A stretch of 64,000 nt of DNA, taken from the NCBI GenBank assembly GCA_905221615.1, contig CAJNDT010000946.1, forward strand, positions 1,084,268-1,148,267, given 5' to 3'. Numbering within the stretch: position 1 is the first letter of the stretch; each line of letters begins with the position of its first letter. Position numbers and translations under genes: made by a program. Of this stretch, positions 1 to 64,000 are shown piece after piece. The notes beneath the pieces are model-generated. The model had not been told where the DNA came from, ran no database searches, and saw only the letters and a list, made by a program, of their open reading frames with translations. This stretch comes from Symbiodinium sp. CCMP2592 (taxonomy: Eukaryota; Sar; Dinophyceae; Suessiales; Symbiodiniaceae).

Positions 1-1
1 C

Positions 2-3000
2 GGTAAGGCGGAACCCAAAGCACCGGATCAAAAACCTTCCGTACAGGCAGCCTCATCCCCCACATCCTCGGGCCAACCCGTTGTCCAAGCCACGCCAGTG
101 CTCAACATGGAAACCTTCATGCAACAGGCAGTCCAGGCTTTGAGGCAGTTGGAGGCCAATCCACCGTGCAGCGGCACCACGCCGCAAGCCCAGCCGCCTC
201 AACCTCAGCCGGAAGGCTTGAGTACTGCATCGCAGCAGCCCTCAGTGCCACCGGCACCGGCTGCGCCCGCATCGTCTGCACCCAATCCTTCGGTGAAGAG
301 GCTCACGATTCGCTCAGTCGTGCCCGCAAGCTGTTTCCCGGTTTCGGGTCTCCCAAACCGGGACTTCCAACCCCCCCATCAGGAGGCTCCAACTCGCGGG
401 TTGGGAAATGCAAAAAATCAGGGTTTGGCAAACCCCCATTCTCGAGCCGAGAATGGGGGGTTGCTTGAGGCCCCCAAACCCATAGCATATGCGCTTTTGG
501 ACTCTGGGGCCACCCATGCCATGAGGCAGGCCATGGATGAGGAGGAGTGGGAGGCCGCATCGGAAGTACAGGTGAGCCTAGCCGGCGATACCACCACAAC
601 AATGCGGCTCACATCCTCAGGTACTTTGCTCCTGCCTCCCGGGAGGGATGGCCTAGTGCAGCCAATAGTCCCAATGGGCGCAATCATCGAGCAACTTGGG
701 TATAAACTGGTTTGGTCAGCCGGTAGTTGCAAGCTGTATCCTCCCGATGGTAAGTCGTTGAGGCTTAGGGTCAAAAATGGTTGCCCGGAATTGGTAGAGA
801 GCCAGGCCCTTCCGCTGATATCACGGTTGGAGGAACACAAAATGCAACAGGTTGAGGAGCTCAGGCGAAGAACGGATGAGGGGAAGGATCGCATCAGACA
901 GGCGAAAATCGCGATGCAGCGCACATGGTGGGATCATTTGGTGGAGCATGTTAGCTCGTCAGCGCCAGCAGCGGGCCACATGGCAGTATCCACGGCGCCA
1001 TTCTTTCAGGATGTGCCCGATCGTGCATTGTCAGGCCTACTCCCATCGGAAGATGTGGACTCCAAGACTTTGTGGAAAGCTCTTGAAGAAAGTATGCCAA
1101 ACCTCAACCGGCGAAGGAGGAAGGCACTTCATCGAGCATCCAATTGGGTTGTTCACTTGTTTGCGGGCCCTGGCTCGCACAAGGCTTTCAAACGATTGGA
1201 GTCGCAGGATACAGTTGTTGTTGAGCTTGACATTTGCCGCTCAAGGAGCCAAGATCTTTACCATGATCCGCTTTGGACGCTTCTTGCTAAGGTTGCAAAG
1301 TTGGGACGAGTTGCGGCGGTCATTGGAGGTCCACCAACCCGCACGTGGTCCATGTCAGGGCACCGCGCCGATGGACCACATCCACTCCGCTCGCCCACTG
1401 AACCGTTTGGCCTGAGCACTCTCACCTCTGACGAGCGTGATCTCGTTGATCGTGATACGGGTTTGTATGCTCGCATGTTGTGGTTGCATGCACTTTCCAC
1501 CGCCGGGAGGCGTGTGCACCCTAACCCGTCGGATGGAACATCCATGGTGGCATTCATGTTGGAGCAACCGTCGGTTGAACACCACATGGCTTCAAGCCAT
1601 TCTGCTGTGGGTAGCGCCCCGTCGTTTTGGAATACCGCGCTGTGGCAAACTTACGCTGAAGAGGCTGGTTTGTTTGAGGTGCATTTCCGTCAAGGTCCGT
1701 TGGGGCACGCGGGCGATAAACCCACAACTGTTGGCACCAACTTGCCCGACCTTAGAGACTTGCAAGCGTTTCAGGGTGAGGTATCGCAGGTTTGTGGTAG
1801 CACCGACAGCCGTGTGTCTCCAGTGTGGGCGCCGGGGTTTGTGCAAGCCATCGTGTACGCACTCCAACGTTGGCCCTGTTACCGCATCATGAAATTCACC
1901 CAGGCGGATTGGGAACAGCATGTTGCGAACAATCACGTGCCGTACCGCCGTGATTGTGCAGTTTGCGTGCACGGTGCCGGAAACGGCCGCCGCCACCACG
2001 GTGTAGTTCACCCGGATGTGTATTGCATGTCAGCCGACATTGCGGGGCCCATCCGTGTGAAGGGCAAAGACCCAGAAAGCCGCAACCACCGACCAGCCAC
2101 GTTCAAGTACTTCCTCGCTGTGTCGTACCGCTTCCCACGGCTCAAAGGAGTGAAGGAGGAGTCAGACCCCAGCCAAACCGAGGGGTTTGATGATGCAGCA
2201 CTCCTCCCGGGAGGGACGGATGACCTTGCAGATGAGGCCTTTCCCGCAGCAGAAGGCCCCCCGCACGAGGATTACGAGGACTCCCTGTACGAGCCAAGTT
2301 TAGCGGAAGAAGAGGAGGAGGCGGAAGGTGAAGGAGTTGAAGGGCCGAGGGAGTTTGCAGCCAAAGTTGCCGAGGAGCATCCCTGGGAGTCAGCCAGGTG
2401 TGAACTCGAAACACCGCCTGACATGGCGAGGCTGGTGTTTGCAGTGCCACTTCACACAAACAAGGGTGATGATATCCTAAATGCCCTCCAACAGGTGTAC
2501 ATTTCCCTAAGGTCCCTAAACCTCCCCGTGCTTCGTTTCCACACAGACCGCAGTCGTGAGTTCTTCAACAAAAGGACTCGAGCTTGGTTTCACGAGCGTG
2601 GAGTCCGCACAACAACAACAGAAGGAAACGTTCCGCAGCAGAACGGCTCTGCTGAGAACACCGTGCGCTGGCTCAAAGCACGAGCACGAACCCTTCTCAC
2701 CTCTGGCGAGGTCGACTCGTCCTTGTGGCCTTGTGCAATCATGACAGCTGCAGCTCAGCAACGGGCGCAGCAGCTGGGCATGAAGTCCAAGCTTGCCATC
2801 CATTTTGGAGGGAAGTGTTCCGTGAAGCGAAAGTTTTTTAGCAAGAAGGGTGATTTGGAGGATAGATGGGTTGAAGGTAAGTATATGGGGTTGTCACCAT
2901 CTGTGAATGATGGTCACATCGTGTTGCGCAGCGATGGTGTTGGCAACGGCTTTGTGCAAACACTCCATGTTCGCACCCGCCTTGTTTCTCCGGATCCACC

Positions 3001-6000
3001 GCCCTTGCAGTTTGTAGGAGACTCGCTTGAGGAGGAGCACACACCACCTCCACGCAGGGTTCGCGGCAAGCGGTCTGCTGGTGTGAGACTTGACGACGTG
3101 TTTGCACTTGACCCGCCGCCTCCCTTGCCGCCGCCAGCAGAAGCTCCAAACCCGGAAGGGCCTGTGTCACCGGTTGAGGAGGAGTCTGCCCGTGTAGCGC
3201 GCTTGAGTCTGCAAGACCTCGAAGGTTTAGCTACGGAGCTTATCGAGGACGACTGGGACCTTGATGAAGCGTTGTGGGTGTTAGCCGAAGTGTGCAGAGC
3301 AGCGCCCCAGCTGCAACACAAAGCTGGGTTGTACCGTCACGGAGGTGTCGTAGGAGTTTTAGGGGGTACCACAGATAAGCCTTGGCTGACAGAGCTTATG
3401 AATATGGTGCTTTCCGCAGTTGCACCCACAGCTGAGTACACCTCGCTTTGGTTGTCTAATTCCACTGTTCAACCCGTGCACGCCGACCACCACAACCTGC
3501 AGGGATCCACAAATGTAGTCCTCCCTTTGAAGCTCCCGCCTAACGGAGGGGATTTGTGGATAGAACTCAAGCCTGGTGACCTAGTCAGTGGCCCTGTAGA
3601 GGAGCGGGTAGACGGCAAAGGTAGGCGCTGGTTAGGGACAACTCACAAGTTAGAGCGCGGTAAGCCCTTTTTCCTAGACCCTACTCGCCGCCACGCCACC
3701 ACTCCCTGGAAGGGTGAGAGAGCAGTCCTTGTTGGCTACACTGTCAACACGTTAGGCAAAGAGCTTGAGCACGAGTTTCAAAGCCTTGAAGCTTTAGGTT
3801 TTCCACTCCCAGCGTCGGTACGTTTACCGCTGACTGAGCAGCAAGACGTGAGACGTCTAGACGCGTTTGACTGCTTCGAAGAAGAGCCCCTTCAGGAGAC
3901 AAAGGCACGTCACCCTGACGGGAAGACTTCGGAGTTGGCGATTGGGACTGTGCTTGAAGGCGGAGGTTGGAAAGAAACCCAAGCCGTAGAAGCAGGTACT
4001 GTAGAGTTGGAGGTGTCGTGGAACCTGAAACACTCGCCGGACCAAAGGCGAACCCAGTCTGAGCACGCCCTGCTGGCTTGCCAACCAGACACCAAGACAC
4101 AGGTTGAGGAGGAGGAGGAGGGCTTAAGCGAGGACTCCTTGCCGGAACAACCAGTGCTGTGGGAGTTGTGGGTTCCACACCCGCAGACAGGTGAGCAGCT
4201 GTGTGTTCTCAGGTCTGACGACTCGGACGCGAGTGAAGCTTGTGCCCTTTGCAAGTCTGAGCCGGTTTACACTACCAACGTAGAGCTGTTGCTTGACGGG
4301 TTGCAAGAACCACTGCAGGTAGTCCACACTGTAGACCCTCGGGATGCAGAGCAATGCATCGAGAAGTGGATGCCGTCCATTCACAAGGAGATCGGTGTCA
4401 TTGGGAAGGCTGTGCGGCGACTGCCCCCTGCAGAGGTCCGTTCCGGAGGTTGGCTAAAGCGCAAGGAAGTGAAGGTGGTTCCGTCTAAGTTTGTGTTCAC
4501 AGTCAAGCCACCAGACCCTGCTGAAGCCTCCCTCGCTACCCGGAAGGGTCAGGCTTACCACAAGCGCAAGGCTCGCCTGGTTGCTTGTGGCAACCACGCC
4601 CCAGGCACGGGGTCCGAAGTCTACGCTTCAGGTGCTGCTGCAGAGACACTCCGTTGTTTTGTAATCATCAGCTCCAAGAGGAATTGGTGCATCGGGTCTC
4701 TAGATGTCACCTCAGCTTTTCTGTTGACCCCAATCCCGCAAGGCAGAGGTTTTCCAGTGTTTGCTCTCACGCCGCCTAGGTTGCTAGTGAGACTAGGTTT
4801 GGCAGAGGAAGGGGAGCTTTGGATCCTCACGCACGCTGTGTACGGGTTGAGGGAGTCGCCTAAGCTTTGGTCGGACTTCAGGGACTGCCAACTTCGGGCG
4901 CTGAGGTGTGTTGTTGACGGAGTTGAGCTGCAGCTCCAGCAAGGAAGGTTGGACCCAAACTGGTGGCGTGTTGTTCGCACCTCTGACGGGGTAGTCGTAG
5001 GAGGGTTGCTCACTTACGTTGACGACTTTTTGCTTGCAGGCAGTAAAGAGGTGATCGAAGCCTTGGCTACGGCCATCCAGGGCATCTGGAAAACGACGCC
5101 TCTCGCACTTGCCACCGCAGAGCACCCGCTGAGGTTTTTAGGGGTTGAAATCCTAGTGCAAGGTTCCGGGTTTGTGTTGTCCCAGCAGGCTTACGCCGAA
5201 GAGCTGCTGCGTCTCAACGACGTGAAGCCCACTGCACTAGGTAAGGTCCCCTGTCCGCGTGACCTTGTTTCGTTTGACACTCTCCTGACGGACGAGTCCC
5301 CAACTGAGGAGACCGTTCGAACAGCGCAGAGACTGACTGGAGAAATCCTGTGGCTGAGCCAGCGCACCCGGCCTGACTTAGCTTTCACTGCTTGTGTGCT
5401 TGCCTCTCTCAGCACGAAGGCGCCGCAACGAGCCATCCGCATTGCAGAAAAGGCCCTTGCGTATGTGCAGCGTACCAAGGCGCTATCCCTCACCGCTGAC
5501 GCGGATGACACAGGATTGATCGCGTATAGTGATGCCAGCTATGCGCCGGAAGGGAATCGTTCTCACACGGGGTGGGTGGTTTTCCTTCACGGGTCGCCGG
5601 TGTGCTGGCGTTCAGCACGACAGTCTTTTGTCACCCTCAGCACCGCAGAAGCCGAGCTTGTTGCTGGACTTGACGCTGTAGTTGCCCTTCAGTCAGCAGA
5701 GGCCATGCTGAGTGAGTTCGGGGTTTCTAGCTTCGACAAGACTTTGAGGGTTGACTCACAGTCTGCACTGGCCATCGCTATCGGTCACGGGTCTTGGCGA
5801 ACCCGCCACCTGAGGGTGCGCGCCAACTACTTGCGCGAGCAGTATGAGGCAGGAGAAATCATCCCTGTTTACTGCCCAGGTGTTGAGCAGGCCGCAGATC
5901 TTCTGACGAAAGCACTGCCATCTGCGAGGATCCTTGAGCTCGCAGCCATCTGGGGTTTGCTTGAGCATGGCGTACCTCGCCGGGCGGAAGCTCAGGCCTA

Positions 6001-6604
6001 CAGTGAAACTCAAGCTGTGGGCACTGGGACCGTGGCGCAGCAAGACCTGCAGCTGAGTGCCTTAGCTGTCCTGCTCGCCTTCTTTCAGGTCGTAGGTGCT
6101 GCCAGCCAGACAACGGACGAGGAAGAAGACTTGTCTCTCCCCGTGTCGCTTGATGCAGATTTGATGTTGGCAGTATCCATCATCTGCATTGGTATCTGCT
6201 TCATTGCAGTGTGGGAGTTCTTCAAGTGGTGCCTTCAAGGCATCATCTCCCGCCGAGAGGCAGGGACACCCGTGTTGTCTCTGAGCCCCCGCAAGGCGCG
6301 CAAGTTACAGCGCCTTCGAGATCAAACTGCGCAGGCCATCCAGGCCGAGATCTCTGCACGTGAGGAGGCAGCAAGCTCGCAGTCTGTTGCTGCAGCGCCC
6401 AGACGCCGCCCCTCACAAACAACTCGCACGCGTGAGCAGGCAGGTGGAGCACCAACGCGTTACTTTGCAACACCCGAAGGGACCAAGCTCCACCGCACTA
6501 AGACCTGTTCCACGCTCGCCCACTCGCACAGGTTTGTTGAGTTTCAAGTGTGCCAGCAGTGCCACGGGAGCGCTGCAGACCACACCCAGCACAGCACAGG
6601 GTAG
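2..6604 (+). CDS. Ty1/copia retrotransposon polyprotein (5'-truncated by window edge)
   Basis: One open frame runs from base 2 to a TAG at 6602-6604. It has no stop before the edge, so the true start lies upstream; the first ATG is at 107. Domains in order: aspartic protease motif DSGATH (500-517); integrase with Asp at 2036, Asp at 2546 and Glu at 2654, an exact D-35-E spacing, inside HTDRSREF and NGSAENTVRW; a linker with an HADHHN segment near 3480; RVT_2-type reverse transcriptase with SLDVTSAF (Asp at 4703) and YVDD (GACGAC 5021-5026); RNase H with YSDASYAP (Asp at 5531) and STAEAEL. The order integrase before RT defines copia rather than gypsy. The C-terminus is unusual: a predicted membrane segment (about 6161-6240), then a basic tail with an HxxxxxC/CxxC cluster. 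No gag or zinc knuckle is visible. All catalytic residues look intact, so the copy may be young. Confidence 0.95.
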   Translation, partial: GKAEPKAPDQKPSVQAASSPTSSGQPVVQATPVLNMETFMQQAVQALRQLEANPPCSGTTPQAQPPQPQPEGLSTASQQPSVPPAPAAPASSAPNPSVKRLTIRSVVPASCFPVSGLPNRDFQPPHQEAPTRGLGNAKNQGLANPHSRAENGGLLEAPKPIAYALLDSGATHAMRQAMDEEEWEAASEVQVSLAGDTTTTMRLTSSGTLLLPPGRDGLVQPIVPMGAIIEQLGYKLVWSAGSCKLYPPDGKSLRLRVKNGCPELVESQALPLISRLEEHKMQQVEELRRRTDEGKDRIRQAKIAMQRTWWDHLVEHVSSSAPAAGHMAVSTAPFFQDVPDRALSGLLPSEDVDSKTLWKALEESMPNLNRRRRKALHRASNWVVHLFAGPGSHKAFKRLESQDTVVVELDICRSRSQDLYHDPLWTLLAKVAKLGRVAAVIGGPPTRTWSMSGHRADGPHPLRSPTEPFGLSTLTSDERDLVDRDTGLYARMLWLHALSTAGRRVHPNPSDGTSMVAFMLEQPSVEHHMASSHSAVGSAPSFWNTALWQTYAEEAGLFEVHFRQGPLGHAGDKPTTVGTNLPDLRDLQAFQGEVSQVCGSTDSRVSPVWAPGFVQAIVYALQRWPCYRIMKFTQADWEQHVANNHVPYRRDCAVCVHGAGNGRRHHGVVHPDVYCMSADIAGPIRVKGKDPESRNHRPATFKYFLAVSYRFPRLKGVKEESDPSQTEGFDDAALLPGGTDDLADEAFPAAEGPPHEDYEDSLYEPSLAEEEEEAEGEGVEGPREFAAKVAEEHPWESARCELETPPDMARLVFAVPLHTNKGDDILNALQQVYISLRSLNLPVLRFHTDRSREFFNKRTRAWFHERGVRTTTTEGNVPQQNGSAENTVRWLKARARTLLTSGEVDSSLWPCAIMTAAAQQRAQQLGMKSKLAIHFGGKCSVKRKFFSKKGDLEDRWVEGKYMGLSPSVNDGHIVLRSDGVGNGFVQTLHVRTRLVSPDPPPLQFVGDSLEEEHTPPPRRVRGKRSAGVRLDDVFALDPPPPLPPPAEAPNPEGPVSPVEEESARVARLSLQDLEGLATELIEDDWDLDEALWVLAEVCRAAPQLQHKAGLYRHGGVVGVLGGTTDKPWLTELMNMVLSAVAPTAEYTSLWLSNSTVQPVHADHHNLQGSTNVVLPLKLPPNGGDLWIELKPGDLVSGPVEERVDGKGRRWLGTTHKLERGKPFFLDPTRRHATTPWKGERAVLVGYTVNTLGKELEHEFQSLEALGFPLPASVRLPLTEQQDVRRLDAFDCFEEEPLQETKARHPDGKTSELAIGTVLEGGGWKETQAVEAGTVELEVSWNLKHSPDQRRTQSEHALLACQPDTKTQVEEEEEGLSEDSLPEQPVLWELWVPHPQTGEQLCVLRSDDSDASEACALCKSEPVYTTNVELLLDGLQEPLQVVHTVDPRDAEQCIEKWMPSIHKEIGVIGKAVRRLPPAEVRSGGWLKRKEVKVVPSKFVFTVKPPDPAEASLATRKGQAYHKRKARLVACGNHAPGTGSEVYASGAAAETLRCFVIISSKRNWCIGSLDVTSAFLLTPIPQGRGFPVFALTPPRLLVRLGLAEEGELWILTHAVYGLRESPKLWSDFRDCQLRALRCVVDGVELQLQQGRLDPNWWRVVRTSDGVVVGGLLTYVDDFLLAGSKEVIEALATAIQGIWKTTPLALATAEHPLRFLGVEILVQGSGFVLSQQAYAEELLRLNDVKPTALGKVPCPRDLVSFDTLLTDESPTEETVRTAQRLTGEILWLSQRTRPDLAFTACVLASLSTKAPQRAIRIAEKALAYVQRTKALSLTADADDTGLIAYSDASYAPEGNRSHTGWVVFLHGSPVCWRSARQSFVTLSTAEAELVAGLDAVVALQSAEAMLSEFGVSSFDKTLRVDSQSALAIAIGHGSWRTRHLRVRANYLREQYEAGEIIPVYCPGVEQAADLLTKALPSARILELAAIWGLLEHGVPRRAEAQAYSETQAVGTGTVAQQDLQLSALAVLLAFFQVVGAASQTTDEEEDLSLPVSLDADLMLAVSIICIGICFIAVWEFFKWCLQGIISRREAGTPVLSLSPRKARKLQRLRDQTAQAIQAEISAREEAASSQSVAAAPRRRPSQTTRTREQAGGAPTRYFATPEGTKLHRTKTCSTLAHSHRFVEFQVCQQCHGSAADHTQHSTG
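428..464. repeat. Perfect-like hairpin inside the copia coding frame
   Basis: Two 17-bp arms (428-444 and 448-464) match at 16 of 17 positions around a 3-base loop (AGC). The run lies in a proline/asparagine-rich linker just before the protease motif and keeps the frame open. A second small inverted repeat (CCCGGTTT...AAACCGGG, 338-360) lies upstream. It looks like a short palindrome inserted or expanded in frame, or an RNA structure element. Confidence 0.7.
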
Positions 6605-7106
6605 GAACTACTCCACCCTAACGGGTTGGATCTCTCAGTGAGCTCATCCGTAGCTGTGTCTTTTTCCCACACGAGGTGCCTTGAGAGCCCTCGCATAGTG
6701 AGGGCAGTTGGCCCAGCTTTTGCCAGGTAGTTCAGGGTAGGTGTGTCGTCACCCTGACGGGTTGGACCTGCAGTAGCATGTAGGTCGCAGCTCCCTGGCG
6801 GGGCCGCGAAGGAGGAGTGCTGAAGTGCATGCCACCTTTGCAGCTCATGCCGCATGCCAGTTGTACATGTTCATTTTTCCGTCGCTCTTTAGGCTATGCA
6901 CAGGTTGAGCCTTGAGCACGCTTTTAAACAAAACACATGTACCATAGTTGTAGGTGCCACGCCCAACGTAGCACTAACTTCGGTCCTTTGCTTGCGTGTA
7001 AAAAATAACTCCGCCTACTGTGTGAGCCATGTCTGGGAGTTCTGGTGCAGGGGAATTGATCACTCCACTTGTATCTTATTCCCAGCCTGCTGGTTCACAC
7101 CAGCAG
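6605..7106 (+). repeat. copia 3' untranslated region and putative start of 3' LTR
   Basis: After the polyprotein stop the sequence stays unlike the surrounding TTTAGGG-rich DNA. A purine run GAAGGAGGAG (6808-6817) followed directly by TG (6818) has the form of a polypurine tract and LTR 5' end. A short motif (ACCCT-A/G-ACGGGTTGGA) occurs at 6616 and 6751. A hairpin CTGCTGGT/ACCAGCAG (7087-7106) closes the distinctive sequence. The 5' LTR is outside the window, so LTR ends cannot be confirmed by self-comparison; the 3' border is a guess. Confidence 0.4.
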
Positions 7107-10040
7107 TAACCCTTAAAGGAATCCTTAAAGGATCCCTATTTGGGTACCTGGACCCTCAGGGCTGAACACCAACCGAAGCCCGAGCCAGGGCGGAGAAGCG
7201 AGAGCGCCTCGTTCGCGCGACCCTCAAGGCGCCCAGAGCTCGATTTGTTTCCTTAGGGTTTACCTTAAAACCACAGAAATGATACCTTTTTTAAGGATAT
7301 ATACGGGAATTAGAACAAGGAACCCAAAAAAGGCAGGTTTTGTGGGGTTAAGGTAGGGTTCAGGGTTTAGGGTGCCCTGCCAGAGCTCGCTCTTGTACTG
7401 TGGGATTTTTGGGTGTTCGAAGTGACGGACCGTTTAGGATTTAGGGTACCCAATTTTCTCTGTTTCCTGTAGGGCATGTGGAGTTTTGAGGTCCAAGTTA
7501 GGATATTTTAGGAGGTCTATGTTATCTTGTCCTTTCATCGTGGGAGTGTTCTGGTTTAGGTTCTTAGGCACTTAGAAATGACAGGGCTTCCGGACTGGCC
7601 GGCCCTGTTGGATAGTTTCGGAGTTTGGGTTCTGTTTGCAAGATTGCAGGCATGGCAGGGCTTACCTTAAATAACTCCAAAAAAACGTTCGGGGTTGTCC
7701 ATCAGCAGCATCAGTGGCCACGGATACTGCGGCACCTAAAACCCAAGCCTTTTGGGGGGGCCGCAGCGGGGTCCTGCCAGGCGGCGTGGGCCAAGTTTGG
7801 TGTTCCGGACCTCGACGATGCGATCACTGAGTGCGACACTCCAGGGAGGGCTGCAGGGCCAAGAGTTCGGCGTGTGTATACATGCATGGGTGGTTGTCAA
7901 AATTAATTAGGAACCCCATTAAGGGATCTACTTCTTGGATTCTTTCGGGGGTCTGGGTCAGTAATGAAGGTCCCTTTTTGGGTACCCTAAATATTAGGTG
8001 CCGTATTATAAAGGACCCAAAAAGGGACCCTAATATTGACAACCACCCATACATATATACGTACACACATGCAGCAGAAACACTATGTTGCTTTACGTCT
8101 CCGGTGTAGTTTTCGGGCAGCACAAGCCGGTGCATGCATCGAAGGTTTTGCCGACCCAAGTCGGCAAGGTTCATGTTCATAGATTGTTATCCATTCTCCT
8201 ACATTTACCTTCAAGCTGATTGCGGTGATTCTTGCAAAGATTTTTGCCAACTGTATGACCGTACTTACAGCCACCCAAGAGCTTCCCAGTAGATCGTCCT
8301 AGGTTGATGACCTCACCACACATAGTCCCACTAAATGCAAGACATGCGGGAGTCGTTTGGGCTTCCCCGGCCATATGATTGTCATCGTACCGTTTCTGAG
8401 GATTAATGTCATTGTTCGTGACTTTCGTAGTGCGGTTGTGTTCTGTCACTGTCCTGGTCAGAACATGCTCCCCCATACAATAAGTAGCGAGCATGCTTAG
8501 ACTGATGATTCAGTAGACCTATCGCCAGCGCGACTGCTCGGGCGAGTGTGGACCATCTCTGCAGCAGCTTTGCTTGGAACTGGTCCTGCTGCGTCCCTTT
8601 GCCGAATTGAATGGGGGTGCCATGGGAGGTATTTGGTGAGCTCTGCCGTCACCGTGATCGCGGAGGCATCTTGTCTGTTCAGAAAAGAGTCGAACGGATG
8701 GCACTGGGGTACATCTTCAACCATGTCCTCAACCCTTAAACCCATGTTAGGGCTTAAACCCCCTAAGCCCTACACCCTCAACCCACAGCAAGACTGCACC
8801 CGGACTCTCAATGCAATCTAAATCGCACCGTGATCGCAACGAACTTCGGCCGGCTTAGAATGAACATGGAGTCACAGAACCCATCTCTACCTACAATGTT
8901 ACGGGTGTAGTGGTCGGAATAAGTAGTACATGTATCCTCGTAGAGGGCCTATTCATACATGTAGTATGTTACACGCCAAGAAGCTCTTCTAATGAAGGCA
9001 GGGCAATCAGCCCTAAGCACGCATGTGGGAACTACTTTACGCTCTAAGTATATACGATATTGGAAAATCAAAATATTCGGACAGAACGAATGCGGACAAT
9101 GCAAAATTGTGGAAACGCCCGCGCACAGCAGACAAAAATGCACGAATCCAAGTATTTGGACGGCAATATGCCATATCGCTTGGTCGCAGTGCCCGAAGTT
9201 GAGAGACGCCTCTCAGGGAAATGTGTGGAACATTCAGAGTTTCGGATGCGCACGCGCCCGCAGCAGCATAACTTAACAATGCAACATCCCAACATTCAGA
9301 CGGAATAATGTGGATAGTTCAAGTTTGTTGATACATTCGCGTGCGCGCGCGTGAAAAGCATAGCAAAGAAAGCTATAACGAGGCACCCTCAAAAAGGTAG
9401 TTTGCTTTTAGGAGGGGGGCTTTAGGTAAACGCTAAATTCTGAAGGCGATTGAATGCTGCAGGCGCAGTCGCCGGGGGAGGCAGAGGATGAGCTGCGACT
9501 TGGTGCAATCGTCTGAGTCTAACCCTGACCGTAGGGTTTTCGGTTTAGGGTTCAGGGTTTTCGATTTAGGGTTCAGGTTCAACTCAAACTCCAATCCGTT
9601 CGGGGCTTGTTTATAAGCCCTTGGGGGCTCATATATACCCAGTCCTACGTATGAGTTCCTGTCTGGTTGAAGCAGGGGTTGCAGCCGACGAGCTAATCCG
9701 CAATGTCCTGGCCGTGCACACTCTAAGCCTGCTCGCGGTATGGTTCAGGGTTTAGGGTTTAGGGTTTGCGGTGGGTCGTGATACTATTCCCTTTAATAAT
9801 GTCATATCCGCTATTTATAGTCATACCCGAGGTTAGCCAAGTAAATAGGCGCCCATGAAACAGTTTAAACGTTAAACACAACCGTGCTTCGGCGACGACC
9901 CGGTTGTTCCGTAGACAGGAGCTGTTGTGGCGAAACCTTCGGAAAGCCCTAAACCATGCACAAATCTCAGATCGCGAAGCCCAGAGTCCCGCCCAATCCC
10001 TTCACCCTAAAACTCAGTCCTGGAGTCCTTCGGGAACCTT
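7107..10040. other. Non-coding stretch between copia element and RCC1-like gene
   Basis: No convincing gene. It holds scattered TTTAGGG-type motifs (for example around 7350, 9535-9565 and 9745-9770), the nested palindromic element at 7887-8049, and AT-rich unique sequence. ORFs of 60-118 codons occur in several frames but show no domain, no repeat pattern and no codon bias. Confidence 0.6.
7887..8049. repeat. MITE family C, copy 1, with a family E fragment inside
   Basis: Terminal inverted repeats TGGGTGGTTGTCAAAATT / ...ATTGACAACCACCCA bound the element, with inner arms carrying the GGTCCCTTTTTGGGT type motif. Between the left terminus and the core lies about 60 bp (7907-7966) that matches the right half of the family E palindrome at 20247-20376 (the AAGGGATCTACTT...GGGGGTCTGGGT segment). 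That indicates a nested insertion or a recombinant element. Confidence 0.75.
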
Positions 10041-10149
10041 AATTACCCAGGGGCCCCAAAGTAGTTCCTTTTTGGGTGTGTCCTCTTTTTTGATTAGGGA
10101 CTCTAATATACTACCCAAAAAGGAACTACTTTGGGGCCCCTGGGTAATT
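10041..10149. repeat. MITE family A, copy 1 (37-bp perfect inverted repeats)
   Basis: Arms 10041-10077 and 10113-10149 are exact reverse complements over 37 bp, with a 35-bp spacer. A second copy is at 20602-20706. Perfect arms suggest a recent insertion. It ends 78 bp before the ATG of the RCC1-like gene, within its likely 5' UTR or promoter region. Confidence 0.9.
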
Positions 10150-10227
10150 TCCAGAAACCATGAGTCCCAGGCCTAGGGAAGCCGTTTGTTGCTTTGGGGG
10201 AGAGGGGTTCAACAGTGTGCAGGGAGC

Positions 10228-11562
10228 ATGTCGATGATTACCCTGGAAGTGTCATTGCTCAGCGGCAAGACAGCAACTGTGCAAGCAGGCCTGGATGAAA
10301 CTGTGGAGACGTTGACGCAACGGGCACAGATCGCACTTGGAGTCGGGAAAGGGCGACTACTGGACTCCTCGGGAGTCCTTCTGGACGGATGTGAGGAGAC
10401 AAAGAGACCCCGGATTCAGAACGGCGACTCACTGACCTTCCATGTAAACGGAGTTCAAATCCAGTCCACGTCTTCTGCCTTTGCTGCCCTTCTTGGCGAT
10501 GGATCAGTTGTGACCTGGGGTGATGCTTACTTTGGCGGCGACAGTGGTGCAGTGCAGGGCCAGCTGCAGAACGTGCAGCAGATCCAAGCCTCTGTCGGTG
10601 CTTTGGCTGCCATTCTTGGCGATGGATCCGTTGTGACCTGGGGCGCTGCTGCCAGTGGTGGCGACTGCAGCGCTGTGCAGGGTCAGCTGAAGACGGTGCA
10701 GCAGATCCAAGCCTCTGAAAGTTCTTTTGCTGCCATTCTTGGCGATGGATCCGTTGTGACCTGGGGTGCTGCTGCCAGTGGTGGCGACAGTAGCACTGTG
10801 GAGGGTCAGCTGAATAATGTGCAGCAGATCCAAGCCTCTTATGCTGCTTTTGCTGCCATTCTTGACGGTGGATCTGTTGTGACCTGGGGTGATGCTGACT
10901 CTGGGGGCGACAGCAGTGCTGTGCAGCATCAGTTGAGCAATGTGAAGCAGATCCAAGCTCGCGGCGGCGCGTTTGCTGCCATTGTTGGGGATGGATCTGT
11001 TGTGACCTGGGGTGATATTAGGTGTGGCGGCGACACTAGTTCGTTGCAGGGCCAGCTGACGAATGTGCAGCAGATCCAAGCCGCTCGCAGTGCTTTTGCT
11101 GCCATTCTTGACGATGGATCAGTTGTGACCTGGGGTGATGCTTATTTTGGCGGCGACAGTGGTGCAGTGCAGGGCCAGCTGCAGAATGTGCAGCAGATCC
11201 AAGCCTCTGTCGGTGCTTTTGCTGCCATTCTTGGCGATGGATCCGTTGTGACCTGGGGTGCTGCTGCCAGTGGTGGCGACTGCAGCGCTGTGCAGGGTCA
11301 GCTGAAGACGGTGCAGCAGATCCAAGCCTCTGGCAGTGCTTTTGCTGCCATTCTTAGCGACGGAACCGTTGTGACCTGGGGAAATGCTGCCACTGGCGGC
11401 GACAGTCGTGCTGTACAGCAGCAGTTGAAACGTGTGCAGCACATCCAATCCTCTGGCGGTGCTTTTGCTGCCATTCTTGGCGATGGCTCGGTGGTGACCT
11501 GGGGTCATGCTGGCCGAGGCGGCGACAGTAGTGCTGTGCAAGGTCAGCTGAAGACTGTGTAG
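10228..11562 (+). CDS. Ubiquitin-like / RCC1-like repeat protein, intronless
   Basis: The start is the ATG at 10228; the frame opens slightly earlier without an ATG. The 444-codon product has two parts. Residues about 3-75 look like a beta-grasp ubiquitin-like fold (ITLEVSLLSGKTATVQAGLD, then a GRLLD..GVLLDG turn and NGDSLTFHV). From about residue 80, nine tandem 41-residue units follow, each with the core GDGSVVTWGxAxxGGDSxAVQ and VQQIQA. Units are 123 bp, and each resembles one blade of an RCC1 propeller. Seven blades is the usual RCC1 number, so nine, with the last cut after 26 residues, is unusual. Such proteins are abundant in dinoflagellates and often annotated as HERC-like; no HECT domain follows. 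The role is unknown. Lack of introns suits a retroposed or tandem-array copy. Confidence 0.8.
   Translation: MSMITLEVSLLSGKTATVQAGLDETVETLTQRAQIALGVGKGRLLDSSGVLLDGCEETKRPRIQNGDSLTFHVNGVQIQSTSSAFAALLGDGSVVTWGDAYFGGDSGAVQGQLQNVQQIQASVGALAAILGDGSVVTWGAAASGGDCSAVQGQLKTVQQIQASESSFAAILGDGSVVTWGAAASGGDSSTVEGQLNNVQQIQASYAAFAAILDGGSVVTWGDADSGGDSSAVQHQLSNVKQIQARGGAFAAIVGDGSVVTWGDIRCGGDTSSLQGQLTNVQQIQAARSAFAAILDDGSVVTWGDAYFGGDSGAVQGQLQNVQQIQASVGAFAAILGDGSVVTWGAAASGGDCSAVQGQLKTVQQIQASGSAFAAILSDGTVVTWGNAATGGDSRAVQQQLKRVQHIQSSGGAFAAILGDGSVVTWGHAGRGGDSSAVQGQLKTV
10498..11560 (+). repeat. 123-bp tandem coding repeat with 615-bp higher-order period
   Basis: Units begin at GATGGATC-type sites every 123 bp from 10498. 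Units 1-2 (from 10498) and 6-7 (from 11113) are almost identical at DNA level, while neighbouring units differ at many positions. The array therefore appears to have grown by a five-unit (615-bp) duplication or gene conversion. Confidence 0.85.
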
Positions 11563-11640
11563 CAGCTCTAAGTCTCCGCACCGGCTTTTCCTGCCATTTT
11601 TGCTGACGGTGGCGATAGGAGATAGCAGCAGTGGACAGGA
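11563..11640 (+). pseudogene. Decayed continuation of the RCC1-like repeat array
   Basis: The bases right after the TAG stop still resemble the repeat: CAGCTCTAAGTCTCC and CGGCTTTTCCTGCCATTTTTG correspond to the CAGATCCAAGCCTC / GTGCTTTTGCTGCCATTCTTG part of a unit. The stop is a CAG-to-TAG change at a conserved glutamine codon, with a second in-frame TAA soon after. The array once extended further. Confidence 0.65.
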
Positions 11641-13943
11641 CCGGATGAAGACTGATCGATAGATGCGGGTCTGCTTGTCGGCCGGTGAGTTTAGGGTTTA
11701 GGGGTTTAGGGTTTAGGGTGTGTAAGAAAGATGTGGTGCATAGATGATGCATGGACTTGCTGACTGCCCGCTCTGGCAGCTTGTGTGGGTTCCGAAGCCA
11801 ACCCCGATCGCCAAATGCCCGAAAAGCTTTAGGGTCTAGGGACCCGAAACGCTAATCCTCTAATTACCTTCGAATCCCATCACCGTTTCACCCAAAACAC
11901 CCTAAGCCCAAACCCCAGCCCACACAATGTTGAGAACCTGTACTCTAAACCAGCGCTTGTCAAGTTTTAATAGTTGCATGGGGCTGGTGCGATTCTGCGA
12001 TTCGGACTTCGTATACTGCCGCAAAAACTCCTCATGGGCGGATTCCGATTAGAGTAGCCTAGAAGGACTGGTAATTTTAACAGCCTGCAATCTCAGGACG
12101 AAGGAGCCCCAACCCCCAAAACCTAAACCCCAGTGCCTAACCATTTTGTATACTATAAATCCCCATTATCGTAACGTACCTTTCTTGGCCCAACGTGCCG
12201 AGGCATGGTGTGCACTTTGGGGGCCCAAATATCTACCAGTCTATTAGGTAGCCATAGTATATTGGTACTTGGACCCTTTGGGTTGCAGAGAACCAAGGCA
12301 ACCGAACCCTAAGGCTCAAAACAGCCTCAAGGCCTTATATAGTATGGTCTTTGGGCCCTAAAGCCTTAAGACAAGAGTCCTTGGATCCCTAAGCCCTATA
12401 GATCCCTTTAAAGGACCCCTTTAATCCCCTTTACAGATCCCCTTTAAGGGAACCCTATAATTATATGAGTCCTTAGAGCCTACGGGGGAAAGGTCTCACA
12501 GCTTACGCCTGATCGGCCGAGGCTTCTGCACTTGGGTGTCATCTTGAAGGCGCAGGCAGCTCCGGGGTTTCCTAGGGTTTAGGGTTTCCTAGGGTTTCCT
12601 ATGGTTTAGGGTTTAGGGACCCCCCAACTACCCTCTAAGATACCCTAAATACCCACTATTAAGGGCCATAAGGTCTCTATTAAGGGGCACTGGGGGGTCC
12701 TGGTTCGGTTGAAGGAATCCGGGGTTTAGGGTTTTTTGTTTTTGGGTTTGTGTAGGGTTTACGGTTTGGGGCGTACATTAGGGTTTAGGGGTTTGGGGTT
12801 TAGGGTTGAACGCAATATTCACCTCTAAACCCTACATCGTTATCTAGCCCACAAGCCCTGAAGTTGGGGTTTTGGAGGAGCCCGAGGCTCTGAACCTACC
12901 GGAGCTCCCTCCCTTATCTGTTCGTAGGCTCCTTCGGGCTTGGTGTTTTTGGAGCTTTTGGGCAGCGTCTGGTCTTTGGTTTAGGTTTTCTGTGAAGTCA
13001 GGTTGGGATCGAGGTGCATCGCGCCTTTGGGGTTTCCGTCTTGATGGGGGTCCTTTTTGTTGTATGGGTGCTGTACCAGAAAGGGACCTAAAAAAGGAAC
13101 AAACTTTTAGAAAGTTTAGAAAGTTTAGAGAGCTATCCATATACTCGCCGCCCCACCACACCAACCATGACAATTCTCACTGCTGCCGCCCGCACATAGC
13201 ATAATCGCGACGATAGCTAGTACAACGACGACTACTGCTGCTATTGCTGCCTGACTGATCGCTCCGCCGTCCCCAACGCCTGATAAGCGGCCTTCTTGCG
13301 TGCCTTGTCCCGACAGGTTAAGGCCCGTTTCGAAAGATATTAGCCCAACCAGCACTAACGAGATTGAAAGCATCTTCTTGATTTCAGAAACCTCAGCCAG
13401 AATTCCAAAGGGCTCAGCTGAACAGTAAACCCTAAGTTGATGGTATGGTCGAGTGATACGATTCGGTTCAGGGTGTAAGGTTCAGGGTTGAGGGAAGCCA
13501 TAAAGATTGTGAATTTGGCGGCCCGGGTAGGGCGTGCTGTATGTTCACAATTCTGACGTTCCAGGTAACTACTATCCTAAGCCCAAGTACCCGATTATTG
13601 CGTCTTTGGGGCCCTTAGGGATACACAGGTTACCTACGAGTCCAAGAAGTCCTTACTTGTGGGTTTGCTTGAATCCAAGGATAAAAGGAGGGACCCTTAA
13701 AAAGGACCCCTGGGAACACACCCTTAATATAGCTATTCTATACCCATTATATAGCCCATTATAGGGTAGGAGGTCCCCATTAAGGGTCCCTCCTTTGCCC
13801 CTTTGATTGCTTAAAAAGGCCTCAAAGTCTCCTTTACGGCCCTCTCTGGGTTACGGTACGGCCCAGTGGAGCTCAGGAGTTGAAGGACAAGTACGTCGTA
13901 GCCCTGCCGGGCGCTGAGATCATCGCTTTCTGGGAGCCTTAAA

Positions 13944-14047
13944 TGGGAGATTCCGAAAATTACGGGTACCGTATTTCAAACTCCTTATAATAAGGATCCT
14001 ACTACTTCGGGTTACTATATTAGGGCCCCTATTTTCGGAAACTCCCA
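13944..14047. repeat. MITE family B, copy 1
   Basis: Terminal inverted repeats TGGGAG(A/T)TTCCGAAAAT and ATTTTCGGAAACTCCCA enclose the shared core with CTTATAATAAGGATCCTACTA. Seven copies of this family occur in the window. Confidence 0.85.
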
Positions 14048-14564
14048 AAAGGAAGGAAAGCAAGGGAGTCCGAAGGGTTTAGGGTTTAGGTTTTTGGGTT
14101 TCAGGCCAGTTTAGGGCTCAGGGTTTGTAGGGCTTATACATCTAGTATCTGAGTTCTGTAGTACATACCCGGAGGGCCCATGTACCCAACATCTATATAC
14201 TTTGAGGCTACCTAGATGGGGACTTCTTTACGGCGAAAGTATATACTATTTTATTTGGGTTCATGGACCATGAAAAACACTTTAATACTCGTACAGGGGG
14301 ACGGCGCACCTTGCAAGAACCAGTACGAAATAAACGTTTGTACTTGTGTTTCTCCCGGGTTACTCCAAAGCCCAGGTATGGAATTAGACCACAACAGACC
14401 ATTCTAGTCATGTTTTTGGTGGCCTAATTCCATAGTAGTAGTGTGCAGAAGGACCCTCTGGGAAAGACCTCGGCTTTGCACCAGAAGCTTCATGGCTTGC
14501 GGGTATCGCTGGTGACTCTAATCAAGCATCGAACCCTGAACCCCTAATCTAAGACGTATAGTAA

Positions 14565-14669
14565 ACCCCATAAAGTTGGAAACCTGATTAAGGCCAAAAT
14601 AGTGCAGGGATTCCCTATACGATACTCGTAAGGATGGAGTCTATTGGGTTTCCAACTTTTGGGCTTTTA
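14565..14669. repeat. MITE family K, copy 1
   Basis: Shares with 53003-53100 the sequence CCCATAAAGTTGGAAACC at one end and TGGGTTTCCAACTTTTGGG at the other; the two ends are imperfect inverted repeats. The interior GTGCAGGGATTCCCTAT is also shared. Confidence 0.7.
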
Positions 14670-14814
14670 CTGTAAACCCTAGACCCTCGACCCCCATACC
14701 CCCACCACCCCACGCCCTCAACTCTGGTTCCACAGCCCTGAACCCTAAGTTAAACACTAACAACCCTAAACCCCAAACTCTGCCTGTAGCCGAAAAGACC
14801 TCCCCTTTCTAAGG

Positions 14815-14949
<135 letters not shown>

Positions 14950-16817
14950 GAAACCATAATCGGGAACCCTAAAAGGGTCGGTTGTTTCGGCTACAGGTGG
15001 TTCCGCAGGCCCCAGCTGCGGGGATCCCGGATCGTTCCTTCCCGCTTTCGTCTTGCAGTCGCTATGAATCGCATGTCGCCCCCCCAAATGGTCCATGTAC
15101 CTTTGTAGCCCTGAGACTCCATGTGCCCATATAGTAGGTACTTAGGCCTTAAAGGGGTCTCTATATAGGTACTTTAAGGCCTAAGTATCTACAAGATGGA
15201 TACACGGAGCCGGAGCCTTTGGGTAGTGTTGGGTTTAGGGCATAGGGCAGTCCAAGTATGGACATATTCTGGCCCTAGCAAAGGAGAGGAGCCCCTTTCG
15301 CGTATTAAGTCTTATGTAGCTACTCTCTAGGTCCACAGACCCTTATAGGGTTTAGGGTTTAGGGGTTTAGGGTTTAGGGTTACAGTAACGGTTTTACTTG
15401 AGCCCTCAACCCTCAAAGCTCGGGCCTTGTGCACCTCAGTAGACTACTCCATGTCTGGTCCCATATATAGTTCCTTTTGGGGGTCCATATATAGAATCCT
15501 TTAGGGTAATCCCAAAAAGGAACTACTATCTCTGGGGAGTGAGAAGCCCAGCCTGAGCTCCGTTGCTTGCGGGTCTTTGGGTTGGTTTGTCGCTCAGCGC
15601 GTACACCTTGCTGCGGCATCCGGTCATCTCAACCACCCCAAACCCTGCACGCTAAATACTTAACCATTAACCCTGAAACCCCTAACCTCAACCCTACACC
15701 CGTAGCAGAAGCAGAAACTGAGGTGTGTGTTGCTGACCCTAAACCCTGAACTCCCTAAACCTGCTAAACACCGTAAACCCGAAAACCCCTACATCCTAAA
15801 CCCTAAGCACAGACGTGAGGTGCAGGGCTTTGGCCGGGACGGTCTCCGAAACGTCCAAAGAGGCGTGTTGGCACTTAATGCAAAGATCCTGTGAGGTCCA
15901 AAAGGAAGGGTCCGTGTACTCATATTATATATTCTATATGCATATTTACATTACATACTTCGGCCTTGAAGTAGTAGCTATATGGGCACTTCGGCGCCTG
16001 TTTAAAGGTTCATGGGACACTATGGGATTGGGTTCCTATTATGCTTCTTCTGCGTAGAGTATAGCCCCAAACGCTACCGGTATCCCCAAACCCTACGAAA
16101 TAGTCGGTAGTGACAACCCTTAAACAGTAGGTTTTTGGATCCCCAGGTATTCTAGCTGCTGACTCCTGTATATAGGAAGTGCTACGCTGGAGTGGACGTT
16201 AACATGGGAAGGATCCGAAAAGCCTTCCAAGGATCTTCGGTATACATAGGTGTTTAAAAACCTTATAATTATAGGCTCCCAGCGCTATATCATGAGGCTT
16301 GGGCTTAAAGATCATGCTTTCGAAGGCTGTTGGTTTGCTTGAAGCCTGAGGGTAAGGATCCTGTTGCCAAGGTATACACTATACATATTTGGGTAGAAGA
16401 CTTTGCAGGAATCGGATTTGCGTTGGATTCATGTAGAGCTTGAGAGTGACGACCTGCTCGCGCGTTATGTGGCCTTACATTAGCTCGAAGAGGGTGTAAT
16501 CAGGGTTTAGGGGCTGATCCGGGGCAAGATCGTTTCCGGATTTACACGAGTCCGATGAAAATGGCGAAGTTTGGTCCCGAAATTGGTTACTTCAATGTCT
16601 TGATGTCATTGCAACCCTTAACCCCAAACCCGAAACCCCTAAACCGTTAACCTCCCAAACTGCACTATACATACATGAATTCTTTTGATGTCCTTGCAAC
16701 CCACCAGTTTCCACTGGGAGGTCGATGAGGACGATGTCCCGCGGGACGGGGAGGTGCATAGCTCCAGGGTTGTAGGACATTTGGTGTCGGGTTTAGCCTT
16801 TATGGTTGATTATAGAT

Positions 16818-16904
16818 GGGAGTTTCCCAAAATAGGGGATCCAACCTAAATAATAGGATCCTTATTATGCGGACCCCAAATAAGGTGCCCCTAATTTTCG
16901 GAGT
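16818..16904. repeat. MITE family B, copy 2 (opposite orientation, shortened)
   Basis: Starts GGGAGTTTCCCAAAATAGGG, has the core in reverse (AATAATAGGATCCTTATTAT) and ends CTAATTTTCGGAG. The inner part is shorter than in other copies. Confidence 0.7.
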
Positions 16905-17215
16905 AATGCTGGGAGGATCGAAACCAACACCGCCAACCCTAACACCATGAGTGCTGAATGCAGCACCTCAACCCCAACTTTAACCCCGAATAACCCTTCA
17001 TAACCTACCCGTTTAAGGACTCATATAAGGAAATCATAATAAGGAACCCTAAGAACGTAGGTTTTTTGGGGTCCAGGAATATCATGAACCCTGCGAAACG
17101 GGAAATACGTAAACCTAAACCCTGAACCCTGAAGCAGGTAGTAGACACAATGGAGGCGCTAGTTTTTTTTGCATATCGGGTCTCAGAGCCTTGTAATTCC
17201 TAAGCCCTAAGCCCC

Positions 17216-17325
17216 TACTTGGAGGTTCATGTGTAGTTATAAGTGGGGGTATAAGTATGGTAGCAATGATGACCCATATTTGGGGACTTATAACTCCACT
17301 ATAATTACCCATGAATCTCCAAGTA
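17216..17325. repeat. MITE family G, copy 1
   Basis: Ends TACTTGGAGGTTCATG.GTAGTTATAAG and its reverse complement TTATAACT...ACCCATGAATCTCCAAGTA. Related copies lie at 19885-19987 and as a half element near 50338. Confidence 0.8.
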
Positions 17326-19288
17326 AGCTCTTAGAGCGTGTAAACACTATGCTTTAGTTAACGAATATGCCTTATATCATATTAAGGGTCCTACTATGAC
17401 TTGCGGTATATTCCTTAGGTCTGGGTTTCGGATTTTCGTGGCTTTGGGGCGGATCTTCGCCCGCGGTTTGCGAGCCTGGCTATACTCTAAACCCTAAAGC
17501 CCTAAACCCTAACCCCTAAACCCTAAACCCCTAAACCCTAAACCGTTATAGGCACCCTTAAATGGACCCCCTGTAGATCCCTTTACAGGGATATTGGAGT
17601 CTCTGGGAAGCCGGAGGTTTGGGGATCGGTTTAGGGTAAAGGGTTTGGGATTTAGAAGGGTGGCGGGCTTGAGGTTTAGAGTTTAGGGTTCGGCTTAGGG
17701 TTTAGGCATTCGGGGAGGGTTTAGAGTTTAGGTTTCAGTTTAAATGCTTATCTTTCTTAGTTTCTAGTGTTTCCGAGATGAAAGGTTCTGGGTTATCGTC
17801 TTAACGGCCCTGTTTAGTTTGTTGTTGATCCTGTTTTGCGTGTGTTGATTCTGCTGTTTCAATTTTTTGATAGTAACTTATGTTTGGTGATCACCACCCA
17901 CTATCAATGGATTACTGAGGAACCTAGTCATCGTAATGCTAGTACGAGCTGTGTATTAAGACGATACTAACTGTAGTTGAAATCTGCAAAAGACAAGGGG
18001 GCAGGTAGTACTAATACTATCATAACTGTAGCTAATACTATCTGCATCTATTGACTATTATCCGTCATTGCTATTACTTTAATATTGACAGTCTTTGTCA
18101 TAGCTAGGCAGCTGCAGACCGAACTCCCTAAGGGTGCATGTACCCGTATGGCATATATTGTTGCCCTCAAGTACCCTTGAGTATAAGGACTACATTAAGT
18201 ACATACTACATACCCGAAAGCTTGAATCCTCATGGTACCTAACCGTAGAGAGCCCTTATGGTGGCCGTAAGGGATCGAACCTTTAAGGTGCATGAACCCC
18301 TTGGGCATGGATCCTAACTATACGGCTGAGAATAGCCCGAAAGCCTTACATAGTATGGTCTTTGGCCCCAAAAGCCTTAAAATGTGAGCCCTTAGAGCCT
18401 AAGGGTAAGAGACTGCGTGTTGATTTGGCATACTTCGGACGATGTAAAGTTCATACCCCCGGCCCGCCGCGTAAGCTCTGGAGGTTTGGGGCAGCTTAGA
18501 CGTTAGGGGTTTTAGGGTTTAGGCTTTGGGGTTCAGAGAGTAAGGTTTCAAAGGTTTAGGGTCCTGAAGCCTCGACCCCTGCTAGTGCAAGAAGCAACAG
18601 ACCCGCCAGGGAGAGCTACTCTGTAGATGCAAAGATATGATCCTCATGTACATGGGCAGCACCGACTTCCTTCTGAAGGACCCAGCTAAGGGGGGTCTAT
18701 CCATCAGGGTTCCTTCAAAAGGAGCAAAAAGGCTTCCTTTAAAGGGATCTATAAGGGTTCCTTTAAGGGGGTGTATAAGGGTTCCTTTAAAGGGATCTAT
18801 ACAGATTCCATAGGGGGTTTAGTGTTTTTGACTTCCTTCTGAAGGACGCGGCTCATGGGATCCTCGAGTTGGGATTCTCTATCTCTACCTTCACCTACCA
18901 AAACCCACTGTTTTGCAGCTCCTTAATATAACTCCACACATATAGACTGTGTAGGGACCCGAGAAGAAGTAGGTCTTGATGGGTTTAAGGTGAGCCCTAA
19001 ACCCTAAACCCCAAAGCCCCACAACTTCAAGACTCTCATCCCCACCCGCGCAAGTCGGGCTCTCGTCTCTCTGACCTTCCCTGTCAAACTCGAGGGTTGT
19101 GGGTCTCGGTTTGAGTTTTAGACCCGAGCTTGGACCCTGTACCGTTTTGGGTTTGGGGTTGAGTTTCGTGCGGAGAGTGTGGGATGGGAGAGGTTTGAGG
19201 CTCTACTCGAAGCTTCATCGATAGTTTCAACAATTTTGATTTGGTAGGCTGGTTGCGCCGGGTCGTATCTACTTCAAAATACATACAG

Positions 19289-19326
19289 ATTTAATGTCTG
19301 CGCCGTCGAAGACTCTGCTTATGAAA
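19289..19326 (+). CDS. eEF3: eEF3-like exon 1 (pre-Walker A strand)
   Basis: Follows ATACAG and precedes a GC donor (GCCCGG). It reads (x)LMSAPSKTLLMK; KTLLMK corresponds to the KILLNK-type strand of eEF3 just before Walker A. Joined to exon 2, the spacing to RYG is within one residue of the family. It is the weakest NBD1 exon because the upstream neighbour is unknown. Confidence 0.4.
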
Positions 19327-19568
19327 GCCCGGACAATCTTGCAAGTAACACCCTGCGCGCTAAATTTCAATCCCAAGCTATATGTCCTATGGTTATGTTC
19401 GCAAGCCGAAACCCTACATGCCTACATGGGTAATTCTCTAAATTATATAGGGTCCCTTTTGGAACTGCCTGACATAAGGGTTCGGCTGGAGAAGTGGCAG
19501 GGGTGATCTTCTCTCGGGTTGAAGAAGTTAGGGCTTCGAGTCCAGAGAGAGTGCACGGTTTCTTGTTT

Positions 19569-19703
19569 ACTTAGAGGGTCGGGGGACTTAGTAACTGGTT
19601 ATTTTAGGGACTTGTAAGTACCATAACCCCAATTAGGGTCCCTTTTAGGGTACTTATAAGTCTACTTACTACCTACTTACTAAGTCCACCGACCCTCCAA
19701 GTA
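19569..19703. repeat. MITE family F, copy 1
   Basis: ACTTAGAGGGTCGGGGGACTT at the left and AAGTCCACCGACCCTCCAAGT at the right are inverted repeats. The interior is shared with the copy at 60147-60281. It lies in intron 1 of the eEF3-like gene. Confidence 0.85.
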
Positions 19704-19884
19704 GGGGGATTAAGGTTTCCTTCGAGGCTTTCTGGGTGCAGGGTGTGTGACTATGACTAAATCAGGGTTTAAGGTTTAGGGTTTAGGGGTATTTACGGCA
19801 TAGGGCATGCGTGGCATAAGGTTTCTCTTTGCTGTGCCCCAGGCAAGCATGAAACAATCAACATGCGGAATCCTAAGGAGCGTT

Positions 19885-19987
19885 GCTTGGAGGTTCATGG
19901 GGTAGTTATGAGGGTTCCTTTAAGGGCCCCTTTAGAAGGTTCTCTACATATAACTCCTCTTACAACTACCCATGAACCTCCAAGTTG
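19885..19987. repeat. MITE family G, copy 2
   Basis: Bounded by GCTTGGAGGTTCATGGGGTAG and CTACCCATGAACCTCCAAG. The middle holds AAGGGCCCCTTT-type sequence not seen in copy 1. Confidence 0.8.
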
Positions 19988-20246
19988 CTGTTCAAGCTTT
20001 CGGCTGCGGCAAGGCCGTTCTCAACGCTAGACTGCTGGGAAGAGAACCAGGGTCTTGCGTGGTGTTCCAGTGTGTTCGACATTTTGCAAGCCGAAAAGCT
20101 GAGTCTTCGAACCCTCTAAACCCTGACGCCCCCCAATAAACCCTTCACTCTGAAGGAAACTTCCCCGGTATTTTGAAGAGCTGCCTTCGAAAAAGCCGTG
20201 CACCAGGACACCACGTTCGAGTTACGGAAGGTTAGTGCCTGAGTCG

Positions 20247-20376
20247 GTACCCAGACCCCCGGGAGGATCCAGAAAGTAGATCCCCTAATCTGGGGCCCTA
20301 TATACTACGAAGGGTACTTTATAGGAACCCCCATTAAGGGATCTACTTTTTGGATCTTCGCGGGGGTCTGGGTAAG
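20247..20376. repeat. MITE family E, complete copy
   Basis: TACCCAGACCCCCGGGAGGATC and its partner GATCTTCGCGGGGGTCTGGGTA form the termini, with a second inner pair AAGTAGATCCC / GGGATCTACTT. Half of this element is found inside the family C copy at 7887. Confidence 0.8.
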
Positions 20377-20601
20377 TATCCTGCATGGGTTTGGGTTGTC
20401 ATCTCTTCTGATACAGGGTTGGGCTAAGGGTTTAATTAGTGTTTAGGATTCCGAGTTCTAACCATAAAACCGGTTTAACAAACACTTACTACAGCATCCT
20501 ACCTAAGCCATTCATGTCGCCTTTTCTGATACCTGAGTTTGTTCTGGTACAGTACCCTAGCCTTAAGACTGGTTATCCTCGAAGCTACTACAGTTCAGGA
20601 T

Positions 20602-20706
20602 CTACCCAGGGGCCCCAAAGTAGTTCCTTTTTGGGTGTGTCCTCTGTTTTGATTAGGGACTCTAATATACTACCCAAACAGGAACTACTTTGGGGCCCCT
20701 GGGTAG
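20602..20706. repeat. MITE family A, copy 2
   Basis: 35-bp arms with a single mismatch; same spacer as the copy at 10041 except for a few bases. Its right end GGGTAG followed by G has the form of a splice acceptor, directly before an open coding-like segment (20707-20798). Confidence 0.9.
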
Positions 20707-21341
20707 GTGCTTCACTGTCGGGTGGAGGATGTGGGCTTTCGCGTGTCAGACACACCAGAGTTCGAGGCTGCAAATCTGGCAGCAAAGCCTCGAGGTGCTA
20801 TATACCCTAAGGGGCCCAAAAGGCCCAGTAGTCAGGTACTGGGGTTTAGGATAGTAGTTTTGTAGGTTACTATTTGGGAGATTGTATAATGATTAGGTAC
20901 TTGGACCCTTATGGTAAACAGTTAAACCAAGTTCGTTGGGCCAGGCCCCACACCGCAAAATTGGTGGTATAGTGGAGGGTGTACCAAGAGCTTAATTTGC
21001 ATGATTCACGGCTTGTGGGCACGATTGCTTGTGAGTGCATGCTAGCCAGTACCCGAAATCCACACATCAAATATGCTTAAGTGTTACATGAAGCTGCGCA
21101 GCACTCAAAGGCTTTAGCTGCGCGTGCCCAGTTCGGAATCGCAGCTATAATCAGCAATCAGCTACACAAGTCTTCGGGATTACCCTTTCATGTCATCTCT
21201 GGCCAGGATGAGTGGGTTTCCACTCAACATTATGGCCTTTCGTTGGCTGTTGCTTCTTCATAACATGCACTAAAGGTTCTCATGCTCTTGGCATTACAGG
21301 GCCAACTAACTACCTGCCAAAATGCAGGTTGTGCTAATTAG

Positions 21342-21429
21342 GAACCTGATTCAGAAACCCTGGGCCTATAACCCCCAAATTAGTAGGATTCACACAAGGA
21401 AAAAGGCCCAAGGTTTCTTAATCAGGTTA
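21342..21429. repeat. MITE family I, copy 1
   Basis: AACCTGATTCAGAAACCCTGGGCC and GGCCCAAGGTTTCTTAATCAGGTT are inverted; the core contains CCCAAATTAGTAGGATTCA. Related copies lie near 46809 and 47197. Confidence 0.75.
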
Positions 21430-21592
21430 GGACCCCGAAGCCTCTAGTGTGTTTAGGAGGGGGGGGGCCCGAATAGTTACCTATAATTACAATTTTTTTG
21501 GGGGGGTCCCTTCGTGTAGTTATAGAATAATATACCCCCAAACTCTAGTTTAATTAGGGTTCAGGCTTTCCTTGAGAAAGAAAATCGCAGAG

Positions 21593-21653
21593 TATGTTAT
21601 CCTGCGCTGCGCCGAGGGCCATCGCTACGGCATCGTGGGCTCCAACGGCACAG
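21593..21653 (+). CDS. eEF3: eEF3-like exon 2 (Walker A, first half, NBD1)
   Basis: Begins after GCAGAG and ends at ACAG before the GC donor GCAGTG. It reads YVILRCAEGHRYGIVGSNGT plus one base of the next Gly. RYGIVGSNG matches the RYGIcGPNG start of the NBD1 P-loop. The intron after it opens at once with TTTAGGG-like sequence. Confidence 0.8.
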
Positions 21654-21787
21654 GCAGTGGTTCAGGGTTTAAGGGTTTAGGGTTCAAAAAATCGTTTGGT
21701 GAGGGCTTGGCTTGAGTTTTCGTCTATTCTGAAAGTGCTGTGCGAGCGATGGATCCAGTAGTTTTCTTTTGCAAAAGGTTGTGGATA

Positions 21788-21898
21788 ACCCCAAGGGTCC
21801 AAGTACACGATAGTCATATACTCTCCAAAGTCCTAACCTACATACCTATTATCCTCGAACCGAATACCTAGCTATTGGGTCCTTTGGACCCTTGGGGC
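21788..21898. repeat. MITE family H, copy
   Basis: CCCCAAGGGTCCAAGTAC at the left pairs with GGGTCCTTTGGACCCTTGGGG at the right. It contains the palindromic TCCTTTGGA core typical of this family and lies in intron 2. Confidence 0.7.
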
Positions 21899-22310
21899 AA
21901 TGTATGAATAGGACTGCCTTCGACCTGGAAGTTTCTCAGGGATCGGGCCTTCTGCTTACCCTTGGTTAGTAGGGAATGGAAGAATAGTAGTAATGGTAGT
22001 TATAATTTGTACCCCATTCCTCCATTCCCTCCTAACCAACGGTAAGTCTGCTCCTGTCACAAACGAACCCAAGTGTGACCCTAAACACCGTGCCATGCAA
22101 GGCCCAACAGCAAGCGCTCCTCCGTCAATGTGAGACAAATGGGATTCTGGCCTGGCATGAATCTCGTAACCGTCCTCGTCGTCGTCGTCCTTGTTGTTCC
22201 TGTTGGTGCTTCAGCTGCCGTTTCTGCTGCTGTTACTGTTGCTGCTGGTGCTACCGTGGCATCATGTGCAGTATCAGTTTGGGGGGGCAGCGCTATCTCA
22301 TGACGTGCAG

Positions 22311-22366
22311 GCAAAACCACGCTGATGGAACGCATCGCAGATGGTGCTATTGCAGCTGGATTCCCA
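22311..22366 (+). CDS. eEF3: eEF3-like exon 3 (Walker A, second half, NBD1)
   Basis: Starts after GTGCAG with GC, completing the Gly codon left open by exon 2. It reads GKTTLMERIADGAIAAGFP, matching the eEF3 pattern GKSTLMRAIAxGxxxGFP. The best end is CCA before the GC donor GCGCCC; reading on would hit TGA a few codons later. A longer ORF here in another frame is a shadow. Confidence 0.85.
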
Positions 22367-22473
22367 GCGCCCTTCTGATGCGAGTACAGAACTTCTATGA
22401 TTTGTGTTCGGTTTCGGCTTTGGCTAAATCAGTTGTGAGTTGTGACTGTAGCGATTTCCAGCTGTTTGAAGGG

Positions 22474-22550
22474 CCGTAATATAATAGGGGCCCAAAAAGG
22501 CGTAATATAATAGGGGCCCAAAAAGGGACCATAATTTTGACAACCACCCA
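22474..22550. repeat. Half MITE of family C with 29-bp tandem duplication
   Basis: CCGTAATATAATAGGGGCCC occurs twice in tandem (29-bp period, one base differing at the join), followed by the right terminus TTTTGACAACCACCCA. The left terminus is missing. Confidence 0.7.
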
Positions 22551-22861
22551 TCTGGGTTCAGAGCCCTGTGTTCTGGAGTTAAGATCGCCCGTAGCCTGGG
22601 AGCCGACAGTTCCCAGATCAACCAAAATCCCTTACTTAGGGAATGTACATTTAATCATTGCAAGGTTCCTGCCATAATTTAAGGTAAAGATATTCCTGAT
22701 TAAATGAAGGGGTATGGGAAGATCAGGGGCATAATCATATATCATATACTCTTGAACTCAAGCTCCTGTGGGGATATCATCATAAAAAAAGAGTCATGTT
22801 CAAGTGCACTTCGGGGGTCAAACACCCTCAAGCCGAGACCTTCCTAATTAGACTAGAGTAG

Positions 22862-22970
22862 CCCAGACCTTCCAAAACCCCTTGATTAAGGAATATACCT
22901 TAAGTCATAGTAGGACCCTTCATATGATTTAAGGCATATTCCTCAACTCAGGGATTTTGGAAGGTCTGGG
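22862..22970. repeat. MITE family J, copy 1
   Basis: CCCAGACCTTCCAAAA... and ...TTTTGGAAGGTCTGGG are inverted repeats. Inner arms contain TTAAGGAATATACCTTAA-type palindromes. Copies at 24548 and 50466. Confidence 0.85.
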
Positions 22971-23057
22971 AAGATACGGTTTAGGGTTCAGAAAAAGCCG
23001 CAAAGTCCTCAAACCAGGAGCTTCCGACCCTTACAGCCTCAAAGCCAAAGACTGAAG

Positions 23058-23167
23058 TGGGAGTTTCCGAAAATTCGGGGTACCTTATTTGGGGGTCCTT
23101 GTTATAAGGATCCTACGATTTAGGGTGCTATATTAATATTAGGGTCCCCTATTTTCGGAAACCCCCA
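23058..23167. repeat. MITE family B, copy 3
   Basis: TGGGAGTTTCCGAAAAT to ATTTTCGGAAACCCCCA with the usual GGATCCTAC core. Further half-copies of the core occur in tandem at 23424-23512. Confidence 0.85.
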
Positions 23168-23235
23168 AGTCCTCAAGACCAGGAACTCTCTTTCACTTCC
23201 CTGCGCTTTGCAGCTTGCTCAGCAATCCCATGGTC

Positions 23236-23349
23236 TAACCCTAAGGGTCCAAGTATATAATGATCATATACTCTCTTGAATAATGAGCTACATAACTACT
23301 ATCCTAAACCCAAGTACCTGATTATTGGGTCCTTTGGACCCTTAGGGTA
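23236..23349. repeat. MITE family H, copy
   Basis: ACCCTAAGGGTCCAAGTAT at the left and TTTGGACCCTTAGGGT at the right; interior CTACATAACTACTATCCTAA is shared with 26272-26383 and, inverted, with 48948-49060. Confidence 0.8.
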
Positions 23350-24462
23350 AGAGGGCCCTTGTTCAGTTAGGCTTCATGGGCCTTAGAGTGTCGGACTCAT
23401 GGTAGGGTTCGGGTTTAATATGGATCCTACTGCTTAAGGTACTATACTTTGGGGTCCTTATAATAAGGATCCTATTACTTAAGGTACTATATTTTGGGGT
23501 CCTTATAATAAGACTCATGGCAGGGTTTGGGGATCGGGGCTTTGTCTTTAGGGGTTGGGGATCGGGGCTTCCATAGTTGGGCATGCGATTAGAATGCCTT
23601 GCAGGAGGTTCTTCTGATTGGATGTTACGAGCTTCGTCGAATGCATGTACTTACAAAACGCCGCAGGACCGCACATAGAAGCACTGCACTCTAATACGTT
23701 TGGAATTCCAAGCGCATGCCTGAGCATTGTAGAAGAGCGTTCCATGGATCGAAGCTCATTCATGGGTGGGCTGTAAGTACCTCAGAAGGAAGCCCCACTA
23801 TTCTTTACAACACCTGTCGTAGAAATCTGTCAAGAAGGAGTAAGTCAGAGAACCTGCCGGAAGCGCTAAATTCTCCTCAAAACTCTTAGCCTGAGCTCTG
23901 AGGTCCCAACAAGCGAACATTGTGGGTTGTTATTAATCGACTAGCCTGAAAGTAGTCCCTAGATAGGTACTTTCGGCCTTAAAGTATCTATTATCTTGGG
24001 TACATGGACCCTGCAAAAGTCCCGGGTTCCTTGATGCCAAGTAGGCTTTGGGAGGTTGGGTTTAGGGTGTCATGATGGTTTAGGGTTTAGGGCAGCTTAG
24101 GGTTTAGGGTTTCATGACGGTTTAGAATTTCGGGCAGCTTAGGGTTCAGAGGGGTAAGGGTCATAGGGTTTGACGAGGGTTTAGGGTTTAGGGTTTATCG
24201 GGCGTGGGGTTTAGCAAGGGCTTAATACAGGAGGGTTTACAGGGGGGGGTTGTTGAAGAAAGTTTCCCCTGTTGATCCCTGCTTCTCCGGAAGCTTTCAT
24301 CTGGGGTTGTTCGTGGCTGAATCAGGGTCCACGACTTCTGGGGTGTAGTGTTTGTGAGGACCCAGCGAGCCTAAATCCCCGGCCCCAACCTTAATCCTAA
24401 CTACCTCATCAATTCGTCCTCGTCCCAAATCCCTAATCCCAAAAGACTGACAATGTGACAAG

Positions 24463-24517
24463 GTACATATTCACCACGAGTCGCTCAGTGAATGCACGAG
24501 CCTCGGGATCTTGAGGG
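24463..24517 (+). CDS. eEF3: eEF3-like exon 4 (between Walker A and signature, NBD1)
   Basis: After ACAAG, ends with G before GTGAGG. It reads VHIHHESLSECTSLGILR plus G. VHIHHE takes the place of the eEF3 VYVEHD segment and TSLGIL that of TSVLDF. The phase-1 end fits the GT start of exon 5. Similarity is modest, but the position, phase and good GT donor support it. Confidence 0.5.
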
Positions 24518-24547
24518 GTGAGGAGCCTGGGGGCTTGCAGGATCTTC

Positions 24548-24654
24548 CGAGACCTTCCGAAATCCCTTAATCAAGGAACATATCTTAATTCATACTAGGG
24601 ATCCGATTGTAATTTAAAATACAATCCTTAATTAAGGGATTTTCGACGGTTTGG
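24548..24654. repeat. MITE family J, copy 2 (diverged)
   Basis: GAGACCTTCCGAAATCCCTTAA to TTAAGGGATTTTCGACGGTT; inner ATACAATCC palindrome. It starts 30 bp after exon 4 of the eEF3-like gene. Confidence 0.65.
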
Positions 24655-24784
24655 GTTTACATTATAACGGCTGATGTTTTAGGGCTTTTGTTTTGGTATC
24701 TGGGCGTTCAAGCTGAGAGTAGGTAGGTAGGGATTAGCCTTACAAGATCCCGAGGGCTAAAGAAAGGGAGGGGTAGATAGGTTT

Positions 24785-25250
24785 TTATAGTGTTCCAAAA
24801 GCATTCTAGAAGCATTCCTGAAAAACGTGCGGAAAGCATTCTGATTTTGATGCAGAGCTGAGCAGTTTTCCAAAATGCGTTCCACGGGGACCCTCTGACC
24901 AAAAAGTGTTCCAAAAAGCATTCCAACGGAGCGCTTTGCAGAACACTTTCCGGAACACTTTTTTGGAACGCTTTTTGGAATGCTTTTGACCTGGATCTGG
25001 AGAGGACGGGCCCCCGAAAAGGCATTCCAAAAAGCATTCCAAAAAGCGTTCTCAAAAAAGCGTTCCGCCAATGACCTGCTGCTGAAAAAGTATTCCAAAA
25101 AGTGTTCCAAGATGTGTTTCCAGCCGGAAGCTTTCAGATTCAAGGGTGCTCTCTCGGAATGCTTTTCGGAACACTGTCGAGTCTGGAACACTATTCCCCA
25201 CGCTTTTCTGGAACACATTCGGAATGCTTTTTGGAACACTATTAATCAAT
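24785..25250. repeat. Degenerate GGAATGCTTTTTGGAACAC repeat cluster
   Basis: About 470 bp built from interleaved GGAA(T/C)(G/A)C, GGAACAC and runs of T5-6, plus their complements (TTCCAAAAAGCATTCC). Because GGAAxxCTTTTTGG is quasi-palindromic, both strands give long open frames with repetitive proteins. Those ORFs are artefacts of the repeat and are not called as genes. It lies in intron 4. Confidence 0.85.
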
Positions 25251-25535
25251 AATCAGGATTCAGGCCTTTGGCTCCTGGGGGATCTTGTAAGATTAGCCAT
25301 GATCGGATTCACCGGTGTAGCCGCTGTCTCTGGGGGTGCCCCTTCAGTTTGCCAGAACCCAAGTGTTTGTAGGGTCCTTGTACTTTCTATAAAAGGGCTT
25401 ACATGAGTAACCTAAACCAACCTTTAACATAAACTCTAAACTCTAAACCCCAAAGCCTTAACCCTCAGCCCAACCATTAACCTAATTAAGGGAACCCTTA
25501 AAGGAATGCTTAAACGAACCCTAAATCCTAAACAG

Positions 25536-25576
25536 GTATGGACAAGTCACTGACAGCTGCGGCTTACGCAAGGGAG
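25536..25576 (+). CDS. eEF3: eEF3-like exon 5
   Basis: After AAACAG, ends GAG before the GC donor GCCGGG. It reads (G)MDKSLTAAAYARE. Joined to exons 4 and 6 it gives ...LRG-MDKSLTAAAYARE-VGFTN. This equals the helix before the family's (E)FGFTDE motif, with phases matching on both sides. Confidence 0.6.
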
Positions 25577-26097
25577 GCCGGGGTCAGCTTGTTGCCCAGT
25601 GCAACCCCCGCCCCCCTCCAGGGTTTAGGGTTTAGGGTCTAGGGTTTAGGGATAAGGGTGGGGATTAGGGTTTAGGGTCTAGGGTTCAGGGATTATTGTT
25701 TAGGGTTCAGGTTTTAGGGCTAGCCGGAACCCCTAAACCCGAAACCCACAAAGCCGGAACCTTATAAATCCGAAGCCCTTATGACATCCTGGATGCTAAG
25801 CTATGCGCTCGAACCTTTAAGCATACCTTAAGCCCGGATAGAAACCATATAAAACTGCTGAATCCCATAAGAACTGTAGTAGAAACTCCTGAGCCTGAAA
25901 CCCTGAACATGTGTAATGAATGCCCTAATTGTATGTAAAAACGAAATTTAGGTGTATACCTAGAGTAACCAAGGTATCTAAAATGTGTACTTGTACCAGC
26001 TGTTTAGCGTCATATTCCTTTTGCAATGGTGCATTGGTTGCTTTCGGTCGATTGTAGGGTTGTGTGGGTTTGGCTTAGCGGGCTCAGGGGCAGCATT

Positions 26098-26212
26098 TGG
26101 GTGGTTGACAAAATTATGGCCCCTTTTTGGGTACGTACCCTAAATATTCGGTGCCCCACTATACTAGGGACCCAAAATTTTTGGTCCTTTTTTAAAAAGG
26201 ACCATAAACCCA
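26098..26212. repeat. MITE family C, copy 2 (decayed)
   Basis: TGGGTGGTTGACAAAATTATGG at the left; core CCTAAATATTCGGTGCC as in copies at 7887 and 43401. The right terminus is eroded to ACCATAAACCCA. Confidence 0.6.
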
Positions 26213-26271
26213 TTTAGGAGTTTCGATTCGGATTGAGGGCTGAAGGTTCAGAGGGAGGCTCCTTGGGGCTT

Positions 26272-26383
26272 ACCCTTAGGGTCCAAGTGCCTAATTAACT
26301 TATACTATCCCAATGGCAACCTACAGAACTACTACCCCCAAAGCTAAGTACCTAATCATTGGGTCCTTTCGACCCTTAGGGTG
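26272..26383. repeat. MITE family H, copy
   Basis: ACCCTTAGGGTCCAAGTGCC to GGGTCCTTTCGACCCTTAGGGT, with CTACAGAACTACTA inside, as at 23236. Confidence 0.75.
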
Positions 26384-26802
26384 TGTAGTGTTTACAGGCC
26401 CCCTACTTTTTCCGGGGGATTTTACCCCAAGGCAACCCTCTGAGCCAGCCCTAATCCTGAACCTCCCCGCCTAAACCCCTCAACCCGAAAACCCAAACCC
26501 TAGTCGTTATGAAGGTTGTGGGTCCAGAAATCCCGATCCACTCCGCCTTGACCGAGGTGGGAGGGGATCCGTCCTGGAAATCCACAGCTTATTGCTTGAT
26601 GTATAGTTTAAAGGATTTCAAAGGTCGTACAAAAGATGTTTAAGACTTGACAATTGGATCGGTGTTTGTTAGTGCTGGGGAATAGGCAGGTAACCGAGTT
26701 CTTGACATCTTGAAAGGGTTGTGGGGATCTATAAGGTGTTGTAGTGGCTGTACAGGTCTTTATACTGGTACACTGGGGTACTGGCTTACAAACTTTGTGT
26801 CG

Positions 26803-26857
26803 TTGACGATGGACGGGTTCCGAGAGGTTTTTTGACGATGGACGGGTCCCGAAAGGA
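26803..26857 (+). repeat. 29-bp tandem duplication
   Basis: TTGACGATGGACGGGTTCCG and TTGACGATGGACGGGTCCCG sit head to tail about 29 bp apart, each followed by AAAGG/GAGAGG. Confidence 0.8.
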
Positions 26858-26879
26858 CAGGTGTTGGGGCCCACTGCGA

Positions 26880-27260
26880 CCTTGCAGCCCAGGAATCTGT
26901 TACAAGGTCCAGGATTTAGTGTCTCGGGTTTTCCATACCGTGGCTGCGCCTTGCTGCAGCATCATGCCTTTTGGCGACAGCATGTTGAGGGCAGCGCAGG
27001 GTTGCAGCCAGGCGATGGGCGTGGACGTGAAGGATAAATCTCGAGAACCACATGCCCCGGATCGTTCTCATGGAACACGTGTCAACAAACTGGTCAAATG
27101 CTTCGAGGAGGAGGGTTATGTCTTTGTGAACCAGGACAGTCCAAGGGTAGACAGCCTGATCACGGTGTACCCGAGAAGCAGTGTCGTCTTCTGCTTGCTG
27201 GCCGCTGGCCTCTACCATGGCGCATGCCACGTGTGCTGCCGTGATGTGCACTGAATGAGC
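26880..27260 (+). other. GC-richer open segment of unknown nature
   Basis: A 140-codon frame (26832-27254) covers sequence noticeably GC-richer and less repetitive than its surroundings. No domain is recognisable. It lies in the eEF3-like intron 5 and could be a remnant of an inserted gene or retroelement. It is listed because it stands out in composition, not because a product can be named. Confidence 0.3.
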
Positions 27261-27837
27261 TTCTGCAGTTCTCCCCCTCCTCTCTGTAGCAGGAGGCGCG
27301 AGCGGTGTTGGGTTTAAGGTGCAGGGGCTGAGGCGTATCCCCAAACCCTACGAAATGGTCGGTAGCGACCCCTTAATAAGAGGGTTTAGAGTTAAGGTTT
27401 TAGGGCTGAGGGTTTCCCTTAAAACAGTAGGTTTTTGGATCCGCAGGCAAGGGTTACCTCACCCCGCCAGGCATACAATGCAAGGAGTCCTGAAGCATCA
27501 TTAATCAGATGTAGTATGTCGCGGCCAATTGTAAATCCGAAAAGCCGAAGCAGAAACCATACAGCCTCATGAAACCCTAAACCCTAAAGGCCCAAGCTCT
27601 CAAAGCCCCAACTCCTGCATCCTTAAAACGTTAGTAGATCCTTGTCGAATTCCTTTGCAACAACCTCGTAAACACGGGACCCCTCTATGAAGCCCTATAG
27701 AAGCCTAACCCTAAAGCCAAACCTCAATACCCAACAGAACCCCAAATCCTTTATGAAGCCTAAACCCAAAATCTTACAGCACCCCTAGAACCCTAAGCCC
27801 TAAACCGAACCCTAAGCCTGCACCTCAAACCCTATAG

Positions 27838-27880
27838 CACCCTAAACCCTAAACCCTAAGCCCTAACCCTAACCCTAAAA
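27838..27880 (-). repeat. Interstitial telomere-like array (CCCTAAA)
   Basis: Six or so CCCTAAA / CCCTAA units in near-tandem order, part of a larger block (27560-27880) of CCCTAAAC/CCCTAAGCC variants. Confidence 0.85.
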
Positions 27881-27943
27881 CTTGCACACCATGAGTCGCT
27901 TGACGCGAACCTCCGGGTTGCGCTCCCCTAACTTCTCACCCAG

Positions 27944-27958
27944 GTCGGCTTCACGAAC
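27944..27958 (+). CDS. eEF3: eEF3-like micro-exon 6 (15 nt)
   Basis: A pyrimidine-rich acceptor (CCCCTAACTTCTCACCCAG) precedes GTCGGCTTCACGAAC, followed by a GC donor (GCGAGA). It encodes VGFTN. With exon 7 this gives VGFTN-ALKSKP, the same length as the family's FGFTDEMIAMP. A 15-nt exon is extreme; an alternative is that the piece belongs to a longer unrecognised exon. Confidence 0.45.
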
Positions 27959-28611
27959 GCGAGAAGCTGAGATTCGCAGCATTTGCTTCTGTGTTCTTAT
28001 TGTTCTTAGTGGGGTTTAGGGTTCAGGGTTCAGGTTGTTGTTAAAAGTTTAAGCGGCTAAGGGGTTGTGTTGTTTTTTTTCGGGGGGAGGGAGGGTGGGT
28101 TCAGGAGCGTTGCTGTAAGTGTCTGACACGGCCACTTTGTAGGCTTATGCGGCTTTTATAAGGGTTGTACCAGGACTTTGTTTGGGCTTGACAAACACTT
28201 CACGGGGCGGGTGTTTAAAGGGAGGATAGGGTTTTTTGTAGAGTTGTGGCCAACAAACCCCTCTCCGAGTTATGCAGGATCCTACATTCGAACCCGATCA
28301 TAGGTCTCTTTTAGCACCTTTTTTTTAACGGAACCCCAAAACCCTATTCTAGTCAAAAGGCCCCTACATTACCCTTATATAGAACCTTTGAAGGCTCAGG
28401 GCTCCACAGTGGCTCTGCCCAGCCTCCTCCTTGGTTTGCGACCTGAAAGCTCGAAAGCTACGGTTCAATGTTAGGCTTTGCTGAAAGGGTTTAGAGTTTA
28501 ATGTTTAGGGTCAGTTTAGGCTTCCGGGTTTAGGTTTAGGGTCAGTTGAGGGTTTAGGGTGTAGGAATTCAGGTTCAGGGTTCAATGTAGGACCCTCACC
28601 TTCGGCCCCAG

Positions 28612-28648
28612 GCGCTGAAATCTAAGCCTGTCTGTGAGCTGTCCGGAG
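28612..28648 (+). CDS. eEF3: eEF3-like exon 7 (ABC signature, first half, NBD1)
   Basis: After GGCCCCAG, ends GGAG before the GC donor GCAGGG. It reads ALKSKPVCELSG plus G. It aligns without gaps to the family's MIAMPISALSGG. The split codon is completed by GT of exon 8, 11.3 kb downstream, giving LSGGW. Confidence 0.75.
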
Positions 28649-28822
28649 GCAGGGCTGGACAGTGCTTCTTAGATATCCAATATCTAACCGTTAAAATTTC
28701 TGTGGTCTTCTGGTTTAGTAGGAATCAGAAAGTTTGACCTTTTATCGCTGTGGCCTATTGGGGTTTTGGTTCGGTTGGGAGCAACTGGGAGGAGAGGGGT
28801 TGGGGGTAAGGTCTGCTCTGTG

Positions 28823-28913
28823 TCCCAAAGGGTCCAAGTATCATTATGAAATATTCTTATAGGGTATTTTGAGGTTTAAGCATATACCATAATAATACTT
28901 GGACCCTTTGGGT
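28823..28913. repeat. MITE family H, copy
   Basis: CCCAAAGGGTCCAAGTAT at the left and ATACTTGGACCCTTTGGG at the right are perfect 18-bp inverted repeats. The interior is AT-rich. Confidence 0.85.
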
Positions 28914-29399
28914 ATGAGTACGGCAATGATTACGGGTTGGGCTTCGGAATATGAGCAAAAGTTGTAGCTGGAACGTTCTGGTTAAGTTGTTTGCTTTGTC
29001 GCCCTGTTGCGTGTCATGTTTGTGTTGTTTGCTGTTGTAGTCATTAATGTAGTCTACACTTAGTGCAATATCTATGAATGCTGGTGTTTGCAAGCTCCAA
29101 ATAAAGTCAGTGGCCTCCACTAATTAGGCATTTCAGATGGCTTTTTCCGCACGGGAGGTTCGTTACCCTAAACCTTAAGAAGGGTCCTAGACCCTATACC
29201 GTAAACCTCACTGAAGTTAGGGCCTGCCGGTTGACGGCTTAAAGAGGCTCCCTAACAGGGTCGAGGGCTCAGGGCCCATACCCGAAGCAAATACACCCGA
29301 AAAGCCTTACCGTTCAATCACCCGCTCTTAAGGGCTTACATGGAAGCAACACGGCCGGTTTTGTGACGGCACTGCGTGAACTTCAGTCCACCACTTGAT

Positions 29400-30710
29400 T
29401 TTGTGTTTTTAACGCTTTTCTTGTCTCACTCTTTGTGCCCTCTATAGTGGGCGTTTCCTCACTCCGTTGTTTTTTGTAAGCCCCGATGTTTCATCCTTGT
29501 CAAGGTTTGTTTGACTTTTCGGTTCCCTCCGTTTTTGCATTGCTCTTTCCACATCCTGGCTTCATCTGGCTTCTTCAACTCTATGGGAATTGGCCATATG
29601 GCACATGTGAAGCAGACCTTTCAAGTTAGTTTCAAGGCACGGGTGCAATGTTGCGTTCCTGCATTTGCCGAATTGGTGGTCTTCTTGTTTGCTTCGTCCT
29701 GTAGAAAGCAGGGGCATCGCAGCCTGAAGTGCTTGGCATGATTCGCGGCATGATTGTTGCCGATTGACAAGCTGTTGGCTTTCGTGCTGGCATCTCTGCA
29801 TTTTGCTGTTGCGTCCCTCGCTAGAGTTGTCATCATGGACGCTGCACTCAATGGAGCAGTTGACAAAGCCGTCAACGTGTTCATGGACCTGGACCTGGGG
29901 GACGGCGGTCTCCCCCCTCCAGCTCCTCGACGAGCACGGGGTCCTTGGGCCTTCCTTCACGGAGGGTGCCAGGCTTAGGAGGCCAATCGGGGGGCTTAGG
30001 CCCCCCACCGGGCGTGCTGCGGCACGCCCACCACGCGCTCAATCTTCTGGTTGGGCACACTACACGCAGTTGCTGTCATTGAGTTCTTGCTGGTGGAGCT
30101 GTTTCGGCCTGCTGGCCCTCATGGCACTGCAGTTAGTATCGCCTTGGGCCGGCTGAGAAAGCTGCAGGCGCTAGAGGTGCTGGCAACTGCTGCCCATGCT
30201 GTTTGGTGTAGACCTGGCAGTTTGCTCGGATCCCCGTCAGGGGTTTGGGGCAGCGGGGGAAGGAAGTCTTGGCACATTGGTATTTACGACAATCTCAGCG
30301 ACTACTTGATCTGTCAGGTTGCCTGTACAGCGCGAGCCCCTGATGATCATACAACTCGCCACCAAGTTCTTTGTGCAGGGTGGTTTGGTGCTACAGTCGC
30401 CTCATACTCTCACTGGTTGTTCTTCCCCGCGAAGAAGACATCCTTTTGTCATGGGGCCCATTCTGGAACGGCATTGTTTCGTACAGCGCTGTCTGGAGGA
30501 TGGCCCTACCACGCGCTACTGTGAATCGATTTCATCAGTCGCTTTTTTCAACGCGAGGCTGTTGGTTGCGACGACCTCTAAGCTGGTTGGGTGCTGCTCG
30601 CGCTATGGCACTCCACACCAGTTCCATCTTACCTTGCAAGTCCTTCGCTGTCTGCTTGAGGGGTTTGTGATACCGAAACGCCTGGACTATTTCTGGTCCT
30701 TCCATATATT
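29400..30710 (+). other. Composition-shifted segment upstream of the LINE, with two strong hairpins
   Basis: From about 29.4 kb TTTAGGG motifs stop and GC rises. Two hairpins lie side by side: GGGGGGC/GCCCCCC (29989-30006) and GGGCGTGC/GCACGCCC (30010-30029). Several overlapping ORFs (up to 157 codons) exist in all three frames but none shows a domain. It may be the retrotransposon 5' UTR or part of the unit that continues at 37981. ATGGACCTGGACCTGG (29883) recurs at 30783 and 37963. Confidence 0.4.
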
Positions 30711-30720
30711 GCCATTTTGG

Positions 30721-30800
30721 CCGCCGTGATGGCTCTTGCGTCTATCCCACCAGCCAGGATGGCGCATTTACATCAAAATAATATGGACCTGGACCTGGTC
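30721..30800 (+). repeat. 80-bp direct repeat, left copy (LINE flank)
   Basis: Matches 37901-37980 at 78 of 80 positions and diverges sharply right after GGACCTGGTC. The two copies bracket the retrotransposon. The simplest reading is a long target-site duplication; it supplies the first in-frame ATGs of the upstream ORF (30729, 30759, 30783). Confidence 0.8.
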
Positions 30801-32072
30801 TTCCAGCTGTTCGCCTCCAAGATGGCGAAGACGGGACTCGGAGAGTTGCGAAGGAACAGCGCACTGCAACTGAGTTGCTTCTTTGCACTAATAGTGGTTT
30901 TGCTTAGTGTGGCTAGAGTGCTCGTGTGTGGCGTGGCCCATGCCAGAATAGCACTCTCGATCTTGCTTGCAGTTGCGAGTGCCAGTGTCAGCATTGTCCT
31001 CCGAAGATGCTGGCCAGCAGATGTGAATGATTCCAAGAAGCGCTTCAGAAGAAGAAGTTTTGTCCAAGCAGGACCTAGGCTCACAGGGCCTGTCTTAGAA
31101 AATATGAAATGCACTGTTAGTACGGCGCGCAGGGCCGGTAGTAGGCGCCTCTTGGGCGCTTTCCGGCGCGGCTTGTTTCTTCAGTGGCAGTGGGCCAACT
31201 ACAGGTTGCAACTTGCAGCGCTGCCTCTGAGCGGCGGTGGAGGTGGTGGTGCTAGAGCTACCGACAGAAAACGCAATGAGAAAATTGCTACGCTCGCCAA
31301 CGCTGTTGGTGAGCTCGCTAGCCAGGTGCGCATGTTGCAGCAGCAGGTTAGCGGTTCTAACAATCCCAGGGGCCCTCCCCCTGTGCCACCCAAGAAAAAG
31401 AAGAAGAAAAGGAAGCAAAAGTCTTCCTTGCTGCAGGAGCTGCTTGATGCCTTCCGCATCATGCAAGGCTCTGGTAAGAAGCCGACGGAAAGTCAAACTA
31501 GAGACTTCCTCAAGCAACTCCTTGAAAAGCACGTTTCTGCTGCGGACCGAGGGACCCCAGGAGGCCAGGAGCCACGTGCTCCACAGCAGGCTCCTAAACC
31601 TCCTCCCGAGGGTCCGAGCAAGTGGAGTGACCTTTTTAAGTCCCCTAAGGCCCCTAAGCCGCCCTCTCCCGACCCTACGAAGGCCAAGCCCGAAGGGTTA
31701 CGGTTGTACGGTCCTGCCTGGACTGCGCCTGTCGTGGCAGCTAAGCAGGTGAAAACCCACGCTCTAGGCTCTGACTTGGTAGTTGCCTGTCAGGACGAGA
31801 AGGAAAAAGCTGCCGCACAAGAGTGGCTGAAGGCACGCGGTTGCACTCACAAAGTTTCTTTTGTGACTTTCCGTGATGCTGATGCCAAGGATGCTGTGTT
31901 GGTACACGGCAAAAGCGGCCCGTACTCTGTTCAGGCCCACGTTGACAAGTCTCACGCTGATGCCCCGTCCCTTAAAGGGTTACCGCAGCAGCTTAAAGAC
32001 GACGAGAAACCTCAAGCCAAGGGAAGCGAGCCTCGCACTACGTTGATGCGAGTTACCATCGCCCGTGATTAA
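30729..32072 (+). CDS. LINE ORF1, first segment
   Basis: The frame has ATG at 30729 inside the flanking repeat, and the element's own sequence starts at about 30801. The product has two hydrophobic stretches in its first 100 residues (LSCFFALIVVLLSVARVLVC and a following ALSILLAVASASVSIVL), then a basic region, a low-complexity Pro/Lys part with a nuclear-localisation-like PPKKKKKKRKQK (31384-31419), and an Ala/Pro/Lys linker. It ends TAA at 32072, 8 bp into the next segment in the +1 frame. The adjacent frames read as one protein, so this is the N-terminal third of a frameshifted ORF1. Confidence 0.6.
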   Translation: MALASIPPARMAHLHQNNMDLDLVFQLFASKMAKTGLGELRRNSALQLSCFFALIVVLLSVARVLVCGVAHARIALSILLAVASASVSIVLRRCWPADVNDSKKRFRRRSFVQAGPRLTGPVLENMKCTVSTARRAGSRRLLGAFRRGLFLQWQWANYRLQLAALPLSGGGGGGARATDRKRNEKIATLANAVGELASQVRMLQQQVSGSNNPRGPPPVPPKKKKKKRKQKSSLLQELLDAFRIMQGSGKKPTESQTRDFLKQLLEKHVSAADRGTPGGQEPRAPQQAPKPPPEGPSKWSDLFKSPKAPKPPSPDPTKAKPEGLRLYGPAWTAPVVAAKQVKTHALGSDLVVACQDEKEKAAAQEWLKARGCTHKVSFVTFRDADAKDAVLVHGKSGPYSVQAHVDKSHADAPSLKGLPQQLKDDEKPQAKGSEPRTTLMRVTIARD

Positions 32073-32589
32073 TTTTGCTGATCAGCAGATGGTAGGTAAG
32101 GTTTTGGACAAGCCACACTGTTTGCCTGCTGTTGCTTTCCCTACACTCAAGCACCTTGTTTTGCAGACAAGAGCTGCACTCTCTTACGAAAAAGAGACCA
32201 CGTGCCTCATGCTAGTCAAAGCGGAGCAGACTGAGCAGTTCCTCAAGGCAACTCTGCCTAACGGAGTTTTCTGCAACTTGCACAAAACCGACAAAACGCC
32301 GGTGTGGTTCGCTAGGAAGAAAGAGGAGTCTTCCTCTGACTACTGGTTGCGAGTGTGCCAGCAACGAACCTCTCAGGGAGGCAGGCTTGTGTACCGTAGC
32401 TCGACCAACGCCCCCTTGGGCCTCCTTGAGCCCGCCAAGCACGTGCCGGAAGGTATCGCACCTCGGTGGTATCTTTCAAATGCTCCTCAGGAATGGGGAG
32501 AAGATGATGCCAAGTCCTGGATTTCCGAGCGGGGCTTCACGGAAACCTCGATGCTTCGCCGGCAAGGACGCAAAAACTGGTACTTCAGA
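32068..32589 (+). pseudogene. LINE ORF1, middle segment (+1 frame relative to first)
   Basis: This frame overlaps the end of the previous one and has no useful ATG at its start. It encodes about 175 protein-like residues (GKVLDKPHCLPAVAFPTLK..., WLRVCQQRTSQGGRLVYR, WGEDDAKSWISERGF). Sense continues in the next frame from about 32591: WYFR is followed there by RGHAPGG. Crossing both junctions needs two +1 shifts. The parsimonious reading is small indels in a dying copy, although programmed shifting is not excluded. Confidence 0.6.
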
Positions 32590-32590
32590 T

Positions 32591-34363
32591 CGAGGGCATG
32601 CTCCTGGGGGCACGTCCACTGTTCAGCAAGCTTTTGTGTTCAAGAGCGACATCTCCATCGGTCTTGCTGCTAACATTAAGAGTGCCAAAACTACAACGAC
32701 TACTGCTGACAAGCAAGCACGCAGTGTTTGGGGCGCCCCTGAGCCCCCCAAGCCTAGACTTGAAAAACCGCCCACCGCTGATGAAGCCGACGCTAGCCCG
32801 ACTGCTGAGACCAAGACCACCACGGACATGGAGGTTGAAACTGAGGGCAAGCAGCTTCACACGCCTCCTAAAGCCTCTGCGTCTGGGGTAGCGAAGAAGG
32901 CCAGGAAAGACACTGATGCGACTCCTCCCTGGAACCACCATTTTGTGGCTGTTCCGAACGGCGGAGAAGGAGATTGTGGCTTTATCTCCATTGCTCAGGC
33001 CCTGCAAGCAAAGTCAGGCGTCCAGCATAAGGCTGGTGACTTCGACCCGAAAGGCCGGCTGCAGGCTCAGCTTCGAGTCTTGGCCTCTGCTGAGATGAAG
33101 AGAAACACGCTCATGTATGATCTTGACGAAGACAGCAAGCTTGCGGAAGCCACTCTGCAGGCTGGCACGTACGCTGAAGCACACTCTCTTCAGGCTCTCT
33201 GTAACACTTCGTATCTTGATCTTAGGATTTGGGGGTACGACAATAAGCTCAAGCAATGGGATTTTTACCAGCTTGCCCCCAGTAAGTCACTCCCGGGTAA
33301 AACCCCCAGTGTAATCTACCTTAAGCTTGAAGCCAGTCACTATGAGTGGCTCAAGCCCAACGGTGAGATCCCAGGCAACGTTGCTGACAAGTGGCTAAGG
33401 ACTGCCAGGTCCAAGCCCCCTTCTTTGAACGGAGGAGGAAAGTCCCAGCACGACAAAGAGGCCTTGGCGGTGCTAGGCTTAGAGCAAAGCGACGCTGCTA
33501 GTGCTTCCAGCAGAAACGCGCTGTCGGTTTTAGGCCTAAAGTCCGTCAAGAGTAAAGCTAAGACTGCTGCGGCTTCTTCCAGGCCCAGAAGCACCGCAGG
33601 CAGGTCCGCGAGATCTGTCCTTGGCTTAAAGACTAGTGCCGCTTCGGCCGCCGGCTCTGCTGCTGATGCTCACATCGACGATATGCCCGACACCATGAAG
33701 GATTACTCTCAGGGTGATCACCTTAAGTGTCCTTGCGGATGGTCACCTCCTGCGGGCCGTCCCAACCACCAACGGAAAGAAGCAAACAAGCATTGGAGGA
33801 GGTGCCAAGGCTGTGATGCGCCGCTGCGGCCTCCTGACAAAGCTGCCCATGATGCAAAGAAGTGGACCCAGAGTGCTGCTAAGGTTGCTCGTGACAAAAA
33901 CGACGCTGCGTACAAGCAGTGGAAGCGTGAAGAGTCTCAGAAGCACCCCGAGCTTAAGACTAGCTTCTGCTCCCCCAACTTGTCTGTGCCATTCTTCAGT
34001 GCTAAGGAAGGACGCAGATTTCCCTGCACTAAGTGTGGCACTGTCCGTAACTACAACCAGCTTCGTAGGTTTCCGTGCAAAAAGAGGCCCAAGCGAGTGT
34101 CTATTCGGCAGTTCCAGGTCGCCATACATGGCTCTTTCCTTGATCCAGGCCACAAGTATGCCGACCGAAATGCTGGATTCAAAGAGCGCTTGTGTGCCCG
34201 ACTTCGCGCGAAACGTGCTGCTGCTAAGGAGCAGCGTGCCAAGCAGAAAGCTAAGACTCCCTCTAAGCCCTCTCGGCCCTCTAAGACCACTCCCCGCCCT
34301 AAGTCTTCCTGTAAGCTTGAGCGAGACACCCAAAGCAAAGCGAAGCGCACTAGAACCTCCTGA
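32591..34363 (+). CDS. LINE ORF1, C-terminal segment with OTU-like cysteine protease and zinc clusters
   Basis: The open frame starts before this point; the meaningful part starts near 32591. A Thr/Lys-rich linker leads to an OTU-type cysteine protease domain (about 32936-33360). It has the Asp-Cys pair in GEGDCGFISIAQAL (Asp 32972, Cys 32975), a middle QALCNTSYLDLRIWG, and the catalytic His in LEASHYEWL (His 33338). Three short repeats of the type ALxVLGLxS follow (33463-33640). Next comes a Cys/His cluster (CPCGW...H..H..CxxC, 33728-33820) and a second one, FPCTKCG...FPCKKRP (34018-34095), then a very basic tail. It ends in TGA (34361-34363) followed by CTA, in frame with ORF2. Confidence 0.75.
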   Translation, partial: RGHAPGGTSTVQQAFVFKSDISIGLAANIKSAKTTTTTADKQARSVWGAPEPPKPRLEKPPTADEADASPTAETKTTTDMEVETEGKQLHTPPKASASGVAKKARKDTDATPPWNHHFVAVPNGGEGDCGFISIAQALQAKSGVQHKAGDFDPKGRLQAQLRVLASAEMKRNTLMYDLDEDSKLAEATLQAGTYAEAHSLQALCNTSYLDLRIWGYDNKLKQWDFYQLAPSKSLPGKTPSVIYLKLEASHYEWLKPNGEIPGNVADKWLRTARSKPPSLNGGGKSQHDKEALAVLGLEQSDAASASSRNALSVLGLKSVKSKAKTAAASSRPRSTAGRSARSVLGLKTSAASAAGSAADAHIDDMPDTMKDYSQGDHLKCPCGWSPPAGRPNHQRKEANKHWRRCQGCDAPLRPPDKAAHDAKKWTQSAAKVARDKNDAAYKQWKREESQKHPELKTSFCSPNLSVPFFSAKEGRRFPCTKCGTVRNYNQLRRFPCKKRPKRVSIRQFQVAIHGSFLDPGHKYADRNAGFKERLCARLRAKRAAAKEQRAKQKAKTPSKPSRPSKTTPRPKSSCKLERDTQSKAKRTRTS

Positions 34364-34372
34364 CTAGGAGGG
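34355..34372 (+). promoter_or_regulatory. Candidate stop-codon readthrough site (TGA CTA) between ORF1 and ORF2
   Basis: The stop at 34361 is followed by CTAGGAGG. TGA followed by CTA is the known leaky stop context of alphavirus-type readthrough. CCTCC (34356-34360) and GGAGG (34367-34371) can pair around it. The frame stays open through nine codons into ORF2, and ORF2 has no ATG until 34610, inside its endonuclease domain. Confidence 0.5.
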
Positions 34373-37300
34373 TGTCTGTCTGGTGGTGCTGTGAGGCAAG
34401 CTGACAGGCTGCGCCTCCTCTCCATTAACTGCACTGTACTCACCCGGGCCCGCCTCGAGGCAATTTTGTCTCACGCGTGCTCTGAAGATGCCGCCTGCAT
34501 CTTGTTGCAAGAAACCCGTCATCATGCCACTTTGGTTCCCTGGGCCTCTGGCTTGGCTGCCAAACAGGGGTGGTGCATCCACTTTTCGGCGCCCCCTCCT
34601 CTTGACGGCATGAAGCGCCGCTGTCATGGTGGCACCGCTATGCTTTGGCGCCGCAACTCTGAATTGGGCAAAGCTGCCCCTGTCGCCGTTGAAGGCAGCC
34701 ACAGCATGCGTCACCGGCTCGCTGCTGTGTCTTTTAAGAACTTCATAATCACTTCGGTCTACGGGCCTGCGCATGGTGCCAACACCGCTTGGTTTGCTGC
34801 CCTTTTTCCTTTCTGCACTAGGCTAGGTAAACCTACCTCTTTTCTCATTGGGGATTTTAACTACAAGCCTTGTTATGACCCCTTTGTGCCTAACTCTTGG
34901 ACTGCTAATGAGCCTAAACCCACCACGCAGGCGGGCTCTGCTCCTTCTCGTGCTTTGGCTACCGACGCCATCGCCCAAATCCGTGCTGTGCCCCTTCCAG
35001 GCATTCCTCATCACTTCGCTGTTACGTACAGCGCCAACATCCCTGATTTGAATGCGGACGCTTTCCAGGTCACTCGGTTGAAGCGCTGCGCCTCTTATCG
35101 GTGGATTTCTAAAGCCCCTAATGCTGAACAACTTGGTAAGATCTTGCAGATGACCAGCTCTTTTCACCCTAAACTCCACCCTAATACTCCTTTGACTGAC
35201 AGGTGGCGCCGTTGGCATGCTCGTGCCGAAGGGGCCTTTCTTGCCGCTGTTAAAATGGGGTTGGCGACTCAAGACAATCGTGGCGAGAGGCCTAAAGGGT
35301 CTTTTCCGGATGTGAGGCCTTGTGCTCCCGGCCAGCCCCATCGCGGCCCTCAAACTGTTCTCCACAGACGGCTGCTTCGTGTTCACCGTGCTGTTTCGGA
35401 GCTTGTTAGGCAAGGCCATAATGTTCACGCCCCTCTGCCGCCTCACTTGTTAGGTCGTCTGGACCGGGTGCTTTTCAGCGCTTGTGGCTTGCATCCTCCC
35501 CACTCTTGCTCCGCTGAGGACGCCCTGTCGCAGCTTAACCCTGTCATTCGCAAAGAGGATGACAAGCTTTCCCAGCAAGCTAGCAAGCAGTGGCGCCGCC
35601 ACTTCACTGACTTTAGTCGCGATACTTGGCATGCTGCTAAACAAGCCTTGAAGCCTCCTCAGCTCCATGCGGCCTTTTCTGCTTCGGATATGAGAGAGGA
35701 CTGGGCTCAGCACTGGTGCCCTGCTCAGGACAACAGTCAACAAGCTAAGTCTGCTTGGTGTGATGTCGCTGCTGCTACGCACTTTCGCTCTGAGCAACCT
35801 TCCTTTGAGCAGCCTTGTCGCAGCCACTTTGCTGAGGCACTGCTGAGTGCTAAAGGCAGTGCTGGTTTTGATGGTTGGTTAGCCCATGAGGCCGCCCTGT
35901 TGCAGCGATACCTTACCCCTCTTGCTGACGAACTTTTTGAGCTTTGGAACGAAACTCTTAGGGTGTGCAGTTCTGAGAAAGACTTACCGGAAGACCTTGC
36001 TTTCTTACTTTGGAGTTGGAAGGTAGTGGGTATCCCGAAAAAGACTGAATTTGACAGTAGACCCATTAGTGTTGGCTCAGTCCTTCTTCGCGCTTGGCAC
36101 AGGACACTCCTCAAGCAGTGTCCGGAGCCGCCTAAAGGCCAATGGTGCGGCCGAAAGAACTGCTCGGTAGCACATGCCACAGCAGACTTCTTTTCTGCCA
36201 ACTTGGGTCACTTTGCAGAGTCCGACCTCAGCAAGGCCTTTGACCACCTTTGGCCTCCTCTAGCCGAGGAGGCTCTCACGCAGATGGGTACCCCTCAAAC
36301 GATTGCTAAGGCATTACGGCGAGCGTGGCAAGGCCCACGTTTTTGCTCCGTCGCCGGGAACCTAGCGGTGCCGCTTGTTCCTACAAGAGGAGTGCCACAG
36401 GGTTGCCCCTGCTCCCCCTTGGGTTTAGCTGCCACTCTTGGTCCTTGGTCTTTAGGGGTTGAGCAGTTAGATCCCCTACTTAAAACTTGGGCGTTCATGG
36501 ACGACCGTACCATAGGTGTTCTTAAACGCGGTAACCGTGCACTTTTGCAAGCTGCTTTACAGTACACCACTTCTTTTGATCAAAAAGTTGGTTTTGAGAT
36601 TAATAGGGATAAGACACAAATTTTCCTTGAAGGTTCCCAGGAGCCGACCACGATGGAACACTTGGGACTTAGGCATAACCCTGCCCAAGTTGAGGCACCA
36701 ATCACTTCACGCGATCCTTGCAAGAGGAAAGAGGTCGTCGATCGCCTTAACGTCTGCCCAGGTACGATCCAAGTACGGTCTAAACTGGCAACTGCTTTCG
36801 TGCGACCATTGGAAGACTGGGCGTCGCCTTTTATGGCCCCTGCGGCTAGTCATGAGACTAAGTCGCTTTTTCGCGCCATTTCTCATGCGTCAACCAACTG
36901 GTGGTGCTTTGGCAGGTTCTGGAGTCAGCAGGTTGACAACCACCCTGCTTTCGGAGTGGCGATTAGGGGTTTGTGCAACGCCCCTGCCTTCCTTAATACC
37001 CCCAGTCCGCAACTCACTTCTGCCCTGAACAGGCATGCGGAGGTATTGTTCTTGAAAATCACTAGCGTTACTTCCCAGGCCTTGTGGGTTAAAACTAAGC
37101 GAAGTAGGGCTGCTTTAGGCATCCCTTTGCAGGACAACGAAAGTGTTTTCGATCAAAGTCTTGAAATAAACACACAGAACACTGGCCAGGACTCCAGCAT
37201 CAGACATGCTTTGAGACTTCGCGCTCGCCGCATCTTGCTGCACCAGGTCAGCCGTAACAGGCTTGACAGCGAAGGCATCGAGGACATTGACTTGCAGTGC

Positions 37301-37705
37301 ACCAGCCACCAGGCCTGGTCGAAGTGGGTTAAGTCTCTGTGCCCAGCTGACACTACTGCGCTGTGCGTCTGGAAGAGCGGGGCCATTTGGACCCCTACAC
37401 GTAGATACCATCGCCCCAGGGCCCCGCAGCCTGAGCGGACTGTATGCCCTTGGTGCCTACACCCTCAAGCAAGCGCTCGCCATTTCTTCGTTGAGTGTGA
37501 GCATTTTAAGAAAACGCGTGCGGATCTACAGACTCAGCACAACATTCATGCTTCGTGGTGGGGCACCCAGCCCCGTTGCACCACCAAGTCAGGGTGGATC
37601 ACTTACCAGGCGGCGCGCACAGAGGCGCAACGAGCTCAGTGTGCAATCGCTGCAGGAAAGCTCGGCATCGCAATTTTCCGCGCCACCTCGGCCGTGAAGG
37701 ATTAG
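34364..37705 (+). CDS. LINE ORF2: AP-type endonuclease plus reverse transcriptase
   Basis: The same frame as ORF1 continues past the TGA to TAG at 37703-37705 (about 1,113 codons). The N-terminal exonuclease-endonuclease-phosphatase domain has RLLSINC, the metal-binding Glu in LLQETR (34508-34525), SVYGPAH and FLIGDFNYKP. The reverse transcriptase has VVGIPKK..DSRPIS, the Asp in SDLSKAFDHLW (36224), GVPQGCPCSPL, and FMDD (GACGAC 36500-36505). Near the C-terminus a CxxC-x8-H-x4-C knuckle (CPWC...H....C, about 37444-37500) is typical of non-LTR ORF2. No RNase H is evident. All catalytic positions seem intact, unlike ORF1. The first ATG (34610) would cut off the endonuclease core. Confidence 0.92.
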   Translation, partial: LGGCLSGGAVRQADRLRLLSINCTVLTRARLEAILSHACSEDAACILLQETRHHATLVPWASGLAAKQGWCIHFSAPPPLDGMKRRCHGGTAMLWRRNSELGKAAPVAVEGSHSMRHRLAAVSFKNFIITSVYGPAHGANTAWFAALFPFCTRLGKPTSFLIGDFNYKPCYDPFVPNSWTANEPKPTTQAGSAPSRALATDAIAQIRAVPLPGIPHHFAVTYSANIPDLNADAFQVTRLKRCASYRWISKAPNAEQLGKILQMTSSFHPKLHPNTPLTDRWRRWHARAEGAFLAAVKMGLATQDNRGERPKGSFPDVRPCAPGQPHRGPQTVLHRRLLRVHRAVSELVRQGHNVHAPLPPHLLGRLDRVLFSACGLHPPHSCSAEDALSQLNPVIRKEDDKLSQQASKQWRRHFTDFSRDTWHAAKQALKPPQLHAAFSASDMREDWAQHWCPAQDNSQQAKSAWCDVAAATHFRSEQPSFEQPCRSHFAEALLSAKGSAGFDGWLAHEAALLQRYLTPLADELFELWNETLRVCSSEKDLPEDLAFLLWSWKVVGIPKKTEFDSRPISVGSVLLRAWHRTLLKQCPEPPKGQWCGRKNCSVAHATADFFSANLGHFAESDLSKAFDHLWPPLAEEALTQMGTPQTIAKALRRAWQGPRFCSVAGNLAVPLVPTRGVPQGCPCSPLGLAATLGPWSLGVEQLDPLLKTWAFMDDRTIGVLKRGNRALLQAALQYTTSFDQKVGFEINRDKTQIFLEGSQEPTTMEHLGLRHNPAQVEAPITSRDPCKRKEVVDRLNVCPGTIQVRSKLATAFVRPLEDWASPFMAPAASHETKSLFRAISHASTNWWCFGRFWSQQVDNHPAFGVAIRGLCNAPAFLNTPSPQLTSALNRHAEVLFLKITSVTSQALWVKTKRSRAALGIPLQDNESVFDQSLEINTQNTGQDSSIRHALRLRARRILLHQVSRNRLDSEGIEDIDLQCTSHQAWSKWVKSLCPADTTALCVWKSGAIWTPTRRYHRPRAPQPERTVCPWCLHPQASARHFFVECEHFKKTRADLQTQHNIHASWWGTQPRCTTKSGWITYQAARTEAQRAQCAIAAGKLGIAIFRATSAVKD

Positions 37706-37900
37706 GTTTTCACCTTGTCTCCCCTCGCCTTCCCCGCCCTTAGGGTTTAGGATTTGGTTCTGCCTTTTTCTCGCCTTTTCGGGTTTAGGGCCATGTTTTT
37801 AGTAATTTTTTGTTTCTTCTGCAAATGGAGGATGCAACTACAACACAACACTTGCGCAAGCGCAGCCGCGCTTCGGTGCCTACTACACGGGCCTGTTGGC
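37706..37900 (+). repeat. LINE 3' untranslated region
   Basis: 195 bp between the ORF2 stop and the right 80-bp repeat. It contains one TTAGGGTTTAGG-like motif and a T-rich run (TTTTTAGTAATTTTTTG), but no poly(A) tail or simple repeat is visible at the right border. Confidence 0.5.
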
Positions 37901-37980
37901 CAGCCGTGATGGCCCTTGCGTCTATCCCACCAGCCAGGATGGCGCATTTACATCAAAATAATATGGACCTGGACCTGGTC
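37901..37980 (+). repeat. 80-bp direct repeat, right copy (LINE flank)
   Basis: Counterpart of 30721-30800 (two mismatches). Sequence to its right (from CCCACGGTGG) continues an open frame that presumably was joined to the left flank before insertion. Confidence 0.8.
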
Positions 37981-38650
37981 CCCACGGTGGTCAGCGCAGA
38001 CATGTTGCACAGCCACTGTCGCGAGCTCATCTCCGATGTTCTTGAATGGGAACATCAGAAGTACGTCCAGGACAAGGTCCAAGTGGAGGGCAATGACGTG
38101 CAACTGCTACGAGTCCAGGTCCATGGCGCGTGGATCAAGGTCTCAGACGCCGTCAACCTTCCCGAAGGAGCCGACGAGTCAACCCTGGTTGACTTGAGAG
38201 CTTGCCTGGGCACAACGCGACCGCTGCACTACGCGCAGACCGCCCTGAACGGCATCCTCATGTCCTTGCCACTTGTTCTGCAAGCCCGTACTGACTGGTA
38301 CGCGGCACATTTTATCCATGAGCGATGGCTCTTGGATAATGCATCCCGCCGTGAGGATGAGCAGGTGAACCGAGAATTTGGGGACTTGGATCACCAACTT
38401 GGATCGCAATGAGATGCTGAAGGACGTGAGCATTTCTTTATTCGTTCGCGATGCTGTTCTCAGCAGATGTCCGTTCCTCCCCGATCCCACACGGGAGGCC
38501 CTCGAGCACGGAGGGTTTGTTCTCAAAGGGGACCTTGATTTGATGGCTTTCGACCCACGGTGGGATGCGTACGGAGTTGAGAACCTGTACAGTCTAGTTC
38601 CAGCCCCGTTCCTAGACGTCCGGAAGATCGTCCGGGACCGGGAGGGCTGA
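37981..38650 (+). pseudogene. Unidentified protein-coding remnant with one frameshift
   Basis: The frame is open from 37810 through the repeat to a TGA at 38412. The protein-like part starts after the repeat (VVSADMLHSHCRELISDVLE...). Sense continues in the +1 frame from about 38379 (GTWITNLDRNEMLKDVSI) to TGA at 38650. The switch falls at a GGGG run (about 38379-38382), suggesting a one-base gain. Charged, GC-rich, no low complexity; about 220 residues. I do not recognise the family. It may be a fragment of an older retrotransposon or host gene interrupted by the LINE. Confidence 0.5.
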
Positions 38651-39015
38651 TGCGTCGGCGGACAGGGGATGGTAGCTGTGAGCTCATTCATAGCACGCAT
38701 CCCGTATATCATCAGCTGAGACTCATTGTTGGGTGTCAAAAGAATGACTGAACTGCAGATTGCCTGTGCTGGACCTCTTCCTATCGACATACTCGGCATG
38801 TGACATACGGGAGCTGTATCATAGAAAGGTCGAGACTCGAGACTTCTGTCGCAGACAAGCTTGATTGGTGCTGCGGTTAAGTTAAGCTGCAATTAATCCG
38901 TGTGGCCAGCCTGTGGCTGCGGCTGCCCATTCTGGAATGCACGCGGTATGGTCAAGTTTCCGTTCGGTTGATGCCTATGTATGAAACAGTATGGTACGTT
39001 AAAAGATAACGCTCC

Positions 39016-39201
39016 TTGCCGAGGATGGGCAGAGAGGACGGCGGCCGTGGCGGTGACGATGACCAACAACCGCGCGACGACGACGACATCAACGTGGACG
39101 TGTCTGCACTGGTGAAAGCAGCAGCCTCTTCAAATAGAGGTTTCTGTTCGGTTCGTTTTGGACCTCCAAGAGCATGTACAATCTTCAAAAGCTCTTTATA
39201 G
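39016..39201 (+). CDS. Small acidic ORF, hypothetical
   Basis: Encodes about 60 residues beginning MPRMGREDGGRGGDDDQQPR followed by an Asp-rich run and INVDVSALVKAAASS. The composition (Gly/Asp-rich, GC-rich) differs from the intron around it. Single, short, no homology seen; it could be the first exon of a retrocopied gene or chance. Confidence 0.25.
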   Translation: MPRMGREDGGRGGDDDQQPRDDDDINVDVSALVKAAASSNRGFCSVRFGPPRACTIFKSSL

Positions 39202-39987
39202 ATAGTTGGAGGCCGCTTCTAGATGTGTCCCGCCATTTCTAAACAAAAAACCCAAACAGTTCTCAATAACATCAAAGAGTTTCAAGATATTTCAAAAATA
39301 TATAGCGTCTGGCAAAGGAGGCGAGTAGAAACAGTTGGAAACCGCTTCCAGCCGCCTCCCGCTGTTTATACATGGCTACCCAAATTCTATGTACAGCTTC
39401 CAAGATTTCATATATCCCTGAAACCAATAAGGAGGCTGTTAGTTGCAGCAATGCTTGCGTGTTTTGAATGTAGCCAGGAGCACAGCATTCAACCACTCAA
39501 GGACTGCCACAACCTCAGATGAGGAAGCAAGCAGTGCATGCTTTGTTCTGCCTTGTTTGTCACCTTTGGACGTTTCCGCCAGTGTCTTGGCACCCCGTGC
39601 TCCGGGCCGGCATGTAGTAGTGCAGGTGGGATGCAATGATTGCTTTTAACTTTTGCCACACTTTGAGCTCTCTTTGCCTTAGCCCCAAATTTTTTCAAAG
39701 CGGAAAGAGAGGGGGGGCTCGCAAGTGTTTGTGGACTATGCGTGAGCTGAGTCCCCGAGTTGACTTGGTGCCCATACGCTGCCGCTGCAACTGGCGATCG
39801 CTACTTCTGCGCACATACTGCAAGCTGCGAGTATTCTACATATGTAAGGAGAAGGATGGTGTTGCTAAGGTTCTGGGAGCTTTTCCCTCTTCTGAGTGTC
39901 TTTGCCAGGGTTTGGGGGTTGGGGATCCAAAAACCCTAAACCCTAAACCCTAAACCCGTTTTAAAAACCGAATGGCTCCGTCGCCAG

Positions 39988-40031
39988 GTTGGCGGGTAAG
40001 GCTTCTTCTAGCAACGGCCGTGGCTCGCCAG
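39988..40031 (+). CDS. eEF3: eEF3-like exon 8 (ABC signature, second half, NBD1)
   Basis: After GTCGCCAG, starts GT (completing the Gly of exon 7) and reads GWRVRLLLATAVARQ, ending CAG before the GC donor GCGTGG. It aligns to the family's GWKMKLALARAVLRN without gaps. Confidence 0.85.
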
Positions 40032-40263
40032 GCGTGGCCTTTCGAAAGTTGAGTCCATTCAGGGTTTAGGACTTACGGCCTTAGGGTTAAGGGTTTAGAG
40101 TTTAGGGAGCAGGTTGCTTGCATCTAAGTTTGGTTCAACCCTACACCCGGAACTCTTGTCAGTTTTTGCTTTACCTTCGAGCGCTGAAGCACGTGAACGG
40201 GGAACAGCGACCGACTGCGACCATGCTTCTGTTGGTTCCTTTATCGTGAATCTATACACTAAC

Positions 40264-40371
40264 GGTCCTAACACTTTAGGGAACTTCAAAATGTAGGATT
40301 TCTGAGACCCCAAAGAGACCCAAGGGCTCTCCCTAGGAGACTCCTCCAAGGAGATACCTGGACCCTTAGGG
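40264..40371. repeat. MITE family N, copy 1
   Basis: GGTCCTAACACTTTAGGGAAC to AGATACCTGGACCCTTAGGGT; shared along its whole length with 51627-51744, including CAAGGGCTCTCCCTAGGAGA. It occupies most of the 383-bp intron between exons 8 and 9. Confidence 0.85.
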
Positions 40372-40414
40372 TGGAGGCTAAACCGCCTAAACCGTAGGTC
40401 CTAAACCGACGGAG

Positions 40415-40462
40415 GCCGATGTGCTACTGTTGGACGAGCCGACGAATCATCTCGACTCGCAG
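40415..40462 (+). CDS. eEF3: eEF3-like exon 9 (Walker B, NBD1)
   Basis: After ACGGAG, reads ADVLLLDEPTNHLDSQ and ends CAG before the GC donor GCACCA. LLLDEPTNHLD is the diagnostic ABCF/eEF3 Walker B and D-loop. Following exon 8 it gives ARQ-ADVLLLDEP, as in eEF3 LRNADILLLDEP. Confidence 0.93.
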
Positions 40463-40485
40463 GCACCACTTGGGGGTTTACATTC

Positions 40486-40594
40486 CCAAAAGGGTCCAAA
40501 GTACCTTTATGGTAGAATATAGGGTTCTTATGTCAGGAATTACGAATATGATTTGGGGAAGTATCCCCCATAACAGTACTTTGGACCTTTTGGG
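40486..40594. repeat. MITE family H, copy
   Basis: CCCAAAAGGGTCCAAAGTAC and GTACTTTGGACCTTTTGGGG are the termini. It begins 24 bp after the exon 9 donor. Confidence 0.85.
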
Positions 40595-40599
40595 GTTTC

Positions 40600-40700
40600 A
40601 TGATAAAACAAGCCTGCATTGCCCATAGTAAGGAATCTACCATAATTCCCTTAGTAAAAGGTCATGAATCATGTACATGACTTGTGTCATCAGCCGTAGT
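40600..40700. repeat. MITE family D, decayed copy
   Basis: ATGATAAAACAAGCCTGCATTGCCC, AGTAAGGAATCTACCATAATTCCC and TGTCATCAGCCG follow the family D order with substitutions. It directly abuts the family H element. Confidence 0.55.
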
Positions 40701-41890
40701 GTTTAGGGTTGGGTGTGAAGGCCCCAAAGAGCTCAAACTTCTCGAGTTCAGCGGTTTAGAGTGCAGGATCTCGCTTAGCTCCAGATAAAATCAGAAGCCT
40801 ACAAAAGTTTATATATTTTTCCAGTGGGCAACTGAACAGCCCAGATAACCTACCCTCTCTCAGGCATGAAGCAATCATCTAACAGTGGCCGGTTTTATAA
40901 GGATCAGGTCGGATGTTTATGGCTCTACCTGAGCCTTCAGCCTAAGCTCTAAGGCATTCCGGGTGGATGGGGTGCAGGTGTCAGGAGTCTGGGTTTAGTT
41001 GGGGTTTGGGATGTCGGGCTTCAGGGTTTATATGGTTAGGGATTCAGGCTTCCGGGTACACGGTCTGGGTTTCAGAATCCCAGGATTCATAAAGGGTTTC
41101 GGGCTTTAGGGTTTAGGGTTTCCGGTTTCAGGATTTCGGGGTTTAGCATTCGGATATAGTACGGTTTTGAGTTTAGGGTTTAGGGTCGGATATAGGATTT
41201 AGAATTCCGGGGTTTAGGGGTTAGGGGTTGGGGTCTAGGTTAGTTGATGATTCAGGCCTGTGTTAAAGCTAAGGGGCTTAAGAGAGTTTCGAGTCAAACC
41301 CCATGAATGCCCACACCAAAATTTGGCAGTGCCCCAACTTCGAAGTGCACGCCGAGGTCGGGTTAATTGGCAATAGCCATTGCAGTCCCTTGTAGTCCCT
41401 ATTAGAGCAAAACGTAGTTCTGCTTCCTGAGGCCCTTCTTTAAGTCTTAGATATGTCAACTATGCAAACAGGACGCACGATACCCAAAAGCATAGCAGTC
41501 GGCAAACTTCTCGAAGCAAGCGCTGTCTGAGCACTGCATGACTGACATTTCGCAAGGATTCCGCTTGTTGCAGCCGTGTGTTTGGGTTGTTTTGGGGTTT
41601 TGCTGCAATTGGGCGAGTCGTAGCTGTTGTGTACTGCGGAGCCAGCCTGCCGTGTACCCAACACCAAATATTGCAAAACGCCGTAGTTCGGTCCGGTGCA
41701 ACGTGTTCAAACACGAGTCCACATCTCCTAAACTGGCTTGTCTTTTTGGAATCTTTTTTAATTTCCCCTACTATTTTGTAGAGAACCATAATCGTATTTC
41801 TGCAAGGGCTTAAAGGACAACTCAGATAATCCCTACACCCCAACGCCTACATATAGACCCTAAGCTAGTACTTCATCTAGATCTTGAGAG

Positions 41891-41947
41891 GCTGTTGCCT
41901 GGCTGGTTGGTTACATCACCCAAGACCTTGCAGATTCGACCTCTGTG
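41891..41947 (+). CDS. eEF3: eEF3-like exon 10 (after D-loop, NBD1)
   Basis: After CTTGAGAG, reads AVAWLVGYITQDLADSTSV and ends GTG before the GC donor GCCTTG. VAWLV.Y matches the eEF3 sequence after the D-loop. It flows into exon 11 as TSV-VVSHD. Confidence 0.9.
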
Positions 41948-41973
41948 GCCTTGAGCCCAGAACGAAACTCGGT

Positions 41974-42064
41974 AGGCTTTTGGGACATGTTATATTTCCC
42001 CTTATTGGGGGTAATAGGACCCTGTTTATGAATATTTTTCAGAGGCTTTGAGGGGCCAACCTAG
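41974..42064 (+). repeat. Dispersed repeat family O, copy 1
   Basis: Shares TAGGCTTTTGGGACATG, a TTTTCCCCTT-type stretch, ATATTTTTCAGAGGCTTT and GGGCCAACCTAGG with 57503-57595. Termini (TAGG..CCAACCTA) are only weakly inverted. Confidence 0.75.
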
Positions 42065-42791
42065 GAAAGGTTGCGGAGTTCTGGGGTGTTGGGTTCAAGG
42101 GTTCAGGCTGAGGGTTTCATATTTTTTGCATTTGGCTGTCATCTTTGGGAATATTGCAGAACTTTTCCGCAGCCTCTTCGTCTGTTGCTCCACAGGTCTT
42201 TTGTCAAGCTCGTGGGGTTGTGTCGTTGACGTAGCCTAGAAGCCCAGGACTGTTTGGTTGTGGCTGAGCTACTTTAGACCCACTCAGCCCACAGCCCAAG
42301 TGTCACCTAACTAGCCCAAACCAACCTATCCTGACCACGTAACCTACCCCAGCCGAGCCTGACGTAACCTACCCTAACCTTGCCTTCCCGGCTGTGCGCA
42401 CCGCCCCGAAGCCCACAATCCTGGCGTGTCATCCAAACCCTGCCCCTTAGTCAAACCCCACCTAGAATCCCAACTACCATGCCCTAAGCAGCTTAAACTC
42501 CCGCTGTTCAGGACCATAAGGGCTAGCGTATTTGGGGATCCCGAAGCCGTCAGCATGAAACTAAACCTCAGGGACTCCGAACCTTAAACCTAAACTGTAA
42601 CTCCAAACCCTACACCTGGAGCCCCGAGCCTTGGCTGTTGTCTCCTGATGTATTGCTGAAATGGTCTGGGGTATAGGCTTTGAGGCTGTGCGGCTTTGAG
42701 ACTTTAAGGTTTGGGGTTTAGGGCTTCGGGGTTTAGGGTTTGGGTTTCTCAAAGCCTCATACCCTGGACCTCGAGTTGGGGTGACCGCAAG

Positions 42792-42854
42792 GTGGTTTCC
42801 CACGACGCATCCTTCTTGGATCAGATCTGCACAGACATCATACACTTTGACGAG
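42792..42854 (+). CDS. eEF3: eEF3-like exon 11 (H-loop, NBD1)
   Basis: After ACCGCAAG, starts GTG and ends GAG before the GC donor GCCTGC. It reads VVSHDASFLDQICTDIIHF plus DE. The switch histidine (CAC, 42801) is present. It aligns without gaps to the eEF3 ISHDSVFLDNVCEYII segment. Confidence 0.93.
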
Positions 42855-43227
42855 GCCTGCGCGATCCAAACTTCAGGCTACAGAAAGCTCCTTCATTCAA
42901 GGGCTCCCGAAAGGGTCACTAGAACGGCTTGGTCTAGGTGCCTTGAGCCCTCAAAAGTCCGACCCGTCATCTAGCTGCTGGGGGGTCTTTCACATCATAG
43001 GGCTGGCTTGCAGAAGTGCGGTTTAGGGTTTAGGTGCCCGCCTACTCCAATGGTCCAGGCTCAAGCAATCAACGCATGAGTTGCACGAGCCAAATTATCT
43101 CACGAACCGCACCCGAAGAAACACACAAAGCTTCTGCAGATGCAAGGAAGCCCTGAGCTTATCAGCCTTGAGCCCAAAGTCGCCCAAGCAGCCACCTCAG
43201 TCCCAAAAGAAGCTGATGCCTGAAGCC

Positions 43228-43276
43228 TAAACCCTAAACTCTAAACCCTAAGCCCTAAACCCTAAACCCTAAACCC
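43228..43276 (-). repeat. Interstitial telomere-like array (CCCTAAA)
   Basis: About seven CCCTAAA-type units in near-tandem order within intron 11. Confidence 0.85.
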
Positions 43277-43400
43277 AAAGCCAAAGTCTTGAATTGACTT
43301 AACCCTGACATGCCCCGAGCATTGAAACCAAAGACCCAGACTCCCCCGCGGTGTGCCACATCGGGCCGTTCAGTTCTGCTTGAACCCTATAACACCTGCA

Positions 43401-43490
43401 TGGGTAGTTGTCAAAATCATGGCCCCAAAATATTAGGTGCCGTATTATATTTAGGACCCAAACAGGGACCATAATTACGACAACCACCCA
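43401..43490. repeat. MITE family C, copy 3
   Basis: TGGGTAGTTGTCAAAATCATGG to ACGACAACCACCCA, with the core AATATTAGGTGCCGTATTAT. Confidence 0.85.
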
Positions 43491-43600
43491 GATGTTTAGG
43501 CTTCTTGGGTTTAGAGCTTAGGGTTTAGAGGGTTCAGGGTGCATAGGTTTTAGGGTTTAGAGAGAGCGGGATTTCCGGATATATGTCTCCTTCTGCGCAG

Positions 43601-43679
43601 TGCCGGCTGAAGTACTACAAGGGCAACTTCCAAGAGTTCCGAAAGAAGGCGAACCGGGGGAGTCGGGGCTGCGAAGTTG
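43601..43679 (+). CDS. eEF3: eEF3-like exon 12
   Basis: After TTCTGCGCAG, reads CRLKYYKGNFQEFRKKANRG and on to GTTG before a consensus donor GTAAGC. YYKGNF.EF.KK equals the eEF3 RKYKGNFTEFVKK element. The phase-1 end fits exon 13. An earlier GC donor after AAGAAG is possible but breaks phase. Confidence 0.88.
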
Positions 43680-45049
43680 GTAAGCTGACCCTGTCTGTGC
43701 ATGTACCTACATGGTACTCGTGAGTGTCGACTGGTCTTAACATACCTGTTTAGGAATCCCGGTATGGCCAAATAATATACTAGATTGGTAGATTGGTACA
43801 TGGACCCAACGAACCTCTTCGGAGAGTTCTAGTTGTTGTTATGGCTTTAAGACTTGCCGGGCCTTCGGATATTGGGGTTTCGGCTGGAAAGCTGTGTGCC
43901 TTTGTCGTTTAAGGAAGCCTCTAAGGTTGTACGGCCCGCAGTGCAATGGTCAAGACTGTGAGGGCAGTTCTTTCCTTTAGGTTCTCAGGACGTATTTTTT
44001 TTGCTTTTGGGCTCAACGACCATTCCATTCAAGGCTTTCGGGCTTTCTTGAGCCTTAGGGTTAACCCTGTAACATAATAATTCCCCAAACACTAGGTTAC
44101 TTGCGCCGCAGGACGGGTTTAAGGTTCGGTATGCATCACCTGGGCTACCCAGATCTTCCGAAACCATTCAATAAAGGAGTACGTATACATGTACGTTGAA
44201 TCAGGACCACTGCTAAATGCTTTGTGCTAACCTTAAAGCCCAAAGCATCACACCTCTTCACCCTAAACCGCCCTTCTGCATTTCTATGTGCTACGATTAC
44301 GTCGGATGCCTCGAAGTCACTACTGTAGGATCCCGGGTGCCCTTGACCACGTGTAAGATTTTGTTGGGCTTACTGGCTGTTGATTCTGTTGTTGCGATCA
44401 TCAGATCGGGGGAGGGGGGGGCGGCCTGCAGACTCGCCCTAACTCTACTTGGACCCTAGAGAATCTACCTTGTTGAGGAGCTATACAAGGAAATCATTTC
44501 GGGAACCCTGGAAAAAAGGTTATGTAGCTATAGGATCCAGACAGGGCGGAAGATCAGGTGATCTTGTCGACATTTCCTTCGGGCCTTTGGCTCTAAGGAG
44601 CCTTCAGGCCCAAAGACCATACTGCACAAAGGCTCTTGGGCTTCGGTCGTTTCATTCGGAGGTTGAAGGTCTACCTACCCAAAGTCTGCAGATCCGCCAT
44701 GCGCCAGAGCCCGAAAGCGACGTCCCATGATCCGTACACTTCTCGCATGGAGGATGCGCATGATGGACTAGGATTTACGAAGTGGTTCGACGACCACGGC
44801 TCTAGAGGGCTTCGTTACTTTATTACGCTTGGTTCTTGACGTCTTATCCCTTCCCTACATCTGCGTGTATGTATCAAATAACATACCCCAAGCCTGGATG
44901 AAATCTTTCCAAACGTGAAAATCCACGGCTGTGTGCCGGTCTGCCTGTGAATCCCATGCACCCCAAGCTGCAAAACATGCAACCCAGCCGACGTCTAACC
45001 AATCAGACCCACAGCCCGAAACCCGAAGCCCTACACAGCCTTTACGATT

Positions 45050-45152
45050 CCCTAAGGGTCCATGTACCTAAACAGCACATACATTGGCCTTAATGCATTT
45101 CCCATATAGGTACATTGGGGCCGAAGTATATACTATTTGGGTACATGGACCT
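45050..45152. repeat. Palindromic element, family H-like
   Basis: AAGGGTCCATGTACC at the left and GGTACATGGACCTT at the right, with the inner pair ATACATTGGCC / TTGGGGCCGAAGTAT. Confidence 0.6.
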
Positions 45153-45337
45153 TCTACCCTAAACCCGGCCTACATAGAACCTATATAACTACCCGTAAAG
45201 GAATCCTTAAAGGATCCCTATCTTGGTACTTGGACCCTTAGGGATTCTCCGAGAAACCTCAACCAGGTGCAGCTGAGGGACGCGCAGGAACTCTTGCAGG
45301 CGCCTTGATGGGTTAAGCGCCCTGAAATGCGGCGCTT

Positions 45338-45441
45338 ACCCTAAGGCTCCTAAGAGGGTCTTGGGCTTTCTGGGGGAGGGTTTCGGCTTTGGGGGCTAGG
45401 GTCCGGGATCTCACTACGAGGGTCCAGGAGTCTTAAGGTAA
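45338..45441 (-). repeat. MITE family M, copy 1 (minus orientation)
   Basis: Reverse complement of the elements at 53291 and 57311: CTAAGGCTCCTAAGAGGGTC, CTTTCTGGGGGAGGGTTTC and GGGTCCAGGAGTCTTAAGG are all shared. Confidence 0.85.
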
Positions 45442-46315
45442 GCTCCCACACTTAAAAGGTAGTCCCCAGTTATGGACATTTTGCACCTTAAAAAGGAAAC
45501 GAAATTATTGTGGATGCTGGTACCCCCCAAGGAACCCAACGTTATGGATTTTGCTACCCAAACAAAACCAAAGTCCCATAAAAACGCCTTAGGGCGCGGC
45601 TTCGGAAATCCAAACAATTGCAGGTTCAAGTGGGAATAGAACTAACATCACAACTTGATTAAGAAGCCTTGGGTCTTTATTCGGTCTCCGCATATATGAT
45701 CCTAACATGCTTAGGGTTGTAGGACCAGGGTGTCTTAGTCAGCTTCTTACATTAACAAGATCTACGTGTGTCCAATGCACAGCCCCACCGGAATCTGCTC
45801 ATGTATTTCGCGGCCCAGCCTAGCTTAGATGATCGCATCGATGTATACTTTTGTTGACAAGCCTGCTGCTGGGGACGATTTATAATTAATACAAAAAGAT
45901 GTGATGGTAGGGTAGCTACCGCTACATTGCCACGATCACCCTACTCTGTACAGCGTCTGTTGTTTTTGTGGGTGCTTTTGAATTTGGGGACTTAAAGGAG
46001 CGAATTTGAGTTAACTGTCTTGAGACTTGAGGCTGCTTCATTACCCACGGCCATTTAAGGACCGCTGCTGTTTAGACTGATCTCCCGCTGCTGGGGCGCA
46101 ATAAAGACCTCAAAGACGAAACTGCTAAGCCCTAAGACAGATTGCTCCTCTAACTTGTAAGGATTATACGAAGGCTGCTTAAGATATAACCATTGTATCC
46201 AAATCATAAGGACAGACTCCTAGCACCGTCGCAGAACCCTGAAAAGACACTGAAAGGGATCGCTTCAGCACTTTTCAACAATCAACCCTACAGGCTCCCT
46301 AAAGCTGAATATACT

Positions 46316-46418
46316 GTTGATGATATGAACCCTGCATTGCCCACAATCAGGAATATACTAATACCATAATTCCCATAGTTTAGGGTCCTTAAGGTAATGC
46401 AGGATTAATATCATCAAA
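46316..46418. repeat. MITE family D, copy
   Basis: GTTGATGATATGAACCCTGC to AATGCAGGATTAATATCATCAA, with CCATAATTCCCATAGTTTAG inside. Confidence 0.85.
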
Positions 46419-46808
46419 CGTATGATAGGAAGCCGTCATAGAACCCTTTGAGGCACTCAAGGGACCCCGCTCAGGAACCCTTGAAGGATCTTTCAACTCC
46501 CTCAAACCTACAATCCGATAGCACCCCCAGGTGAGCTCCCGAAGAAGGCAGCAGCCCACGGAGGTCCCACGTGCTGCCGCCGAGGTGCCAAGGAAATCGT
46601 AAGAGAAAAGAACGACAGAACTCTAACTCACATTGTTTGGGGGGCTCCTTAAGGGGATCTATAAGGGTTTCTATAAGGGTACACCAAGGGTTCAATATTT
46701 GTAGTTCTCTAAATGAGGGTCCCTTTCAGTTCTTGTTTATACGGGTGCCGTACTATCTTTGGGACCGCAAAGCGGCCCTAATGTAGTGAACTTACACATA
46801 TAGGAAGC

Positions 46809-46899
46809 TGATCAAGAAACCCTGGTGTCTTTATTGTGGCTCTTTACATGAATCCTAAATATTCTGGGGTTACAGGGCAAGGATTTCTCAATCAGGTTT
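46809..46899. repeat. MITE family I, copy 2
   Basis: TGATCAAGAAACCCTGGTG to AAGGATTTCTCAATCAGGTTT; reversed core ATGAATCCTA. Confidence 0.65.
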
Positions 46900-47196
46900 C
46901 CTACAGTCACCTCAATCCTAAACCCCACCTTGACCCTCTCATGTTCAGGGGTCCTCATATTAAGGAGTTCCTTATACAAGAAACCTACTTTTCTAGGGAT
47001 GCATATTGCTCGTAGGATTTCTTCTAGAAGACACCTGTAGTAACCCAACTGGTCTAGGGATCTTTATTAGGACTTCCTTAGACAACAGATCCTTATGCAT
47101 ATGTAAACCCTAAACCCTAAACCGTAGGATCCTTATAGTCTTAGACAGCCTTATACATATGTCCCTGAAAAGGTAGGCGATTCGGTGTTGAGGTAA

Positions 47197-47290
47197 ACCC
47201 TGGGCCTATAACACCAAAATAGTAGGATTCATACAAGGAGTGCTAGTAAAGGCTATCAAGGCCCAAGGTTTCTTTAATCATCAGGTTCCT
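47197..47290. repeat. MITE family I, copy 3
   Basis: AACCCTGGGCCTATAA, AGTAGGATTCATACAAGG and GGCCCAAGGTTTCTTTAATC as in 21342-21429. It abuts the family B copy at 47294. Confidence 0.75.
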
Positions 47291-47293
47291 ATA

Positions 47294-47400
47294 TATGGGA
47301 GTTTCCGAAAATTAGGGGTACCATATCTTGGGACCCTTATAATGAGGATCCTACTATTTAGCGTGCTATATTAGGTCCCCTATTTTTGGGAAACTCCCAT
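47294..47400. repeat. MITE family B, copy 4
   Basis: ATGGGAGTTTCCGAAAAT to ATTTTTGGGAAACTCCCAT with the GAGGATCCTACTATTTAG core. Confidence 0.9.
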
Positions 47401-48302
47401 AGTAGGCGATTCAGGGTTGAGGTAAAACCTGGATAACCCACCTGGATAATCCACCTGAGGCCCTCCAAGGCGAACATGTTTGGGGATTTTGTTTGGAGAT
47501 CTTCGGGCTTCATATTTACCCTAAACCCTGATGCCCGAAACCCTACTAAACCCCCAAAACCTCCAAACCCTACTAAATTCCTAAACCCCATAAATCATGG
47601 AATTTTGAGTTTAGGGCGCAGGCGTTTAGGGCTTGGGGCCTCGGGTTCGTAAACTTGATGATGTCTTTCGCTAGGGAGGCAGGGCGGTGATGTCGCTCCG
47701 GGGTTTGGGATTCTTGGTCGTTGGGCGTCGCCCCACGAACTGGAAAAAACCCTATAACCACCTCGAGTCCAAAATTCTATCTTAGATACCCAAAACCTAA
47801 CTTTTAAACTTTTTGGGTTCTTATAGTTTAGTAGGAATCAGAAAGTTTAACCTTTTATTTCGGTGGCTTATTGGGCTAGTAAGCTACAAACACAGGAAGA
47901 AAGCTGCAGGGGGCCTCGGCGACAGACCCCGGCTTGGATCGTTTCGGGTGGTCGCGTGGGCCAGGTCGAGGAGAAGAGGACCTCAGGCAATGAGACAACA
48001 GGAGCCGAGGGACAGGGTTTAGGGTTTTGGGGTTTGGGGTTGAGGGTTTAAGGTTTAGGGTTTAGAGGGACTGGGTTCAACCTTCGTGAAATGTTGTCGT
48101 TGGTGTATCTCCTGCGGATACTTCAAGCAAGTGCAGAAACACTGCGCCCTGAACCCTAAACTCTGAGCCTTTATAATCCACAAGCCTAAACTCCTGCACA
48201 GTGCGCCCAAACAACAGAAACCTCATTCATGGACTTCCGCTTGTGAAAATGAGCGGTACGAGGTTAAGGCACATACAGGGCAGTCTTATCGCGGATGGAA
48301 CT

Positions 48303-48400
48303 GTTGATGGACAAACTCCTGCATGACCCAGTATAGGGAATATACCATAATTCCCATAGTTTAGGGTCCTTAAGGTCATGCAAGATTTTGTCCATCAACC
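48303..48400. repeat. MITE family D, copy with altered termini
   Basis: GTTGATGGACAAACTCCTGCATGAC to GTCATGCAAGATTTTGTCCATCAAC; internal ATACCATAATTCCCATAGTT is identical to other copies. Both termini carry the same changes (GATGGACAAA), so the inverted repeat is preserved: a distinct subfamily. Confidence 0.85.
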
Positions 48401-48549
48401 CTAAACCCTAAACCCTAAACCCTAAAACCCTATAGATCCCTTAGCGGATTTTGTCCATCAACAGAAGGGACGGAGTTTTTAGATGCAGTTGTGGGAGGCC
48501 TTGAGGCTTCGGCCTTGGGAGGTTTGATCGTGATGGCAGCTTTGATATG

Positions 48550-48654
48550 ACTTAGAAGGGGCCCCCACCCTGTAATAGCGACTATAAGGAGTATATTAGG
48601 GCCCGATTCTATTCCTATTATACCACTATTGCAGGGTGGGGGCCCCTTCTAAGG
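48550..48654. repeat. Palindromic element, family L
   Basis: ACTTAGAAGGGGCCCCCACC and GGTGGGGGCCCCTTCTAAGGT form arms of about 25 bp (ending CTGTAATAG / CTATTGCAG). A relative with GGCCCCCACTCAGTAATAG ... CTGTATGGGGGGCAG lies at 48698-48800. Confidence 0.85.
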
Positions 48655-48947
48655 TATGACAGCTTGGTAACTTTGCTGATGCCTGTCTCTTGGGTACGGC
48701 CCCCACTCAGTAATAGTTGAATAGTATTCAGAATGTAGATATGTGAGGACCTTAACAGTAGCCCTATTATAGACTCTTGCTGTATGGGGGGCAGTACCTA
48801 ACCTGTCTCGAACTTCAGGGATTCCGATCTGTGGTTTGCCATGCCAGGCTTTAGGGTTTAGGGTTTAGGTTGCCATGCCAGGATGTATCTACAACAGAGA
48901 AGTGGCGTATTGAACAAGCCCACTTGCCAGCTTGACCGCTTAATTAG

Positions 48948-49060
48948 GTCCCTAAGGGTCCAAAGGACCCAATAAACAGGTACTCGGGTTTAGGATAGTA
49001 GTTACGTAGGTTACTATTTTCGGGAGTTGTTGATCATCAGGTACTTGGACCCTTTGGGGT
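48948..49060. repeat. MITE family H, copy (inverted relative to 23236)
   Basis: CCCTAAGGGTCCAAAGGACCC to GTACTTGGACCCTTTGGGGT, containing TTTAGGATAGTAGTTACGTAGG. It ends 39 bp before exon 13. Confidence 0.85.
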
Positions 49061-49099
49061 TCTAGAAGCTGTGACCATGGTTTGGAAGCCTCGATTCAG

Positions 49100-49167
49100 A
49101 AGTGTCCCCCCCGGAGATTTCCCTGGGAGGAGCGTCCTTGCGCGTGAGCTTGCCGGTACCGGGGAAG
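49100..49167 (+). CDS. eEF3: eEF3-like exon 13
   Basis: After GATTCAG, starts AA (phase matching exon 12) and reads VSPPEISLGGASLRVSLPVP then GK, ending AAG before a consensus GTGAGT donor. LRVSLPVPGK equals the family's LEFKFPEPG segment that precedes NBD2. Confidence 0.78.
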
Positions 49168-49696
49168 GTGAGTGGCCCAGGTTCTCATAAGTTTAGGCTT
49201 GTTTATGATGCTGGGGTTTCAGGTATTTATTACAGGTTTCCCGTCCCCACAATCTGAAATCAATGGGCTTGGAAGTGCTCGAGGCGAAAATGCTGGAAGT
49301 TGAAGTCCTGAAGATCTATGTGGGAGTTTTGGGTAGATGCCTTCGGGTGCAGGTTGCAGGGTAAGTGAACAGTGCTATCTGTCGAACTCTTGCTCAGCCT
49401 TTCTCATTACTCACCCACATATGGCAGTGCGCAGCCCTAAACCCTAAACCGGCAGTTGTGTATTTTGCGTCTTCGAGGGCCCCCGGACTTGCCGGGGCTA
49501 CGCGCTCGATCCAATGCTTCCTCAGTGAAAATGGAAAATAATAAGTCGACGACTATGGAGTCTACGTCCCAAAACCTAAGCTCTGAAGCCCAAACCCTGT
49601 ACAAACCTTGCACCCTGGACAACAAGCTCACAACAATCCTCTTGAGGCCAGAAGGCTGCTCCTAGTGAACAACAGACTTGTAGCACATGCGCGCGT

Positions 49697-49755
49697 GAAC
49701 ACACACACACACACACACATACCAAGATCCACGTAAAACATATATATATATATAC
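49697..49755. repeat. (AC)n and (AT)n microsatellites
   Basis: (AC)10 at 49698-49719, then (AT)n at 49740-49754. Confidence 0.9.
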
Positions 49756-49860
49756 ATATTGCTATATGTATATGTATATATTTGTATACGCACATGATGC
49801 TTGTGTGTACTGATTGCTCGTGCATTGATCTATCTATCTCTGTATGTAGAAGCACAGACG

Positions 49861-49862
<2 letters not shown>

Positions 49863-49920
<58 letters not shown>
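49863..49920. repeat. (GA)n microsatellite
   Basis: About 28 GA dinucleotides in a row, 60 bp before the acceptor of exon 14. Confidence 0.95.
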
Positions 49921-49923
<3 letters not shown>

Positions 49924-49982
49924 GAGGGGGATCGACAGAAGCCCACTTCAACCCTAAAACCCTAAACCCTAAACTTCAACAG

Positions 49983-50063
49983 GTGGAAGGGCTGACCAGT
50001 GTCAAGAAGCCGGTCATCGAGTTGAAGAACGTGTCGTTCAGGTGCCCTGAGACATCTGACCCT
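49983..50063 (+). CDS. eEF3: eEF3-like exon 14 (start of NBD2)
   Basis: After AACTTCAACAG, reads VEGLTSVKKPVIELKNVSFR then CPETSDP, ending before GTTAGT. VEG..S.KKPVI.L.NVSF.CPETSDP matches the eEF3 [27 protein letters not shown] stretch position for position. A missing micro-exon of about 24 nt should follow. Confidence 0.9.
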
Positions 50064-50337
50064 GTTAGTTCTTTTGCAAACCCTAAACTCTAAACCCTAA
50101 GCAACTAAGGCAGCGGTCATGCGATGATTTGATTCTGTAGCCGGAGCACAGCTCGAAGAAGAGAAACTTCGGATGAGTCCAAGCACGGCTGAGTTGTGTT
50201 CATGCAGGCAAAATCATGGGTGTAGGGTTTAGGGTTTAGGGGTTAAGGGAAGGGAAGGCGCGACTCTTGTCACTGCATTGGCAAGGTATTTGATGGCCAA
50301 CGAGTACATCCTGCAGCACATCTGTGGCAAGGCACGC

Positions 50338-50396
50338 TTAGAGGTTCATGGGTAGTTATAAGAGGAGTTATAAGACCCCTAATATGGGTTACAGTT
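50338..50396. repeat. MITE family G, half copy
   Basis: TTAGAGGTTCATGGGTAGTTATAAGAGGAG matches the left part of the family; the right arm is absent. Confidence 0.65.
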
Positions 50397-50465
50397 ATGC
50401 TCACATCTCTGGCAAGCCAGAAGCCGGCAGTTCCAAGGTCTTGAACGCGCTTGCGCAGATCTAGA

Positions 50466-50578
50466 TACCCAGACCTTCCAAAATCCCTTAATTAAGGAAT
50501 ATACCCTAAATCATGTTAAGGATCCTACTATGACTTAAGGTATATTTCTTAATTAAAGGATTTTGGAAGGTCTGGGTA
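50466..50578. repeat. MITE family J, copy 3
   Basis: TACCCAGACCTTCCAAAATC to GATTTTGGAAGGTCTGGGTA; inner TTAATTAAGGAATATACC pair. It is the most complete member of the family. Confidence 0.9.
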
Positions 50579-50860
50579 CTACATCAAGGTGCAAGACGCA
50601 ACGGCCCGTGTTCTTAGGACGACTTCTTTCAGTCCTGTGTTTCCCACAGGGCCCAAGAACCCGTAGAGTGTATACTTTGGCGTTTAAGTGCCTATATAGG
50701 GACTTCCGACTACATTAAGGCTTAATCAAGTTTTTACCGTATGAGTACCAAGACTCTTAGGGTAGGTAACTTGGTTGTTTCCCTTGCGATACGTCGCTTG
50801 CGATACAGTTGTGTCCACTTGTTGCAGCCTAGGCCGGTAAACAGCTCGGGAGCAGCCAAG

Positions 50861-50900
50861 GTCACAGCAATGAGCAGGATCGCCATTGTCGGCCCCAATG
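50861..50900 (+). CDS. eEF3: eEF3-like exon 16 (Walker A, first half, NBD2)
   Basis: After GCAGCCAAG, reads VTAMSRIAIVGPN plus G, ending before GTGTCG. MSRIAIVGPNG equals the eEF3 SSRIAVIGPNG strand and P-loop. The number leaves room for the unseen exon 15. Confidence 0.9.
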
Positions 50901-51195
50901 GTGTCGGCCACAGAAATCGGGTGCAGGGATAGTCAGTGTCTTCAGTACAAAGCTTGGGGCTTGCGACTTAGGCTCACGCGAGGGTCGGATCCTGTCAGTC
51001 GTAAGCGGAGTGGGCCCGCGGAAACACGGACAGGTGCTGGCTTTCAATGAGGAAATGCCCGAATGCCCACAGGCTCCATGTACCCATAAAGTATCTGCAT
51101 TGACCCTAAGGGACCCAGGCCTATGTCAATGTATATAGTATACTATATTATATAGGCACAGGGACCCTTATACCATAAACCCTGATAGAAACCTT

Positions 51196-51330
51196 TAAAG
51201 CTTTAAAGGAATGCTTAAAGGATCCCCATATTATAGCCTTTAAGGGAATGCTTAAAGGATCCTCATATTATAGCTTTTGAAGGAATCCTAAAGGATCCCC
51301 ATATTATAGCCTTTCCTTAAAGGATCCCTC
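51196..51330 (+). repeat. Tandem repeat, about 50-bp unit
   Basis: Three to four head-to-tail units of the type GGAATGCTTAAAGGATCC followed by CCATATTATAGCCTTT. Confidence 0.85.
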
Positions 51331-51626
51331 TATGGGTACATGCAGCCTCCGGCATGCCGCACACTAAGGCGATGTGTAGGTGGTGGGATCTGGGTGTTTG
51401 TGCAGATGTAATGTCGGGTCCTATTAGGGTTTAGGGTTTAGGGGTTCAAGGTTTTGCCAAATACTGTATTTTTCGCATGATTAAAGTATAATTGGCCCCA
51501 AAACCCTTTTCCAATTATTAAGGCCCCTGTATTACCTCCCTTGCCAGTGAAATGTGCTCCACGAGCCAAGCAAGATACCAACACGGCGCGAAGACATTCT
51601 TCGGTGCTCAAGAAGTAGTGTAGACC

Positions 51627-51744
51627 CTGAGGGTCCTAACACTTTAAGGAACCTCAACATGTAGGATTTCTGAGACCCCAAAGAGACCCAAGGGCTCTCT
51701 CTAGGAGATTCCGGACCCTCCTAAGGAGATACCTGGACCCTTAG
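51627..51744. repeat. MITE family N, copy 2
   Basis: GGTCCTAACACTTTAAGGAAC through AGATACCTGGACCCTTAG, co-linear with 40264-40371 and with a 10-bp extra segment near its right end. Confidence 0.85.
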
Positions 51745-51792
51745 AAAGACGAGTGGTCCTTTTCCAGCTGGCAGGCCCCTAGGTTGCCTACA

Positions 51793-51903
51793 CACCCAAA
51801 GGGTCCTAGGTACTGTTATGGGGAATGCTTCCCCAAACCATAATTGTAATTCCTAATATAGAAACCCTACATTCTACCATATAGGTACTTTGGACCCTTT
51901 GGA
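51793..51903. repeat. MITE family H, copy
   Basis: ACCCAAAGGGTCCTAGGTAC to GGTACTTTGGACCCTTTGG, with ATGGGGAATGCTTCCCCA and the reversed interior of 40486-40594. Confidence 0.8.
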
Positions 51904-52150
51904 ACAATGCTGCACACTTCCCTTCCTCTGACTTTCAGTGGACTCTTTACCAGCGTGTTACAGCGTAGCGCTTATTTGGAGACGTGAGCCTGGTACTTAA
52001 GCCCTGTCCCTAAGGCTCAAAATAGCCCAACAGCATTTTTAGTGTATTGTCTGCACAGAATTCTCATCACACGAGTTCTTAGAGCCTGAGGGTGAGCACT
52101 CGACCCTGAACCCCCAAGCCTAGGCCCAACAACACCGCCCAAACGGTGAC

Positions 52151-52244
52151 ACGGTTGATGATATAAATCCGGCATTACCTCAATGACCGTCTATGGGGAT
52201 TATTGCATATTTCCCGTTTTGGGTAGGATTTTTGTCATCAACCG
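52151..52244. repeat. MITE family D, copy
   Basis: ACGGTTGATGATATAAATCC at the left and TTTGTCATCAACCGT at the right; the interior differs (GACCGTCTATGGGGATTATTG). Confidence 0.8.
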
Positions 52245-52463
52245 TGGTGATAAGATCCCATGGCAGCTAAGCCTGAAACCAAAAGCATTTACTAGAGGAG
52301 CTGTAATAACTACCTGTATATACATGGCAGACCCCATCACCCTATTCTCTCTACTAAGGCTCCTATACTATAGTGCCCTTATAGACCCCTTATAGTAACC
52401 CTTACAGACCTCTTTACAGGAACCCTACTCTGACTAGTAAGGCCCTTATTATTAGCCCCCGAG

Positions 52464-52485
52464 GCTCCGGCAAATCCACTTTGGT
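52464..52485 (+). CDS. eEF3: eEF3-like micro-exon 17 (Walker A, second half, NBD2)
   Basis: After GCCCCCGAG, starts GC (completing Gly from exon 16) and reads GSGKSTL plus GT before GTCATG. With exon 16 the P-loop is GPNGSGKST. An alternative end two bases earlier (before GTGTCA) breaks phase with exon 18. Confidence 0.78.
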
Positions 52486-52516
52486 GTCATGGCCTCGGCC
52501 GTCGTTCTTCACATAA

Positions 52517-52620
52517 TGGGAGTTTCCGAAAATTAGGGGTACCCTATTTTGGGCTCCTTATAATAAGGATCCTACTATTTAGGGTACCAGAGTGGGGTCC
52601 CCTATTGTGGGAAACCTCAT
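52517..52620. repeat. MITE family B, copy 5
   Basis: ATGGGAGTTTCCGAAAAT to TTGTGGGAAACCTCAT; core CTTATAATAAGGATCCTACTA. It starts about 30 bp after exon 17. Confidence 0.85.
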
Positions 52621-52651
52621 ATATGTTGATGCATGTTTTGCAAACATGTCC

Positions 52652-52654
<3 letters not shown>

Positions 52655-52683
<29 letters not shown>

Positions 52684-52760
52684 GCATACAGAGGTCAGGG
52701 AAGACTAAGGGGTTTGGGTGTAGGGATATACATATGTATATATATATATACACATGTCGC
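52655..52760. repeat. (AT)n tracts
   Basis: AT runs at 52655-52685 and 52731-52752, separated by unique sequence. Confidence 0.85.
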
Positions 52761-52888
52761 AGGAGTCTATGCAGTTATCACAGTTTTCTGTATATGATTT
52801 CGAGGGAGCTTTCAATCTCGCGGGGCTTGGGGAGTTTTGGCTTGGGTATTGCCACCGTTCTTCGTGCTTGATCGCACTTCTAGTACAG

Positions 52889-52914
52889 ATACATATATAT
52901 ATATATGTACACAC

Positions 52915-52978
<64 letters not shown>

Positions 52979-52984
52979 TTATTT
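52889..52984. repeat. (AT)n/(AC) compound microsatellite
   Basis: Four AT blocks broken by GTACAC/ACACAT/GTAT. ORFs rich in Tyr-Ile on either strand here are artefacts. Confidence 0.95.
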
Positions 52985-53002
52985 TCACACGTGTACAGTA
53001 AA

Positions 53003-53100
53003 CCCCATAAAGTTGGAAACCGGATCAAGGCCCTAATAGTGCTGGGATTCCCTATGCATTGCTTTTAAGAATTGGGGCTATTGGGTTTCCACGTTTTGGG
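53003..53100. repeat. MITE family K, copy 2
   Basis: CCCCATAAAGTTGGAAACC to TTGGGTTTCCACGTTTTGGG; co-linear with 14565-14669. Confidence 0.75.
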
Positions 53101-53290
53101 CTCGTAGTGTATATAGGGCCCTTATTATGACCCCGGTAAATAGACTGCTACCGGGTACCTCAAGTTTAGGCGTGTTTCCTTGCATTGTAAGGCCTTGGGC
53201 TTAAAGTTTGCCCTATCTTTTGTCATAGCTTTGCCAAAAGCCAGAAACATAAACTCTTTCTAAGGCTTTTTTTTAAACTTGTCTTTTTGT

Positions 53291-53396
53291 CTACCTTAAG
53301 GCTCCTGGACCCTTGTAGTGAGATCCCGGACCCTAGCCCCCAAAGCCGAAACTCTGCCCCAGAAAGCCCAAGACCCTCTTAGGAGCCTTAGGGTAG
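53291..53396 (+). repeat. MITE family M, copy 2
   Basis: TACCTTAAGGCTCCTGGACC to CTCTTAGGAGCCTTAGGGTA; termini are inverted repeats (TACC.TAAGGCTCCT). About 90% like 57311-57414. Confidence 0.9.
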
Positions 53397-53569
53397 TCCC
53401 TAAAGCACTGAGCCGTTTTAACTGCGAAGTCGGGCACCGAAATTTTTGCAAAGAGGTCCCTTCTCTGCGGAGAAATCAGGCTCGAGCCGAGCCGTGTGCA
53501 CTTGGGGACTCGAATATGGGTCTAGGTCCAGTAGAGTTTAGGGTTTGGGGTAAGGTTTTGGGGTTTAGA

Positions 53570-53673
53570 GTCTTGGGGTATAGAATCATGGAGTTTAGGG
53601 TTTGGGGTTGTTGGCTTTAAGGTCTTGGGGTATAGAATCATGGAGTTTAGGGTTTGGGGTTGTTGGCTTTGAG
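53570..53673 (+). repeat. 52-bp tandem duplication
   Basis: GTCTTGGGGTATAGAATCAT... occurs at 53570 and 53622, nearly identical over 52 bp, in TTTAGGG-rich sequence. Confidence 0.9.
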
Positions 53674-54151
53674 GTTTTGGTGTTTTTTTAGGCATGGAGT
53701 TTAGGGTTTTGAGATTGGGGTTAAGGGTCTACACATCCAACGCCACAAGTAACTCCCAGTCAAGCCTACCACAGAAGCCGGAATAGTTAGCATGTAGTAG
53801 CGTCCATAATGGTTCCGCACGATAAGGATAAAATACCCCAAATCCCAATTCTAACTGTATACCATCTTTGCCCGAAGGGTCCATGGACCTACATATGAAC
53901 TTTTCGTACTTTGGGTGCAAATCTGTTCCTTTGTTTAGGGTTATGTCACTTAGTTAGGGTTGCACCCCGTAAACCGCACACCCTAAAATCCAGCGTTTCC
54001 CAGTTCTTCCAAGTCAGGAACTCTTTTAATCATCTCAGGGATACCTGTTCTGGTTTAAGGTATTTTGGTTAGTTAACAGTACGTCCTGGTTAAGGGATAT
54101 TGGTATATTTGGATGATGTTTGTTTTCATGTTATGGACCCCCACTTCGGAG

Positions 54152-54209
54152 GCCAAGCGTCGACGAGCTGGGTGCAGCGGGCGAAGTGGACCGGCACAGG
54201 ATTCGGCCG
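54152..54209 (+). CDS. eEF3: eEF3-like exon 18
   Basis: After TTCGGAG, starts G (completing Val of exon 17) and reads PSVDELGAAGEVDRHRIRP, ending before the GC donor GCCTCT. EL.AAGEVDRH corresponds to the eEF3 GELLPTSGEVYTH region after the P-loop. Confidence 0.62.
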
Positions 54210-54432
54210 GCCTCTGATTTCAGGTTTAGAGTTGTTTGGTCTGCGGTTTGAGGGTTTCATGGTTTGTTTCTGTAGGGTTCTTAGAATGAGGCTTGAGGGC
54301 TTAGGCGGCTCATTGTTGCAGTGTCAAGCAATCATGCTAAACTGCTAGACAGGACGGCAGGAGCACTTCAAAGACCTCAAGGCTCATCTCAGAGGCCTTG
54401 AGCCCTGAACTCTTGACCCTAAACCTTCAACT

Positions 54433-54535
54433 ACGGTTGATGATATAAATCCTGCATTACCCATAATAAGGAATATACCATAATTCCCATAGTTTAGGGT
54501 CCTTAAGGTAATGCAGGGTTTATATCATCAACCGT
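54433..54535. repeat. MITE family D, reference copy
   Basis: Near-perfect 28-bp inverted termini, ACGGTTGATGATATAAATCC and GGGTTTATATCATCAACCGT, around ATACCATAATTCCCATAGTT. It is the most intact copy. Confidence 0.92.
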
Positions 54536-56046
54536 AAAACCCCTAAGTCCCTAAACTCTCCACCCTAAACGCAGCAAAGCTTCTATCCTCGGGTCTCGAT
54601 TCGATGCTCAAATCGCGATGCGCTCCGAGAGCAACAACGAGCAAGGTCAGGCAACATGTCCTGACCCGGCCCTAAATTTAGGGGTACTTAGAAACATTTT
54701 TTTTATTTTTTGGTTATTATAATCCCTAAGAAACAGCTAAAATTGTAATTTTCGCCTAGGGTTCTAAGTTCAGTATAGTAAATTCTCAACCCGAAACTCA
54801 TAATCACCAGCCTGATGAGATGAGAAGACAACGGTGCTTGACATTATTTATGGGAGACATTTGAAGCCACGCTTGTTCTAGGTGCGTCACCTTCATTAAT
54901 AGCTCAGGCTGCTGTATCAATCTATAAATCTCTACCCATAGATGTATGTGTATATGACTGTATATGTATATATAAATATGTGCACTGCACACATGCATCA
55001 TCGCAACATGCTGTGCTATGTTTCATGCTATGTATTATTCTGAAAAATGTCGCGCTGTAAATCGCCGCAAGAACCAGAATACACTGCGAAATCAAAACAC
55101 AGAGCAACGACAAAGCCTCTGCAACCACAAAGCACCGCACCTTGGGGCCAAACCCGATAGCCCTTATGTATAGCTACATAAATAATATGTGTATATATAT
55201 ATATATAAAGTAAACAAACAAGTTAGCAGTATATAGTAACCATGGCCGTAATAATCGTACAGGCACCTTTTTGTGGTGATTGTTGAGGAGCCTCCGTCTT
55301 GCCTACGTCGCCCAAAGCCACTCGCCCGAGGCTCAGTTCGTCCTGTAACATTGAGTTTCGTAGGGTCTGGGCACGTTTTGGGGTTGAGGTATGGGTTTGG
55401 GTTTACTTAGGGTTTAAGGTTTAGGTAAGGTATAGGGTTTAAGGTATCGAGGTTTGGGAATTTATTGTTCCAATTTTGGCGCAGAGGGATCAGGTTACTA
55501 CTATTCCTTCTGTGGCGTGAGTCGGTGTTGCATTCTCCCGTCGTTTTTGCACTGCATTTTGTTGTCAGTTCTCGCACCTAGTAGTCGAGTAGGTAACCTT
55601 TAACTTTTTTGGGTTAGTATAGTCCCTATATAATCCGTATAGAAGCAAGCGGTTAGCCTTTAGTTCCCCATGATACCCGACAGGTAGGAGCATGTTATTA
55701 AACTGGATTCACCGAGATGGCAAACACCTGTGGTTTAACAGGCCGTGCCCGAAAGCGCGTGCACAATGCATTCCCGGGACAAGAGCTCGCCGGGTTGTTC
55801 GAATAGATTTCCAGGACGACAGAATGTGTGCTTCATGCTATACAATGCATATACACGTAAAATGTGCATGCGTGTATTCACGTGTTTGAGATACAACTAT
55901 ATGTACACATCCACTTTAGCTATTGCCTATCTAGTACCGGTATGTTGTTCTTGACTCTTGACTGTGCTGACTCTGAACCCCTAAACCCCAAACCCCAAAC
56001 AAACCCTGAACCATCAAGGTTCCACCTCGGCGACTATGCGAGGCAG

Positions 56047-56071
56047 GTCTGTGTGCGGCATGTTCAGACCG
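56047..56071 (+). CDS. eEF3: eEF3-like micro-exon 19 (tentative, GA donor)
   Basis: After GAGGCAG, reads VCVRHVQT plus G; next bases GAGCTC would be a GA donor. It sits where eEF3 has RIAYIKQHAF and keeps length and phase with exons 18 and 20. Sequence similarity alone is weak. Confidence 0.35.
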
Positions 56072-56563
56072 GAGCTCCGCTAGCCATTTAAGATCTCTTG
56101 GGTTTGGGGTTTAGGTTTCTTGGGTTTGTGGCCGAGGGTTCTTGGGTTTCTGGCCTAGGGCTTTCGGGTATTGGGTTTGGGTCTGCGAAGACTTCAGGGA
56201 ACCAGCAGGGTTTCCCTTCTCGGAGCTTCCTTACCCACGGTATGCTACGGTGAATCATACAGTTGAGGGTTTAGGGTATGCCGTTTCCTTGCCTTGTAAT
56301 TGTAATCTTAACCTATCCGCTATAGAGTCTCCAGCAAGAAGCCAGTACTAGCAGGGAGCAGCTGCAGGCGACTTCGAGTGCTTGTGCTTTTGGACCTTTG
56401 TAAGGTCGAGGAGTTGCCTTCATCCCCGACCAGCTCCATCTTGGGTCTTGATTCAGCGCACATGCACAGGATTCGCCGAGATGTGGCTCATGCTAAAAGC
56501 CACTTTCTTGACGACAAATTGCCGTCGAAAACGAAGTGGAGAAACGATGTGTAACAAGCATAG

Positions 56564-56588
56564 AGCTCATCGGCAGCCATTTGTTCAG
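56564..56588 (+). CDS. eEF3: eEF3-like micro-exon 20
   Basis: After AAGCATAG, reads (E)LIGSHLF plus AG, ending before the consensus donor GTAGGT. SHL(F/D)(R/K) precedes TP.EYIQ as in the family. Phase matches exon 21. Confidence 0.6.
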
Positions 56589-56767
56589 GTAGGTTCGTGC
56601 ATGCGTGAGTATGTGATGACGCCCCAAACCCTGACACTTAACTTTAGACCTTGAGACGAGGTGGCTAGAACCGGCAAGCAAGTGCGTGTGTGGTGTAGGG
56701 CGATGTCCGCCACATTCGCGCGTGCCACCCAAAGTACATGCATAACTTCCAATGAACCAAGCGGCAG

Positions 56768-56815
56768 GTGCACTCCAGAAGAGTACATCCAAGTGCGATA
56801 CCGAGACGGCCCTTG
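56768..56815 (+). CDS. eEF3: eEF3-like exon 21 (entry to chromodomain-type insertion)
   Basis: After GCGGCAG, starts G (completing Arg) and reads CTPEEYIQVRYRDGP plus TG. TPEEYIQVRY equals TPSEYIQWRF, a stretch specific to eEF3 among ABCF proteins. The end before GCTTAC is chosen for phase with exon 22. Confidence 0.8.
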
Positions 56816-57310
56816 GCTTACAAGAGACGCGCTCTGTCCCTCGAAACTACGCACCCTCAGCCATACATCAGAAACCCTACATGGCTGCGTCCTGCAGCCT
56901 CAGTGCTACAGGCTGTAGCTTCAACCCATCTATCCTAAAGCCGAAACCCTGAGCTCAAAGTTACTGCACAGGAGCTCACCCCTTTACAAATGCCAGAGGT
57001 TCTTTTTGCCTTTACTTGCATGGACCTTGCCCGCCCAACAACTCGGCCCAACAAGATTGCAGAAGCCCCACACCGTTTGGAAGCGAGGCTTTCGGTGTGT
57101 ACGGTGGTCAGCATCGTGGTTTGTGTGGTCCTTGGGTGTTAGGGTTTAGGGCTTGGGAGCATAAGAGATGCTGTATCAGCCGCAATCTGGTTTGGGCAAG
57201 ATTTAGGAATGACGGTAGTTGAAGGGTTTCCAGCCATTTCAGTGTATCTTGAGCCCAACAAACCCCTGTAAGCCCAAACCCAAGCCCTGAACCGTTAAGC
57301 CCCGAAACAC

Positions 57311-57414
57311 TACCTTAAGGCTCCTGGACCCTTGTAGTCAGATCACGGACTCTAGCCCCCAAAGCCGAAACCCTCCCCCAGAAAGCCCAAGACCCTCTTA
57401 GGAGCCTCTAGGTA
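57311..57414 (+). repeat. MITE family M, copy 3
   Basis: Same orientation as 53291-53396 with about ten differences, including ATCACGGACTC for ATCCCGGACCC. Confidence 0.9.
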
Positions 57415-57502
57415 AATCCTGATTTGCTGAAGAGGTTACGACGAAGAACTCCAGAGAAGGCTTGTTGCTCCTTTGTTGTTGACGGCCCTTGCTGTTACTA
57501 TG

Positions 57503-57595
57503 TAGGCCTTTGGGACATTTCACATTTTCCCTTCCTAGGCTTAATTTGACCCTACTTACGGATATTTTTCAGAGGCTTTAAAGGGCCAACCTAGG
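57503..57595 (+). repeat. Dispersed repeat family O, copy 2
   Basis: Co-linear with 41974-42064 (TAGGCCTTTGGGACATTT ... GGATATTTTTCAGAGGCTTT ... GGGCCAACCTAGG). Confidence 0.75.
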
Positions 57596-57765
57596 TTAGG
57601 GTTTAGAGTAAATTCCGGCATCAGGGCTTTGCGTTTTGGGCCGTCAGGCTTTAGAGTTGCCTTCTTGGGGCATGAGTGCCCGGTTTCTGTTTTAGGGTTT
57701 AGTTTGATGGAATGTGAGTTCAGGATGCCATGAGGGTTGAATGTTCGGTGTAGGGGTTGTTAGTA

Positions 57766-57815
57766 GGTTTAGGGTTTAGGGTTTAGGGTTTAGGGTTGAG
57801 GGTTTAGGGTTGTTA
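57766..57815 (+). repeat. Interstitial telomere-like array (TTTAGGG)
   Basis: Five perfect TTTAGGG units in tandem (around 57768-57802), then variant units. Confidence 0.9.
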
Positions 57816-58370
57816 GGATGTAGGAGGGTTCACCGTTTCGAGGAATTGAGTTTTTTGGACTCAGGAGGGTTCAACGAAGTTGGGTTAAAGGCATGTCAGG
57901 GGATGCGCTGGTGTTGAAAGCACCTTCGTCGACTTCGGGATTTCTGTAGAAAATAGGTGGCTTCGAGAGGGTAGCTTTCAGTTCGAGCAAGCGCGCTCAC
58001 CAGATTGTCGTGACTTGTTCGGCCTTGTTGCAACCCTACACTTTGAGTATCGGGGCCTGTGACTGAACTATGTCACGGGTGATGAACATGGACGTGCCTA
58101 ACCCGAAAAATTAAACACCCGACAAGGCCCTGAGGCACTGAACCCGCGACGGATTTGTGCATGGCGATGTGCTCACAATCCTTTGAGGGCTGAGCCTCCA
58201 AAACATCCAAGCCCTCGAGCGAGGGTACTAAAACTCTTTAAACCACATACTCCAATCTGCCATATGGGTGCTGCAGGGACAATGTCGTCACAGTTATGCT
58301 GCATATTTTATGAGACACGCATACGGCTCATATGGGCAACTCCTTTTTTTGCTGCCCTTGCACCGTGCAG

Positions 58371-58415
58371 GCTGCTGTCACCTCCTGAGGAGAAGGAGGC
58401 GCCCGAGGATAACAT
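58371..58415 (+). CDS. eEF3: eEF3-like exon 22 (tentative)
   Basis: A strong acceptor (CTCCTTTTTTTGCTGCCCTTG...GTGCAG) precedes a frame reading LLSPPEEKEAPEDN, ending before the GC donor GCCTTT. An acidic helix of this kind sits after TPxEYIQ in eEF3. Phase fits exon 21. Confidence 0.45.
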
Positions 58416-58998
58416 GCCTTTGTCATAGTTACATTTTTTGGGGTACTTAAACCCAATAAGGAATAACAAGCTCAAATTTTTAATCCTATCTCAACCATGA
58501 ACTAGATGCTAGGTCTTGGGGCTTTGAATGAGCATCCGGGCTTCGGGTTCGGACTTTGGCATAAGAACATTTGGGGTTTTGGGTTTTGGAATGGTGGGTA
58601 ACATGCTACAGGCGTGGTGTTTCTCAGAACCTCCTCCATCCCCATGCCCCTATCGTATCCATGATCTACCCTTGCCTTTGTAACAGCAGGACCGCCAAAT
58701 TCGTGAGCGGACCCACGCCACCTTCACAACCACATGCAATGAAAGCAGCACAACCATCTACAGGTGTCGGGATGGAAATACAGGTTGTGACCATGCCACC
58801 ACGAAACCACTGGGTCGGGGGAAGGGGGAGGGGGGGCCATGGGCTAGACAACAGATCGTACGCGGCCCAAAGCACAAGAAACAACGCATCTTCATGCGGA
58901 CAAATACAAAGCCGGAGCCACAGATGCGTGCTCATGCATAGACTCTATATATGCAATGCATAGATAAATGCATATATGATGTACATATATACCTTCAT

Positions 58999-59020
58999 TT
59001 ATATATATATATATATGTAT
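58999..59020. repeat. (AT)n tract
   Basis: Short AT dinucleotide run between unique sequences. Confidence 0.9.
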
Positions 59021-59453
59021 ACACAGTGGAGTAAGGTATCTCAAGAATCAGCCCTGTACCCAGCTCAGCTTCCCGTATGCCTCAAAGACTGCAAGTCTGT
59101 AAAGCGAACCCCAAAATTTAAGGTTTTGGTGTTTGGCTGTTTAGGGTTTCGGGTTGAAAGGAGTCTTTCAACAGGAGGGCAGAAGGACAGCAAAGTACTA
59201 TCGACGAGGTAACAGGTCTTCTGGAGTACGGTCATACATGCTTCCGGGCTGCATGGGTCGGGTGTGCCGCTGGAGAATTGTAGGATTGAGGGGGCTCAGG
59301 CTCCGTGCAGCGGCCTATGAGTAGCTACTAGTTCGTTTTGGGCATTTCGAGCTGAGTTGCAGGCTTAGGACTCTCCGGGCTGAGGATCTAGGCTTGGAGT
59401 TTATACTGGTTTGAGTTTGAATGTAAGATGCCAGACCGTGTCAAGATCCGAAC

Positions 59454-59559
59454 TGGGAGTTTCCGAAAACCAGGGGTACCTTATTTGGGGGTCCTTATAA
59501 TGAGGATCCCACTATTTAGGGTGCTATATTAGGGTCCCCCTTATTTTCGGAAACTCCCA
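59454..59559. repeat. MITE family B, copy 6
   Basis: TGGGAGTTTCCGAAAACCAGG to TTATTTTCGGAAACTCCCA with the usual core. Confidence 0.9.
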
Positions 59560-60056
59560 AATCTCAAACCCGTTAGTTCAGGCTGCCCTGCTAAAACGGC
59601 TGGGCGCCAAATTTGGCCGGATACCCAGTTTTTCAGAGCCGTGTCATTGTGCGCTTGGGATGGCAAGAATCGTGTCTTTAGACCTTGAGAGGTTGGGGTT
59701 CCTGAGGGTTCAGGGTTTAAGGGTTTTGGGGTTCCTTGTTGTAGGATTTGCGCTTTGAGATGGATGGTTTGCCACCCCAATCCGGTTTTAGAACTTGTCG
59801 GTCTCAGTGCGGATGAGATATATCCGCGGTCCATGTACCCGCAGTGTATGCAGTGGCCCCAGAGCACCTTGCCTTGAAAGCCACAGTATATACTACAAAC
59901 GAGCACGGACCCCAGAAAACCCCAGAAACCCTAGAAGGAGCTTCAAACTCCCTTTACAAAACTCCCATGAAGGCTACGCCAAAGCCCTACAATTCTGAAT
60001 GGAATAGCTCCCATAAAGCCTACGCCAAGCCAAAATCCCAGACAACCCAAATGCAT

Positions 60057-60146
60057 ACGGTTGATGATATAAACCCTGCATTACCTTAGTGACCCTAGAC
60101 TATGGGAATTTGTGTTTTTTTCTTTCTTAGGGGTAATGCAGGGTTT
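60057..60146. repeat. MITE family D, copy truncated by family F insertion
   Basis: Starts ACGGTTGATGATATAAACCC and returns with GGTAATGCAGGGTTT, at which point family F begins (60147). The expected ATATCATCAACCGT end is missing. Confidence 0.85.
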
Positions 60147-60281
60147 ACTTGGAGGGTCGGGGGACTTAGTAACTGGTTATTTTACGGAGTTATAAGTACC
60201 ATAACCCTAAATAGGGTCCCTTTTTGGGGTACTTATAAGTCTACTTACTACCTACTTACTAAGTCCCCCGACCCTCCAAGT
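60147..60281. repeat. MITE family F, copy 2, nested in family D
   Basis: ACTTGGAGGGTCGGGGGACTT to AAGTCCCCCGACCCTCCAAGT, 21-bp perfect inverted repeats; about 90% like 19569-19703. Confidence 0.92.
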
Positions 60282-60349
60282 AGTTTCATGGGCCTTTTAG
60301 GTCCTTGAGGCCGAGCCCTGAGGGTCCATGTGCCCAAACCCTTAGGCTC

Positions 60350-60500
60350 TAAGGGCTCATGAAAAGGGATCTTTAAGGGTTCTATAGGGGGGTCTTAAGG
60401 GTTCCTTTAAGGGGATCTTTAACCCTTACGCTCTAAAGACTCAAATCTTAAGGCTTTTGGGCCCAAAGACCATACTATAGGGCTTTTTGAGCCTTAGGGA
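60350..60500. repeat. Compound palindrome with AAGGGGATCT and GGCTCAAAAAG-type arms
   Basis: CCCTTAGGCTCTAAGGGCTCA at the left and TTGAGCCTTAGGG at the right bracket AAGGGATCTTTAAGGG repeats and GCCCAAAGACCATACTATA. Similar blocks lie at 12304-12490, 18318-18410, 44570-44640 and 62700-62760. Confidence 0.65.
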
Positions 60501-60839
60501 AATGGTACGTACTTTGGCCCCATACTACCTTCACGAGGACAAATAGAAGGGCAACGTATACACTATGTGGGTAGATGGAAACTTATACCCTAAACCCTGA
60601 TAGAACCCTTATAGTATGTATTTGGGCACATGGACCCGTAGGATATGAGACCATGAAGCAAAGCCTCTCCGGAACACACAGCTGGATCTACCTGGGCCCC
60701 AAATTTTTTTCGAATAATAGCCTTTTGGAGGTTTTGGGCCATGATTTTGCCTATTTCGGGGGGTCTATAGGTACTTACGTAGGGTAGGATTTGAGACTGA
60801 AGGGTGAGGGCGGGCTCTGAAAGATCCGGGTCTTGGGTT

Positions 60840-61110
60840 TTGGAGATGCTGCGTTTCGTTTAGAGTTTAGAGATTGGGGGTCTAAGGTTTCAGGCTTGGG
60901 GTTTAGGGTTCAGTGTTTAAGGGTATTTGGGGTTTAGGATTTAGGGTTTGGGGTTAGGGTTTCGGGGTTTAGGATTTAGGGTTTGAGGGTGAGGGTTTCG
61001 GGGTTTGGGGTTTAGGGTTTCGGGTTTGGGGTTTAGGGTTTGGCTCAAGGTTTCCGCTTTAGGGCTTTGGGTTTGGGGTCTAGGGTTTCTGGAAAGATCT
61101 AGGGCCTCCA
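60840..61110 (+). repeat. Degenerate TTTAGGG-derived block
   Basis: About 270 bp of GGGTTTAGGGTT, GGGGTTTAGGATT and GGTTTCGGGGTTT variants, the densest such block in the window. Confidence 0.8.
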
Positions 61111-62968
61111 AGGTTTGCAGGGTTTAGCTTTCAGCGTTCAGTCGCGCAGTTTTAGCGCTAAAACGGGGCTTCCTGACCTTCGCAAGAAGCAGGTTCAGTC
61201 AATTCCTTAACCCCGAAACCCTACCCTCTTTTGGGTTGCTTATCATATGATTGCCTTATATACGTCTTTATTAAGGTAAGTTCTTCGGGGTCAAGGTAAG
61301 CCCTACGGTGCTGCGCTATGGTGTTGGGTATCACTTCCTATCTTCTGTGTGTGGGGTCTGTGCCTTCGGCATAAGATAATGTAGAATCCTGTTATTAAGA
61401 AACCTTGGGGTACTCAGGTTCCTACATTAGGCCGGCTCAGGGGATCGCATGTTAAAGATGTAGAACTCTGCATGGAAATGAGTACCGTAGTCAATGTAGC
61501 ATTCGGCAAGTTCTCGTATTACAGTCACACCCTGTGTAAAGTCTAGCCTAGCATCAAAGATTCTAGTAGCTTAAGGTTTGAAGAAGCCCACACAAAACAC
61601 CTTACCAAAAGCCAGCCATGTAACCATTATATCAGGAAATCAGTAGTATCACTACCAGACGCAATATGACCACTGATATCCTTGATGTTCTGGTTATTGT
61701 TGCTACCCCGGAAGCTTTCTGAGGAAAGTATGGAAAGCAGGTGGAGGCCCGCGCCATATTGTCTTCGGTCGTATCGTGGTTGGTACATACGCCTCAACTG
61801 TGCAGGGTATACAGGGCATACCCTTTCCATCGAACAGTCGCAGGTTAAGGTTTCTTGAAGCGGGATCATTACATCATGACGTGGCCGACAGCAGACAGGA
61901 ACAGGTCGCACCGCAACCAAAGAGTCAAAGAGTTGTGTCGCCGTGAAGTGTAGTTCGAGTCCTAAGACTGTATGTACCCCGCCGCTTCCACTTTAGCCAC
62001 GCGTCGAAGTGAAATCGACACCTAGTACATGGAGGATCCCTCAAGGGATAATGAGACTAGCTATTCAGGCCCCTGCATGACGAAACCCGAAGCTTCAACG
62101 ATGGAAGGCAGTCGTCTCTCGGTGCAAACGGCGGAATGATTGGAGATATGAGGCGAGAGGGTTTAGGGTTTAGGGGGCGAGAGGGTTCACATCTAGTCAA
62201 ATTCCCCAGATGGTTGAGTTCAGATAAACTTCTTACGCGCAAATCTCACAGCTGCTCGTATTTCAAACTTAGAACTCCTGACCCCTGAACTCCCGGCGCC
62301 AGAAGCCTCCCATGCCGTCACCATGCTCTGTGCTTGGAGGGTTATCAGACTCTTAGGGCACCCCAAAACAGCCAACAGCCCAAACCGTGAATAGGGGTAG
62401 TGGAAGTAGACTATCAAATTCAGAAGGCTTTTGTCGAGTCCGGCCAGCCCTTCTTGAGCAATAAATTGGCCTGATTCGTTAGAAGTCTTATCATGTAGGG
62501 TTCTCAACTGTAGTTATACTAGTTGTAGTCCACCAGGTTTTCGGGGGCTTAGGGTCTAGGGTTATCTCTTCAAGGGCCCCTTAAAATCTTTGGGTGCCGA
62601 GCCTTTGTGCACTTGAAACTCTGCTTTGTGGCATGTAGTGTTTAGGGGTTCAGGCTTTGAGGTAATTATTTGTGCTACCTTACGCCCTAATTCTCATATG
62701 TTGAGGCTTTTGTGCCCAAGGACCATACTATACAAGGCTCTTGGGCTGTTTGGGGCCTCAGGGTTAAGCTCAACTAACCAGGTTCCCCAGTAGCATCCTC
62801 GTGCCTTTTGTGTTTGGGCTCCCGCATTAACTCTTATTGAGTTGCTACTGGGGACCCCAAGTGAAGAATGTGTTTCAGAAGGAGCAAAAAGGTGTGATCG
62901 CAAAGGGCCGCCAAAAGCATCCCGTGAGTGTGGTAAGTGGCTTTAGGGTTTATTCAGGGTTTCGGCTC
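61111..62968 (+). other. Intronic stretch without recognised exon
   Basis: Nothing assignable. ORFs under 100 codons occur on both strands (for example 61627-61920 minus) without domains. TTTAGGG motifs occur at 62160-62175. Confidence 0.5.
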
Positions 62969-63086
62969 ATATGGGAGTTTCCGAAAATAGGGGACCCTAA
63001 TATGGTACCCTGAATAGTAGGATTCCGTAGGATCCTTATTATAAGGACTACAACATATGGTACCCTTTTTTAGGAAACTCCCATAT
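62969..63086. repeat. MITE family B, copy 7 (minus orientation)
   Basis: ATATGGGAGTTTCCGAAAAT to TTTTTAGGAAACTCCCATAT with reversed core GGATCCTTATTATAAGG. Termini are extended by ATAT on both sides. Confidence 0.9.
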
Positions 63087-63873
63087 TGTCCCAACATCGA
63101 GGTGATATGTAGATGAACTGGGCGTAGAGCTATGAACTAGAGCTACCCATCCGAGGAGGCAGCTTACAACTTCCCATGAAGCTTTGAGTAGGCTCGAAGT
63201 TCTATTCTTATTCTAGGACCTAGAGTAGGCCCTGATTCCCTCTTTTAGGGTTCAGGTCCCTTATACGCCCCTTTAAACCAAAAAGGGCACCCGTTTTATT
63301 CCTAGATTACTCTTGGGCTTAGTATTACAAGCCTGAACTGAGAACATGAAAGTCTGAGCCCTCGCACAGCTCACGGTTCGGGCTACAAGGATTCTTTGAC
63401 TGAAGTCAACCAGTAGCAGTCCGCATTATGCGGCTTTTAACTCCCCACAGTTATCGAATGTGCTCGGCTATGCTTGGTGTCCTTTAATTTGGTTCTGCAC
63501 CCTAAACCCCGATTCTGAAGCTTGAGGACATAGACAGTGCTGGACCTGTATAATCAAGACAAGCTTTTGGGGGCTCCTTAATGCAGTTATAGTAAAATAG
63601 AATATATCCCAAAACCTTTTTCTAATTATTATGGCACCGCCAGGTTAAGTGGGAAGACCTCGCAGAGAAGCAGATGCCTGGTTGCTTTGGAATGCTGCCG
63701 TACTCAGTATACGAGTTAGAGTGATATAGGGTTTAGGTTTTGGGTGTGACTGGGAGGTGCATCGGTATTGCGGTAGCGTCATGAGTGGCAAAGTATGCCC
63801 GAAACAAAATTGACGTTTGCAGCGGCAATGCACCAATCACCGTTCAGTGGCGGTTTTGGTTTGTAAAGCTCAG

Positions 63874-63974
63874 TGTCTGGATTTCTGACTTCGGATGTGG
63901 TGTGGATCAAGTTCAAAGACAATCATCCGTTTTGCCAGTACCACAACCGCTGGATCTCTCACGACATTGTCAGA
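63874..63974 (+). CDS. eEF3: eEF3-like exon 23 (tentative, chromodomain-type segment)
   Basis: After GCTCAG, an open frame reads SGFLTSDVVWIKFKDNHPFC, then QYHNRWISHDIV and R, with a possible GC donor at 63975; the frame stays open to the window edge. VVWIKFKD followed by N.WI....(L/V) resembles a chromodomain strand and the eEF3 NAWIPRGELV element. The link to exon 22, 5.5 kb upstream, is unproven. Confidence 0.4.
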
Positions 63975-64000
63975 GCCCCAAAGCCTACATCCGATCAGCC

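Follow-up and report, generated by a model that had tools for sequence, protein, structure and literature searches.

An eEF3-type twin-ATPase gene split into micro-exons in the dinoflagellate Symbiodinium sp. CCMP2592, with closest homologues that lack HEAT matches

A single gene, divided into micro-exons, runs through tens of kilobases of the window, the whole 64,000-nt stretch of DNA analysed. Spliced alignment of the window to a homologue and family profile recovered 42 in-order, in-frame plus-strand exons between 7,189 and 63,672 (about 56 thousand bases), which together make 537 codons with no stops and no frameshifts. Our preferred reading, to which we give a probability of about 0.85, is that this is one intact nuclear dinoflagellate gene with about 50 introns, accumulated close to saturation, and that its product is a HEAT-less ABCF-class twin ATPase with the core of eEF3, New1 and eEF3L and a role at the ribosomal E site. 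An earlier sequence-only reading had proposed one functional gene from ordered eEF3 motifs, and the alignment bears out a single gene with an intact frame and dinoflagellate splice sites. Eight of the motifs of at least five letters that it quoted were looked for, and all were found in order on the plus strand: GSNGTG (21,638), DEPTNHLD (40,433), VAWLV (41,894), VVSHD (42,792), YYKGNF (43,613), RIAIVGPN (50,876), GSGKSTL (52,463) and TPEEY (56,772). Its boundaries did not hold. No start lies at its left edge (19,289), with ten exons placed before 21,617, and on the right the exons in the window stop at 63,672, short of its edge at 63,974.

The exons are given below by plus-strand position, with length, encoded residues and codons matching P0001 (P0002 for exons 1 to 5) in brackets; the donor of exons 1 to 41 is GC unless another is named. 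The N-terminal part starts with exon 1, the first found (7,189–7,228, 40 nt, AEKRERLVRATLK, 12/13), followed by exon 2 (7,781–7,830, 50 nt, AAWAKFGVPDLDDAITE, 15/16, donor GT, acceptor AGG), exon 3 (8,629–8,665, 37 nt, YLVSSAVTVIAE, 11/12), exon 4 (9,463–9,494, 32 nt, AQSPGEAEDE, 9/10), exon 5 (12,522–12,555, 34 nt, LLHLGVILKAQ, 10/11), exon 6 (13,877–13,905, 29 nt, ELKDKYVVA, 9/9), exon 7 (15,820–15,862, 43 nt, CRALAGTVSETSKE, 14/14), exon 8 (16,721–16,753, 33 nt, VDEDDVPRDGE, 11/11, GT), exon 9, the longest (18,610–18,678, 69 nt, GELLCRCKDMILMYMGSTDFLLK, 21/23, GA), and exon 10 (20,207–20,230, 24 nt, DTTFELRK, 8/8, GT). The Walker A motif of NBD1 is shared between exon 11 (21,617–21,653, 37 nt, GHRYGIVGSNGT, 12/12) and exon 12 (22,311–22,354, 44 nt, KTTLMERIADGAIA, 13/14). 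Exons 13 (23,183–23,209, 27 nt, ELSFTSLRF, 8/9), 14 (24,463–24,493, 31 nt, VHIHHESLSE, 10/10), 15 (25,536–25,576, 41 nt, MDKSLTAAAYARE, 12/13) and 16 (26,515–26,556, 42 nt, VVGPEIPIHSALTE, 12/14, GT) lead to exon 17, the shortest (27,944–27,958, 15 nt, VGFTN, 5/5, AG/G acceptor), and to exon 18, which holds the first part of the NBD1 ABC signature (28,612–28,648, 37 nt, ALKSKPVCELSG, 12/12) and is followed by an intron of 11,339 nt. Beyond it lie exon 19 (39,988–40,031, 44 nt, WRVRLLLATAVARQ, 14/14), exon 20 with the NBD1 Walker B and D-loop (40,415–40,462, 48 nt, ADVLLLDEPTNHLDSQ, 16/16), exon 21 (41,891–41,947, 57 nt, AVAWLVGYITQDLADSTSV, 17/19), exon 22 with the H-loop (42,792–42,854, 63 nt, VVSHDASFLDQICTDIIHFDE, 21/21), exon 23, which has the sole AGT acceptor (43,601–43,648, 48 nt, CRLKYYKGNFQEFRKK, 13/16), and exon 24 (45,267–45,299, 33 nt, VQLRDAQELLQ, 11/11).

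The linker is encoded by exon 25 (46,531–46,584, 54 nt, VSSRRRQQPTEVPRAAAE, 14/18, GT) and exon 26 (47,965–48,001, 37 nt, VEEKRTSGNETT, 9/12, GA), after which come exon 27 (49,130–49,167, 38 nt, ASLRVSLPVPGK, 10/12, GT), exon 28 (49,983–50,041, 59 nt, VEGLTSVKKPVIELKNVSF, 19/19, GT) and exon 29 (50,286–50,331, 46 nt, YLMANEYILQHICGK, 14/15; ending at 50,323 in another alignment run). The NBD2 Walker A motif is split between exon 30 (50,861–50,900, 40 nt, VTAMSRIAIVGPN, 11/13, and 13/13 against P0002, GT; starting at 50,853 in the other run) and exon 31 (52,464–52,485, 22 nt, SGKSTL, 6/6, GT). Four exons follow: 32 (53,456–53,479, 24 nt, SLLCGEI, 7/7), 33 (54,152–54,199, 48 nt, PSVDELGAAGEVDRH, 15/15, GA), 34 (55,288–55,323, 36 nt, SLRLAYVAQSH, 11/11) and 35 (56,019–56,042, 24 nt, FHLGDYA, 6/7). 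The chromodomain-bearing insertion begins with exon 36 (56,768–56,808, 41 nt, CTPEEYIQVRYRD, 12/13) and continues through exons 37 (57,435–57,459, 25 nt, YDEELQR, 7/7), 38 (58,371–58,398, 28 nt, LLSPPEEKE, 9/9), 39 (59,582–59,615, 34 nt, AALLKRLGAKF, 11/11) and 40 (61,724–61,746, 23 nt, KYGKQVE, 7/7) to the chromodomain exons 41 (62,108–62,152, 45 nt, AVVSRCKRRNDWRYE, 14/15) and 42, the last in the window (63,644–63,672, 29 nt, VKWEDLAEKQ, 10/10 with the end at 63,673). The end at 63,672 comes from reading the sequence, in which the last codon of exon 42 is split CA/G and followed by a GA donor. The gene then runs off the right end of the window, leaving the C-terminal part of NBD2 outside, while the Walker A, signature, Walker B and H-loop of NBD1 and the Walker A of NBD2 are intact within it. 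At the other end, the first codon of exon 1 is split and no upstream exon was found in the window; about ten further N-terminal codons are expected upstream of 7,189.

The fragments belong together as one real gene. A flexible aligner could pick short matches from 64 kb, since single micro-exons of 5–8 codons are easily found by chance and, when the intron cost was set low, chance exons were indeed placed upstream of 7,189. However, the real plus strand scored 2,441 against 83.2 for the minus strand, 64.1 for the reversed profile, at most 82.1 for 20 dinucleotide-shuffled windows and at most 90.5 for 20 column-shuffled profiles, all control scores coming from one parameter setting, and shuffling the bases of the 42 exons in place lowered the score to 64.5. 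We consider the probability of such an artefact practically negligible. Profiles with 30-column blocks reordered, which keep local matches, reached at most 806.3 (n=20, mean 535.7), so exon order matters too; the chain thus widely exceeds the shuffled controls against which the sequence-only reading had proposed to measure it. A decayed or partial copy would be in keeping with the mobile elements and the 11-kb intron that interrupt the gene and with the three residues by which it falls short of P0001. These residues (VVQ) follow exon 25 in P0001, and no 9-nt exon encoding them was found there with the splice patterns used. Yet the 42 exons keep 537 codons open, all 41 introns have usable splice sites, and the predicted protein is identical to P0001 at 453 of 481 positions (94%), which makes a pseudogene very improbable. 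Exons 5 to 42 match P0001 residue by residue apart from that single 3-residue gap, and identity to P0002 (Symbiodinium natans 'NEW1') is 472/536. The coding sequence of P0001 is 1,953 nt long and its contig only 2,020 nt, which leaves no room for these introns. The gene is probably expressed.

The evidence supports an eEF3-type twin-ATPase core with a chromodomain insertion, as the sequence-only reading had it, but not its identification as eEF3 proper. Among solved structures, the family profile is closest to fungal New1 and eEF3 (6s47, E 7e-156; 7b7d, E 6e-145; also 2iw3), from which the closest proteins here differ in having no HEAT match. Among the 22 nearest homologues (P0001–P0021 and P0023), HEAT_EF3_N, HEAT_EF3_GNC1 and 4HB Pfam matches are listed for none, and Chromo is listed for 10, with P0006 (24.7) and P0017 (23.3) scoring just under the Pfam cut-off of 25.1. 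Twenty of the 22 are 650–750 aa long, the outliers being P0011 (884 aa, a fused gene model) and P0013 (473 aa, a fragment). In a tree with long branches and hand-chosen rows, in which the window fills 48% of the columns, the window falls in a 12-row clade of HEAT-less dinoflagellate proteins (support 100/100). Its sister is a second HEAT-less clade of nine rows (95/58), the fork uniting the two having an SH-aLRT of 58. Both clades, together with the HEAT-bearing P0056, stand apart from the 30 other eEF3, eEF3L and New1 rows (100/99 on each side). The family forms its own branch in this tree, beside the other sequences of these types used, and is not standard eEF3. Murina et al. (2019, PMC6723617) report eEF3L in dinoflagellates among others, describe it in protists with a twin ABC core, a chromodomain in NBD2 and no Arm, as here, and give HEAT as common to eEF3, New1 and eEF3L; compared with the eEF3L of that account, the closest proteins here carry no HEAT match, are mostly 650–750 aa long and branch apart from the rest.

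A canonical full-length eEF3 (HEAT, 4HB, ABC1 and ABC2 with chromodomain) whose HEAT exons lie upstream of the window would share the chromodomain-bearing core, and P0056 (MMETSP, 1,399 aa), which bears HEAT repeats, does group with the dinoflagellate proteins. Against this, exon 1 at 7,189 begins its alignment no more than about ten residues after the initiating methionine of P0003–P0010, which are apparently complete at 671–747 aa and have no HEAT matches, and the N-domain specified by the window's first exons is of their type. We judge a full-length eEF3 improbable, though a little less so than a pseudogene.

The product of the 5' exons is a short helical N-domain shared with the homologues, not HEAT repeats. 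A scan of six N-domains gave no Pfam 4HB or NEW1_HB match. In hhalign comparisons, the N-domain profile of the window clade reached a probability of 80% against the Arm-bearing ABCF proteins P0112, P0115 and P0118 (54 columns, score 33.6; no decoy above 17.1), 47% against plant ABCF3 N-termini and 52% against the eEF3 4HB region (the best-matching of 24 segments of the eEF3 alignment), whereas the N-domain of the second HEAT-less clade reached only 2–8% against the same ABCF proteins. Unlike the present family, the matched ABCF proteins carry the Arm (PF12848) and lack Chromo. These profile comparisons leave the origin of the N-domain undecided between a Gcn20/ABCF3-like and an eEF3 4HB-like source.

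In eEF3, ATP-driven closing of the NBDs moves the L1 stalk via the chromodomain and helps the release or rearrangement of the E-site tRNA. By homology, the product would be a cytoplasmic ABCF-class twin ATPase of about 690 residues, with two NBDs, the second carrying a chromodomain insertion as in eEF3, New1 and eEF3L, no Arm, and the short helical N-domain alone in place of HEAT repeats. It would most likely act at the ribosomal E site, where NBD closing may shift the L1 stalk by way of the chromodomain and so aid tRNA release or rearrangement; lacking HEAT contacts, it would be anchored to the ribosome differently or through a partner.

The primary transcript would contain at least 41 introns, about 50 by extrapolation, and splicing at minimal sites, (A)G↓G[C/T/A]...[C/G]AG↓G (arrows mark the junctions), would join exons of 15–69 nt. 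The splice-site signals of this gene are weak. Donors are GC in 29, GT in nine and GA in three of the 41 introns, and acceptors are AGG in 40 of 41 (97.6%), while AGG makes up 1,615 of the 4,448 AGs in the window. Table 2 of PMC10666404 gives a similar set for S. natans (GC 58%, GT 23.6%, GA 18.4%; AGG 97.1%), although GA donors are rarer here (3/41, 7%); intron-rich dinoflagellate genes generally, as covered in that source, share these donors and acceptors. Introns average 1,338 nt (244–11,339), closer to the mean reported there for Polarella (1,408) than for S. natans (486); of the range first suggested, about 180 bp to 11 kb, the upper end stood and the lower did not. The exons average 38.4 nt, below the 47 nt or so first proposed and far below the 98.7–120.4 nt listed for Polarella, S. 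natans, Durusdinium and Cladocopium in the same Table 2.

To judge by the evenness of the exon lengths, introns may have accumulated close to saturation. The coefficient of variation of internal exon length was 0.31 against 0.96 under random insertion, a value as low being reached in none of 20,000 placements, and a simulated minimum-exon rule of 24–26 nt, with motif weights taken from this same gene, reproduced it, and the maximum less well. In this model the lengths fit a pile-up of introns that halts at exons of about 24 nt; with three exons below 24 nt (15, 22 and 23 nt) and seven of the 42 below 26 nt, any such floor must be soft. Against saturation, unused AGG sites lay no closer to the junctions than randomly chosen positions did (P 0.53). 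An active recognition window of the dinoflagellate spliceosome (about 20–70 nt) might instead set the even size: with a minimum of 15–20 nt the simulated longest exon averages 102–124 nt against the observed 69, and a minimum of 26 nt still holds it at or below 69 in no more than 0.55 of the runs. A 24–26 nt minimum alone nevertheless nears both the variation and the maximum, and the genome means near 100 nt in relatives (PMC10666404) show that longer ones are spliced; we think a recognition window rather unlikely. Recent insertion of introner transposons, which would also explain the density, is a possible but doubtful source of the introns. In S. microadriaticum, introners that have inverted ends and 4-bp target duplications have been described (PMC9860276), and 27 of the 41 introns sit in an AGG site. 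However, the 41 introns gave no sign of recent introners: junction direct repeats averaged 3.29 against 3.20 for random re-pairing of the same ends (1,314 of 5,000 as large), no intron–intron match was anchored at an intron end, and inverted repeats between ends were not enriched (mean 7.2 versus 7.0). Old, decayed introners are possible.

The gene offers a good test of the smallest exon a cell can splice. Its chain of very short exons between long introns resembles the schistosome micro-exon genes, described in PMC10526429 as having exons of 6–81 bp and introns of up to about 5 kb and as hard to annotate automatically. That source gives them 10–20 exons, mostly multiples of three, and secreted variable products, whereas here at least 42 exons, 17 of the 42 a multiple of three (the last taken as 29 nt), encode a conserved ATPase.

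Judged by its splice sites and nearest homologues, the window appears to be dinoflagellate nuclear DNA. The ordered plus-strand motifs of an eEF3-type ATPase claimed in the sequence-only reading were recovered, in that order, by motif search. We modelled the gene with a purpose-written spliced aligner that compares protein with genome and accepts introns of all three phases, requiring an AG acceptor and a GT, GC or GA donor; yeast eEF3 served as the initial query, followed by a profile from twelve close homologues. The strong exons were already recovered in the yeast-only spliced alignment. At a strict intron cost, the homologue profile placed 42 exons between 7,189 and 63,673, comprising 537 stop-free codons. 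The last exon was trimmed by one base so that it ends ahead of a GA donor, the end of exon 25 was set at 46,584, and for the boundaries of exons 29 and 30 the later of two alignment runs was chosen over the earlier. Chance exons that filled gaps in the yeast-only alignment at low intron cost were discarded once the close-homologue profile existed. Low-cost exons that fell inside the Copia element ahead of position 7,189, on which the settings disagree, were also dismissed as chance, and a 7-nt exon placed at 47,615 or 47,415 by two conflicting low-cost runs was rejected; a search for a 9-nt exon encoding the expected residues found none.

The true spliced alignment scored 2,441, compared with 83.2 on the minus strand and 64.1 for the reversed profile. 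Scores did not exceed 82.1 in 20 dinucleotide-shuffled windows or 90.5 with 20 column-shuffled profiles, and shuffling the bases within the 42 exons lowered the score to 64.5. Twenty profiles with 30-column blocks in shuffled order reached a maximum of 806.3 (mean 535.7), a partial score that they keep because local matches survive while their order is lost. Spliced alignment with GC and GA donors, proposed earlier as one way to check the model, thus outscored both the column-shuffled and the block-order controls. Additionally, a G follows the acceptor AG in 40 of 41 introns, compared with 1,615 of the 4,448 AGs in the whole window, and the aligner gives no reward for this G.

The homologue P0001 (650 aa) comes from a 2,020-nt contig, so its source lacks these introns over that stretch; the contig is probably a transcript. 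Exons 5–42 agree with it in 453 of 481 residues, the one gap being three residues long, and since no further residues are absent, hardly any exon can have been missed within this part. The Symbiodinium natans model annotated as 'NEW1' (P0002) is identical to the window protein at 472 of 536 residues.

The window encodes a complete first nucleotide-binding domain (NBD1) and the Walker A of the second (NBD2), with the ATP-binding and hydrolysis motifs intact this far, while the NBD2 signature and Walker B were seen in homologues only. PF00005 is found twice each in P0001 and P0003, matching the paired ABC domains of eEF3, New1 and eEF3L. A chromodomain is inserted in NBD2, with its first part in the window (exons 41–42). 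The Chromo family (PF00385) was listed for 10 of the 22 closest homologues (P0001–P0021 and P0023), scoring above the cut-off in P0001 (28.5 bits) and P0003 (28.2) and slightly under the cut-off of 25.1 in P0006 (24.7) and P0017 (23.3). The Arm family (PF12848), found in the homologues P0115, P0118 and P0125, is absent from all Pfam lists of these 22 proteins, in line with the eEF3/New1/eEF3L class. The N-terminal HEAT repeats of that class are missing from the window's relatives: none of the 22 Pfam lists contains PF24987 or PF24984, and no match to HEAT_EF3_N, HEAT_EF3_GNC1 or 4HB was listed for the same set, from which P0022 was excluded. HEAT families also lie outside the best 25 families of P0001, P0003, P0006 and P0017; HEAT repeats do occur in P0024 and P0056. 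In size, 20 of the 22 homologues span 650–750 aa, and in the alignment the window's first exons begin at most about 10 residues from the start of such HEAT-less proteins. Another trait of the eEF3/New1/eEF3L class is a Lys-rich C-terminal tail that binds eEF1A; by eye, P0001, P0003 and P0004 carry no such tail, and the window's own C-terminus lies outside the stretch.

A phylogeny of the ABC core was built from 59 rows picked by hand, including 29 HEAT-type hits and leaving out P0011 (a fused Durusdinium model) and P0013 (a fragment). The 52 ingroup rows separated from seven ABCF outgroup rows with support of 100/100, placing the gene with eEF3, eEF3L and New1. The window falls inside a 12-row clade (100/100) whose sister is a second clade of nine HEAT-less rows (P0014–P0021 and P0023; 95/58). 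The sole HEAT-bearing row beside these two clades is P0056 (1,399 aa, end branch 1.4), and the other 30 eEF3, eEF3L and New1 rows, among them sequences of yeast, algae and oomycetes and one from a Chlorella virus, lie on the opposite side (100/99). The dinoflagellate label is supported for the window's clade by the named sequences from S. natans and Durusdinium and by the window itself; the second clade is presumably dinoflagellate as well. By eye, most members of the second clade have Lys/Ala-rich C-terminal tails (e.g. P0021 and P0023), and the window's clade is mostly without them. If the tree is read literally, HEAT was lost in this lineage. The eEF3-like identity proposed from the sequence holds for the twin ABC core, the chromodomain and the tree placement; in lacking HEAT matches the family is not eEF3 in the strict sense.

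In place of HEAT, these proteins carry a helical N-domain of about 90 residues before NBD1, for which hhalign supports two origins, a Gcn20-type or a 4HB-type segment. The N-domain of the window's clade matched three Arm-bearing ABCF proteins at 80% (score 33.6, decoys at most 17.1) and plant ABCF3 N-termini at 47%, whereas that of the second clade matched Gcn20-type N-termini at only 2–8%. Both clades together matched a 75-sequence profile of the eEF3 4HB region at 52%, with a score of 27.5 (the best of 24 windows) against at most 11.3 for 20 shuffled profiles; taken separately, the window's clade reached 4% and the second clade 43%. A shallow 4HB profile favoured Gcn20, and the deeper one removed this preference for the whole set, while the window's clade kept it. 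The segment before NBD1 in P0056 matched neither type. Pfam searches with six N-domains gave no 4HB match, only sub-threshold matches to unrelated families; a PDB search gave nothing better than an E-value of 0.8, and a protein search retrieved five proteins, the query among them. Under the 4HB reading, the N-domain would be the remnant left by HEAT loss.

Release of the E-site tRNA is the work of eEF3, whose class is characterised by ribosome-dependent ATPase activity. Given its family membership, the window protein would most parsimoniously be an E-site factor with altered anchoring, and the HEAT-less branch may work at the ribosomal E site without the main ribosome anchor of eEF3. In eEF3, HEAT and Chromo both share in ribosome binding, and the chromodomain touches the L1 stalk (PMC6723617). 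eEF3L has already been reported in dinoflagellates (PMC6723617, repeated in PMC11378755); the available parts of these two papers do not mention a HEAT-less form. Such a branch raises the questions of what E-site work cannot do without in eEF3 and whether dinoflagellates rely on a factor of this kind.

The exons average 38.4 nt (median 37, range 15–69), and the 41 introns 1,338 nt (median 970, range 244–11,339), giving an intron density of 25.4 per kb of CDS. Compared on group averages rather than gene by gene, these exons are extreme: mean exon length is 98.7–120.4 nt in Polarella, S. natans, Durusdinium and Cladocopium (Table 2 in PMC10666404). In schistosome micro-exon genes most exons are multiples of three, whereas here only 17 of 42 are (counting the last exon as 29 nt). 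An open-access literature search on dinoflagellates or Symbiodinium with the spelling 'microexon' returned no title on dinoflagellate gene structure. Exon definition is usually held to be difficult below about 50 nt.

Splice signals are weak. On the donor side, A precedes at -2 in 30 of 41 introns and G at -1 in 32, the base before the acceptor AG is C or G in 34, and a weaker G/C preference extends a few bases into the intron. The 41 introns show no polypyrimidine tract (54% pyrimidine versus 51% in introns). Beyond G/G(C,T,A) and AG/G, little information is left, and the aligner itself imposes the GT, GC or GA donor and the AG acceptor. The 56.7 kb examined contain 1,418 AG/G sites, of which 41 are used as acceptors, a selection for which such weak signals alone would probably be insufficient. 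With hardly any local signal at the exons, something besides classical splice motifs may mark them. A gene made solely of 15–69-nt exons amid introns of about 1.3 kb, mostly with GC donors, suggests a different route of exon finding, and being conserved and presumably important, it offers a defined substrate for testing it.

The exons are also remarkably even. The lengths of the 40 internal exons have a coefficient of variation (CV) of 0.31, while random placement of 41 introns gave 0.96 when any site was allowed and 0.98 when a G had to follow, with no trial out of 20,000 as low as 0.31 under either scheme; insertion weighted by observed motif use gave 1.0. Under a minimum-exon rule, the simulated CV fell to 0.62, 0.40, 0.34 and 0.28 for floors of 15, 22, 24 and 26 nt. 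The fraction of 1,000 runs with a CV of at most 0.31 was 0, 0.04, 0.29 and 0.78, respectively, and that with a longest exon of at most 69 nt was 0.002, 0.09, 0.24 and 0.55. Three exons (15, 22 and 23 nt) fall below 24 nt and seven of 42 are shorter than 26 nt, which speaks against a hard floor. In the spliced CDS, 27 of 48 AGG sites carry an intron (AGGT 12/14, AGGC 9/14, AGGA 4/13, AGGG 2/7). Compared with random exon positions, unused AGG sites lie no nearer to junctions (P=0.53), and the choice of sites by itself therefore does not demonstrate exclusion.

We read this one gene as near intron saturation with a soft exon floor. Introns would have been inserted at AG/G-type sites until more of them would push exons under a physical floor of about 24 nt, and the exon-length distribution would then reveal the smallest exon that the dinoflagellate spliceosome accepts. 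The main rival is exon recognition within a size window, capped above as well as below, which would itself make exons even. The floor simulations bear on both explanations: a 24-nt floor keeps the longest exon within the observed 69 nt in about a quarter of runs, and the few exons beneath it require the floor to be soft. Saturation or near-saturation, exons marked by non-classical means and a HEAT-less eEF3 branch working at the E site, taken together as one reading, remain tentative, with a probability of roughly 0.35. If the exon-size floor applied genome-wide, intron gain in dinoflagellates would have a measurable end point.

The introns could also derive from introners, treated for dinoflagellates mainly by Roy et al. 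2023 (as cited in a review, PMC11453091). Introners of S. microadriaticum have inverted ends and 4-bp duplications (PMC9860276), whereas neither is in excess here. Repeats at the intron ends, examined as target-site duplications extending past the splice motif, averaged 3.29 nt; randomly re-paired ends gave 3.20 nt, with 1,314 of 5,000 re-pairings as large, and end-to-end inverted repeats of the 41 introns were no more frequent than in random pairs. Among the 182 intron–intron matches listed within this window (both directions counted), none was anchored at the termini, and no family of introns alike at both ends was found among the 41. A recent introner origin is not supported; an old one may apply.

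Mobile elements are found around and within the gene. An uninterrupted Copia-type ORF of 2,168 codons (98–6604, plus strand; RVT_2 E-value 7.5e-14, rve 8e-4) ends about 580 nt upstream of exon 1. The 11.3-kb intron 18 holds a LINE-like element (30711–37980, plus strand) with an endonuclease and an RVT_1 ORF at 34391–37705, flanked by a direct repeat of about 80–90 nt (30711–30800 and 37891–37980, 93%), perhaps a long target-site duplication. Twelve copies of GGGAGTTTCCGAAAAT-type ends (13945, 14026, 16818, 23059, 23146, 47297, 47378, 52518, 59455, 59538, 62973 and 63062; 0 expected by shuffling) represent a small family of foldback elements within introns, ten of them forming five inverted pairs spaced 81–89 nt apart. 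Many introns contain TTTAGGG-like repeats of the plant-telomere type (e.g. 60858–61088, 43226–43276 and 25620–25719). An intron-free RCC1-repeat ORF of 458 aa (10186–11562, plus strand; a 123-nt tandem unit in 9.2 copies) sits inside the 3-kb intron 4, on the strand of its host gene. Searches of the window for a spliced-leader relic, Rfam families and tRNAs found none.

Two public gene models depart from the family: P0011 from Durusdinium is fused to a DNA-methyltransferase-like protein (PF00145), and P0002 from S. natans diverges within NBD2. Both departures look like mis-prediction across micro-exons, and standard gene finders may thus overlook or garble such genes. In a scan of viral contigs, for which 80 of 159 loci were kept, the best locus (L001) showed 36% identity and the other 79 showed 24–33%. 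L001 encodes an eEF3-like protein of 1,240 aa (1–3723, plus strand) on a contig classed as viral. By eye, the front half of this protein is HEAT-repeat-like, and a minus-strand ORF at 3771–5654 has the look of a putative mRNA capping enzyme.
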